Source of the DNA: Acidimicrobiia bacterium
GTDB lineage: Bacteria > Actinomycetota > Acidimicrobiia > Spongiisociales > Spongiisociaceae
Reading direction: 5' to 3'
DNA: 42,354 nucleotides
Assembly (NCBI GenBank): GCA_011523395.1
Contig: WTGW01000019.1
Coordinates: 1 to 42,354, forward strand
The notes below the pieces were generated by a model. It was given only the letters and a program-made list of their open reading frames with translations. It ran no database searches and had not been told where the DNA came from. A program made the translations under genes and the position numbers. Position 1 is the first letter of the stretch. Each line of letters opens with the position of its first letter. Shown here piece after piece: positions 1 to 42,354 of this stretch.

Positions 1-123
1 TAGATACGAGAACAATGGTGATCGATGTGATACATGGCGCTCGCCGGTCACAAGCCATGCCGCCGGAGGCGGGTCCCAATGGATTGGGCGGCACCCTTTC
101 AACGATAGCTTGGCGGCTGTCCA

Positions 124-917
<794 letters not shown>

Positions 918-921
<4 letters not shown>

Positions 922-1640
922 AGGAGCCCGGTGGTCGACGGCCCCTGGTCTCGGCCGTGGAAGCTGTGGGGGTCGGGGTCGGCGGGGCGGCGCTGGCCTG
1001 GCTGTTCATCGCGGCCCTCCGAATGGTCCCGGCCGCGGTGGCGGGCGCTGCGGTGGGCGCGGCCGGGCTGAACGGGGCGATCAGCGGCGCGAAGGGCATC
1101 TACCAGTGGCGGCGACCGCACGGCTGGGTGTGCTGGGCGCTGGACTCGACCTGGGGGTTGATCAGCGTGGCGGGCGGGGTGGTACTGCACCTGGTCAACG
1201 CCCTCTACCCCTCCTCGTACTTCGACGGCATGAGCCGCCGCACCAACCGGCATGTGTACGAGGGTGGGTTCACCTTCCGGTCCCGGTTCGCCATCACCTT
1301 CGGCAACGTGGTCTCGGCCGGTGGGGGGGAAACCGGCCTGCGTGGCGACTCACCGCGGGTGGTACGGCGAAGGCGCCTGATCGATGTACACGAGGGAGCG
1401 CACGTCCTCCAAAACCGGTCGTTCGGGCCCCTCTACGTTCTCGGATACGGCGCCTGGTTGGTGCTGGCTGGAGCGGCCGGGCTGTTGGTGGGGCTGGTGA
1501 TGGACCGGCGCAACTGGCGGTCGGTGGTGGAGACGTTCGCCTACTACGACAACCCCTTCGAATACTGGGCCTACCGCAAGGACGACTACTGGCCTCCCCA
1601 CGGCGCCCATCCCCGCTTCGTCTGGAAGGCCCGGCGCTAG
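918..1640 (+). CDS. Membrane-associated HExxH putative metallopeptidase
   Basis: A 240-residue protein of no named family that I recognise. Two hydrophobic stretches (about residues 10-50 and 70-95) precede a soluble part, and another hydrophobic helix lies near residues 175-195. His158-Glu159-Gly-Ala-His162 forms a HExxH zinc motif followed by VLQN, and a downstream NPFEYWAY segment supplies a possible third ligand Glu. That pattern resembles DUF4157-like putative peptidases. The start is GTG 918, which overlaps the TGA of the CPBP gene as GTGA, so the two are probably made together as a pair of membrane proteases. An in-frame reading extends far upstream but lies inside the CPBP gene and was discarded. 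The TAG stop abuts the left end of a 169-bp repeat element. Function beyond probable zinc binding is unknown. Confidence 0.65.
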
Positions 1641-1806
1641 TTGGTTTGTCTGTGGGATAGCGGTGTGGCATGGCGTCGGGAGCGGCGTTCCTCGCAAGGC
1701 CCGCTGACGAAGGCGTACCCGCAGCGGTACGCTGAGGAAGCGGAACGCAGCGAGGGGCGCCGATGGCCGCCAGAGCACACCTGGCTGTTCCGTAGACAGA
1801 CCACTT
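1638..1806. repeat. MITE-like 169-bp repeat element, single diverged copy
   Basis: A diverged single copy of the 166-bp unit found three times at 18164-18674. The ends are imperfect inverted repeats (left TTGGTTTGTCTGTGG; right end complement GTGGTCTGTCTACGG). Inside is a 7-bp hairpin, GCGTACC at 1713-1719 and GGTACGC at 1726-1732, with loop CGCAGC. Compared with the other copies one stem pair is changed on both sides (A-T here, G-C there), which preserves pairing. It starts exactly at the stop codon of the preceding gene. No transposase is encoded, so it is either a non-autonomous element or an extragenic palindrome-type repeat. Apparent reading frames across it are treated as spurious. Confidence 0.75.
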
Positions 1807-1935
1807 GCGCCGGGGTCCAGGACCCACCGACGTATACTCAACAGTGATCGCCGGAACGGCGCTGATTGACCGGGCAAGCGCGACAACCACATCGATCAGT
1901 ATCCCGTGATCATCCGTGGAAAGGCACCTCCATCC

Positions 1936-2598
1936 ATGAGCAGTAGCAACGCGTTCATCGATCCGGGGCTCTACGAGTACATCCTGTCGACCACTCTCCG
2001 GGACGATCCGCTGCTCTCCGACCTGCGGAAGGAGACCGCGCGGATGTCGGAGGGAGGCATGCAGATCTCCGCTGATCAGGGCCAGTTCATGGCGATGCTC
2101 GTGAAGCTGATCGGAGCGAGCCGCGCCATAGAGGTGGGGGTGTTCACCGGGTACAGCAGCCTGTCCGTCGCCCGGGCGCTCCCGGATGACGGACGCCTGG
2201 TGGCTTGCGACGTCAGCGTCGAGTACACCGACATCGCCCGGCGCTATTGGGAGAGGGCCGGAGTGGCGGGCAAGATCGACCTCCGGATAGGACCCGCTGT
2301 CGACACGCTCGACGGGCTGATCAGCGGAGGTGAGACCGGGACCTTCGACTTCGCCTTCATCGACGCCGACAAGGGCAACTACCCCCGCTACTACGACCGC
2401 TGCTTGCAGCTCCTGAGGAGTGGGGGTCTCGTGCTCGTCGACAACGCCCTCTGGGGAGGCCGGGTAGCGGACCCGGAGCGGACCGATGACACAACGGCCG
2501 TGATCCGTGAACTGAACGGCGAGGCTGCCCGGGACACCCGGGTCGAGGTGTCGCTGCTGCCGATCGGCGATGGGATCCTCCTTGCGCGCAAGGTGTGA
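1936..2598 (+). CDS. SAM-dependent O-methyltransferase (caffeoyl-CoA OMT family)
   Basis: A 220-residue class I methyltransferase of the COMT/CCoAOMT type, the usual size for this family. The SAM-binding motif I is EVGVFTGYSSLSVA (near residue 68), the metal/active-site acidic motif is FIDADKGNYPRYY (near residue 140), and LVDNALWGGRV follows. Members transfer methyl groups from SAM to catechol-like hydroxyls in the cytoplasm with a divalent metal; the natural acceptor cannot be told here. ATG 1936 is preferred because GGAAAGG lies about 10 bases upstream; GTG 1906 would add ten unrelated residues. A TATACT hexamer at 1833-1838 could be a -10 box but has no well-spaced -35. It lies outside the operator-marked island and reads alone or with the following gene. 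Confidence 0.9.
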   Translation: MSSSNAFIDPGLYEYILSTTLRDDPLLSDLRKETARMSEGGMQISADQGQFMAMLVKLIGASRAIEVGVFTGYSSLSVARALPDDGRLVACDVSVEYTDIARRYWERAGVAGKIDLRIGPAVDTLDGLISGGETGTFDFAFIDADKGNYPRYYDRCLQLLRSGGLVLVDNALWGGRVADPERTDDTTAVIRELNGEAARDTRVEVSLLPIGDGILLARKV

Positions 2599-2634
2599 GC
2601 CTCTGCGGCACCGGAGCGGGCAGCAGCGACGTTG

Positions 2635-3330
2635 ATGGATCGCGGGCCGCAGGATCATGGTGATTCTCCACTCGGGCAGCTCGTCGCACGGGTGGTCAGA
2701 ACCACCAGTCCGAGCGGGCAAGCCAGCGGCTTCGTCATCGAGGTGGGTGAAGCCCCTTTCCTGGTGACGGCGGCCGAAGTGGTCGGGAAGAGCACTCAAC
2801 GTCTGCTGGTGACGTTCGAGCAGGCCAACCGCATGCTCCAGGTGGAGCACCTGGGAGAGGTTGGAGCGGGCCGGGCAGCCGTCTGCGCCGTCACGTCCAC
2901 CAACTTCGTACCGACTCTCGACATGGCGGGGCCTGACTGGCTGCCTGGGGTTTCACAGAGGGTCTTCTCGCTCGGGTTCCCACGGGGAGTCCGGGGTCTC
3001 GGCACGGCTGCCAACGTCCCGTTCGTCCTCGCGGGTACGGTGGCCGCGGTGTCGGTGGAGGACGGGCCGGTCTTCTACCTCGATGGTTCGTTCAACCCCG
3101 GCATGGTCGGGGGTCCGGTGCTGTGTGCCACCCTGGACGGTGATGCGCCGGCGGTGATCGGTGTGACCCTTGGCCGCCAACCGATCGAGACGAAGGGAGC
3201 GGTGGGAATCCTGTCACCGGAGGATGACCGGGACCCCACAGTGGACACGAATGTGGTGGCGGTCCTCGGCATGCGCGCCGTCTTAGACCTGATCAGGTCG
3301 GTCAACCGGGACGAAGACACCACCAGCTAG
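2635..3330 (+). CDS. Trypsin-fold protein lacking catalytic residues (predicted pseudo-protease)
   Basis: A 231-residue protein with the layout of a small trypsin/HtrA-type peptidase domain and no signal peptide. The segment FLVTAAEVV matches the TAAHV motif around the catalytic His, but residue 48 is Glu. The segment NPGMVGGPVL matches NPGNSGGP around the catalytic Ser, but residue 158 is Val. Both exchanges remove the charge-relay chemistry, so it should not cleave peptides in the usual way. It may act as a binding or scaffolding domain. ATG 2635 follows an overlapping TTG at 2632; neither has a strong ribosome site. It follows the methyltransferase by 36 bases on the same strand, so co-transcription is possible. 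Fold assignment is from motifs only. Confidence 0.7.
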   Translation: MDRGPQDHGDSPLGQLVARVVRTTSPSGQASGFVIEVGEAPFLVTAAEVVGKSTQRLLVTFEQANRMLQVEHLGEVGAGRAAVCAVTSTNFVPTLDMAGPDWLPGVSQRVFSLGFPRGVRGLGTAANVPFVLAGTVAAVSVEDGPVFYLDGSFNPGMVGGPVLCATLDGDAPAVIGVTLGRQPIETKGAVGILSPEDDRDPTVDTNVVAVLGMRAVLDLIRSVNRDEDTTS

Positions 3331-3351
3331 ATAGGTACTCCCAAGAGCCAG

Positions 3352-3400
3352 TGGTCAGTGGTCAGTGGTCAGTGGTCAGTGGTCAGTGGTCAGTGGTCAG
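3352..3400. repeat. Heptamer tandem repeat (TGGTCAG)x7
   Basis: Seven perfect tandem copies of TGGTCAG, in the gap between two convergent genes (ends at 3330 and 3430). It is followed at about 3429-3447 by a short second heptamer run (ACTAGCA twice plus ACTA). The same TGGTCAG array recurs at the right edge of the window (42300-42354). It resembles the short tandemly repeated heptamers known in some bacteria, is free of coding potential, and marks the left edge of the operator-bearing island. Confidence 0.95.
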
Positions 3401-3429
3401 CATATTCCAATATTGATTGACAATAGTGA

Positions 3430-4527
3430 CTAGCAACTAGCAACTAAGGTGAGGTCTACGCCCGAACCGACCCGGCGGAGGTCCTCCAGCCTCTCGGTCG
3501 GCATCGGGATGCCGTCCCGCTCCCGCTGCTCAGCCAGAATGAAGCTCCGCTCGCCCGGTACGTAGATCCTCTCGGTGCCGGGAGCGGCCTCTGAGGCATG
3601 CAGCCGTTCGATCAGCGCGTCGGCCCGTCGTGTCAACTCCTCGTGTCCGATCGAATGCTCCGGATCGATCGCCGCCACGAACAGGGCTACGCCTTGGGGC
3701 TCACCGCCCAGGAACGGATGGCCCACGTCCGGAGCGAACCTCGCGCCTCCTGCCAGGACGCCGGTGAGTATCTCGAGCATCAGTGACAGCCCGTAGCCCC
3801 GGTGTCCCCCCGCCGGAGCGAGTAGGCCGTCCACCCAGATCGAGGGATCTCTGGTCGGCCGTCCGTCCGCGGTGAAGAGGACACCTGGCGGGAGGAGTTC
3901 ACCGCGGTCATGGACGAGATCCATCTCCGAGGTGGACATGGCGGTGGTCGCCGCGTCGTACACGATCGGGTAGTGGCGGTCGGCCGGGCAGCCTATGGCG
4001 TGTGCCTGATTCCCTAGCAGCTTGGTGGTACCGCCCGTGGGAGGGATGAGCGGAGGTCCGTTGGTGAAGGCCATCCCGATCATGCCTTCCGCCACCGCCA
4101 GCAGGGGGTAGTAACCCATCGCGGCCGCGGAACTGCAATCCCGGACCACACCGACGGCGAAGCCGGCCGACCGAGCCTTGGCCACGGCGCGCATCATCGC
4201 TCTCGAGGCCGCTACCTGGCCCCATGCGTTGCGTCCGTCGAGCACGAAGGTGGCGCCGGTCTCCCCGAGTACCGGTAGGTTGCCGGAAGGGGACGTCCCG
4301 CCGGCCCGGATACGAGCGACGCACTGGGGCAGCTTGCTGCTGGCCCCGTGCGCATACCTTCCCCTCAGGTCGGCCCATACCATGGCGTCGGCCGTGAGGG
4401 TGGCGTCGGCAGCCGGCATGCCGTGGGCCGCCAGGACCGCGGCGGTGAACGCTCGCAGGTCGCTCGCTTCGACAATGCCCGTCTCCTGTGCGGCGGAAGA
4501 CCGGTCTCGCGTGCTCACCACGGCCAT
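3430..4527 (-). CDS. Ldh2/malate dehydrogenase-family oxidoreductase, third tandem paralogue
   Basis: A 365-residue member of the Ldh2/YlbC/DpkA family of NAD(P)-dependent enzymes, which reduce 2-oxo acids or cyclic imines such as pyrroline-2-carboxylate; the length is normal. Family landmarks are AHGASSKL near residue 55 (equivalent of the SHG motif with the active-site His), a central MGYYPLLAVAEGMIGMAFTN block, and GGHRGYGLSLMLEILTGVL near residue 260. The residue after the His motif differs from the SHGxxR pattern (K instead of R), hinting at altered specificity. ATG 4527 overlaps the upstream gene by 13 bases; GTG 4518 (GTGA overlap) is the alternative. It is the last gene of the six-gene AcnX operon. 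The substrate is not defined by the sequence. Confidence 0.9.
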   Translation of the reverse strand: MAVVSTRDRSSAAQETGIVEASDLRAFTAAVLAAHGMPAADATLTADAMVWADLRGRYAHGASSKLPQCVARIRAGGTSPSGNLPVLGETGATFVLDGRNAWGQVAASRAMMRAVAKARSAGFAVGVVRDCSSAAAMGYYPLLAVAEGMIGMAFTNGPPLIPPTGGTTKLLGNQAHAIGCPADRHYPIVYDAATTAMSTSEMDLVHDRGELLPPGVLFTADGRPTRDPSIWVDGLLAPAGGHRGYGLSLMLEILTGVLAGGARFAPDVGHPFLGGEPQGVALFVAAIDPEHSIGHEELTRRADALIERLHASEAAPGTERIYVPGERSFILAEQRERDGIPMPTERLEDLRRVGSGVDLTLVASC

Positions 4528-5573
4528 GCCAGGCCGAAGTCTCCGCAGAGTGCCCGCAGCCGTTCCAAGAGGTCGGCAGGGACCGGTACGCCTCGCGCCC
4601 GGTACTCGGATTCGAAGCCGGCCTTGCTCTCGCCCGGCACTCTCACCCGGTCGACACCCGAGCGAGGCGGGTTGGAGTGGATCTGGTCGATGAGACGGTC
4701 GACTCGGGCCAGGAACTCTTCGTAGGACAGGAAGGCCTTGGGGTCCACCGCCTGGACGTACAGGCTCACCCCCGCCGTCCTGTCCAGCTCCTGCATGCCG
4801 ACGACCTCGGTGGTTGAACGGCGGCCGGCGAGGATCCCGGTCAGAACCTCCCACATGATGGCCAGGCCCCCGCCCCGGTGACCGCCCATGGGTAGGAGGC
4901 GCAACGCCTCGAGAGCGGCCGCCGCGTCGTCCGTTTCCTCTCCCGTGTCGTCGAGAGCCACGCCCGGTGGCAGCTTCTCGCCGTGGGCCGCGGCGCTACG
5001 CATCTTCCCCATGTTGTAGGCGCTGGAGGACGAGTCGAAGATCAGCGGCGGATGGTCGCGCGTCGGCGCACCGATAGCGAAGGCCTGGTTGCCGAGAAGT
5101 ACCTCGGTTCCTCCCCATGGGGGCATGAGCGGGACCGAGTTGGTGATAGCGAGGCCGACCATCCCGGCCATGACCGCTACGTAGGGGTAGTAGCCCATCG
5201 CCGAGGTGACATCGCTGTTGCGTACCACCACGGCGCCGACTCCGGCATCACGGGCCTTGCCAACCGCGATCCCCATGGCTCTGGTTCCTGCGACCACACC
5301 CCACCCGTCACAGGCGTCGAGCAAGGCGGTTCCGCTTGTCTCCCGCAACGGTGTCCAGTCCACAGCCAGGTTCAGCCCTCCGGCCCGGGACCTCTCCAGG
5401 ATCTGGAAGATCCGGCCGAGGCCATGCCCCGGCGCGCCGCGCAGCTCGTTCCATACCATCGCGTCGGCGGTGATGGCGGCATCTTCGGGCGGCATCCCGA
5501 TCGCTCGGAGCAGCGGTAACGCCATGCTTCGGACCTGCTCGGCGGACACGCGGACGGTCGGGTTCATTCCCAT
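4515..5573 (-). CDS. Ldh2/malate dehydrogenase-family oxidoreductase, second tandem paralogue
   Basis: A 352-residue Ldh2-family NAD(P)-dependent oxidoreductase. Visible signatures are GHGLGRIFQ near residue 50 (active-site His in the SHGxxR-like motif), TSAMGYYPYVAVMAGMVGLA in the middle, LLGNQAFAIGAP, and MGGHRGGGLAIMWEVLTGIL near residue 235. It overlaps the upstream paralogue by 10 bases and the downstream one by 13, so the three are translationally coupled. The three copies are clearly diverged from each other (different residues round the active-site His), which argues for different substrates or stereochemistry rather than dosage. It is likely cytoplasmic. Regulation should come from the operator in front of the AcnX large-subunit gene, the only intergenic promoter region of the operon. 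Confidence 0.9.
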   Translation of the reverse strand: MGMNPTVRVSAEQVRSMALPLLRAIGMPPEDAAITADAMVWNELRGAPGHGLGRIFQILERSRAGGLNLAVDWTPLRETSGTALLDACDGWGVVAGTRAMGIAVGKARDAGVGAVVVRNSDVTSAMGYYPYVAVMAGMVGLAITNSVPLMPPWGGTEVLLGNQAFAIGAPTRDHPPLIFDSSSSAYNMGKMRSAAAHGEKLPPGVALDDTGEETDDAAAALEALRLLPMGGHRGGGLAIMWEVLTGILAGRRSTTEVVGMQELDRTAGVSLYVQAVDPKAFLSYEEFLARVDRLIDQIHSNPPRSGVDRVRVPGESKAGFESEYRARGVPVPADLLERLRALCGDFGLAWPW

Positions 5574-6637
5574 GGGACTCCTATCTCGGCGCCGAAGTCG
5601 GCGAGGTCGGCCACCAGGGATGGCGGCATGGGGATTCCGTCCCGCATGCGCTCCCTGGCGACTCGCGCGCTCCGCTCACCCGGCACGTAGACCCGTTCGC
5701 CGCCGGGGACCGGCTGAGACGAGTGCATCCTGTCCACCAGGCTGTCGACCCGATCGACGAACTCCTCGTAGGGCATCGACATCTCCGGGTTGATGGCGAG
5801 GAAGAACATGCTCACCGCCTGCGGGCGGTCGAACACTCCTGGCATGGTGACTTCGTCAAGGAAGCGCAGCGAGCCCGAAAGGACCCCGGTGAGCACCTCC
5901 CACATCACCGCCAGCCCGTAGCCTCTGTGCCCACCCATCGGAACCATCATCCCCGCCAAAGCCTCGGTGGGGTCGGTGGTGGGACGACCCGTCGCATCGA
6001 GCGCGACGCCTTCGGGCAGCTGCTCGCCTCGCTCCTCGTACTCGTGGTAGCGGACGAGGGTCATCTCGGACAGGGCCATGTCGAGGAGCACCGGGTCGTG
6101 GCGGCCGGCCGGGCTGGCGATGGCGAAGGCCTGGTTGCCTATCAGCTTGGTCGTTCCCCCCCATGGCGGCATCAGAGCGGGTGCGTTGTTGTTGGCCATG
6201 CCGATCATGCCGCGTTCGGCTGCGAGAAGGGCGAAGTACCCGAGGGATCCTGCGGAAGTCGTATTGCGCACCACCGAGACCGCGGCGCCGATCTCCCCGG
6301 CTTTGCGGATGGCGAGTTCCATGGCCCGGACGCCGGCGACCTGGCTGAAGGCGTCGCGGGCGTCGAGCAGCGTGAAGGCGCCGGTCTCCGACACGACGTC
6401 CGTCCTGTCGACCGGCGACGACACACCGGTCCTGATCCTCGTTCCGTACTGGATGATCTTGGGTGCGCCCAGCCAGGCGTGACCATGAGCGTGGGCCCAC
6501 GTGATGTGGTCACCCATCAGCCCGGCGTCGTCCTCCGGCATGCCCAGCGCCCGGAACACCCGGACGGTGAAGTCCTTGAGATGGGAAGCCGCCACGAGGA
6601 TGGCCCCCTCCGGGGTCGGGCGGGCAGCGTCGCTCAA
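5564..6637 (-). CDS. Ldh2/malate dehydrogenase-family oxidoreductase, first tandem paralogue
   Basis: A 357-residue Ldh2-family NAD(P)-dependent oxidoreductase. Landmarks are HAHGHAWLG (active-site His region), SAGSLGYFALLAAERGMIGM, TTKLIGNQAFAIASP and GGHRGYGLAVMWEVLTGVL. The start is TTG 6637: it overlaps the racemase stop as TTGA and has GAGGGA six bases upstream. A longer in-frame reading to 6940 lies wholly within the racemase gene. Known Ldh2 enzymes include pyrroline/piperideine-2-carboxylate reductases, which act directly after AcnX-type hydroxyproline dehydratases; the adjacent AcnX genes make that role the best guess for at least one of the three. Malate, lactate, ureidoglycolate or sulfolactate dehydrogenases are alternatives. 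Confidence 0.9.
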   Translation of the reverse strand: MSDAARPTPEGAILVAASHLKDFTVRVFRALGMPEDDAGLMGDHITWAHAHGHAWLGAPKIIQYGTRIRTGVSSPVDRTDVVSETGAFTLLDARDAFSQVAGVRAMELAIRKAGEIGAAVSVVRNTTSAGSLGYFALLAAERGMIGMANNNAPALMPPWGGTTKLIGNQAFAIASPAGRHDPVLLDMALSEMTLVRYHEYEERGEQLPEGVALDATGRPTTDPTEALAGMMVPMGGHRGYGLAVMWEVLTGVLSGSLRFLDEVTMPGVFDRPQAVSMFFLAINPEMSMPYEEFVDRVDSLVDRMHSSQPVPGGERVYVPGERSARVARERMRDGIPMPPSLVADLADFGAEIGVPWE

Positions 6638-7362
6638 CCGAGTCCCTCGAAATCGGCGCCCGATATGGCCATGTGGGTCTGGAACACCAGCGTTGACAGG
6701 TCGAACACGGGCACGCCGAGCTCTTGTCGGAGGACGGGGGCGAACGGAGCGAAGTTGGTGCACTCGAGCACCAGCGCGCCCACCTCCGGAGAGCGGGCGA
6801 GCAGGTCGTTGCCCAGTTCGAGCAATTCCGTCTCGAGTTCGTGCGGATCGACCGTCTCCCGGCCTACCAGATAGGTCTCCCAGAACGCTGCGCCGGGGGC
6901 GAAGGAGGACACCGCCACCGGATAGTCGGTCGAGGACCATCCGACCCCCTCGTAGTGGGCCTCGGTCAGGTCGGCGCGGCTCATCGTGAGGATCCCGACC
7001 TTCCTATCGGGTCCCACGAGCCGGGAGGCGTGGGGCACCTGGAGCAGGGAAGATGACAGGAACGGGACGGAGACGGCGGCCGCCACCTCCTTCTGGTAGA
7101 GGGCCAGGAAGCCGCAGCTGGTGGTGATCATGCGCACGCCGTCCCGTTCCAGGCTCCTAGCGCCGTCGATGAACAGGTCGAGCAGGGCATCGTCCGGCTG
7201 CTGTACGACTCGGCGGGAGGTCGCACCCGGGACGATCCGGTACCGGACCGGGAACGGCCAGGTGCCGGCGTTGCCCACGTCGCCGACCAGCCGCGGGAAC
7301 GCGGTATCCAGCATCAGCACGCCGAGCTCGAGCCCGTATACGGTGCGTCCCCCGGCGATCAT
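6634..7362 (-). CDS. Asp/Glu racemase-superfamily protein, paralogue 1
   Basis: A 242-residue protein of the Asp/Glu/hydantoin racemase superfamily, which includes maleate isomerase and arylmalonate decarboxylase. Cys83 (TTSCGFL) and Cys201 (LECTNFAP) are in the positions of the two-base catalytic cysteines, so racemase or isomerase chemistry at an acidic carbon is expected. It begins with GGRTVYG and carries GDVGNA-x-TWPFPV near residue 27; both are shared by the two other copies in the window and define a subfamily. ATG 7362 overlaps the AcnX small-subunit stop as ATGA. Within the operon it sits between the AcnX dehydratase and three Ldh2 reductases, so it may set the stereochemistry of an intermediate. 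The substrate is unknown. Confidence 0.88.
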   Translation of the reverse strand: MIAGGRTVYGLELGVLMLDTAFPRLVGDVGNAGTWPFPVRYRIVPGATSRRVVQQPDDALLDLFIDGARSLERDGVRMITTSCGFLALYQKEVAAAVSVPFLSSSLLQVPHASRLVGPDRKVGILTMSRADLTEAHYEGVGWSSTDYPVAVSSFAPGAAFWETYLVGRETVDPHELETELLELGNDLLARSPEVGALVLECTNFAPFAPVLRQELGVPVFDLSTLVFQTHMAISGADFEGLG

Positions 7363-7796
7363 GGACTCTCCGCCGGAACTGCCGGCCGCACGGTCACCAG
7401 TCCCGCGTCTCCATCCACGTCGACCATGTCCCCCGAACGGATCGAGGTCGTCACGTCCACCTCGGGCTCGCAGACGATCGGTATCCCGCCCAGGATGGCG
7501 CCCTGGACCAGTGAGGAGTCGGGTAGCGAGTTCTGGACGATCGCGACCGGGTGGGTCCCGTGAACCTGCATCTGGTACAGGAAGCGCCATGCCCCGGCCG
7601 AGCCCACGCTGTGCGGGAGGACCAGAACGGTCCCGGCCACGCGGCGCCCCTCGATCTGGTGCGTCCGGTTCACTACCCGGCCCGTCCCGATGTCGAGGTC
7701 CCCGAGGAAGGAGATGCCCTCACTCGAGACGAGGGCCGGTCCCGAAGCCTTGCCGCGGACCACGCCTCGGGCCGTTATGCGATACCGATCGCTCAT
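7359..7796 (-). CDS. Aconitase X small (swivel) subunit, DUF126
   Basis: A 145-residue DUF126 protein, the swivelling domain of split aconitase-X enzymes. Signatures are ALVSSEGISFLGDLD (residues about 20-35), GTVLVLPHSVGSAG (catalytic loop with the conserved Ser) and IPIVCEPEVDVTTSIRSGD near the C-terminus. With the large subunit it forms the active dehydratase. ATG 7796 overlaps the large-subunit TGA (ATGA), and its own stop overlaps the racemase ATG in the same way, so expression is tightly coupled. Characterised bacterial AcnX pairs dehydrate cis-3-hydroxy-L-proline; archaeal ones act on phosphomevalonate. The Ldh2 neighbours favour the former, but this is inference. Confidence 0.92.
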   Translation of the reverse strand: MSDRYRITARGVVRGKASGPALVSSEGISFLGDLDIGTGRVVNRTHQIEGRRVAGTVLVLPHSVGSAGAWRFLYQMQVHGTHPVAIVQNSLPDSSLVQGAILGGIPIVCEPEVDVTTSIRSGDMVDVDGDAGLVTVRPAVPAESP

Positions 7797-9073
7797 CCCG
7801 CGGGCCCTCCTCTCGCCACCAACCGCCCGGAGGTGGCGGTCGCGACCGCGGCGGCCGTCGTGGTCAGCAGGGTCTGGCACCTGATCATGTCGCGGGTGTA
7901 CTTGGCCTGCTTGGCGGAGTCCACGACCATCCTTCGGATACGCGGCTCGGGAAGCACGATACCGGGGTCCGGCGAGGTGGTCAGCGCGAAGTGGCACGAC
8001 ATCGGGCACGTGTCCGTGATGACCCTGGCGCCGGCGTCTGTGAGCGTGCTGATCAGGCCTTCCCTGTCGCTCATCGCCTTGACAGCGCCGCTCGTCGTGA
8101 TCCACATCTCGACGTCAGGATGGACCGTTCGCCCGGAGAGCAGAGCGGCGTACTCCTTCATCTCCTGTAAGGAGGCATGCGGACAGCCGATGTGGACGAA
8201 GTCGACCCGGGACCCGGGAGGAGCCGAGGAGAAGGATCCGTACACGCGGTCGATGTCGGAACCCCCGACACGTAGCTCCACCGGCGCCGGCGCGCCCGCC
8301 ATCGCTTGCTCCGTCGAGTTGTAGGGGGGTGTGATCCCGGGAACGATGAACATGGACACCCCGCCTGTCGTGGCGAGACCCGCTCCCAATGCGTCCAGTT
8401 CGTCGAGCGAAGGAGGTCTGGCGAAGCCGGTGAACACGGGAACGCCGGTACCCACCAGCGGCCCCAGGTGGTAGCCGAGGCAGCTGAAGTCGGTGGTGTT
8501 GTGCAGCGACGCCTCGACCGTCACCAGGTGGGTGCCAACGCGGTTCTCGTCGAGGTGGTAGCCGAAGCGCGGGTAACGACCGGTCAAGGCTGCGTAGACG
8601 CTGAAGAAGCCGTCCCGGTTCGACCTGGCGCCCAGCACCGAGTTGCAGAACACCGTCACCCCCGACTCGATCGAGGTCATGTGCATGTTCCAAGTCGGCC
8701 AGTGCCCGGCCCAGTAGGGAGTGCAGGTCATCGCGCTCACGCACCCGAGTGCCTTGTGGGCTCGTACCCCTCGCATGTGGACGCGGGCCAGCGACTCGGG
8801 AGCTCCCGTCTGCCGCCAGTTCTCCGTGTCGACGTTGGTGACGTTGGCGGTGGTCGGAACCACCACCTGTGCTCCGAGGTCTACCAACTCCTCGAGCAAC
8901 TCGACGTCCTGCGCGTACATGGCCATGCCCGGATGCACGTGTGCGTAGCCGATGGAGACCATGTCCTCGGCTCCGAAGGCCTCACCCAACTGGACGAGTC
9001 CCTCCATCGCCCGGCGCCGGGCTTCTCCCTGCTTTCCGTCCAGCATCTGTAGGTCTTCGTATGTCAGCTTCAC
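7793..9073 (-). CDS. Aconitase X large catalytic subunit, DUF521
   Basis: A 426-residue DUF521 protein, full length for the catalytic subunit of a split aconitase X, an Fe-S dehydratase of the aconitase superfamily. It opens with the family's VKLTYEDLQMLDGKQG start. Likely cluster and active-site segments are GCVSAMTC (Cys111, Cys117), FCNSVLGARSNRDG (Cys143), GCPHASLQEM and TDTCPMSC near residue 370. The start is GTG 9073, chosen because it restores the canonical N-terminus. An in-frame extension to 9214 would run through the operator and into the neighbouring divergent gene. It heads the six-gene operon AcnX large, small, racemase and three Ldh2. The operator half-sites lie 38-56 bases upstream. 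The likely reaction is loss of water from a hydroxylated amino or imino acid. Confidence 0.92.
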   Translation of the reverse strand: MKLTYEDLQMLDGKQGEARRRAMEGLVQLGEAFGAEDMVSIGYAHVHPGMAMYAQDVELLEELVDLGAQVVVPTTANVTNVDTENWRQTGAPESLARVHMRGVRAHKALGCVSAMTCTPYWAGHWPTWNMHMTSIESGVTVFCNSVLGARSNRDGFFSVYAALTGRYPRFGYHLDENRVGTHLVTVEASLHNTTDFSCLGYHLGPLVGTGVPVFTGFARPPSLDELDALGAGLATTGGVSMFIVPGITPPYNSTEQAMAGAPAPVELRVGGSDIDRVYGSFSSAPPGSRVDFVHIGCPHASLQEMKEYAALLSGRTVHPDVEMWITTSGAVKAMSDREGLISTLTDAGARVITDTCPMSCHFALTTSPDPGIVLPEPRIRRMVVDSAKQAKYTRDMIRCQTLLTTTAAAVATATSGRLVARGGPAG

Positions 9074-9111
9074 CCAAGCCGCCCTGGTCCAGGAACTCGA
9101 ACTCGGATCAT

Positions 9112-9130
9112 GATATCGGGATCCGTAATT
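9112..9130. promoter_or_regulatory. Island operator site 1 (13-bp-spaced GATATC pair)
   Basis: GATATC (9112-9117), spacer GGGATCC, then degenerate GTAATT (9125-9130). Read on the minus strand, the spacer is GGATCCC, close to the island consensus GTAGCCC. It lies in the divergent gap between the AcnX operon (start 38 bases away) and racemase 2 (58 bases away). It is one of the weaker sites because only one half-site is perfect. Confidence 0.65.
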
Positions 9131-9188
9131 GGTTGATAGGCTCGGGCTCTCGAATCGGAGGGGCCGGACCGGTGACCGGAGGTACACG

Positions 9189-9914
9189 ATGGCGATCGTG
9201 AAGGGCGGCCGCACCGTCTACGGGCACGACATCGGGATCCTCATGCTCGACACGAGCTGTCCCAGGCCGGTGGGCGACGTGGGAAACGCCCTGACCTGGC
9301 CGTTCCCGGTGCTCTACAAGGTCGTGCAAGGCGCGGACACCAGCCGCATCATGGGCTCGGAACCGGATCCGACCCTGCTGGCTCCATTCATCGAGGGGGC
9401 TCAGGAGTTGGAGGCGATGGGTGTGCGGGCGATCACGACCAGTTGCGGGTTCCTGTCGGTCTTCCAGCAGGAGATGCAGGCCCGAGTCGGCGTTCCCATG
9501 CTCACCTCGGCGTTACTCCAGGTGCCCTTGGCGGCCCGGCTGGTAGGGCCGGGTCGCAAGGTGGGGATCCTCACCGAACGCCCGCACTTGACGGATCGCC
9601 ACTTCCTCGGGATGGGATGGTCGCCCGAGGAATACGACATCGTGGTCAGTTCGATGCCGGATGATGCGGTCTTCCCACAGGTTTACATCGACCAAGCCGT
9701 GGTTGCCGATGCCGGCGTCCTGGAGGCCGAACTGGTGGCGTTGGCGCGCCGCCAGGTGGACGAGCATCCGGAAGTGGGCGCCATAGTGCTCGAATGCACC
9801 AACTTCGTCCCTTGGGGAAAGGCCATGAGGCAAGCAACCGGACGGCCGATCTTCGACCTCTATTCCCTGGTCACCTCGGTCCATCAGTCCGTGGTGGGAA
9901 GGGGATCTCGGTAG
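9189..9914 (+). CDS. Asp/Glu racemase-superfamily protein, paralogue 2
   Basis: A 241-residue member of the same racemase subfamily as the genes at 6634 and 28107. It shares GGRTVYG at residue 6, LMLDTSCPRPVGDVGNA and TWPFPV, and has the catalytic pair Cys86 (TTSCGFL) and Cys203 (LECTNFVP). ATG 9189 has a strong GGAGG seven bases upstream. It is transcribed alone, divergently from the AcnX operon that holds paralogue 1, and both would be served by operator site 1. Its 3' end overlaps the converging MmgE/PrpD gene by 31 bases, leaving no room for a separate terminator. Differences in the segment between the two cysteines suggest a different substrate from paralogue 1. The exact reaction is unknown. 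Confidence 0.88.
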   Translation: MAIVKGGRTVYGHDIGILMLDTSCPRPVGDVGNALTWPFPVLYKVVQGADTSRIMGSEPDPTLLAPFIEGAQELEAMGVRAITTSCGFLSVFQQEMQARVGVPMLTSALLQVPLAARLVGPGRKVGILTERPHLTDRHFLGMGWSPEEYDIVVSSMPDDAVFPQVYIDQAVVADAGVLEAELVALARRQVDEHPEVGAIVLECTNFVPWGKAMRQATGRPIFDLYSLVTSVHQSVVGRGSR

Positions 9915-11299
9915 CGAGGTCTGAGCAAGGCCGTCAGACTGGATAGGTCATCGATATCATCGAGTCGGTCGATCGCGTCCACCAGACCGGCAACGGCATC
10001 ACTTCCGAGGACATCTGTTCCCCCGATGGAGAGCCAGTCGAGCCAATCGGCCGGATCGAAGGCGTGGTCGTGTCCCTCTGCTACCAGACGCCGTCCGTCG
10101 CTGGTGTCGACTTCCACCCGCGCGTAGCGGATGGGATGGCCCTTCTCGAGCACCACGCTGATGCGGCCGCACAGCTCTACCAGATCAGGGCGGGTGTAAT
10201 CGCTGACCAGGTCGGGGTCCAACCTCCCGGTCGCGAGGATGGTGGCGATGGCCAGCACCGACGAGCTGCGGGCCGCCACCTCGCTCCCGAAGGGCGGATG
10301 CATGTGACCGGTCACGAAGTGCTCCCGCTCCACTGGTAGGAACAGCGTCACGGAGCGGGTGTTCGCGGCAGCCACGGCGTGGTCGCGAACCAGCCTGGTC
10401 GTCAGCTCGATCGGCACGATGTTCAGCCCCGTACCGGGGTAGCGCTTGGTGGTGGCGTTCAGGATCTCGAAATCCGTGCCGAGGGTATCGAGCGAATCGT
10501 CCAGGGAGGCCGGTACTCCCGTGAAGAACGTGTTCCAGAACCCGAACCGCCCCTCCATCACCGCCAAAGCCGCTTGGCCGCCATGGTCGGCGGCCAGAGC
10601 CGCCATCAGGCCGTTACGGGCCACCAGGCTGTAGTAGTGGGTCACGAAATCACCCTCGCTGAGACCCATGCCCGAGTGCGCCGCGTAGCCGAGTGCGTGC
10701 GCGGTCCGGTGTTCTGACAGTCCGAGCAGCCGGGCCACGGCCGCGGCGCCCCCGAACGGTCCGAAGGGGATGGTCGGCCTCCTCGGCGCCCTGGCCGAAG
10801 CCATCGCGGCGGGGTTTCCCAGCTTGCCGATCACGTCGTAGGCCGCGATCAGGGCGGTGAGCAACTCCCGGCCTGAGCAATGCCGTTCCTCTGCGACCGC
10901 GAGCGCCGGAGGGAGGGTCACCAGGGCGGCGTGAACACCGGCGGGGAACAGTACGTCGTCGAGGAAGTCGGAGCGCATCAGAGTCGTGTTGGCGAAGGCC
11001 GCCTCCATCGGAGCCGTCCGGTTTCGCCTACCGATGATCGTGGCAGACCCCTCGTGGCCGAACGACTCGGCGATCCTGACCGCCTGCCGGCCCTCCCGAG
11101 TGCTCAGACCCCGCAGGGCGAGCCCGAGGTGATGAACGATGTGCTCCTTCATCTTGTCTACGGCCGGCCGGGGAATGGCCTCGTAGCGGAGCCCGACCAC
11201 ATGGGCGGCGAGCCGCTCGGTCTGGGTGGGGTAGGGCACCGGTGCGAAGTCGCGGCCTCTTCTCTCGGGTTGGCCTCGGCCCGGCGCGCCCGTCCCCAT
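9884..11299 (-). CDS. MmgE/PrpD-family protein, copy 1
   Basis: A 471-residue MmgE/PrpD enzyme, normal length. The family includes 2-methylcitrate dehydratase, cis-aconitate decarboxylase and iminodisuccinate epimerase, all acting on polycarboxylates. Visible family segments are HIVHHLGLAL near residue 55, FLDDVLFPAGVHAALV carrying the active-site-region His, ARLLGLSEHRTAHALGYAAHSG, and TKRYPGTGLNIVP with the conserved Lys. Both His and Lys are kept, so it is probably active. ATG 11299 has AGGTGG upstream; GTG 11311 is possible but abuts the operator. It diverges from the aminotransferase gene and converges on racemase 2 with a 31-base overlap. The substrate is not known. Confidence 0.88.
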   Translation of the reverse strand: MGTGAPGRGQPERRGRDFAPVPYPTQTERLAAHVVGLRYEAIPRPAVDKMKEHIVHHLGLALRGLSTREGRQAVRIAESFGHEGSATIIGRRNRTAPMEAAFANTTLMRSDFLDDVLFPAGVHAALVTLPPALAVAEERHCSGRELLTALIAAYDVIGKLGNPAAMASARAPRRPTIPFGPFGGAAAVARLLGLSEHRTAHALGYAAHSGMGLSEGDFVTHYYSLVARNGLMAALAADHGGQAALAVMEGRFGFWNTFFTGVPASLDDSLDTLGTDFEILNATTKRYPGTGLNIVPIELTTRLVRDHAVAAANTRSVTLFLPVEREHFVTGHMHPPFGSEVAARSSSVLAIATILATGRLDPDLVSDYTRPDLVELCGRISVVLEKGHPIRYARVEVDTSDGRRLVAEGHDHAFDPADWLDWLSIGGTDVLGSDAVAGLVDAIDRLDDIDDLSSLTALLRPRYRDPLPTTD

Positions 11300-11313
11300 C
11301 GCCCCTACCACCT

Positions 11314-11345
11314 GATCTCACATGTCGATATCGGGTCTCGATGCT
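11314..11345. promoter_or_regulatory. Island operator site 2 (three half-sites)
   Basis: GATCTC (11314-11319), GATATC (11327-11332) and GATGCT (11340-11345), each 13 bp from the next. The second spacer, GGGTCTC, is the reverse of a consensus-like GAGACCC. It fills the short divergent gap between MmgE/PrpD copy 1 (start 14 bases away) and the aminotransferase (30 bases away), so a bound protein would cover both promoters. Confidence 0.72.
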
Positions 11346-11375
11346 AGCCTCGCTCGAGGACCGCCTCCCCGGGAC

Positions 11376-12584
11376 ATGCCGATGGACCTGGCCAGATCTC
11401 AGCGCCTCGACGCCCTACCCCCGTATGTCTACGTCGAGATACACCGCCTTGTGGCGGAGGCCCGCCGCGCCGGACGGGACGTGATAGACATGGGGAAAGG
11501 CGACCCCGACACCCCGACCCCGTCCCACGTGGTGGCTGCACTCCATGACGCGGCGCAGGATCCGGTGAACCACCAGTATCCCCTCGGCCTGGCGCGCGGG
11601 TTGCCGGAGTTCCGCGCCGCCATCTCCGCCTGGTACAGGCGCAGGTTCGATGTTCGGGTCGATCCCGAAACCGAGGTGCTGCCGTTGATGGGCAGCAAGG
11701 AGGGAAACCTCCACTTCTGCTTGGGCGCCCTCGACCCGGGCGACTTGGTACTGGTTCCCGATCCGGCCTTTCCCGCCTACGAAGCCGCCGCCATCCTGGC
11801 GGGCGCTGAGGTACGGAAGGTGCCGCTACTTGTCGAGAACGGTTTCCTGATCGACTTCGACTCGATCCCTCGAGATGTCGCGGCCCGGGCAAGGGCCATC
11901 TGGATGTCCTATCCGAACAATCCGACCGCGGTGGTGGCGCCGGTCGAGTTCTACGAGAAGGCCGTGGACTTCGCTCAGCGGACTAACACGATCCTGGTGA
12001 GCGACAACCCCTACGCCGACATCACGTTCGGTGGCGAGCCGGCCCCCAGCGTCCTCACGGTCGACGGCGCGAAGGACGTCGCCGTCGAGTTCAACAGCCT
12101 GTCCAAGTCATACAACATGACCGGTTGGCGTAGCGGGATGGTGGTGGGGAACCCCGACGTCGTCGGTGCGGTGCGGAGCATGAAACTCAACACCGACGCG
12201 GGACTCTTCGGCGCCGTCCAGATAGCATCGATCGCCGCCCTCGAGACCCCCGACCACGTACTGAGCGCCCAGATGGACACATACCGGCGCCGCCGCGACC
12301 GGGTCGTGACGGCCCTCCGCCGGATAGGCCTGGCCGTGGAGCCGCCCCAAGGGACCTTCTACGTGTGGGCACCCCTACCCGAGGGGACCAGCAGTATGCG
12401 GTTCTTCACCCGACTGCTGGAAGAGACCGCGGTGGTTGCCATCCCGGGGATCGGCTACGGGCGGTACGGCGAGGGTTACGTGAGGTTCTCCCTGACCGTT
12501 CCCGACGCCCGCCTGGATGAGGCCATGGACCGCGTCGAAGCCGCTGACGGGCTTCTCCCTGACCGCCTTCCCAGGGACAACTGA
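11376..12584 (+). CDS. PLP-dependent class I/II aminotransferase
   Basis: A 402-residue fold-type I aminotransferase resembling the AlaC/LL-diaminopimelate aminotransferase group. Landmarks are DMGKGDPDTPTP near the N-terminus, GSKEGNLHFCLGALDPGD, SYPNNPTAVV (the NPTG-like turn), SDNPYADITF with the PLP-contacting Asp and Tyr, and SLSKSYNMTGWRSG with the Schiff-base lysine at residue 244. It should swap an amino group between an amino acid and a 2-oxo acid in the cytoplasm. In this context it may feed the amino acid released by the island's upstream enzymes toward the ThDP decarboxylase two genes on. The start could be ATG 11376 or ATG 11382; the former has a GGGA nearby. It is a single-gene unit behind operator site 2. 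Confidence 0.92.
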   Translation: MPMDLARSQRLDALPPYVYVEIHRLVAEARRAGRDVIDMGKGDPDTPTPSHVVAALHDAAQDPVNHQYPLGLARGLPEFRAAISAWYRRRFDVRVDPETEVLPLMGSKEGNLHFCLGALDPGDLVLVPDPAFPAYEAAAILAGAEVRKVPLLVENGFLIDFDSIPRDVAARARAIWMSYPNNPTAVVAPVEFYEKAVDFAQRTNTILVSDNPYADITFGGEPAPSVLTVDGAKDVAVEFNSLSKSYNMTGWRSGMVVGNPDVVGAVRSMKLNTDAGLFGAVQIASIAALETPDHVLSAQMDTYRRRRDRVVTALRRIGLAVEPPQGTFYVWAPLPEGTSSMRFFTRLLEETAVVAIPGIGYGRYGEGYVRFSLTVPDARLDEAMDRVEAADGLLPDRLPRDN

Positions 12585-12630
12585 CTGCTGAACGAATTCC
12601 GGTTGCAGCCCGGGCTGGTAGAGGTGCCCG

Positions 12631-12644
12631 CGGGTGAGAACCCG
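12631..12644. terminator. Weak hairpin between convergent genes
   Basis: CGGGT-GAGA-ACCCG forms a 5-bp stem with a four-base loop in the 82-bp gap between the aminotransferase (+) and acyl-CoA dehydrogenase (-) genes. There is no T-tract, so a terminator role is only suggested by position. Confidence 0.3.
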
Positions 12645-12666
12645 GTTGGGGCAGGTCCGGGACCGG

Positions 12667-13851
12667 TCAGTTCCTGCGTTGGCCGAAGCGTCGGCCCAGG
12701 TACTCCGAGGCGATCCGCACCCGCTGGATGTTGGTCGTACCCCCTGCCAGCGCCCAGCCGTGAGCGTCGCGGTGGAGGCGCTCCATGTCGAACTCCACGG
12801 AGTAGCCGTAGCCGCCGTGTAGCTGGATGCCTAGATCCGAGACGCGCTTGGCCATCTCGTTGGCGAAGCACTTGGCCACCGACGCCTCCAGGGCCGGTGG
12901 TGATCCCCGCCCGGCCGAGACAGCCGCCCTATGGATGAGCAGGCGCGCCGCCTCCACCTGCATGACCATGTCGGCGATGGTTGCCTGCACGAGCTGGAAC
13001 TCTGCTATCGGGCGTCCGAACTGGCGACGTTCCTGTACGTAGCGGGCGGAGCGGTCCAGAGCCGTCTGGCCGATGGCGAGGGCCATCGTGGCGTTGCCGA
13101 GCCGCTCGATGGAGAACGCGGTGAAGAGCTGCGAGAAGCCGCCTTTGCCCACCAGCAGGTTCTCACGGGGAATCCGCACCTCGTTGAAGAACATGTCGGC
13201 CGAACCGATGCCGCGGAAGCCCATCAGCCGTTCCTGCGGTCCGAACTCGAGACCGGGGGTGTCCCCGTCGACGACCACGGCGCCGATCCCCCGCGAGCCA
13301 AGTTCCTCCCCGAGGCGCACGTAGACCAGATACTGCTCCGAGAATCCGGCCCCCGAGCACCATCGCTTCATGCCGTCGATCACGATCTCGTCGCCGTCCA
13401 CCCGCGCCCGGGTGGACATGTCGGTGGCGGCCGAGCCGGCATCCGGCTCGGAGATCGAGACCGCTACGGTGCTCTCGCCGCTGCAGACCGCCGGAAGCCA
13501 GCGGCGCTTCTGCTCGTCATTTCCGAACATGTCTATCACGCGGGCGGGACCGGTGGTGGCTTCGAAGACCGGCCAGGCGGCCACCTGGGTTGCCTTGGCC
13601 AACTCTTCGATGACGATGAGGGCGTCGATCAAAGGCCGGCCCATCCCGCCGTACTCCTCGGGAAGGGTGATACCGAGGAGTCCGAGTTCGCCGAGGCGCT
13701 TCCGCTCTTCGCGGGGGAGATGGATGCCGGCCGCGTCCCATTCCTGGGCGCGGGGCGCGTACACATCGCGCGCCAGGTCAGCTGCCAGGGAGCGGAGTTG
13801 GAGTTGCTCCTCGGTCAGGGCGAAAGGGCTCTGTCGAACCGGTAATTCCAT
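12667..13851 (-). CDS. Acyl-CoA dehydrogenase
   Basis: A 394-residue flavoprotein of the acyl-CoA dehydrogenase family, full length. It shows the middle-domain SISEPDAGSAATD motif, an ERRQFGRPIAEFQ segment and the C-terminal GGYGYS and IQR motifs. The catalytic Glu usually in a YEGT motif is replaced: the sequence reads AGGTTNIQR. However, Glu249 in SIERLGNA sits where isovaleryl- and long-chain-type enzymes carry their base, so activity is expected on a branched or atypical acyl-CoA. ATG 13851 is preceded by GGGG. It is a single-gene unit, divergent from the ThDP enzyme behind operator site 3. It probably oxidises an acyl-CoA produced after decarboxylation; the substrate is not determined. 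Confidence 0.92.
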   Translation of the reverse strand: MELPVRQSPFALTEEQLQLRSLAADLARDVYAPRAQEWDAAGIHLPREERKRLGELGLLGITLPEEYGGMGRPLIDALIVIEELAKATQVAAWPVFEATTGPARVIDMFGNDEQKRRWLPAVCSGESTVAVSISEPDAGSAATDMSTRARVDGDEIVIDGMKRWCSGAGFSEQYLVYVRLGEELGSRGIGAVVVDGDTPGLEFGPQERLMGFRGIGSADMFFNEVRIPRENLLVGKGGFSQLFTAFSIERLGNATMALAIGQTALDRSARYVQERRQFGRPIAEFQLVQATIADMVMQVEAARLLIHRAAVSAGRGSPPALEASVAKCFANEMAKRVSDLGIQLHGGYGYSVEFDMERLHRDAHGWALAGGTTNIQRVRIASEYLGRRFGQRRN

Positions 13852-13915
13852 GTCCACCCCACGGTTCGGCGGCAGTCATACGGCTGGCATCGATTGACAC
13901 AACGTTAGCCGCATC

Positions 13916-13934
13916 GGTAACGTATCCCGATATC
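13916..13934. promoter_or_regulatory. Island operator site 3
   Basis: GGTAAC (13916-13921), spacer GTATCCC, GATATC (13929-13934), 13-bp spacing, flanked by CGG on the right. It lies between acyl-CoA dehydrogenase (start 64 bases to the left) and the ThDP enzyme (start 29 bases to the right). Confidence 0.75.
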
Positions 13935-13963
13935 GGTTCGCGAGTTCAAGGAGACTTTCTCCG

Positions 13964-15673
13964 GTGACGGGTTCCGGGCTCACGCCCCTCGGACGGGACA
14001 TCTTCTTCGAGTACCTGGTCAGCCACGATGTCCGCTACATCTTCGGCAATCCGGGAACCACCGAACTCCCCCTCGTCGACGGGTGCAACGACTACCCGTC
14101 CATCGAGTATGTCCTGTCCCTCCACGAGGACGTTGCGGTGGCCCAAGCCACCGGCTACGCGCGGGCATCGGGCAAGGTCGGGGTCGTGAACCTCCATGTC
14201 ACGCCGGGCGTCGCCCACGGCCTCGGCAACCTCTACAACGCCCACCGGGCCCGGGTCCCGCTCCTGGTGACCGCAGGCCAGCACCACACGGGCTTACGGG
14301 TCCAGGACCCGATCCTCAGTTCGGACCTTCTCTCCATGGTCGGGCAGTTCACCAAGTGGTCGTACGACGTTCGCTTCCTCGAAGAGCTTCCCATGGTCAT
14401 GCATAAGGCCTTCAGGGAACTTGCCACCCCGCCGTTCGCGCCGGTCTTCGTTTCGATGCCGCCGGACGTTCTGCTCGAGAAGCATGACGGCTTCGGGCCG
14501 GCGCGGGTCACCGAGCCGACACGTTCGCTTGCGGGCGACCAGGCAATCCAGGAAGCCGTTCGGGTGCTGGCATCCGCCGAGCAGCCGATGATCGTGGCCG
14601 GCGACGGAGTGGGCCTCGCCCACGGCTGGGATGAACTGGTCGCCATTGCCGAGGCTCTCGGCGCCCGTGTGTACACAGAGGGTTATGCAACACTCTGGAA
14701 CTTCCCCTCCCGGCACCCCCTGTATCTAGGACCCATGCCCAACCTGGCGGCCGACATGCGAGCCCACTTCGCTCGAGCCGACGTGGCGCTCCTGTGCGGA
14801 GTGACCTCGCCGGCGCCGGTCTCCCGTTACGACGACGGTGGCCCCTTGATCCCGTTCCATGTGCAGACGGTGGCAATGGACGACAGCCCGAGCGAGATCG
14901 GGAAGAACCACCCCGCCTCGGCGGCGCTGCTCGGCGACGTCGGAGCAAACCTGCGGTCTCTGCGCACTGCTCTCGAGGGAGCTCCATTCGATCGGGCAGT
15001 CGCTACCCGGAGGGGCCGAAGGGTGAGCGATGAGGCCACGAAGCGGCGCTCGGCTTGGGACCGGAAGACACAGGAAGCGGCTGTGGACGGAAGGCTGACC
15101 GCCGGCGGGGTCTCCGCGGCCATCCGGGACAGTATGCCGGCCGGCGGGATACTCGTGGACGAGACGATATCGAACCGGCCCTGGTTCGTGAACACCCTCG
15201 AGTTTCCCGACCCCCTCTCGTACTTCGGCGCCAACGGGATATCCCTCGGGTACTCGGTCGGGGCCGCGGCAGGCTTACAGGTGGCACGGACCGATCGGAA
15301 GGTCGTGGTGGCGGTGGGTGACGGGTCGTTCCTCTACTACCCGCACGCGCTATGGAACCTGGCGAACCGGAACTTGCCGGTGCTCGTCGTAATCCTGAAC
15401 AATGGTGGCTACCGGGTTCTCGAACTGATAGTGAACCGTATGGGCGGACCCTGGAGCGAAGCCGGGTCGGATCTGCCCGGCCTCGACATCCAAGGCCCGG
15501 ACGTGGACTTCGTGACGCTGGCCGCTTCGTTGGGGATTCCGGCGGAGAGGGTGGACACGCCGCGAGGCCTGGGACGGGCTATGAAACGGGGAATGGAAGC
15601 CTCGACACCCTACGTTGTCGACGTGGTTCTGGACCGTCCCGATGGTGGTACGTCGACAGAAGGCGCCGACTAG
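13964..15673 (+). CDS. ThDP-dependent decarboxylase, benzoylformate decarboxylase-like
   Basis: A 569-residue thiamine-diphosphate enzyme with the three-domain layout of the acetolactate synthase/benzoylformate decarboxylase family. GNPGTTELP (residues 28-36) and HE at 54-55 give the cofactor-activating Glu55. NLH at 76-78 matches the active-site His region of benzoylformate decarboxylase, and AGQHHTGLR corresponds to its AGQQ segment. GDGSFLYYPHALWN to NNGGY (about residues 450-477) is the ThDP/Mg motif. It likely decarboxylates a bulky 2-oxo acid to an aldehyde. GTG 13964 has AAGGAG 11 bases upstream. It is a single-gene unit. Known relatives act on aromatic 2-oxo acids, but the pocket cannot be judged from sequence alone. 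Confidence 0.9.
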   Translation: MTGSGLTPLGRDIFFEYLVSHDVRYIFGNPGTTELPLVDGCNDYPSIEYVLSLHEDVAVAQATGYARASGKVGVVNLHVTPGVAHGLGNLYNAHRARVPLLVTAGQHHTGLRVQDPILSSDLLSMVGQFTKWSYDVRFLEELPMVMHKAFRELATPPFAPVFVSMPPDVLLEKHDGFGPARVTEPTRSLAGDQAIQEAVRVLASAEQPMIVAGDGVGLAHGWDELVAIAEALGARVYTEGYATLWNFPSRHPLYLGPMPNLAADMRAHFARADVALLCGVTSPAPVSRYDDGGPLIPFHVQTVAMDDSPSEIGKNHPASAALLGDVGANLRSLRTALEGAPFDRAVATRRGRRVSDEATKRRSAWDRKTQEAAVDGRLTAGGVSAAIRDSMPAGGILVDETISNRPWFVNTLEFPDPLSYFGANGISLGYSVGAAAGLQVARTDRKVVVAVGDGSFLYYPHALWNLANRNLPVLVVILNNGGYRVLELIVNRMGGPWSEAGSDLPGLDIQGPDVDFVTLAASLGIPAERVDTPRGLGRAMKRGMEASTPYVVDVVLDRPDGGTSTEGAD

Positions 15674-15700
15674 GCAAAGGGCTTCGTTGTGGCAATCCTG

Positions 15701-16798
15701 TCAGACCAGGGCGGCCACGTCGATCAGGCCCGGCCAGAGTAGCTCGGCGCCCTCGCTGCCGCAGCCGCTGCCTCCGCAGTCGCAATGGTGCACGTCTATT
15801 GCGTACTCGGGAACGAAATGCCGGCGAGCAGCCTCGATGGCTTGGTCCTCGGTCCAACCCCAGGTTTCCCACTGCGGCCGGGCCTCCTCGGCGATCTTCT
15901 CGGGGTCGCCCAGGTGCCAGTACATCGTGTAACGGTCCTGCACCCCCACCCCCATCGCCTCGGCAACCAGCGATATCCACTCGCGGATGGCCATCTTCTT
16001 GGTGGACAGCTTCGACCACTCCATCTGGCACTTGTGGTAGGGGGTGACGAGGGTGTCGGCACCGGCGGCCTCCAACTGGTCCTCCAGTTCCTTGATGGCG
16101 CCCTGGAAGGTCTCGGTATCGGCTTTGTTGAGGACGCCCACGGCCTTGGGGCCTTCGAGGTCGCACGGTGTTCCGGCGGACGGAGGCTCGACGAAACCGG
16201 CGAACTCGACACCCGGGACCATCTCGAAGATCCGCAGGATCGCGGCGGTGTCGATGTCGGCCTGCGCATGGTCGTGGTGGGCCTCCAATAGCACCCGCGT
16301 TCTCACGTCTCGCACCCACGGGACATCGTCGCCCCGCGCTTGGAGCAGATCGGCCAGGAACTTGGTGATATGCACCACCGCGAACGGAGGATCCTGCTGC
16401 GAGCTGATGGTGTCGAGGTACTGGCGCATGCACGCGCCGCACCACTGGACCGCCACCTTCGGACGGTACGACATGAAGCGCCGGTAGGACTTGCCGGATA
16501 TGCGGTCGGCGGCCGCACCGTCCTTGCCCATCTTCTCGAACGGACGGCCGCAACAGAATTGGCGGCCGGTGACCGCGAAGTAGTCAACGCCCAGCACATC
16601 GAGGACGTTGGCCGCCTCCTGCATGAGGTGTGGCGTGTGCTGCACAGCGCACCCGTAGGCGAGCAGGGCGTCGTAGGGACGGTCGGGCTCAACCCATCTT
16701 TCGGTCCACTTGAGGTCGTCGCGGGCGACTAGGAGCGACTTGCTCTCGGCCATGGCCGTGTAGTAGCCCTTTACGTCAAACTTCGTCTTGTCGATCAC
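15701..16798 (-). CDS. CCG-domain (HdrB-like) iron-sulfur protein 1
   Basis: A 365-residue protein with one complete cysteine-rich CCG domain as in heterodisulfide reductase subunit B: Cys50-x31-Cys82-Cys83-Gly, then Cys120-x2-Cys123. The second half is degenerate for CCG but keeps PCDLEGP, YHKCQMEWSKL and a C-terminal HHCDCGGSGCG, all echoed in the copy at 24416. It has no membrane segment and no ferredoxin-type cluster motif. CCG domains bind Fe-S clusters and take part in thiol/disulfide or electron-transfer chemistry, usually with partner subunits; none lies next to this gene. ATG 16798 faces operator site 4. It ends 27 bases from the converging ThDP gene. Its specific role in the pathway is unknown. 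Confidence 0.82.
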   Translation of the reverse strand: MIDKTKFDVKGYYTAMAESKSLLVARDDLKWTERWVEPDRPYDALLAYGCAVQHTPHLMQEAANVLDVLGVDYFAVTGRQFCCGRPFEKMGKDGAAADRISGKSYRRFMSYRPKVAVQWCGACMRQYLDTISSQQDPPFAVVHITKFLADLLQARGDDVPWVRDVRTRVLLEAHHDHAQADIDTAAILRIFEMVPGVEFAGFVEPPSAGTPCDLEGPKAVGVLNKADTETFQGAIKELEDQLEAAGADTLVTPYHKCQMEWSKLSTKKMAIREWISLVAEAMGVGVQDRYTMYWHLGDPEKIAEEARPQWETWGWTEDQAIEAARRHFVPEYAIDVHHCDCGGSGCGSEGAELLWPGLIDVAALV

Positions 16799-16835
16799 GA
16801 GCTGTCTCCATCCGCCACGCTACCTTATATTATCC

Positions 16836-16854
16836 GATATCGGTATCCGATTTC
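16836..16854. promoter_or_regulatory. Island operator site 4
   Basis: GATATC (16836-16841), spacer GGTATCC, GATTTC (16849-16854). On the minus strand the spacer reads GGATACC, near consensus. It lies between CCG protein 1 (start 37 bases left) and the MFS gene (start 70 bases right). Confidence 0.72.
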
Positions 16855-16924
16855 GCCTCGAGAATCGGTCAGGAGGGCCTGCCGAGGCTTCCCTCCCTGA
16901 GCGACGGACCTGCCCGGAGGGCTT

Positions 16925-18166
16925 GTGACCGCCACCCGACCCGTACGGAGCATGCGCGAGGGAGAACTTATCGTCCTCCTGTCCTTCGCGATGGCCCTCT
17001 CAGCGCTTGGTGTGGGCCTCATCCTGCCCGCGTTCGAAGAGATGCGGCAGGTCCTCGGGCTGGCCGAGGACTCGAACCGCCTCGCTCGGGCGATCACCGC
17101 CTACATTCTCGGCCTGTCCGTCGGAACGCTGGTCTACGGACCCATGTCCGACAGGTTCGGCAGGAAACCTGCGCTCCGGCTGGGGTTCTCGCTCTACGCG
17201 GCCGGCGCCGCCGGATCGATGCTCGCCGTGGCCGTGGGCTCGGTGTCACTGCTCCTGGCAACCCAGGCACTGTGGGGCGTGGGGGCCGCCGGACCCCGCA
17301 TCGTGGCGCTGGCGATAGTGCGCGACCTCTACGACGGTGATCGTATGGCGAGGATCATGTCGTCGGTGTTCGCCGTCTTCACCATCGTTCCCATCTTCGC
17401 TCCGGTAGCGGGCGCCGCTGTCGTGGGTGTTGCTTCGTGGCGAGGCGTCTACTGGTTGGCCGTGGGGCTCGCGGCTCTGGTGGCTCTTTGGGCCGCCCGA
17501 CTAGGCGAGACGCGGCCGGAAACATCGGCCGGGTTGCGGGCCTTCCGCTTGGGTCCCTCCGTATTGCGGGTCCTCCGCAACCGCGACGTGGTCTTGTACA
17601 CGGCAGCCATGACGCTCAGCTTCGGCGCCTTCTTCTCCTACATAGCGACCTCCGAGCTCCTGTTCTCGGACGTCTTCGGCCGGGGTCATCTCTTCCCATG
17701 GATCTACGGGGGCATAACGGCGCTGATGGCGGTTGCGATGATCGCCAACGCCAAGCTGGTCGAGACCCTGACAACCCGGCGGGTGGTGGCGGGGACCCTC
17801 GTGATCTACCTGGGGGGCGCCGCCGCGTTGACGATCGGAACCTGGGTGGCGGGGGGCATTCCTGCCCTGGCGTTCTTCCTGGTGTGCCTCTCGGTCATCG
17901 CAGCCATGCATGGCCTGGTCATCACCAACCTGAACAGCCTCGCCCTGGACCCGATGGCCGACCAGGCCGGGACAGCGGGTTCGGTCATCGGGGCTGTCTC
18001 GACCGGGGGTGGAGCGCTGATCGGCTCGCTCATCGATCGGGCGTACGACGGTACCTTGCTCCCCCTGTCCATCGGCTTCCTGGCGGCGCCCGCCGTCGCC
18101 CTCGGCCTGTGCCTGGTGGCCGGCCGGGAGGAGGAGGGAGCGCCCGACCGGCCACCAGCGGCCTAG
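16925..18166 (+). CDS. MFS transporter, Bcr/CflA-like
   Basis: A 413-residue, 12-helix major facilitator protein. Motif A, GPMSDRFGRKP, follows the second helix, and the helix 4-5 region with AGPRIVALAIVRDLYDG is typical of the Bcr/CflA drug-efflux group. It is therefore probably a proton antiporter exporting a small molecule, perhaps an inhibitory intermediate of the island's pathway; import cannot be excluded. GTG 16925 has GGAGG five bases upstream. Its TAG stop (18164-18166) is part of the inverted-repeat end of the adjoining repeat array, so insertion of that element may have set the present C-terminus. It is controlled from the divergent region with operator site 4. Confidence 0.9.
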   Translation: MTATRPVRSMREGELIVLLSFAMALSALGVGLILPAFEEMRQVLGLAEDSNRLARAITAYILGLSVGTLVYGPMSDRFGRKPALRLGFSLYAAGAAGSMLAVAVGSVSLLLATQALWGVGAAGPRIVALAIVRDLYDGDRMARIMSSVFAVFTIVPIFAPVAGAAVVGVASWRGVYWLAVGLAALVALWAARLGETRPETSAGLRAFRLGPSVLRVLRNRDVVLYTAAMTLSFGAFFSYIATSELLFSDVFGRGHLFPWIYGGITALMAVAMIANAKLVETLTTRRVVAGTLVIYLGGAAALTIGTWVAGGIPALAFFLVCLSVIAAMHGLVITNLNSLALDPMADQAGTAGSVIGAVSTGGGALIGSLIDRAYDGTLLPLSIGFLAAPAVALGLCLVAGREEEGAPDRPPAA

Positions 18167-18674
18167 TGGTCTGTGGTGGTCTGTCTGTGGAACGGCGGTG
18201 TGGTATGGCGCCGGCAGCGGCGTTCCTCGCAAGGCCAGCTGACGAAGGCGTGCCCGCAGCGGCACGTTGAGGAAGCGGAACGCAGCGACGGGACACCGAT
18301 GACCGCCACAGCACGCCTGGTTGTTTCGCATGGAGACCACAGTGGTCTGTCTGTGGAACGGCGGTGTGGTATGGCGCCGGCAGCGGCGTTCCTCGCAAGG
18401 CCAGCTGACGAAGGCGTGCCCGCAGCGGCACGTTGAGGAAGCGGAACGCAGCGACGGGACACCGATGACCGCCACAGCACGCCTGGTTGTTTCGCATGGA
18501 GACCACAGTGGTCTGTCTGTGGAACGGCGGTGTGGTATGGCGCCGGCAGCGGCGTTCCTCGCAAGGCCAGCTGACGAAGGCGTGCCCGCAGCGGCACGTT
18601 GAGGAAGCGGAACGCAGCGACGGGGCGCCGATGACCGCCAGACCACACCAAGCTGTTTCGCAGACAGACCACTA
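18164..18674. repeat. Three tandem 166-bp MITE-like repeat units
   Basis: Near-identical units begin at 18177, 18343 and 18509, a period of exactly 166 bp. The whole array is bounded by perfect 11-bp inverted repeats, TAGTGGTCTGT (18164-18174) and ACAGACCACTA (18664-18674). Each unit has a hairpin, GCGTGCC-loop CGCAGC-GGCACGT. The outer ends supply the stop codons of both converging genes: MFS TAG on plus, and 4-TM protein TAG on minus. A diverged fourth copy lies at 1638-1806. No transposase is present. Open frames across the array only mirror the repeat period and are not genes. Confidence 0.92.
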
Positions 18675-19085
18675 GAACCCGCCGAAGCGCATCAAGACCA
18701 TCATGGTGAAGATCACTGGGAATGCGGCAACGTAGACAGTCCTCAGGAAGGCGGGCGTGGGCACGCGGTTGAGGAGGAATACGAACATGAGTATCCCCAG
18801 TACCCCCGACAGGATGAAGATCCACCCGTACGAGGTGTTGAGTTGGTCGAGCACGCCGGTCATCAGCCCGCGCAGGATTCCCGTGACGACCGTCCCGCCC
18901 GCAGTGATCAACGTGATCTGGCGGGCCTTGGCAGTCAATAGCGAACCGCGAGCCGCCTCCGCCTGCTCCTTCGGGAGGGTGGCGAGGGCCGGAAACAAGG
19001 TGACCCGGGTGAAGGCGATCGAGCCCGCCCAGAAGATGCCGAAGGCCACGTGAAGCCAATGAACTACGAAGACGTCCCAAGCCAC
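18672..19085 (-). CDS. Four-helix membrane protein (CopD/DUF2269-like), paralogue 1
   Basis: A 137-residue integral membrane protein with four predicted helices. The first contains HWLHVAFGIFWAGS and is followed by FTRVTLFPAL; the last ends VIFTMMVLMRFGGF. The His-rich first helix and size recall CopD/HemJ-type haem or copper proteins, but I cannot name a family firmly. A clear paralogue lies at 28882-29307 with the same HWLHV start and FTMMVMMRFAG ending. GTG 19085 is preferred over GTG 19100 because GGGGAGG lies just upstream and the N-terminus then matches the paralogue. It is a single-gene unit downstream of operator site 5 and ends inside the repeat array. Confidence 0.75.
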   Translation of the reverse strand: MAWDVFVVHWLHVAFGIFWAGSIAFTRVTLFPALATLPKEQAEAARGSLLTAKARQITLITAGGTVVTGILRGLMTGVLDQLNTSYGWIFILSGVLGILMFVFLLNRVPTPAFLRTVYVAAFPVIFTMMVLMRFGGF

Positions 19086-19127
19086 TACCGGCCTCCCCAC
19101 TTGTACCGGCGCAAACAGCGCCCAGCC

Positions 19128-19146
19128 GGTATCGTAGCCCGATATC
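19128..19146. promoter_or_regulatory. Island operator site 5
   Basis: GGTATC (19128-19133), spacer GTAGCCC, GATATC (19141-19146), flanked by CGG. It is a near-ideal match, 42 bases upstream of the 4-TM gene start. Confidence 0.78.
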
Positions 19147-19149
19147 GGC

Positions 19150-19340
19150 AGCCGGAACCGGTAGGAAGAGTTGCAAAATCGAGCCCCTGTCCGGTAATCC
19201 CCTGATCGTCCCGTTTCCGGGCTCCCGTATCCGGACCCACATCAACGGGCCGTCCCGCCATCCTCGCGGACGGTGAGGACGTCAGCGTCTACTACGCGAT
19301 CGCCGGTGAGGCAGAGATAGCCGGAGCTCGTATCACGGGT
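19150..19340. other. Gene-free stretch
   Basis: About 190 bases between operator site 5 and the stop of the LLM oxidoreductase gene. Short plus-strand readable codons exist around 19258-19345, but there is no start, ribosome site or recognisable motif. It may be a decayed gene end. I see no hairpin terminator or repeat in it. Confidence 0.4.
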
Positions 19341-20294
19341 CTATGGCAGGTCATATCTCCGGGCATAACCGGCCAGCAAGGCATGGGTCCGGTCGTATTC
19401 CTCCGGCGAGGAGGCGAGGATCTGGGCCGCGAAGTCCGTGGCGCCTGCCTCGGCCAACTCGTCCAGGCGTCTACCAACTTCGGACTCGTCGCCGACCAGA
19501 GCCACCTGCGCCGGGCTGGAAGATCCGTTGAGGTCCAGTACCGCGCGGTAGACCGGCCTGCTTCCGATGCCCGTCAAGGCCCGCTCGGCGTGCTCGTACG
19601 CGGATCTCCTGTCGTCGGTCACCCACACCGGAGCTCCGGCCACCACCCTCGGCGGCGGCCGTCCGGCTCCTTCCGCCGCAGCCGTAGTCTCGGGAACCGC
19701 CACGGTCCTCACGTAACGAGCGCCGCTGAGCCAGAGGATGGTCCCGTCCGCTAGGGATCCGGCTACTCGCAGCATCTGCGGGCCCAACGCGGCCAAGAGA
19801 ACAGGCGGGACGGCCGCAAGCGTGGCGAGCGGCAGCGAAGCCTTCGAGAGGGAGTACTCGGCTCCGGAGAAGGCCACTTCCGCGCCCGACAGCAACCCCG
19901 AGAGGCAGGTCAGGTACTCGCGGGCATGACGCACCGGAGTCGACCAGTCGAAGCCCAGGGCCGACATCGAGGTGTCGTGGCTCACGCCCACCCCGAGCAC
20001 CAGCCTTCCGGAGCAGCCGGTCTGTACCGTCAATGCCTGCTGGGCCAGCGCCTGAGGATGCCGGGGGTAGGTGGGCACGATGGCCGTTCCCAGCTCCACG
20101 CGGGTCGTGCTTGCTCCGGCGATAGCCAGCTGCGTGAGCGCATCCATCCGACCCGACGTCCATACGGTGTCGAACCCGGCGGCCTCGGCCCGGGCGATGG
20201 TGGCGATGATGTTCTCGAGCGTCGGTTCTCCGGGAACCGAGATCGAGGCCATGAGCCCGATCCTCATCGGGGCATGGGGTGACTCGGAACCCAT
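19341..20294 (-). CDS. LLM-class (probably F420-dependent) oxidoreductase
   Basis: A 317-residue luciferase-like monooxygenase-fold protein of the Mer/F420-dependent group. Visible features are the N-terminal MRIGLMAS strand, AEAAGFDTVWTSGRMDAL, the LGTAIVPTYPRHPQALAQQALTVQ block and LVLGVGVSHD, all typical of F420-binding members. The reaction is hydride transfer with F420 or flavin on an unknown substrate. ATG 20294 has a strong GGAGGGAGG three bases upstream; an internal ATG at 20267 is less likely. It lies 36 bases downstream of the padR-like gene on the same strand, so it is probably co-transcribed with its possible regulator. Coenzyme F420 use fits an actinobacterial host. Confidence 0.87.
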   Translation of the reverse strand: MGSESPHAPMRIGLMASISVPGEPTLENIIATIARAEAAGFDTVWTSGRMDALTQLAIAGASTTRVELGTAIVPTYPRHPQALAQQALTVQTGCSGRLVLGVGVSHDTSMSALGFDWSTPVRHAREYLTCLSGLLSGAEVAFSGAEYSLSKASLPLATLAAVPPVLLAALGPQMLRVAGSLADGTILWLSGARYVRTVAVPETTAAAEGAGRPPPRVVAGAPVWVTDDRRSAYEHAERALTGIGSRPVYRAVLDLNGSSSPAQVALVGDESEVGRRLDELAEAGATDFAAQILASSPEEYDRTHALLAGYARRYDLP

Positions 20295-20330
20295 TGTCCT
20301 CCCTCCCCGGCCCGGCGCGATCCGGGAGGC

Positions 20331-20705
20331 CTACCGGGATCGGGCGGGAACAGCCTCGTCCAGGACATCGGATACGAGCTCGCGGATCTTGGGGCGCAGG
20401 TCCTCCAGCGCCTGCTGTCCGCGATCTGTCAGCGAGTAGTACTTCCGCACCTTGCCGCCGACCACCTCGGGAGAGCGTTCGAGGAACCCGATCTCCTCCA
20501 GTCCGTGGAGGAGCGGATAGAGGGTTCCCGGCGACAGGTTGTAGCCGTGGGTCGCCAGCTCGTCGTTGAGTGCTACTCCGTACACGGGACCCCTGCTCGC
20601 ACAGTCGAGCACGTGCACCCTCACGAAGCCCAGCAGGATGTCGCGAAACAGCTTGCTGTGGCCTTCGAATGTGGGATGACCATCGATACGGTCGGTCTTA
20701 ATCAT
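20331..20705 (-). CDS. PadR-family transcriptional regulator
   Basis: A 124-residue winged-helix protein. The segment GPVYGVALNDELATHGYNLSPGTLYPLLHGLEEIGFLE is the classic PadR DNA-binding block (here described by its ends, residues about 40-76), followed by KVRKYYSLTDRGQQAL (the wing) and a short C-terminal helix for dimerisation. PadR proteins are usually repressors released by phenolic or other small ligands. ATG 20705 has AGGTG six bases upstream. It is the only transcription factor encoded in the window and heads a two-gene unit with the LLM oxidoreductase. It is a candidate, but no more, for the factor that binds the island operators; operator site 6 is 104 bases upstream of its start. 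Confidence 0.92.
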   Translation of the reverse strand: MIKTDRIDGHPTFEGHSKLFRDILLGFVRVHVLDCASRGPVYGVALNDELATHGYNLSPGTLYPLLHGLEEIGFLERSPEVVGGKVRKYYSLTDRGQQALEDLRPKIRELVSDVLDEAVPARSR

Positions 20706-20809
20706 CTGGGCACCTGTTCATTACTACTTGCTTGGCACGCGAACGGGCAGCTCCGGGCTGACGGTTCGAGTTCGGACTCCGAGCTCGGGTAATCGCTCGA
20801 CGCCCCCCT

Positions 20810-20828
20810 GGTATCGTAGCCCGATATT
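20810..20828. promoter_or_regulatory. Island operator site 6
   Basis: GGTATC (20810-20815), spacer GTAGCCC, GATATT (20823-20828). It is in the divergent gap between padR (start 104 bases left) and the chromate-family transporter (29 bases right). The spacer matches the consensus exactly. Confidence 0.75.
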
Positions 20829-20857
20829 GGCACGCGATGCATGGTCAGGGGAAACCG

Positions 20858-22105
20858 GTGACGGACGATAGCAAGCCGAGCAACCAGGACGCGGGAGCCG
20901 GATCCGGAACCTTCAACCCCGAGCGGGGATCGGTAATCGAGATATTCTGGGTCGCCCTACGCCTCGGGTTGACGTCCTTCGGCGGTCCCATCGCCCACAT
21001 AGGTTACTTCCAGGACGAGTACGTCCAGCGGCGCCGGTGGGTGGACGAGGAAACCTTCGCCGATCTCGTCGCCCTGTCACAAGCCTTCCCAGGGGCGGGA
21101 AGCAGCAAGCTCGGCATGGCGATCGGCATGGCGCGCGGTGGGTTGTGGGGCGGTTTCGCGGCTTGGCTCGGGTTCACCCTTCCTTCGGCGGTGATCATGA
21201 CCGTGCTCGGCCTGACGGCTTCCCAGATCACCGAGCAAGCGGCCGGATGGATACACGGGCTGGTCGTGGTGGCGGTACCGGTGGTCGGCCTCGCGGTGTG
21301 GAAGCTGTGGCGGCAGCTGGCCCCGGACCGGTTCCGCAGCTCGATCGCGGTCCTGGCCACGCTGGCGGTGATCGCCTTCCCCTCGTCGGCCCGCACCACC
21401 ATCGTTATCGTGATCATCCTGGGAGGGATCGTGGGCTGGTTCTTCCTGCGCCGGGAGGCCGCCGCTCCCCGCTCGTACCAACTCGGGTCCGGACGCCGGG
21501 CTGCGGTGATCAGCGCGGTCCTCTTCTTCGCCCTGCTGGCTCTGCTGCCGGTGGCACGGGCCGCCTTCGATGACCAAGCCATCGCGACGGCCGACGCCTT
21601 CTACGGTTCCGGAGCGCTGGTGTTCGGCGGAGGCCCGGTGGTGCTGCCGCTTCTCGAGAGCGAAGTGGTCGGGCCCGGCTGGGTCGACGAGGACACCTTC
21701 ATCGCCGGCTTCGGCGCGGCTCAGGCGGTGCCGGGGCCGATCTTCACTTTCTCGGCCTATCTCGGGGCTTCCCTGGGGACAGCGCCGAACGGGGTCGGGG
21801 GCGCGCTGCTCGCTCTCCTGGCCATCTTCCTGCCCTCCTTCCTGATCGTGGTGGCGACGCTCCCGTCGTTCGGCGCGCTCCGCGCCCGGGCCGAGGTACA
21901 GGCGGTGCTACGTGGGGTCAACGCCGCCGTGGTGGGGATCCTGCTAGCCGCCCTCTACGACCCTCTCTGGTCGAGCGCCATCCTCACCCCGCAGGACTTC
22001 GGGCTGGCCCTGGTCGCGCTGGGCCTCCTGGCGTTCTGGAAACTCCCTCCATGGCTGGTGGTGATTCTGACCGCGGCCGGCGGTGGCCTACTCGCGACCT
22101 TCTGA
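20858..22105 (+). CDS. chrA: Chromate-family (CHR) transporter, full length
   Basis: A 415-residue two-domain CHR transporter with about ten membrane helices. Each half carries the family's signature: LTSFGGPIAHIGYFQDEYV and SQAFPGAGSSKLGMAIG in the first, ALVFGGGPVVLPLLESEVV and AQAVPGPIFTFSAYLG in the second. Known members export chromate, but many relatives have unknown anion substrates, and here a sulfonate or carboxylate is equally possible. GTG 20858 is preferred because AGGGGA lies six bases upstream and it clears the operator; ATG 20837 is the alternative. The TGA overlaps the next ATG (TGATG), coupling it to the FhuF-like reductase. It is the first gene of a three-gene unit ending with CCG protein 2. 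Confidence 0.88.
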   Translation: MTDDSKPSNQDAGAGSGTFNPERGSVIEIFWVALRLGLTSFGGPIAHIGYFQDEYVQRRRWVDEETFADLVALSQAFPGAGSSKLGMAIGMARGGLWGGFAAWLGFTLPSAVIMTVLGLTASQITEQAAGWIHGLVVVAVPVVGLAVWKLWRQLAPDRFRSSIAVLATLAVIAFPSSARTTIVIVIILGGIVGWFFLRREAAAPRSYQLGSGRRAAVISAVLFFALLALLPVARAAFDDQAIATADAFYGSGALVFGGGPVVLPLLESEVVGPGWVDEDTFIAGFGAAQAVPGPIFTFSAYLGASLGTAPNGVGGALLALLAIFLPSFLIVVATLPSFGALRARAEVQAVLRGVNAAVVGILLAALYDPLWSSAILTPQDFGLALVALGLLAFWKLPPWLVVILTAAGGGLLATF

Positions 22106-23112
22106 TGCCTACCGAGTCCTGGAGGCGATCCCTGGCGGACGGGATCGGCCAACTCGGGCGCTGGTTCGAGGGACGCTACGGATTCGAGGCCGACGAGCCG
22201 ACCGAGACGGTTCCTGCTGACCTCTACTTCGATCCCGACTTCATGAGGCGAGCGATCGCCGCGTCCCACACCGTGCGACCCGAGTTGCTGTTCCAGGGCC
22301 CACCGGCGTCCGACACCCCCGAGTCCGAGGTCGATCTCGACCTGAGAGTGGCCGTGTCTCGCGTTACCCGCCACTACACGGCCTGCCTCTCGGTGGCTGC
22401 CTACACCGCGCTGGCCCATGGGGTGGCGCTCGACATGTCGCCCCGGAACTGCCGGTTCCGGACCAGGCTGGGGCTTCCGTTCACTCTGGTACTGGACTAC
22501 CTCGGAGAGGGCGCGGTGGTGACCCCGGAGCGTCCCACGCCGTGGCGGGTGACGGCCCGCCAAGTCCCGACGCTGGCGGAGGCGCGCGCCCATGCATGGC
22601 GCACCCTGTACGGGACGCATCTCGCTCCATTGTTCGAGACGGTCCGGCGCATCACCCGAGTGTCGAGGCGGCTGCTCTGGACCAACGCTGCCGAATGGTT
22701 GGGGATGATCTCGGACTCCGCCGACGAGTACCTCGCGGGGGCCGGCCGACCGTACGTGAAGGACCGCCAAGCCCTGATGAACGCCCCTTCCCTGCCGGAG
22801 GTCCCGGGGGAGAATCCCCTGCGGGGCCTGGTGGTGTGGGACCCGGTTCCCGATCCCCGCTATCCGCACGGTATCCACCGCAGGTTGGCGTGTTGCCTGA
22901 CCTACCGGTTGGAAGACCGCCTGGGCCGCCTGTGCCAGAACTGTCCGCTGCTCTCGCTCGACGAGCGCCTCGCCCTGGTGCGTGAACGCTTCGGAGTCCG
23001 CATGGGAATCGGCGGAGGCCCGGCCGAGAGACAGTCCATCCGGCGGGGATTGGAACGGATCGCCAGGTCGGAAAGGCCTGGCCAGACCGCCCATGACGGC
23101 GCCGGCCACTAG
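22105..23112 (+). CDS. FhuF-like [2Fe-2S] ferric-siderophore reductase
   Basis: A 335-residue protein with the C-terminal cysteine motif of FhuF: Cys263-Cys264-x12-Cys277-x2-Cys280, within RLACCLTYRLEDRLGRLCQNC. In E. coli FhuF the equivalent cysteines hold a [2Fe-2S] cluster that reduces ferric hydroxamates. The body contains SPRNCRFRTRLGLPF and WTNAAEWLG segments that fit the IucA/FhuF-like fold. It is predicted cytoplasmic. ATG 22105 overlaps the transporter's stop (TGATG). Its placement between a chromate-family transporter and an HdrB-like protein is unusual, since no siderophore synthase or TonB-type uptake gene is nearby. It could reduce chelated iron or another metal-ligand complex, or serve as an electron carrier. 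Confidence 0.75.
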   Translation: MPTESWRRSLADGIGQLGRWFEGRYGFEADEPTETVPADLYFDPDFMRRAIAASHTVRPELLFQGPPASDTPESEVDLDLRVAVSRVTRHYTACLSVAAYTALAHGVALDMSPRNCRFRTRLGLPFTLVLDYLGEGAVVTPERPTPWRVTARQVPTLAEARAHAWRTLYGTHLAPLFETVRRITRVSRRLLWTNAAEWLGMISDSADEYLAGAGRPYVKDRQALMNAPSLPEVPGENPLRGLVVWDPVPDPRYPHGIHRRLACCLTYRLEDRLGRLCQNCPLLSLDERLALVRERFGVRMGIGGGPAERQSIRRGLERIARSERPGQTAHDGAGH

Positions 23113-23145
23113 ATTGCAGCGGAACGAGAGAGAAGGAACGGGCAG

Positions 23146-24366
23146 ATGGCGGTTGACGACCGGATGGTCACGAAGAACGCGGCCGGCGAGGACTTCGACC
23201 TCTCAAGGGCGAGCGAGTTCAGCTTCACCCAGTTCTATCGGGATCACCTCTACTCGGAACGCCTCCAGATCTCGCGTGACGAGATGACATGGCTGGAGCG
23301 TTACGCGAAGCCGGACCAGCCTGCGGAGGTGGTGCTCAACTTGAGCTGCGGTGTGCAGAACACCCCCCACCTGATGCTCACCCAGGTCGCTCTATTCGAA
23401 GCCCTGGGGGTCGACTTCGTGGCGACAGCCGGCAACAAGTACTGCTGCGGCCGACCGTTCCAACGTTTCGGTAAGGGTGCGGTGGGTGACAACATGGCAG
23501 CGCGCGCCATCGACCGGTTCGCCTCGTGGCAGCCCGAGGTCAACGTTCAGTGCTGCGGATCATGCTTGATCGAGTTCAACTACCACGTGCGGGTGGTCGC
23601 AGAGGAGCGGGGTGAGGCACCCTTCGAGGTGATCCACATAACCGACTACCTGGTCGACCGGCTGATCGAGATGGGCGATGACGTTCCGTGGCGCAAGTCG
23701 ATTCCCCGGCGGGTGATGGTGCACGCGGAAGGCGCCGAGGTCCATCCCACCAAGGAGGCAGCCAAGTCGGCGACCATCAGAACTCTCGAGTTGATCCCAG
23801 GGATCGAGTACGTGGGCATCGTGGAGAGCCCTGCTCTCGGCCAGCCCTGCGCGACCAAGGGCCCGGGAGAACCCAGCGTCCTCAACGACATCACCCCCGA
23901 GCAGTACCTGGAGGTCTGCCAGGACCTCCAGGACCAGGCGGACTCGGTGGGAGCGGACGCCATCGTGACCCATCACCACATGTGCCACCGCGAGTGGTGC
24001 AAGTTCGGGACCAACCGCCTGCCGGTCCTGCACTACCAGTCGTTGCTCGCCGAAGCACTGGGGATCAGGATTCCCGATCGGTTCCAGACCCTCTGGAAGC
24101 TCGGGGATCCCGAGAAGGTGCTTGAACAGACCCGCCGCCACTGGGAGTCATGGGGGATGGATGAGAAGGACGCCCGCCACGTCGTGAAGCATCACTTCAT
24201 GCCCGAGTACGCGTCACAGGTGCAGCGGTGTCCCTGCGAGGGGAACTGCGCCGAGGCCGTCACCGGTACCGGCGCCGCCGCGGCTGCCCTCGGCGCGGAC
24301 TGCGGTACGTCCTGGACGGCCACCCTCGAGGCCGGTATGGAACTCCCCGTCCTCGACCTCGTCTGA
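23146..24366 (+). CDS. CCG-domain (HdrB-like) iron-sulfur protein 2
   Basis: A 406-residue paralogue of the proteins at 15701 and 24416. The CCG domain is complete: Cys68-x31-Cys100-Cys101-Gly, then Cys137-x2-Cys140 (with an extra Cys136). In the second half the shared YHxCQ..WSK motif becomes HHMCHREWCKF, and the C-terminal CGGSGCG motif becomes RCPCEGNC with a longer tail containing a further Cys. It is therefore the most diverged copy. ATG 23146 has GAAGGA nine bases upstream. It follows the FhuF-like gene by 33 bases in the same unit, so it may pass electrons to or from that [2Fe-2S] protein. No flavin or quinone-binding partner is encoded beside it. Confidence 0.8.
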   Translation: MAVDDRMVTKNAAGEDFDLSRASEFSFTQFYRDHLYSERLQISRDEMTWLERYAKPDQPAEVVLNLSCGVQNTPHLMLTQVALFEALGVDFVATAGNKYCCGRPFQRFGKGAVGDNMAARAIDRFASWQPEVNVQCCGSCLIEFNYHVRVVAEERGEAPFEVIHITDYLVDRLIEMGDDVPWRKSIPRRVMVHAEGAEVHPTKEAAKSATIRTLELIPGIEYVGIVESPALGQPCATKGPGEPSVLNDITPEQYLEVCQDLQDQADSVGADAIVTHHHMCHREWCKFGTNRLPVLHYQSLLAEALGIRIPDRFQTLWKLGDPEKVLEQTRRHWESWGMDEKDARHVVKHHFMPEYASQVQRCPCEGNCAEAVTGTGAAAAALGADCGTSWTATLEAGMELPVLDLV

Positions 24367-24415
24367 CACGAGTCGGAACGGCCGCTTGATCTACGTCGGC
24401 CTGTAGGAGGATCCC

Positions 24416-25558
24416 CTAGGACGGTTGGCGCACCTCGGTTATACCGGGCCAGACCAACTCGGGAGAGGGCGCGCCGCAGCCGGAGCCGCCGCACTCGCAG
24501 TCGTGGATGCTCTCCGAGAAAGCCGCTGTGAAGTGGGTGCGAGCGTGGTCGTAGGCATCCTCACGGCTGATCCCCCACGAGTCCCAAGCCGGGTGGGCCG
24601 CCTCCACTATGGCATCGGGGTCGGCCAGCCGCCAGTAGTTCTGGTAGCGGTCCTCGACGCCCACGCCGAGCGCGTCGGCTAGGACGGACATCCAGTGCCG
24701 CACGCCCAGCCTGTGGCTGGCCAGCTTGGACCACTGCTTCTGGCAGGCGTGATACGGCGTGACGACGATCTCCGCCCCGGTTTGTCGGGCCTGCTTAGTA
24801 AGACCCGCCAGGATCGCCCGATGGGAGTCGGAACTGATGTCGCCCAAGCCCACGAACCGGCCGTTGACCTTCTTGAGATCGCAGGGAGCACCCGTCGGGG
24901 GCGGTTCGACGACCCCCAGGTTCTCGATACCCGGGATGCAGGACAGGATCTCGTCGACCGCGTCGATAGTGGCGTTGCCGACCAGCTGGCGGCCGGGCCG
25001 GCCGCCATGTCCGGAGGCCCGGTCGTTGAGGACCTTGGGCTGGTCGTGGCGGTGGACCAGGACGGGTAGCCGATCCGTGTTCTTCCAAGGGATGTCGCCT
25101 GCTCGCTCTCGCAGCAGGCGGGCCATGTACGTGGAGACGTGGATCACCTCGAACGGCGTGGTCATGCGCCGGCTGGCCACGTCGATGTAGGTGATCATGC
25201 ATGCCCCGCACCACTGCACCATCGTCTGCGGTCGGTAGGAGGCGAAGCGCGCATAGGAGGTCGCCACGATGCTGTCGGCCGCCCTCACCTTGCCGGTTCG
25301 CTGTAGCGGACGGCCGCAGCAGAACTGGCGTCCGACCACCGCTTGGTGCTCGATTCCCAGCACCTCGAAGACCTTCACGGCGGCGCGCATCAGATGAGGC
25401 GTGTGCTGGACGGCGCATCCGAACGCCAGCAACGTGTCCACCGGAGCATCGGGCGCCCGGTGGCGATCCACCCAGGCCACCTCGTCCCTGGCCACCTGCA
25501 TGGCCAGGCTGTTCATCATGCCGCCGTAGAACTCCTTGGGGGAGAACCCGGACCCCAT
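24416..25558 (-). CDS. CCG-domain (HdrB-like) iron-sulfur protein 3
   Basis: A 380-residue paralogue closest to CCG protein 1. The CCG domain runs Cys48-x31-Cys80-Cys81-Gly to Cys117-x2-Cys120. The second half has APCDLKK, YHACQKQWSKL and the C-terminal HDCECGGSGCG motif. Relative to copy 1 it carries a short Gly/Arg-rich insertion (SGHGGRPGRQ) near residue 190. ATG 25558 has GGAGGG four bases upstream; an in-frame extension to 25654 would cross the operator and was discarded. It is a single-gene unit divergent from the DadA-like oxidoreductase, which is the best local candidate for an electron-donating partner. It converges on CCG protein 2 with a 49-base gap. Confidence 0.82.
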   Translation of the reverse strand: MGSGFSPKEFYGGMMNSLAMQVARDEVAWVDRHRAPDAPVDTLLAFGCAVQHTPHLMRAAVKVFEVLGIEHQAVVGRQFCCGRPLQRTGKVRAADSIVATSYARFASYRPQTMVQWCGACMITYIDVASRRMTTPFEVIHVSTYMARLLRERAGDIPWKNTDRLPVLVHRHDQPKVLNDRASGHGGRPGRQLVGNATIDAVDEILSCIPGIENLGVVEPPPTGAPCDLKKVNGRFVGLGDISSDSHRAILAGLTKQARQTGAEIVVTPYHACQKQWSKLASHRLGVRHWMSVLADALGVGVEDRYQNYWRLADPDAIVEAAHPAWDSWGISREDAYDHARTHFTAAFSESIHDCECGGSGCGAPSPELVWPGITEVRQPS

Positions 25559-25610
25559 AGACCCTCCGGTCTGGTGCTCCTGGTGAGGCGTACCATAATG
25601 CTCGAAGTTC

Positions 25611-25629
25611 GATATCGCATCCCAATATC
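25611..25629. promoter_or_regulatory. Island operator site 7
   Basis: GATATC (25611-25616), spacer GCATCCC, AATATC (25624-25629). It lies between CCG protein 3 (start 52 bases left) and the DadA-like gene. Its right edge abuts the GGAGG ribosome site of the latter, 12 bases from its ATG. Confidence 0.75.
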
Positions 25630-25641
25630 GGAGGTCCGAAG

Positions 25642-26907
25642 ATGTCGTCCGCACATCCGGCGCGCGCTGTCGTAATAGGCGGGGGAACCGTCGGTCTCTG
25701 CTGCGCGATGCACCTGCTCCGGCGGGGCTACGAGGTCACGGTCATGGACCGCGGTGCCCCCGGCAACGGCGCCTCGGGGCATAACGCCGGGCTGTTCTCG
25801 GTCGGTAACTGCCTTCCCACCTCCACTCCGGGGGTGATCCGTTCGGTGCCCAGGATGTTGACCGATCCCCACTCACCCCTGGCCATCCGGTGGCGCTACC
25901 TGCCGCGCATGCTGCCCTGGCTGTTGCGCTTCATCGCGTCCGGACGGCCGGCTCAGGTCGAGCGGGCCTCGGTCGCGATCGCCGGACTGGTCAAGCAAGC
26001 GCTCAGGGCCTGGGAGGAGGTGCTGCCGCCAGGCGCCTCCGAAGGGGTTGTGATCAACGGAGGGCACCTGCTCGGTTACGGCACGGACGCAGTGTTCGCC
26101 AAGGCGGCCTTCGCGATCGAGACCAGGCAGAGGCGCGGTATCGACATGAGGATCCTCGATGCGGAGGGGGTCGCCGGGTTGGCCCCGATCTTGGAGGGCC
26201 GCTTCCGGCACGGTGTCTACATTCCCAGGGGCCCGTGGGCCGACCCCCGGCTGCTCTGCGCGGCCCTGACCGATCTCCTGGTCTCGGAGGGCGGCCGCCG
26301 CCTGTCCGCCGAAGTCACAGGGTTCGCGCAGTCGGACGATCGGGTAACGGTGGTGGAGACGGCTGACGAGAAGGTCGCGGCCGACGTGGTGGTGATTGCC
26401 GCCGGCGCCTGGTCCAAGCACCTCACCAGGATGCTCGGCTTCGCCACCCCCCTGGATACCGAGCGCGGCTACGGGGTCGACCTGCCGGATCCGGGGGTGG
26501 ACCTCCCCTTTCCCATCATCTCGATGGACTACCACTTCGCCATGACCCCGCTTCCGGGCGGCCTCCGCCTGGCCGGGACCGACGAGTTGGCCGGCCTCGA
26601 GGCACCGCCCGACTTCCGGCGGGCCGACCGCCTCGTCGACGCCACCAGACTGGTGTTCCCCGAGTTGCGGACCCACGGCGCGGAGCGCTGGATGAGCTAC
26701 CGGCCGTCGCACCCCGACTCCCTTCCGGTCATCGGCCGGGCGCCCCGCCACACCAACGTCTACCTCGCCTACGGCCACGGCCACATCGGCTTCACCCTGG
26801 CCGCGATCACCGGCGAGATAGTCGGGCAGCTGGTCTCGAACGAGGATCCGGCCCTGGATCCGGCGCCCTTCCGGCCCACCCGCTTCCGCATCCTCGAACG
26901 CGGGTAG
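25642..26907 (+). CDS. DadA-like FAD-dependent amino-acid oxidoreductase
   Basis: A 421-residue flavoprotein of the DAO/DadA superfamily. The N-terminal Rossmann motif is VIGGGTVGLCCA (residues 11-22), followed by a GASGHNAG segment that contacts FAD. VVIAAGAWS near residue 250 and a C-terminal YRPSHPDSLPVIGRA-to-GHGHIGFTLA block complete the cofactor site. It should oxidise an amine or D-amino acid to an imine, passing electrons to the chain or to an Fe-S protein. DadA-like enzymes also act on D-hydroxyproline, which would fit the AcnX/Ldh2 operon. ATG 25642 has GGAGG seven bases upstream. It is a single-gene unit, divergent from CCG protein 3 and converging on the split chromate-family transporter. 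Confidence 0.9.
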   Translation: MSSAHPARAVVIGGGTVGLCCAMHLLRRGYEVTVMDRGAPGNGASGHNAGLFSVGNCLPTSTPGVIRSVPRMLTDPHSPLAIRWRYLPRMLPWLLRFIASGRPAQVERASVAIAGLVKQALRAWEEVLPPGASEGVVINGGHLLGYGTDAVFAKAAFAIETRQRRGIDMRILDAEGVAGLAPILEGRFRHGVYIPRGPWADPRLLCAALTDLLVSEGGRRLSAEVTGFAQSDDRVTVVETADEKVAADVVVIAAGAWSKHLTRMLGFATPLDTERGYGVDLPDPGVDLPFPIISMDYHFAMTPLPGGLRLAGTDELAGLEAPPDFRRADRLVDATRLVFPELRTHGAERWMSYRPSHPDSLPVIGRAPRHTNVYLAYGHGHIGFTLAAITGEIVGQLVSNEDPALDPAPFRPTRFRILERG

Positions 26908-26949
26908 GACTCCGGCGCCCGCCCGCCCGGTATGAAGGGGGGGATCCGG

Positions 26950-27513
26950 TTACGGGATCCGGATCTCGGGCAGCGCGCCCTCGAGGGCGGGGATACCCAG
27001 TACCAGGCCCGCCAACGCCCCTCCGGCGAGGATGACTATGGGGTGGAGTTTCGTTCGGGCCATCAGCGTGCCGGCGATCAGCGCCACTGCGACCAGCGCC
27101 ACGTTGGAGAGGCTGGACCTGGCGATGGTGAGCACGGCGAGGCTGAAGAGGCCGACGATGGCCGGCCCGGCGCCCTTGCCGAAGGCCCTGAGGCGGGGAT
27201 GTTGGAGGTAGCTCCGCAGCCGGTGGGCCGATCCCATGGCCAGCGCCCAAGGGGCCAGGAACACGCCGAGGGTGGCCACCACCGCGCCAGCCGCTCCGGC
27301 CACCAGGTAGCCGACGAAGGGCGCCAGCACGAGGATCGGCCCCGGCGTGATGAAGGTGAATCCGACCGCCGCCGAGAACTCGGCCGGCGTGATCCATCCC
27401 TTGTCGGCCACGGCTACCCGATCGACCAGCCCCAGCACCGTCCCCCCTCCTCCGAAGGCGAGCAGGCTGAACAGCATGAACTGCCAGAACAGGTCGAGGA
27501 GTTCAGCCGGCAT
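26950..27513 (-). CDS. chrA: Chromate-family transporter, C-terminal half (split system)
   Basis: A 187-residue single-domain CHR protein with about five helices. The signature LLAFGGGGTVLGLVDRVAV lies near residue 17 and FTFITPGPILVLAPFVGY near residue 50. It pairs with the gene just upstream; short CHR proteins work as two-component transporters. ATG 27513 overlaps the stop of the first half by 11 bases, which argues for coupled synthesis of the two subunits. A longer reading to 27657 lies inside the partner gene and was rejected. It is the last gene of the five-gene MmgE/PrpD operon. The substrate anion is unknown. Confidence 0.83.
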   Translation of the reverse strand: MPAELLDLFWQFMLFSLLAFGGGGTVLGLVDRVAVADKGWITPAEFSAAVGFTFITPGPILVLAPFVGYLVAGAAGAVVATLGVFLAPWALAMGSAHRLRSYLQHPRLRAFGKGAGPAIVGLFSLAVLTIARSSLSNVALVAVALIAGTLMARTKLHPIVILAGGALAGLVLGIPALEGALPEIRIP

Positions 27514-28102
27514 CCGCAACCTCGGATCCGAGGCTCTTCGTGAACAGGAACACCCCCACCACCCCGGCCAGCAGCACGATGAGAGGCGCGCTGACACCCA
27601 GGAGGAACGTCGCGCCCAGTCCCGCCACGAGGATGGTGGCGGTGACCGCATCGACAATCGCCTTGCGGGCGAAGCGGTAGAGATAAACCGACTGGATGCC
27701 CACCACGGCTGCCAGGAGGCCCTCGATGGCGGGGGCCAGCAGCGGAAGGGTGGAGAGGGCTACGAAGCCCACTGCCAGCCCGGTCATCACGATTATCCCG
27801 GGGAGGAGGTACATCAGGGTGGCGACCCCCGACCCGCCCACTCCCCGAAGCACGTAGCCGAGGTAGGAGACCACGAGAGGACCCCCGGAACCAGGAAGGA
27901 GCCGGGTGTACGTCACGGCCTCGGTGATCTGCCGCTTGGTAAGCGCGGGCCGCCTGTCCACCAGCTCGCGCTCGATCAGAACGAGAAGGAGAAGGAGCCC
28001 TCCGAACGCCACCAGCCCCATCCGGAAGAAGATCACGCCGATGGCGCCGATGCCGAGACGTAGCGGCGCGGGTCCGTCCGGTCTCTCGGTAGGTGTATTC
28101 AC
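27503..28102 (-). CDS. chrA: Chromate-family transporter, N-terminal half (split system)
   Basis: A 199-residue single-domain CHR protein. It has LVAFGGLLLLLVLIEREL near residue 32 and YTRLLPGSGGPLVVSYLGY near residue 65, the counterparts of the two family motifs, but the first lacks the usual GGP-hAHI sequence seen in the fused transporter at 20858. About five helices are predicted. GTG 28102 is the probable start, four bases beyond the racemase stop, with no strong ribosome site, so it may rely on coupling. The island thus has both a fused and a split CHR system, each in a different operon, pointing to two related anions or to import and export roles. Confidence 0.8.
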   Translation of the reverse strand: MNTPTERPDGPAPLRLGIGAIGVIFFRMGLVAFGGLLLLLVLIERELVDRRPALTKRQITEAVTYTRLLPGSGGPLVVSYLGYVLRGVGGSGVATLMYLLPGIIVMTGLAVGFVALSTLPLLAPAIEGLLAAVVGIQSVYLYRFARKAIVDAVTATILVAGLGATFLLGVSAPLIVLLAGVVGVFLFTKSLGSEVADAG

Positions 28103-28106
28103 CCGG

Positions 28107-28832
28107 CTAAAGAGTTCGCGGGAAGTCGGTGCCGGACCCCACCAGGCAGGCGTGCATCCCCATCGTGTACAGGTCGAACACCGGCAGTCCCGTGATCGTC
28201 CTCACCATCTGGCCGAAGGGCGGGAAGTTGGCGCACTCCATGACGATGGCGCCGGCGTCGGGATGTTCCGCCACCACCCTCCGGGCCAGGTCGGCCACGT
28301 CCCGCTCGAGAAGGTCGATGTCCGCCTCGGGAGAGTTGCCCACGAAGGTGGCATAGAAATGGCTGTCCTCGGGCGGCGCCATCTGCACCACCGCCACGTC
28401 CTCCGATGACCAGCCGGCGCCCCGGTAATGCGCTTCGGTCAGCACGGTCCGGGCCGTCAGGATCACGACCTTCCTGCCTCCCGCGGCGGTGGCCGCCATC
28501 GGAACCTGGAGGAGCGGGGACGAGAAGACCGGTATCTCCACCGCGGCAGCAAGTTCGGGCTGGTTCACGGCCAGGAACCCGCAACTGGTGCATATCGCCC
28601 GCACGCCCTCCGCTTCCAGCGCCCGGGCCGCTTCGACGAAGGGAGCGATCAGGTCGGGGTCGGGATCGGCCTGGGCCATCCGCTCGGGGAGGGCGCCCTC
28701 GACGATCCGGTAGGAGACGGGGAAGGGCCAGGTCCGGGCGTTCCCGACATCGCCCCGGAGGCGCGGGAACTTGGTGTCGAGCATGATGATGCCGAGCGCC
28801 AGCCCGTAGACGGTCCTTCCGCCTCGCGTCAT
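28107..28832 (-). CDS. Asp/Glu racemase-superfamily protein, paralogue 3
   Basis: A 241-residue third member of the GGRTVYG racemase subfamily, with Cys84 (CTSCGFL) and Cys200 (MECANFPP) as the likely two-base pair and GDVGNARTWPFPV shared with the others. ATG 28832 is chosen because it gives an N-terminus like the paralogues and has AGGA upstream; ATG 28865 or GTG 28868 would add about a dozen residues. It sits third in the operon of MmgE/PrpD copy 2, 4-TM protein, racemase and split CHR transporter. Racemase next to MmgE/PrpD again suggests that stereochemistry of a carboxylate is adjusted before dehydration or decarboxylation. The substrate is unknown. Confidence 0.87.
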   Translation of the reverse strand: MTRGGRTVYGLALGIIMLDTKFPRLRGDVGNARTWPFPVSYRIVEGALPERMAQADPDPDLIAPFVEAARALEAEGVRAICTSCGFLAVNQPELAAAVEIPVFSSPLLQVPMAATAAGGRKVVILTARTVLTEAHYRGAGWSSEDVAVVQMAPPEDSHFYATFVGNSPEADIDLLERDVADLARRVVAEHPDAGAIVMECANFPPFGQMVRTITGLPVFDLYTMGMHACLVGSGTDFPRTL

Positions 28833-28881
28833 GGTCGTCGAGTCCTGCCGGGCATGCGTCGTCATCACCGGGAAGCGCCGG

Positions 28882-29307
28882 TCACCATCCGAAGAGTCCG
28901 GCGAACCTCATCATGACCATCATGGTGAACATGACCGGGAAGGCCCAGACGTACATGATGTTCAGGACCGGCCTGTCGTAGAGAGGGCCGACCAGGTAGA
29001 CCACCATCAGGATTCCGAGGATTCCCGCGGTCAGGTAGAGCTGCCCGTAGAGGCTCCCCAGATCGTCCAGCGCTCCGTCGATGAATCCCCGGACCCATCC
29101 GAGCGTGACCGTTCCGATCGCTGCGGTGTAGGTGATCTTGGTGCCGTGTCCCGCCTTCATGGCGCCACGTACCTCCTCGAGGGACTCGGGCCCCAGCCTG
29201 CGCAGCGCAGGAAAGAGGCTCACGCGCGAGAACAGGATCGCCCCGAACCAGTAGATGGCCAGGAACACGTGAAGCCAGTGAACGATGAACAGTTCCGGTC
29301 GATCCAT
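28882..29307 (-). CDS. Four-helix membrane protein (CopD/DUF2269-like), paralogue 2
   Basis: A 141-residue integral membrane protein with four helices, paralogous to 18672-19085. Shared features are IVHWLHVFLAIYWFGA, FSRVSLFPAL, the central AAIGTVTLGWVRG helix, and the end FTMMVMMRFAGLFGW. The paired His residues in helix 1 could bind haem or a metal, as in CopD/HemJ-type proteins; this is by resemblance only. ATG 29307 has AGGAG six bases upstream. It is second in the operon after MmgE/PrpD copy 2 and before racemase 3. Keeping two diverged copies under the same operator family suggests a working role in the pathway, perhaps as an electron-transfer or membrane-anchor subunit. Confidence 0.77.
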   Translation of the reverse strand: MDRPELFIVHWLHVFLAIYWFGAILFSRVSLFPALRRLGPESLEEVRGAMKAGHGTKITYTAAIGTVTLGWVRGFIDGALDDLGSLYGQLYLTAGILGILMVVYLVGPLYDRPVLNIMYVWAFPVMFTMMVMMRFAGLFGW

Positions 29308-29371
29308 CCGGTACTCCTTTCAGATCTCCGTTCGGGTCATGCGCACCATCCCACGCCCGTGCGCCAGCTCA

Positions 29372-30718
29372 TCAGTGCTCGAGGGCGTCGAGCAGGACGG
29401 ACGCATCGGGCAGGGTCTCCAGTCGGTCGACAAGCTGGAGGAAACGCTCAACATCGATAGGCGGATCGTCGCCCAGGCACTTCGACATCCATGCCTCCCG
29501 GTCCACCTCGGGATACCGTACACCGTCGAGGCCATGCTCGAATGCCTCGACCCTTCCGGAGACGGTCCGTATGGTGACCCGCGCGTAGTACTTGGGAACC
29601 GCCTCATCCACGAAGCTCAAGGTGATCGAATCGAGCAAGGACTGCAAGTCACCGGAGATGGGTTCGAGGTAGAACCGGTGGTCCAGGTCACGGTCCCGGA
29701 TCAGCCGGGCCATGAGGAAGCGCAGGGAGCCGATCCGCGAGACGATATCCGTGTACTTGGAGAAGTTCTCCTCCATGCGCTTCTCCCGCAGGCGCCTGCT
29801 ATCGGGGAGCTCGATCAGGATCGATTCGACATGTTCAGGCCTCAAGTCCATCGCCTCGCACACCTGCTTGGTGGTGTCGAGGATGCCGGCGTTCAGGTTG
29901 CTGGCCCGGTATTGCTTGACCCGAGCTTCGGTGATGCGGAAATGGGAACCGAGGGTGGCGAGGTTCTCGTCGATCTCAGCCGGGATCTCCTGGAGCAGCG
30001 TCTGGTAGAGGCCGAAGTCTCCTTCGATCATGCTCGGCGCGGCCGGGAAGCCCGATTCGGCCAGGATGGCTGCGAACACCCCGGCCTGGCATTCCCACGG
30101 GTACACCACCCAGATGAACCGGGTGCCCTCGATCAGGCCCAGCGCGCCGTGGCAGGCTAGGCCCAGGGCATTGACCGTTCGTGGCTCGGAGAGGCCCAGC
30201 AGCCGGGCGGAGGTGGCGGCCACGGCAACCGGCCCGAAGATCGCATTGGTTCTCCGGGGCGCAGGAGCGGTCCAGGCCCAGGTTCCGGCACTGAGGACCA
30301 TCGCCACGTCGTAGCCGATGGCGCAGGCCGTGAGGAGTTCCCTGCCGCTCACGGTGCGGTCCTGCGCCAGGTTGAGAGCTGTGGGGTAAATGAGAACGCC
30401 GGGATGGGTGCCGCCCGACTCCGAGTCGTCCTGCCCGCTCTGGTGCATGTACAGGCAGTTGACGAACACCGCATCGAGCAACTCGAGCGACGGCCTCTCG
30501 CCGATGGCGGAGAAGCGCCCGCCGGCCTCGCTCAACCGCGCCGCCGTCCGCCGTGCGTAATGCCCGTACTCGCTGTTCCGGCCCTCGATCCCTAGGGCGA
30601 CGTGATGGACTAGGTGATCCTTGACGCGCTCCACGATCTCGGTGGGAAGGTCCTCGAACCGCAGCGAGCGGATATAGCGAGCCAGCCGCTCGCTGATGGA
30701 CGGGCCGCTGTCGGTCAT
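29372..30718 (-). CDS. MmgE/PrpD-family protein, copy 2
   Basis: A 448-residue MmgE/PrpD enzyme of normal length. It has KDHLVHHVALGIEG near residue 30, DDSESGGTHPGVLIYP with the active-site-region His, IFGPVAVAATSARLLGLSEPRT, and RVKQYRASNLNAGI with the conserved Lys, so it looks catalytically complete. It is most similar to the second half of the fused protein transcribed in the opposite direction across operator site 8, suggesting duplication and inversion about that promoter. ATG 30718 has AAGGGAG 11 bases upstream; the open frame continues to 31588 but only as a shadow of the divergent gene. It heads the operon that ends with the split CHR transporter. Dehydratase, decarboxylase or epimerase activity on a polycarboxylate is expected. 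Confidence 0.88.
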   Translation of the reverse strand: MTDSGPSISERLARYIRSLRFEDLPTEIVERVKDHLVHHVALGIEGRNSEYGHYARRTAARLSEAGGRFSAIGERPSLELLDAVFVNCLYMHQSGQDDSESGGTHPGVLIYPTALNLAQDRTVSGRELLTACAIGYDVAMVLSAGTWAWTAPAPRRTNAIFGPVAVAATSARLLGLSEPRTVNALGLACHGALGLIEGTRFIWVVYPWECQAGVFAAILAESGFPAAPSMIEGDFGLYQTLLQEIPAEIDENLATLGSHFRITEARVKQYRASNLNAGILDTTKQVCEAMDLRPEHVESILIELPDSRRLREKRMEENFSKYTDIVSRIGSLRFLMARLIRDRDLDHRFYLEPISGDLQSLLDSITLSFVDEAVPKYYARVTIRTVSGRVEAFEHGLDGVRYPEVDREAWMSKCLGDDPPIDVERFLQLVDRLETLPDASVLLDALEH

Positions 30719-30742
30719 ACGGATTCGGTCTCCCTTGAACCT

Positions 30743-30774
30743 GATCTCGGTAACCGATATCGTAGTCCGATGTC
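30743..30774. promoter_or_regulatory. Island operator site 8 (three half-sites, overlaps a start codon)
   Basis: GATCTC (30743-30748), GATATC (30756-30761) and GATGTC (30769-30774), each 13 bp apart, with spacer GTAGTCC before the last. It fills the 51-bp gap between divergent MmgE/PrpD genes. The last half-site covers ATG 30770 of the fused protein, so that gene has either a leaderless message or a start at ATG 30776. Confidence 0.75.
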
Positions 30775-33508
30775 GATGTCGACTATCGATGGGGGAACCG
30801 ATGAAGACCGGGCTCCCCTGACCCGCCGGCTGGCCGAACACGTCTCCGGCCTCGCGTTCGAGACGATCCCATCGGAGATCGTCGGGTTGGCCAAGGACCA
30901 CCTCGTCCACCATGTCGGTCTGGCCCTCGCTGCCGTGGACTACCCGCGTCCCCGGCGAGCCCGCGCGGTGGCTCGCAGGCTTTCCGGTCAGGGAGGGCGG
31001 CACCGCATTCTCGGAACACCCGGCCGGTACGGCCTGCTGGATGCAGTCTTCGCCAACTCCCTCCTCATGGGTGCGGACGCGCTCGACGACGCGGCTCTCG
31101 GTGGCACCCATCCGGGGGTGCTCGTATTCCCCACGGCCCTGGCCTTGCCGGAAACCAGGACCGTCAGCGGCCGGGACCTTCTGGCCGCGGTGGTGGCCGG
31201 CTACGACGTCCTGGTCGCGACCGCGCGCGGTGGCTGGACCTGGGGGGTGAGTACGCCGCGCCGGTCCGGTTGCGTGGTGGGTCCGCTCGGCGTGGCGGCG
31301 GTGGCGTCCCGCCTGCTGGGCCTCGGACCGCGCAGATCCGCGCACGCGCTGGGGCTGGCCGCCAACGGCGCGGTCGGCCTCATCGAGGGAACTCCCTTCG
31401 CCGGCATCCTGTATCCCCATGTGACCCGGAACGGCGTCATGGCGACCTTGCTGGCCGCGGACGGACACCGTTCCACTCCGAGCGTGCTGGACGGCCCGTA
31501 CGGGCTGTACGAGACCTACCTCGGGGCCGTCCCCGGAGAGGTGGTCGCAGCCATGGACACGTTGGGGAGCGACTACGGGCTCGCGCACGCGTTCCGCAAG
31601 CGTTACGCGTGCAGTGGCTTCAACGTGGTGCCCGTGGAGCTGATGGACGACCTGGTCCGCACCACGGGGGTGACCGTGGAGAACGTGGCCTCGATCCGGC
31701 TCGCCCTTCCCGAGGAACGGCGGCCCCGCGAGGAGGACTTCGACCGGAACTTCCGCCGCTACCGGGACGACGGCGCACGCCGGTACATCACCCGCTACGC
31801 GTCTCCCCGTTTCCTGGTGGACGCCTGGTTGTGGGACGGCCGGCTGAACCCGGCCCGTTACCGCGAGGACATGCCGGCGGGCTTCGTGGACCTGCTCGCC
31901 CGGACATCAATGGACTTCGTGGAGGGGCTGCCCCTGCGCTCGGCCCGCCTCACGGTTGTAACCACCGACGGCCAGGAGCACGTCCGGGAGGGTCATGACC
32001 CGTCCCCTACCCCGCCCATGGACTACCGGTTGTGGTTGGCCGACATCCTTCCGGCAGCCCCTCCGTCCGCGATCGAGGGCTTCGTCACCTCGGTCGAGCG
32101 GCTCGAGGAGTCCCGCGATGCCTCCGAGCTGTGGACAGCGCTCGACCGGTTCGCCGACCGGCCTGATACGACACCGGCGATCTCTCCGGGTCTCGATCGG
32201 GAACCCGGCTCGACCGCGTCCCGGCGGATCGCCTCTTACGTGACCGGAGCCAGGTACGAGGACTTCCCTCCGGCGGTGCTCGAACGGGGCAAGGATCTGC
32301 TCGTCCACCACCTTGCGTTGGCATTGGCGGACCGGCCGCCCAAAGGCGCCTGCCCGGGTGGGCCACCGGGCAACTACTCGGCCATAGGCCGGCTGCCTTC
32401 TCTCCGCCTGCTCGACGCGGTGTTCACCAACTCGCTGAGCATGCAGCCACGAGGCCGGCAGGAGAGCATGGCCGGGGGGATGCGCCCGGGGGCGCTGATC
32501 ATGCCTGCTGCTCTGGCGCTCACCGAGGACCGGGCGGTTACAGGGAAGGAGCTCCTGGTGGCGATCGCGGTGGGGTACGACGCCGGCCTGGCGCTGTCCG
32601 CCCGAACATGGGCTTGGGGCGCCGCAACAGCCCGCCGGGCCGACTGCGTGTTCGGTCCCGTGGCCGTGGCCTGCACGGCGGCCCGCCTGCTCGGGCTCGA
32701 CGAGGAGCGGACGGCGGACGCCATCGGGCAGGCTTGCCACCTGACCATGGGGTTGATCGAAGGCGTCGAGGAAGAGGAGCTCGTCAACGCGCAGTTGGCC
32801 CGCAACGGCGTTTACGCCGCCATCCTCGCCGAGGCGGGATTCCAAGCGGCCGATCTGATGATCGAGGGTGAGTTCGGGTTGTACAGGTCGACCCTCGGTG
32901 CGGTTCCAACGGTTCTCGATGAGTCGCTCTCGGCACTGGGAACCAGGTTCGGGCTGGAACAGACCGTCGTCAGCCGCCATGACCTCGATCCCAACCATTT
33001 CGTCCCGATGGAGCTGGCCTCCCGGCTAGCCGCCCGTCTGGGCGCCGCCGAGGAGCCGGTTGGGGTCGAGGTCGTGCTACCTGAGAGCCGTAAACGCTGG
33101 GACCGAGTCGCCCGCACCTGCATCCGGGGGTCCGATCGCCAACTGTCCGAAGCCGCGGCCCTGCGCCGCGCGCTTGCGAGGGTGTTGGCTGGAGTTATTT
33201 CCGGCGGAGAGCGGCACGGGGCCAGGAAGGGCCCGGAACCGGACGGCGTCGTGCTCCGCTACGAGCCGGTAAGGGATCCATGGTTCGCCCGGGTCACGGT
33301 TACCACGGCTTCGGGCCGCACCGAGCGGCTAGAGGGCGACCGCTCCGTCCTCCTGCCCCACCTCCCGGACAGGAGGGCGTCGTTGCTAGATTCGGTGGGC
33401 GGCGTTAACAGCAGCAAGGTCGACGAGGTGCTCCGTCTGGTCGGGACACTCGAGACGGTGGGAGACGCCTCGACGCTCCTGGAAGTGATGGCGGATCTGT
33501 GCGGATAG
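30770..33508 (+). CDS. Tandem MmgE/PrpD fusion with degenerate second domain
   Basis: A 912-residue protein made of two complete MmgE/PrpD domains (about residues 10-450 and 475-905), double the family length. Domain 1 keeps the motif residues: His114 in GGTHPG and Lys277 in RKRYACSGFN. Domain 2 is more like MmgE/PrpD copy 2, but the matching sites read GGMRPG (Arg572) and VSRHDLDPNH (Ser735), and about a dozen residues are missing near residue 535. Domain 2 is therefore probably non-catalytic, perhaps replacing the second subunit of the family's usual dimer. ATG 30770 lies within operator site 8; ATG 30776 is equally possible. It is first of a four-gene operon with an opine-dehydrogenase-family enzyme, a MOSC protein and a small membrane protein. 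Confidence 0.88.
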   Translation: MSMSTIDGGTDEDRAPLTRRLAEHVSGLAFETIPSEIVGLAKDHLVHHVGLALAAVDYPRPRRARAVARRLSGQGGRHRILGTPGRYGLLDAVFANSLLMGADALDDAALGGTHPGVLVFPTALALPETRTVSGRDLLAAVVAGYDVLVATARGGWTWGVSTPRRSGCVVGPLGVAAVASRLLGLGPRRSAHALGLAANGAVGLIEGTPFAGILYPHVTRNGVMATLLAADGHRSTPSVLDGPYGLYETYLGAVPGEVVAAMDTLGSDYGLAHAFRKRYACSGFNVVPVELMDDLVRTTGVTVENVASIRLALPEERRPREEDFDRNFRRYRDDGARRYITRYASPRFLVDAWLWDGRLNPARYREDMPAGFVDLLARTSMDFVEGLPLRSARLTVVTTDGQEHVREGHDPSPTPPMDYRLWLADILPAAPPSAIEGFVTSVERLEESRDASELWTALDRFADRPDTTPAISPGLDREPGSTASRRIASYVTGARYEDFPPAVLERGKDLLVHHLALALADRPPKGACPGGPPGNYSAIGRLPSLRLLDAVFTNSLSMQPRGRQESMAGGMRPGALIMPAALALTEDRAVTGKELLVAIAVGYDAGLALSARTWAWGAATARRADCVFGPVAVACTAARLLGLDEERTADAIGQACHLTMGLIEGVEEEELVNAQLARNGVYAAILAEAGFQAADLMIEGEFGLYRSTLGAVPTVLDESLSALGTRFGLEQTVVSRHDLDPNHFVPMELASRLAARLGAAEEPVGVEVVLPESRKRWDRVARTCIRGSDRQLSEAAALRRALARVLAGVISGGERHGARKGPEPDGVVLRYEPVRDPWFARVTVTTASGRTERLEGDRSVLLPHLPDRRASLLDSVGGVNSSKVDEVLRLVGTLETVGDASTLLEVMADLCG

Positions 33509-34569
33509 CGATTCTCGGGGCGGGCAACGGTGGGCAGTCCACCGCCGCGCGCTGCGGTCGGGCCGGTCATTCCGTGAGGCTGTACGACCGTTTCCCCGAG
33601 GTTGTGGAGCCGCTTGCCTCCTTGGGCGAGATCCGGACGGGCGGAGCGGTGGAGGAGACCGGTCCCATCGAGCTGGCCACCACCGACATGTCCCGAGCCG
33701 TCTCGGGCGCCGACCTGATACTCGTGTCGGTCCCCGGCTTCGCCCACCGCTACATCGCGTCGGAACTCGCCGGGGTGCTGCAAGGTGATGAGACGGTAGT
33801 CCTCCATCCGGGTGGTTTCGGAGGAGCTCTCGAGGTCCGGAAAATCTGGTCGGACCTCGGAGTGCCGGCCGGTGTCCGGCTGGGAGAGACCAACACCCTG
33901 GCCTATGCCTGCCGGGTCGTCGAGCCCGGAACGGTCCATATCGGCGGGGTCAAGGGGGCCTTTTCCGTGGCGGCCCTCGGAGCCTCGAGGACACCCGAAG
34001 TGGTCCAGGCGCTCAGGCCCGTCTTCCCAAACGTCGAGGCGGCGACCTCGGTACTGGAAACCAGCTTCGACAACATGAACCCGGTGGCCCATCCGGTTGT
34101 CGCGGTGCTCAACGCCGGGCCGATGGACGGCGGCGACTTCGACTTCTACGCCGACGGGCTGACCCCCTCGGTGGTTCGGGCCATGGAGGCCCTGGATGCC
34201 GAGAGGATGGAGGTCGCGGGCGCACTGGGGATTCCCTTCCGGAGCCATCCCGCCTGGCTGGAGCGCTCCTACGGTATCGTCGGATCCGACACGATGGATA
34301 CGGAGCGGCAGCTGGCCTCCAACGTGATGCGGGGCATCGGCGTCCCGGGAGGGATGCACGGACGGTACCTAACCGAGGACGTGCCACTCGGCCTGGTGCC
34401 AATGGCCCGGATAGCCCGGCTGGCGGGAGTGCGCACTCCCGTGATCGATGCGGTCATCACCCTCGCGGGTGCGGCTACCGGGAGGGACTACCGCAGCGAG
34501 GGCCGCTCCCTCGAGGACATGGGCATCGATAACCTGACCCCCGAGCAGATCTTGGAGGCAATAGCGTGA
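33499..34569 (+). CDS. NAD/NADP octopine/nopaline dehydrogenase-family enzyme
   Basis: A 356-residue two-domain dehydrogenase of the opine dehydrogenase family. The Rossmann motif is AILGAGNGGQ (residues 4-13), with Asp30 (LYD) suited to binding the ribose of NAD(H). The C-terminal domain has NPVAHP with the likely catalytic His198, LNAGPMDGGDF, and the helix EALDAERMEVAGALG. Family members form or split opines, in which an amino acid and a 2-oxo acid share a secondary amine. In a catabolic setting, oxidative cleavage is the likely direction, but reduction of an imine or a keto acid is possible. GTG 33499 overlaps the fused gene by 10 bases, and its stop overlaps the MOSC gene's GTG. ABC uptake genes nearby fit an opine-like substrate. 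Confidence 0.87.
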   Translation: MRIAILGAGNGGQSTAARCGRAGHSVRLYDRFPEVVEPLASLGEIRTGGAVEETGPIELATTDMSRAVSGADLILVSVPGFAHRYIASELAGVLQGDETVVLHPGGFGGALEVRKIWSDLGVPAGVRLGETNTLAYACRVVEPGTVHIGGVKGAFSVAALGASRTPEVVQALRPVFPNVEAATSVLETSFDNMNPVAHPVVAVLNAGPMDGGDFDFYADGLTPSVVRAMEALDAERMEVAGALGIPFRSHPAWLERSYGIVGSDTMDTERQLASNVMRGIGVPGGMHGRYLTEDVPLGLVPMARIARLAGVRTPVIDAVITLAGAATGRDYRSEGRSLEDMGIDNLTPEQILEAIA

Positions 34570-35210
34570 GCCGGCTGAGCGAGGTTTCACCGCCGAAGCC
34601 GACTCCCTCCACATCGCGCCTGGTTCCTGTCGGGCTGATCTCGCTTCTCCAGATCCAGAAGGACAAGCTCATCGGCGACACCCCGGACGGCCAGGTCTAC
34701 AGAACCACATCACTCGTCGCGGTGGGAGAACTGAAGGTGGCCCGGGCCGGCGTCATCGCCGAGGTCGATGGTGGTTGGGTTCTCGACCGGCATCACACGG
34801 CGCATCCCGCCGAGACGCGAGCACATCGCTCCGATCGGATCCTGAGCATCGGATTCAGCAGGCACTACAAGCTGATCGAGGACGAGTTCGGGTGGGCGCC
34901 CCCAGGTGTGGCAGGGGAGAACATCATCGTCGACACGGCGGATCGGTTGCACCACCAGGATGTGGCCGGTGGGTTCGTGATCCGCACTTCCGGTGGCGAT
35001 GTGGAACTGGACCCCCCCGATGTGCTCGACTCGTGCGTACCTTTCAGCAAGTTCCTGCTCAGAGATAAGGGGACACCGGTTCGCCGGGTGGTACAGGCTC
35101 GGAAGTTCCTCGGGGCCGGCATGCGGGGATACTCCATGGGCGCGAGCCGGATCCCGGAGTATGCGGCGGTGCGGACCGGGGATCTAGTACTTAGAAACGT
35201 CGGATCATGA
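34566..35210 (+). CDS. MOSC-domain protein
   Basis: A 214-residue stand-alone MOSC protein (C-terminal domain of molybdenum cofactor sulfurase). Recognisable parts are RILSIGFSRHYKLIEDEF, APPGVAGENIIVDT near residue 112, GGFVIRT, and DSCVPFSKFLL with the conserved Cys that can carry sulfur. Stand-alone MOSC proteins move sulfur or reduce N-hydroxylated compounds; the last would suit an amine-processing pathway, but no Moco-binding partner is nearby. GTG 34566 overlaps the preceding stop (GTGA). It is third in the operon of the fused MmgE/PrpD protein. The exact role is not known. Confidence 0.83.
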   Translation: MSRLSEVSPPKPTPSTSRLVPVGLISLLQIQKDKLIGDTPDGQVYRTTSLVAVGELKVARAGVIAEVDGGWVLDRHHTAHPAETRAHRSDRILSIGFSRHYKLIEDEFGWAPPGVAGENIIVDTADRLHHQDVAGGFVIRTSGGDVELDPPDVLDSCVPFSKFLLRDKGTPVRRVVQARKFLGAGMRGYSMGASRIPEYAAVRTGDLVLRNVGS

Positions 35211-35241
35211 GAACCCGACCCGTCCGCAATGGAGGCCGGAG

Positions 35242-35427
35242 ATGTTGAAGCTGGTCAAGTGGATAGCGCTGGTGCCGATGGGATTGGGGATCGTACTGCT
35301 CTTCTTCGCTCTCATCTGGCGCACCTGGGGACAGGCGGTCTTCGGTAGCGGGCTGATCCTCGCGGCCGCGCTGTGGATAGCCGTGTTCGCACGAGCCGAA
35401 CGCCGGCGCCAGCCGCTTCCCTTCTAG
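35242..35427 (+). CDS. Small two-helix membrane protein, unknown function
   Basis: A 61-residue protein with two hydrophobic helices (about residues 4-25 and 31-50) and a basic tail (ERRRQPLPF), likely in the cytoplasmic membrane with its C-terminus inside. It is supported as a real gene by GGAGG six bases before ATG 35242, by a 31-base gap from the MOSC gene on the same strand, and by the strong hairpin terminator that follows. I recognise no family. It could be a membrane anchor or assembly factor for the operon's enzymes. Confidence 0.65.
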   Translation: MLKLVKWIALVPMGLGIVLLFFALIWRTWGQAVFGSGLILAAALWIAVFARAERRRQPLPF

Positions 35428-35442
35428 TTGTCCTGGACGCGA

Positions 35443-35470
35443 CGGAGGGTGGCCCGTGGGCCACCCTCCG
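35443..35470. terminator. Bidirectional hairpin terminator
   Basis: A perfect 12-bp stem, CGGAGGGTGGCC (35443-35454) with GGCCACCCTCCG (35459-35470), loop CGTG. It sits in the 56-bp gap between converging genes (small membrane protein on plus, ABC binding protein on minus). It lacks a T-tract on either side, as is common for high-GC bacteria. Confidence 0.8.
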
Positions 35471-35483
35471 CAGTCGCTGTGTA

Positions 35484-37724
35484 TCAGCTCTTCCAGTAGA
35501 ACGCGGGAGGAAGGGCGTTCGATGGCGCCCGCTGGTCCAGCGTGTTGGAGATCCGGGCCGGGATGTTGCCGAGGTTCGTGTTCGCCAAGTACATCCCGTA
35601 GATCGCCAGGCCGTCGCCGACCACCCCGATCGACCAGACCTGATCGGTGTGGAGCTTGTAGATCTCCTTTGCGATCCGGATCCGCTCCGCCTCGTCCGGC
35701 TCGACCAGGCCGGCGTCAAGCAGGGCCCAACCCTCCTTGATCATCAGCTGATCGGACGGCTCCACGCCGTCGGCGCCGTCGGTGGCCCGCCACTTGGCGT
35801 AGGGGATGCCGATCAAGCCCGGATAGTTGTTGGTCCTGGTCGGCATGATCAGATCCTGCTGGCGGAACGGGTCGGGGGATGAGACCGTGTGGCCCGAGAA
35901 CATGATCTCGTTGGCCTCGGCCTTCTCCACGAGCAGGCCGCCGGTAACCGCCGGACCCGCACTGAGGTCGATCCCGATCTCGCGCCAGTGTTCCCGGATC
36001 AACTGCCCGGCGGCCGGGAAGTCGGCGAAGCTGGCCGGCGCTTCGTAGACCAGCACGAGCCGGTCGCCGCTGCCATCCGGACGCAGCCGGTAGCCCTCGC
36101 CGTCCTTCTCCGTCAGACCGATGCCGTCGAGCAACGCGTTGGCCGCATCGACATCGAGCGTGGCCCACTTCTCGACCCACTCCTGACCCAGGGCGTAGAC
36201 GCTCTGCTCGGACGGCGCCGACGACGTTGTCTGGCTGGTTCCCAGGAAGATGGCCTCGTTGATCTCGTCCCGGTCGATCCCCATCGACAGCGCTCGCCTG
36301 AAGTCGGCGGTACGGATCAACTCGCCGATTACCGGGTCGGCATCGTAGGCCAGGTTGATACGCACCCCGAAGTCCGATCCCACGCCGGGAGTGCGGTGGA
36401 TCATGTAGCCGCTGCGCTCCTGGTTCTCCAGCAACACCGGAAGGCTCGCCACCTGGAGATGCCGGTCCTGGAAGTCGTACTCGCCCGCTACGGAGTTGAG
36501 GATCAGTACTTCCCGGTCCTCGGCGCCGGCCATGCTGATCTTGTGGATGTACGGCAGCTGGTTGCCCGCCGTATCCACCCAGATGCTGTACGGGTTGGCC
36601 TCGAACTCCCATGGAGGATCGTTGATCGGCCGCGTCATCACCCACGGGGTGACGGTCGGCAGATCGGGGTTGAGTTGCCACGTGTTCCGGCTCTTCAAAT
36701 AGGCGCCCCAGTTCTCCTGACCCGCATCCTGGGCCAGAGCGTCGGCGTCAGGATTGAAGTCGGCATGGAACTGCTGCAGGTAGTGGGCGGGGGCGAAGCC
36801 CCCGTAACCGAACTGACCGGTGATGGTCTGCCCGTTGATGGAGCCCCATCCCGCCATGATCTGGGGCAACAGGGGGTAGGGCGCGACCGCGGTGAGCGTG
36901 ACCGTGTAATCGTCCACCTTCTCCACAGCCACCTGTTCCCCACCGACGCGCAACTGTCCGGGAGGGGCCGCGACATTCGAGTTCAGGCTCATGTGCTCGC
37001 GCCACCAGACGATGTCCTCGGCGGTGAACGGCGCTCCGTCGGACCACTTCATCCCTTCACGCAGGTAGAGCGTGAGCACCGTGGCGTCGGCATTCACCTC
37101 GAATCCGGCTGCGATGTTGGGAATGACCTTCCGGTGGGCGTAGTCCCAGTAGATCAGGTTGTCCGGCCCACCGTTGAACCGGTTGGCGTTCTGCCGGTCG
37201 TTGACCGTGGAGATATACCCGCGGCGCAGCTCGCGCCCGCCGTAGGTGCCGATCTCGTGCACCGGCTCCACCACCAGGGGGTTCCTCGGCACGCGCTGAT
37301 CGACCGGCGGGAGCTCGCCCGCAGCCACCCGGGCAGCCATCTCCGGTGACTCGTTGAACGTGGTGGGGTACTGGGCGGGATCGGTGATCACGATGTGACC
37401 CTCTATCGCCGGCAAGCCCCTTTCGATGGCGCGGGTCGTGGTGGTCGTGTCCGCAGCCGCTGCTGCCGTGGTGGTCGGCGCCTCGCCCGCTGCGGCTGTG
37501 GTGGTCGGAGTGTCCGCGGGAGCCGCGGCGGTTGTCTCCGTGGTAGCCGCCTGGGTCGTCGCCGGGGCGGCCGTGGTCTGGGTGGGCGCGGCGGTGGTCT
37601 GAGCCGGCTCGTCGTCCGCGCCGCAAGCGGCGATGACGATGGCACCTCCAACACTGCCGCCGGCCAGCTTCAGGAAACGGCGCCTCGAGACACCCTTGTT
37701 GCCCTGGTGCTTATCGTCCGCCAT
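35484..37724 (-). CDS. ABC transporter family 5 substrate-binding lipoprotein (Tat-exported)
   Basis: A 746-residue extracytoplasmic solute-binding protein of the peptide/nickel/opine family 5, longer than the usual 500-600. The N-terminus has a twin-arginine signal, SRRRFLKL, followed by a lipobox ending AAC (Cys about residue 34), so it is exported folded and lipid-anchored. A 60-residue Ala/Thr-rich linker (residues about 40-100) separates the anchor from the binding domain. MKWSDGAPFTAEDIVWW near residue 240 is a family 5 signature. ATG 37724 has GGAGGAGG eight bases upstream. It has its own promoter region with operator site 9, separate from the permease/ATPase genes, which allows surplus binding protein. 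Specificity (peptide, opine or other) cannot be read from sequence. Confidence 0.92.
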   Translation of the reverse strand: MADDKHQGNKGVSRRRFLKLAGGSVGGAIVIAACGADDEPAQTTAAPTQTTAAPATTQAATTETTAAAPADTPTTTAAAGEAPTTTAAAAADTTTTTRAIERGLPAIEGHIVITDPAQYPTTFNESPEMAARVAAGELPPVDQRVPRNPLVVEPVHEIGTYGGRELRRGYISTVNDRQNANRFNGGPDNLIYWDYAHRKVIPNIAAGFEVNADATVLTLYLREGMKWSDGAPFTAEDIVWWREHMSLNSNVAAPPGQLRVGGEQVAVEKVDDYTVTLTAVAPYPLLPQIMAGWGSINGQTITGQFGYGGFAPAHYLQQFHADFNPDADALAQDAGQENWGAYLKSRNTWQLNPDLPTVTPWVMTRPINDPPWEFEANPYSIWVDTAGNQLPYIHKISMAGAEDREVLILNSVAGEYDFQDRHLQVASLPVLLENQERSGYMIHRTPGVGSDFGVRINLAYDADPVIGELIRTADFRRALSMGIDRDEINEAIFLGTSQTTSSAPSEQSVYALGQEWVEKWATLDVDAANALLDGIGLTEKDGEGYRLRPDGSGDRLVLVYEAPASFADFPAAGQLIREHWREIGIDLSAGPAVTGGLLVEKAEANEIMFSGHTVSSPDPFRQQDLIMPTRTNNYPGLIGIPYAKWRATDGADGVEPSDQLMIKEGWALLDAGLVEPDEAERIRIAKEIYKLHTDQVWSIGVVGDGLAIYGMYLANTNLGNIPARISNTLDQRAPSNALPPAFYWKS

Positions 37725-37803
37725 CAACGGAACCTCCTCCGCCCACGTGTCAAAGGTTGTGATCGGTCGGGTTGTCCGCCCTCTCCGCAGGCCTCGTGCT
37801 GTT

Positions 37804-37835
37804 GATATCAAGTCCCGATAACGCTTCACGATATC
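37804..37835. promoter_or_regulatory. Island operator site 9 (three half-sites)
   Basis: GATATC (37804-37809), GATAAC (37817-37822) and GATATC (37830-37835), all 13 bp apart; the first spacer is AAGTCCC. It is in the 204-bp gap between the ABC ATPase gene (stop 37929) and the binding-protein start 37724. No other feature was seen in that gap. Confidence 0.75.
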
Positions 37836-37928
37836 CGGGCAGGAACCATCGTGTCAACTGGTTTCGCAGGGTTGCCGGAAGCGCCGCCGGAGACCCGGCA
37901 TGCGTGAAGTTGCCGGTCGGCGATCGGC

Positions 37929-38984
37929 TCAGCCGCTGGTGACGCCGGGTAGCTCCAACTCCCCGACCCGCAGGCACTCGACCCGCCGTTCCCCGTCCAC
38001 CACCTCTGCCACCGGGGTCTCGGCACCGCACCTCTCGATGGCGTAGGCGCACCTGGGATGGAAGTAGCAGCCGCTGGGCGGGTCGGCCGGATCGGCCACC
38101 TCGCCACGCAGCGGGATCCTCGTGCGGCCGGCACGGGGGTCGGTGCGGGGTACGGCATTCAGGAGCGCCGCCGTATAGGGGTGTTTCGGGTTGAAGAACA
38201 CCTGGTCGCGCTCCCCGATCTCCACGACCTTGCCGACGTACATGACCGCCACCCGATCGCTGATGTGCTTGACCACGCTCAGGTCGTGCGCGACGAATAT
38301 GTACGTGAGGCCCAGTTCCTCCTGGAGCTCGAGCAGCAGGTTGAGGGTCTGCGCCTGCACGGAGACGTCGAGGGCGGACACCGGCTCGTCGGCTATCACC
38401 AGGCGAGGGTTCAGAGCAAGGGCGCGGGCGATGCCGATCCGCTGCCGCTGGCCGCCGCTGAAGGCATGCGGGAACCTGCGCATGTACTCGGGGCGCAGGC
38501 GAACCAGGCGGAGCAATTCCTCGACCCGGTCGATGCGGTCATTGCGGTTCTTCATCCCGTTGAGCAGCAGGGGTTCGCCGATTATGTCGAGTACGGTCAT
38601 CCTGGGGTTCAGCGATGAGCGCGGGTCCTGGAAGACCATCTGCATCTGGGGCCGCAGCGGACGTAACTCCCGCCGGCTGAGGCCGCTCAGGTCGATCCAT
38701 CTACCCGATTCGGTACGGAAGCGGATCTCGCCGGCGGTCGGATCCAGCGCCCGGACCACGCAGCGGACCGCGGTGGTCTTGCCCGATCCGCTCTCGCCCA
38801 CCAGCGCCAGGGTCTCGCCCTGGCGGACGTCGAAGCTGATCCCGTCGACGGCCCGGACGTGACCCCTGACCCGGTTGGCGAAGCCCACCCTGATCGGGAA
38901 GTGCTTCCTCAGATCGCGGACCTCGAGGATGTTCGAGGGCCCGTTATCGGGAGTGGGGCTCTCGGCCGCGGCGGGCCCGGTCAT
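37929..38984 (-). CDS. Oligopeptide-type ABC transporter ATPase (OppF/DppF-like)
   Basis: A 351-residue ABC ATPase. Walker A is GESGSGKTT (about residue 60), the Q-loop segment is [14 protein letters not shown], the signature is [15 protein letters not shown], and Walker B is [12 protein letters not shown]. The C-terminal oligopeptide extension has [15 protein letters not shown] with the conserved cysteines. It energises uptake through the two permeases upstream. ATG 38984 overlaps the stop of the partner ATPase (ATGA). It is last in the four-gene permease/ATPase operon. The frame stays open to 39134, but that is inside the partner gene. [15 protein letters not shown] is typical of the OppF rather than OppD class. 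Confidence 0.94.
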
Positions 38985-40018
38985 GACCCTCGCCCTTCGA
39001 CCGAGACCGCCGTATCTTGATCGCGGAATAGATGGCAGACCACCTCGCGGCCGGGCGCAGTCGTCCAGGTCTCGGGTTCTTCGACGGCGCACAAGCCCTC
39101 GATGGCCTCCGAGCAGCGGGGATGGAAGCTGCACCCGCTCGGGCGGTCGAACGGATGGGGTACGGATCCGGTGATGGCGGGCAGCTTGGCCTTGGGCGCC
39201 GCGTCCAGGGCCGGGATGGAACGCAACAGGGCTCGGGTGTATGGATGCTGGGGGTCGTAGAAGATGTTCTCCACGGAACCCTGCTCTACGTCGCGGCCCA
39301 GGTACATCACCACCACGTCGTCGGCCGTCTCGGCGATGACGCCGAGGTCGTGCGTGATCAGCATTACCGCCATCGACCGTTCCTCCTGCAGGGACATCAT
39401 GAGATCGAGTATCTGGGCCTGGGTGGTCACATCGAGCGCGGTGGTGGGCTCGTCCGCGATCAGCAGCCTGGGATCGGGCGCCAGCGCGTGGGCGATCATG
39501 GCCCTCTGGCGAAGGCCGCCGGAGAGTTCCCAGCTGTACTGGTCCAGGGTGGCGGCGGGACGGGGGATTCCCACCATCGTGAGAAGGTCCGCTGCCCTCT
39601 CCCTGGCCTCCGCCTTGTTGAGCCTCTCGTGGAGGCGTATCGCCTCCGTCAACTGGTTGCCGATGGTGTGGACCGGGCTGAACGATGTCATCGGTTCCTG
39701 GAAGACGAGCCCGATCTCGCCTCCCCGCACCGAACGCATGTACTTTCCGTTGGGCCGCCGCTTCACGAGGTCGACGGGGGTCCCGTCGTTCCGGGTAAGG
39801 AGGATCTCGCCGTCGACGATCCGGCCGGGGTCATCCACTATCCGCAGGATCGACAGCGCGGTGACGCTCTTGCCACACCCGCTCTCTCCGACTATTCCCA
39901 GCGTCCGGCCCGCCGACACGTCGAAGCTCACCCCGTCGACCGCTTTGGTGACCCCCTCGTCGGCGATGAAGTAGGTCTTCAGGTTCCGCACGGAGAGCAG
40001 CGGGCGGTCGGTTCGCAC
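38981..40018 (-). CDS. Oligopeptide-type ABC transporter ATPase (OppD/DppD-like)
   Basis: A 345-residue ABC ATPase. Walker A is [10 protein letters not shown], the Q-loop segment is [17 protein letters not shown], the signature is [15 protein letters not shown], Walker B is [12 protein letters not shown], and the C-terminal extension has [16 protein letters not shown]. The signature reads LSGGLRQR where most have LSGGMRQR, a minor change. GTG 40018 is preferred because a clean GGAGG sits five bases upstream and it begins one base after the permease stop; ATG 40030 or GTG 40054 would lie further inside the permease gene. It pairs with the OppF-like protein to form the nucleotide-binding dimer. 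Confidence 0.93.
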
Positions 40019-40019
40019 G

Positions 40020-41186
40020 TCAGCCTCCATAGGGGTCGGCCGCGTCTCGGACACCGTCGCCCAAGAAGTTGAAGGCCAGCACGGCCAGGATCACCGGAGC
40101 CACGGGTATGAGCATCCAGATCGCCTGGGCGACCGTCTGGACGTTCTGGGCGTCCTGGAGCATGACACCCCAGGAGATGGCCGGTGGACGGAGGCCGAGG
40201 CCCAGGAAGCTGAGGGAGGTCTCCGCGATGATCATGAGGGGTACGGCCAGGGTGGTGGCTGCGATGATGTGGCTGGTGAGCAGGGGCACCATGTGGACTC
40301 GGATGATGCGCCCGTCCCTGGCGCCGCACAGCCTCGCCGCCATTATGAAGTCCTCGTGCCGCAGCTGGAGGAACCGTCCCCGCACCTCCCGGCCCAGGGT
40401 GGTCCACCCGATCAGGGAGATGATGATCGTGATGGAGAAGTAGATGCGGGTGGGACTCCAGGTGAGAGGCAGGGCTGCGGCGATTCCCAGCCACAGTGGG
40501 ATGACGGGGACGGAGCGAAGTATCTCGATGATCCGCTGGATGATCGAGTCGGGCACACCCCCGTAGTAGCCGGAGATGCCTCCCAGGGTGACCCCCAGGA
40601 CGAGGCTCAGGAAGACGCCGACCAGCCCGATCGTCAGGGAGGTCCGGGTGGCGAGGACCAACCTGGAGAAGATGTCCCGACCGAAGTTGTCGGTCCCCAG
40701 CAGGAAGATGGTGGATTCAGATTCGTACTCCTCGGGCACGCCTATCAGGTGGATGTCGGTGTCGAACAGGCCCAAGAGCTTGTACTCGTAGCCGCGGGCG
40801 AACAGCTGGATGGGGATGGACACGGTCTCGTCGGCTTCCCACACCTTCTTGAAGGTCTCGAAGTCGCGCTCGCCCACCAGCGGGTGAACGTAGGGGCCGA
40901 ACGTACCGTCCTCCGAAAACCAATGGATGGGCGAGGGGGGTATGAAGGACTGGGCCGGGCGGGAGTCGTCGGGATCGGAGTAGGCGAAGAAGTTCGCCAG
41001 CAGGGCCACGAGGTAGAAGGCGGCAATGACGAAGCCCGCGCTCACCGCAACCTTGTGCTTGCGGAACCTCCACCACATGAGCTTCCACTGCGGGGCGACC
41101 GAGATCCGGTCTTCCTCCACCAGTACGGCCACGTTCCCCTCGCCGGTGTCACCCGGCAGCGGAGGTGGTCGTTCAGAGGTTGCCAT
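40020..41186 (-). CDS. Oligopeptide-type ABC transporter permease (DppC-like)
   Basis: A 388-residue DppC-type permease, longer than the usual 280-300. After helix 1 (about residues 47-68) there is a soluble insertion of some 100 residues (to about residue 170) before the core, which would face outside. GTDNFGRDIFSRLV and the cytoplasmic EAA-type loop AARLCGARDGRIIRVHMVP identify the family, and AETSLSFLGLGLRPP is the typical C-terminal segment. It forms the channel with the DppB-like protein. ATG 41186 overlaps the DppB-like gene by 14 bases. Insertions of this kind occur in a subset of large-substrate transporters and match the oversized binding protein here. Confidence 0.92.
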   Translation of the reverse strand: MATSERPPPLPGDTGEGNVAVLVEEDRISVAPQWKLMWWRFRKHKVAVSAGFVIAAFYLVALLANFFAYSDPDDSRPAQSFIPPSPIHWFSEDGTFGPYVHPLVGERDFETFKKVWEADETVSIPIQLFARGYEYKLLGLFDTDIHLIGVPEEYESESTIFLLGTDNFGRDIFSRLVLATRTSLTIGLVGVFLSLVLGVTLGGISGYYGGVPDSIIQRIIEILRSVPVIPLWLGIAAALPLTWSPTRIYFSITIIISLIGWTTLGREVRGRFLQLRHEDFIMAARLCGARDGRIIRVHMVPLLTSHIIAATTLAVPLMIIAETSLSFLGLGLRPPAISWGVMLQDAQNVQTVAQAIWMLIPVAPVILAVLAFNFLGDGVRDAADPYGG

Positions 41187-42162
41187 GCCGGATCCTGGGA
41201 TCGAGCCACATCAGGGCCAGGTCGGACAGGAACACTCCGAGCACCGTGAACGCGCCCAGCAGGAGGATGATTGCTCCTGCCAGGTACATGTCCTGGCTCA
41301 GCAACGAACTGAGCAGCACGGGACCCATGGTGGGAAGGCTCAGCACCACCGAAACGATCACGGCGCCGGAGACGATATTCGGGAACAGGAGGCCCACCGA
41401 GCTGGCCACCGGGTTCATGGCCACCCGCACCGGATACTTGCCGATCGCCCTACGGTTGGACAGGCCCTTCGCCCGGGCGGTGGTGACGTAGGGCTGGCGC
41501 TTCTCGTCCAGGAGGTTGGCCCGGGTGATGCGGATCAGCTGGGCAGCTCCTGCCGTTCCCAGGACGATCGCCGGGATCGGGAGGTGAACCAGCATGTCAC
41601 CGAGTTTGGCGAGGCTCCACGGCGCGGTGGCGTACTCGACCGAGAACAACCCCGCCAGCGAGACGTCGAGCCAGAGGAACCCGGCGTACAGCATCACCAA
41701 TGCCAGGAGGAAGTTGGGTGTTGCCAGGCCGAGGAAGCCCAGGAAGGTGGCGACATGGTCACCGACCGAGTATTGCCGCACAGCCGAGTAGATCCCGATG
41801 GGGATAGCGATCAACAGGGTGAAGACGAGCGCCGATATCGACACCAGCATGCTGAGCGGCAGGCGGTCGCCGATCACCTCGACAACCGGTTTCTGGTGGA
41901 AGAACGATGTGCCGAGGTCTCCCTGCAGAACCCGGCCCATCCAGATGCCGTACTGGACCACGATATGACGATCCAGCCCGTACTCCGCCCGGAGCTGGGC
42001 CGCGAACTCGTCCGCTGTCTCGGTCCCGCTCTCCGCCAGTTCCGCCAAGGCGGTTGACACGAAGTCGCCCGGCGGGAGCTGGATGATCGCGAACGAGATG
42101 ATCGAGATGACGAACAGGGTCAGTATCCCGAGGGCGGCTCTCCGCAGGATGTAAGCCCACAT
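41173..42162 (-). CDS. Oligopeptide-type ABC transporter permease (DppB-like)
   Basis: A 329-residue DppB-type permease. It starts MWAYILRRAALGILTLFVIS, has QYGIWMGRVLQGDLGTSF near residue 70, six membrane helices, and the EAA loop YVTTARAKGLSNRRAIGKYP near residue 225. ATG 42162 has GGAGGG five bases upstream. It is the first gene of the transporter operon DppB, DppC, OppD and OppF, all on the minus strand with overlaps or a one-base gap. Operator site 10 lies 44 bases upstream of the start, so the transporter should be co-regulated with the catabolic genes and with its separately promoted binding protein. Confidence 0.94.
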   Translation of the reverse strand: MWAYILRRAALGILTLFVISIISFAIIQLPPGDFVSTALAELAESGTETADEFAAQLRAEYGLDRHIVVQYGIWMGRVLQGDLGTSFFHQKPVVEVIGDRLPLSMLVSISALVFTLLIAIPIGIYSAVRQYSVGDHVATFLGFLGLATPNFLLALVMLYAGFLWLDVSLAGLFSVEYATAPWSLAKLGDMLVHLPIPAIVLGTAGAAQLIRITRANLLDEKRQPYVTTARAKGLSNRRAIGKYPVRVAMNPVASSVGLLFPNIVSGAVIVSVVLSLPTMGPVLLSSLLSQDMYLAGAIILLLGAFTVLGVFLSDLALMWLDPRIRHGNL

Positions 42163-42206
42163 AGCTACCCTCCTCTGCTGCCTCTTCGGTGGCGACGTTG
42201 GATGGC

Positions 42207-42225
42207 GATATCGTAGCCCGATACC
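42207..42225. promoter_or_regulatory. Island operator site 10
   Basis: GATATC (42207-42212), spacer GTAGCCC, GATACC (42220-42225), 13-bp spacing. It is 44 bases upstream of the DppB-like start and is the last operator before the right-hand heptamer array. Confidence 0.77.
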
Positions 42226-42299
42226 ATCTCGGCACGGTTGGATCGGTCACCTGAATGTACGCATCCGCACCCGCTGTCGCCGCCTACAGCCGCCGGCAA

Positions 42300-42354
42300 T
42301 GGTCAGTGGTCAGTGGTCAGTGGTCAGTGGTCAGTGGTCAGTGGTCAGTGGTCA
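42300..42354. repeat. Heptamer tandem repeat (TGGTCAG), truncated by window end
   Basis: Seven full TGGTCAG copies plus TGGTCA, still running at the last base of the window. The unit and orientation are the same as the array at 3352-3400. Together the two arrays bracket all ten operators and all 17 island transcription units. Between it and operator site 10 (42226-42299) no gene was seen. Confidence 0.95.

Follow-up and report, generated by a model that had tools for sequence, protein, structure and literature searches.

A probable PadR regulator and its candidate GATATC-pair operators in a ~50-kb catabolic island of an Acidimicrobiia bacterium

Which protein reads a family of paired GATATC sites that stands in front of 17 transcription units on one contig of an Acidimicrobiia bacterium recovered in a sponge-type metagenome (GCA_011523395.1, contig WTGW01000019.1), and how far does its control extend? 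The genome comprises 3.11 Mb in 239 contigs, and the window, i.e. the whole stretch of DNA analysed, is one entire contig of 42,354 nucleotides. An earlier note had described ten 19-bp sites, all intergenic, and had proposed a dedicated regulator for one 39-kb regulon. Our analysis indicates that a small PadR repressor-like protein, encoded inside an island of ~50 kb, probably controls the whole island.

All ten sites were found at the positions reported for them; for the one at 9112 the site is real, but the best pair there starts at 9099. GATATC pairs with a 7-bp spacer and at most one mismatch occur at nine places in the whole window, vs. 0.08 on average and never more than 1 in 60 first-order Markov simulations; each of the other spacers from 0 to 19 yielded 0 or 1 pair at the same threshold. 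The nine places account for seven of the ten sites (at most one mismatch), and at the remaining three (9099/9112, 13916 and 20810) the best pair carries two mismatches. The midpoints of all ten sites are intergenic in a window of which 92.8% is coding in the gene models. The starts of the 17 transcription units, claimed to lie within about 105 bp of a site, were measured at distances of 8 to 104 bp, with the start codons being approximate (gene models from a simple gene-calling script and reading). The units before 3.4 kb are indeed free of sites, and a weight matrix gave no match of at least 11 bits 5' of position 6649; the match at 6649 (16.7 bits) falls within coding sequence.

Across the 3.11-Mb genome, GATATC-N7-GATATC with at most one mismatch occurs at 13 places. 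Eleven of them belong to the island, namely the nine in the window and two on contig C224 (C224:507 and C224:6708); the other two are C150:5418 and C226:41949. A reversed pattern, used as control, has no place genome-wide. The sites are thus not spread over the genome. The island itself extends past the window, as shown by the two further sites on C224. This contig is the continuation of the island, with the matching sites standing in succession in two relatives (G006 and G001). A heptamer repeat stands at the end of the window, and C224 likewise begins with sequence that matches repeats, which are probably the cause of the assembly break. The last 44.3 kb of C224 contain no weight-matrix match of at least 15 bits, and a single one, C150:5418, is present in 185,256 bp from nineteen further stretches of the genome. 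This perfect site was rejected as a member of the regulon: it stands 5' of a HicA toxin gene, and its identical core is also found in G003, a genome without a padR match. The site at C226:41949 sits inside long open frames.

Within the window, candidate operator 1 (9099-9130; three boxes in pairs at 9099 and 9112, conserved in the relatives G001, G006 and G010) separates the AcnX operon (minus strand) from a racemase-like gene (plus strand). In the same divergent arrangement, minus-strand genes named first, operator 2 (11314-11345) lies between a PrpD-like gene and an aminotransferase gene, operator 3 (13916-13947) between genes for an acyl-CoA dehydrogenase and a thiamine-diphosphate enzyme, operator 4 (16836-16854) between a CCG-domain gene and an MFS transporter gene, operator 6 (20810-20828) between padR with a luciferase-like gene and a chromate-transporter-family gene with FhuF-like and CCG genes, operator 7 (25611-25629) between a CCG-domain gene and a DAO oxidoreductase gene, and operator 8 (30743-30774; three boxes and a weak fourth) between a PrpD-like operon and a double PrpD with an opine-dehydrogenase-like gene. 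Operators 5 (19128-19146), 9 (37804-37835; three boxes) and 10 (42207-42225) serve minus-strand units, i.e. a membrane-protein-like gene without Pfam match, a solute-binding protein gene, and an oligopeptide-type ABC transporter operon, respectively.

Pfam assigns three Ldh_2 genes, an Asp/Glu racemase-like gene, and the swivel and large subunits of aconitase X to the minus strand at 3430-9073, and enzymes and transporters to the other island genes under the sites (9189-42162, both strands); for five of the 39 window proteins (915-1640, 18672-19085, 28882-29307, 34566-35210 and 35242-35427) there was no Pfam match. Among the island enzymes are an aconitase X of the cis-3-hydroxyproline-dehydratase type and a benzoylformate-decarboxylase-like enzyme, and C224 encodes one that resembles a hydantoinase or allantoinase; for the PrpD-like proteins, the nearest matches are cis-aconitate decarboxylase and IDS epimerase. 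This gene content suggests the breakdown of organic or amino acids; a search for a single named substrate was abandoned, as the enzyme matches failed to converge on one compound.

The box GATATC is its own reverse complement, so that a pair is a direct and an inverted repeat at once (GATATCG-N5-CGATATC). The spacer had been thought as conserved as the half-sites; conservation was found, but mainly for the flanking G and C. At 9099/9112, 11314, 13916, 30743/30756 and 37804/37817, three or more boxes follow one another at 13-bp pitch, and degeneracy is frequent in the outer boxes of such multi-box sites. The sequences flanking the sites differ from site to site. Clearly asymmetric sites had suggested a fixed orientation along the chromosome; this was dropped, since in leave-one-out scoring four of 14 pairs score better when reversed, and the operator thus appears close to symmetric, with no fixed direction.

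PadR is the only DNA-binding family detected by Pfam among the 39 window proteins. The corresponding gene, padR (20331-20705, minus strand; PF03551, E 4e-18), scores 65.6 bits against a gathering cut-off of 27, and its product, a member of the family, is the candidate reader of all sites; it was absent from the earlier note, whose notion of one dedicated regulator is the one best supported by the sequence evidence. The padR start lies 104 bp from site 20810, and across this site stands the chromate-transporter-family gene (PF02417; 20858-22105, plus strand). In the predicted model (mean pLDDT 71.8, from three sequences only; the other four models 50-55), the 124 amino acids form helices at 18-37, 43-52 and 59-71, a wing at 75-92 and one helix at 94-118. 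As modelled, PadR has a winged-helix fold followed by one C-terminal helix, which agrees with PadR subfamily 2 as defined in the available part of PMC3506622 (~110 amino acids, winged helix, single C-terminal helix). The ATGT/ACAT inverted operator, likewise a mark of subfamily 2, was found at none of the ten sites: the best ATGT-N8-10-ACAT match near each has two or three mismatches in eight positions, and the canonical PadR operator was rejected for these sites.

The nearest solved structure, both by sequence (E 1.5e-18) and by fold (42% identity over 98 columns), is Rv3488 of PadR subfamily 2 (5zhc, 5zhv, 5zi8, 7wh4); the best NCBIfam match is the Rv3488-family model NF053635, at 91.5 bits and below its equivalog cut-off of 140. 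Rv3488 binds its own promoter and metals.

Several predicted promoters overlap the boxes. The -10 falls inside a box for the units ThDP (TTGACA-18-TAACGT, in box 1 of operator 3), SBP (TTGACA-18-TATCGT, operator 9) and PrpD34 (TTGAAC-17-TATCGT); for MFS, the start of the predicted -10 precedes the site by 10 bp, and for SDR the predicted -35 lies within the site. Promoter predictions are weak for many units, several of them to the point of being unusable. The overlap, together with the precedent of the family, favours repression by blocking of the polymerase. We consider it likely that the sites are operators of an autoregulated PadR repressor that has been recruited to ~21 transcription units in a single catabolic island. 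A PadR dimer would read a pair of GATATC(G) boxes with starts 13 bp apart, and at a three-box site the middle box would be shared by two overlapping dimers; the bound protein would cover the -10 or the start region of the adjoining promoters, on one side or on both, and would repress these ~21 units (17 in the window and four on C224), its own gene included. The block under such control would be the catabolic and transport island of ~50 kb, from which PadR might be released by a ligand, conceivably one of the compounds that the island takes in or forms along its pathway. The sequences themselves show the sites, their confinement to the island, their recurrence in three relatives and the company of padR with the boxes across the phylum; binding, repression, sharing of boxes and release are what we infer.

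Instead of simply repressing, PadR might bind the sites to activate transcription, or might serve as an architectural protein by which the promoters of the island are bridged. Either role would be compatible with single sites located midway between divergent genes and with the spread of 12 sites over ~50 kb, and for ABC4, Fd and E1a the promoters are predicted upstream of the site or at a distance from it. We regard this as unlikely, given the distances of 8 to 104 bp between sites and start codons, the several predicted -10 elements that fall in a box, and the fact that the PadR proteins described in the available part of PMC3506622 are repressors.

The association of the boxes with padR is also seen at related loci elsewhere in the phylum. 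The class was represented by 296 genomes; at the loci of their seven next-closest PadRs (39-47% identity), two overlapping motif matches lie near padR in six cases and none in the seventh, G304. In a profile search over 396 genomes of the phylum, 41 had a match at E <= 1e-14; loci were obtained for 30 of the 42 listed matches, one of which is the window's own, and the 29 others were combined with the seven of the class to a set of 36 related padR loci. A spacer-7 pair is present within 500 bp upstream at 20 of the 36 loci with at most one mismatch and at 23 with at most two, vs. 0-1 loci and 0-5 loci, respectively, for each of the other spacers from 3 to 12. None of 20 distant padR loci carries a spacer-7 pair within 500 bp upstream. 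Of the related loci, 13 (including G304) have no pair within 500 bp, and some of these have matches farther off, e.g. just past 500 bp at L095 and near the chrA start at L119. The 23 pair-positive loci span 13 families, and the presence of the pair varies with the recognition helix, in classes assigned by reading: 19 of 24 for SPG[TK]/SSGT, four of eight for SYGT, none of four for VGT, and none of 20 for others.

The common form of the operator in these other genomes is three boxes at 13-bp pitch, with the consensus [GA]ATATC-G-N5-C-GATATC-G-N5-C-GATAT[CT] at 22 loci (at most four mismatches); the boxes of this set were preselected and the flanking bases were not, and the latter are conserved as G in 20 and 18 and as C in 21 and 18 of the 22 loci. 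A VOC-like gene (named by reading) stands ahead of padR at three loci. The loose pattern occurs at 0 to 25 places per genome among the 30 genomes listed. In eight padR-bearing genomes among those with most such places, the stricter GATATCG-N5-CGATATC (at most one mismatch) occurs at 22 places, of which 10 are at padR (one or two per genome) and the other 12 are scattered; a control with a spacer longer by one base gave eight places in the eight genomes. Large regulons in other genomes were not adopted, there being no clear sign of them in 22 vs. eight places, and elsewhere the operator mostly marks padR itself.

A different DNA-binding protein, with its gene at some other place in the genome, could also read the sites, padR being just one of its targets; PadR binding is deduced from sequence, and the genome was read in part only. 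We judge this very improbable, as the boxes accompany one PadR clade over 13 families, vary with its recognition helix and are absent at the 20 distant PadR loci. The enzyme EcoRV recognizes GATATC, and GATATCGT includes the -10-like TATCGT, yet a restriction/modification motif, a general promoter element or a dispersed repeat can practically be dismissed in view of the fixed 7-bp spacer, the 11 of 13 places within the island, and the flanks that differ between sites; where a site overlaps a promoter, a box can double as its -10, though the sites as such are no general promoter elements.

The sites were also followed into close relatives. The island is present in G001, G006 and G010, each of which carries the full set of 12 sites (weakest in G010, at ~16 bits). 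In comparison with G010, 284 of 332 box bases are identical vs. 819 of 1408 remaining intergenic bases, both figures being lowered by the 19128 region, which aligns poorly. Among 15 genomes of the family searched, G000, G001, G006 and G010 encode a close full-length PadR, G012 and G014 distant PadRs only, and eight have no padR match; G013 has some of the island genes and two island sites that match, with padR in two frame pieces, a split that might reflect either an error in the sequence or recent loss of the gene. The eight genomes without padR match still have 1 to 8 scattered pairs each, and single pairs can therefore be chance.

The PadR protein family itself (subfamily 2, Rv3488-like) is already known. 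In the available part of PMC2936356, ChrI of Bacillus cereus SJ1 is a PadR-like regulator encoded beside chrA1, both of which respond to chromate, and padR genes beside chrA are also noted in other genera. Similarly, the window padR adjoins a chromate-transporter-family gene, as do 11 of the 36 related loci; in contrast to the chromate response of ChrI, the site family in the window covers a catabolic island. Canonical operators of LmrR and PadR are ATGT/ACAT inverted repeats with an 8-10 bp spacer (PMC3506622, available part); like these, the window site is an inverted repeat at or near the promoter with a winged-helix dimer as the expected reader, whereas its box is itself palindromic and repeated at 13-bp pitch, often three times. 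In agreement with the earlier note, no described regulator with a paired GATATC site, and no account of this operator form, was found in our searches of an open-access library.

More tentatively, and with slightly less than even confidence, we propose that an Rv3488-related PadR clade spread across Actinomycetota recognizes, by means of overlapping dimers, an operator form not yet described, in which three CGATATCG-type boxes are set at 13-bp pitch, and that in one sponge-symbiont lineage the circuit of padR and chromate-family transporter took over the ~50-kb catabolic island, with an operator at nearly every promoter, so as to switch it as one ligand-controlled unit; the transporter would move an organic anion of the pathway, not chromate. 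If true, a PadR clade that occurs in at least 13 families of a single phylum would gain a concrete operator, and the Rv3488-like group could be tested for it at once; a switch of one or two genes would have been extended to some 20 transcription units, and the genes would be joined as one regulon, by which the question of the pathway would become testable.

Within the window, one and the same heptamer, CAGTGGT when read in one phase, is repeated, with 7-8 copies, at the left edge of the catabolic and transport island (3349-3400) and again at the contig end (42300-42354). A tandem repeat with a 166-bp unit (18176-18662; approximately 2.9 copies, 97% matches) lies between the MFS transporter gene and the following minus-strand gene. 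Three predicted proteins of 365-406 amino acids (15701-16798, 23146-24366 and 24416-25558) have a cysteine-rich CCG domain as their sole Pfam match, and a single open frame at 30797-33508 encodes two consecutive MmgE/PrpD N-terminal domains.

The gene for the PadR protein, the candidate regulator of the GATATC sites, is represented in G013, another genome of the family, by two overlapping pieces in different frames (contig C66, approximately 63509-63881; locus L130), which adjoin a small version of the island; this could reflect a sequence error or a real loss. Outside the island, the source genome (G000) contains a perfect GATATC-N7-GATATC site immediately 5' of a HicA toxin gene (contig C150, 5418-5436; locus L011), the core of which has an identical copy in a further genome of the family, G003; this site is probably an operator of a toxin-antitoxin pair and unrelated to padR.
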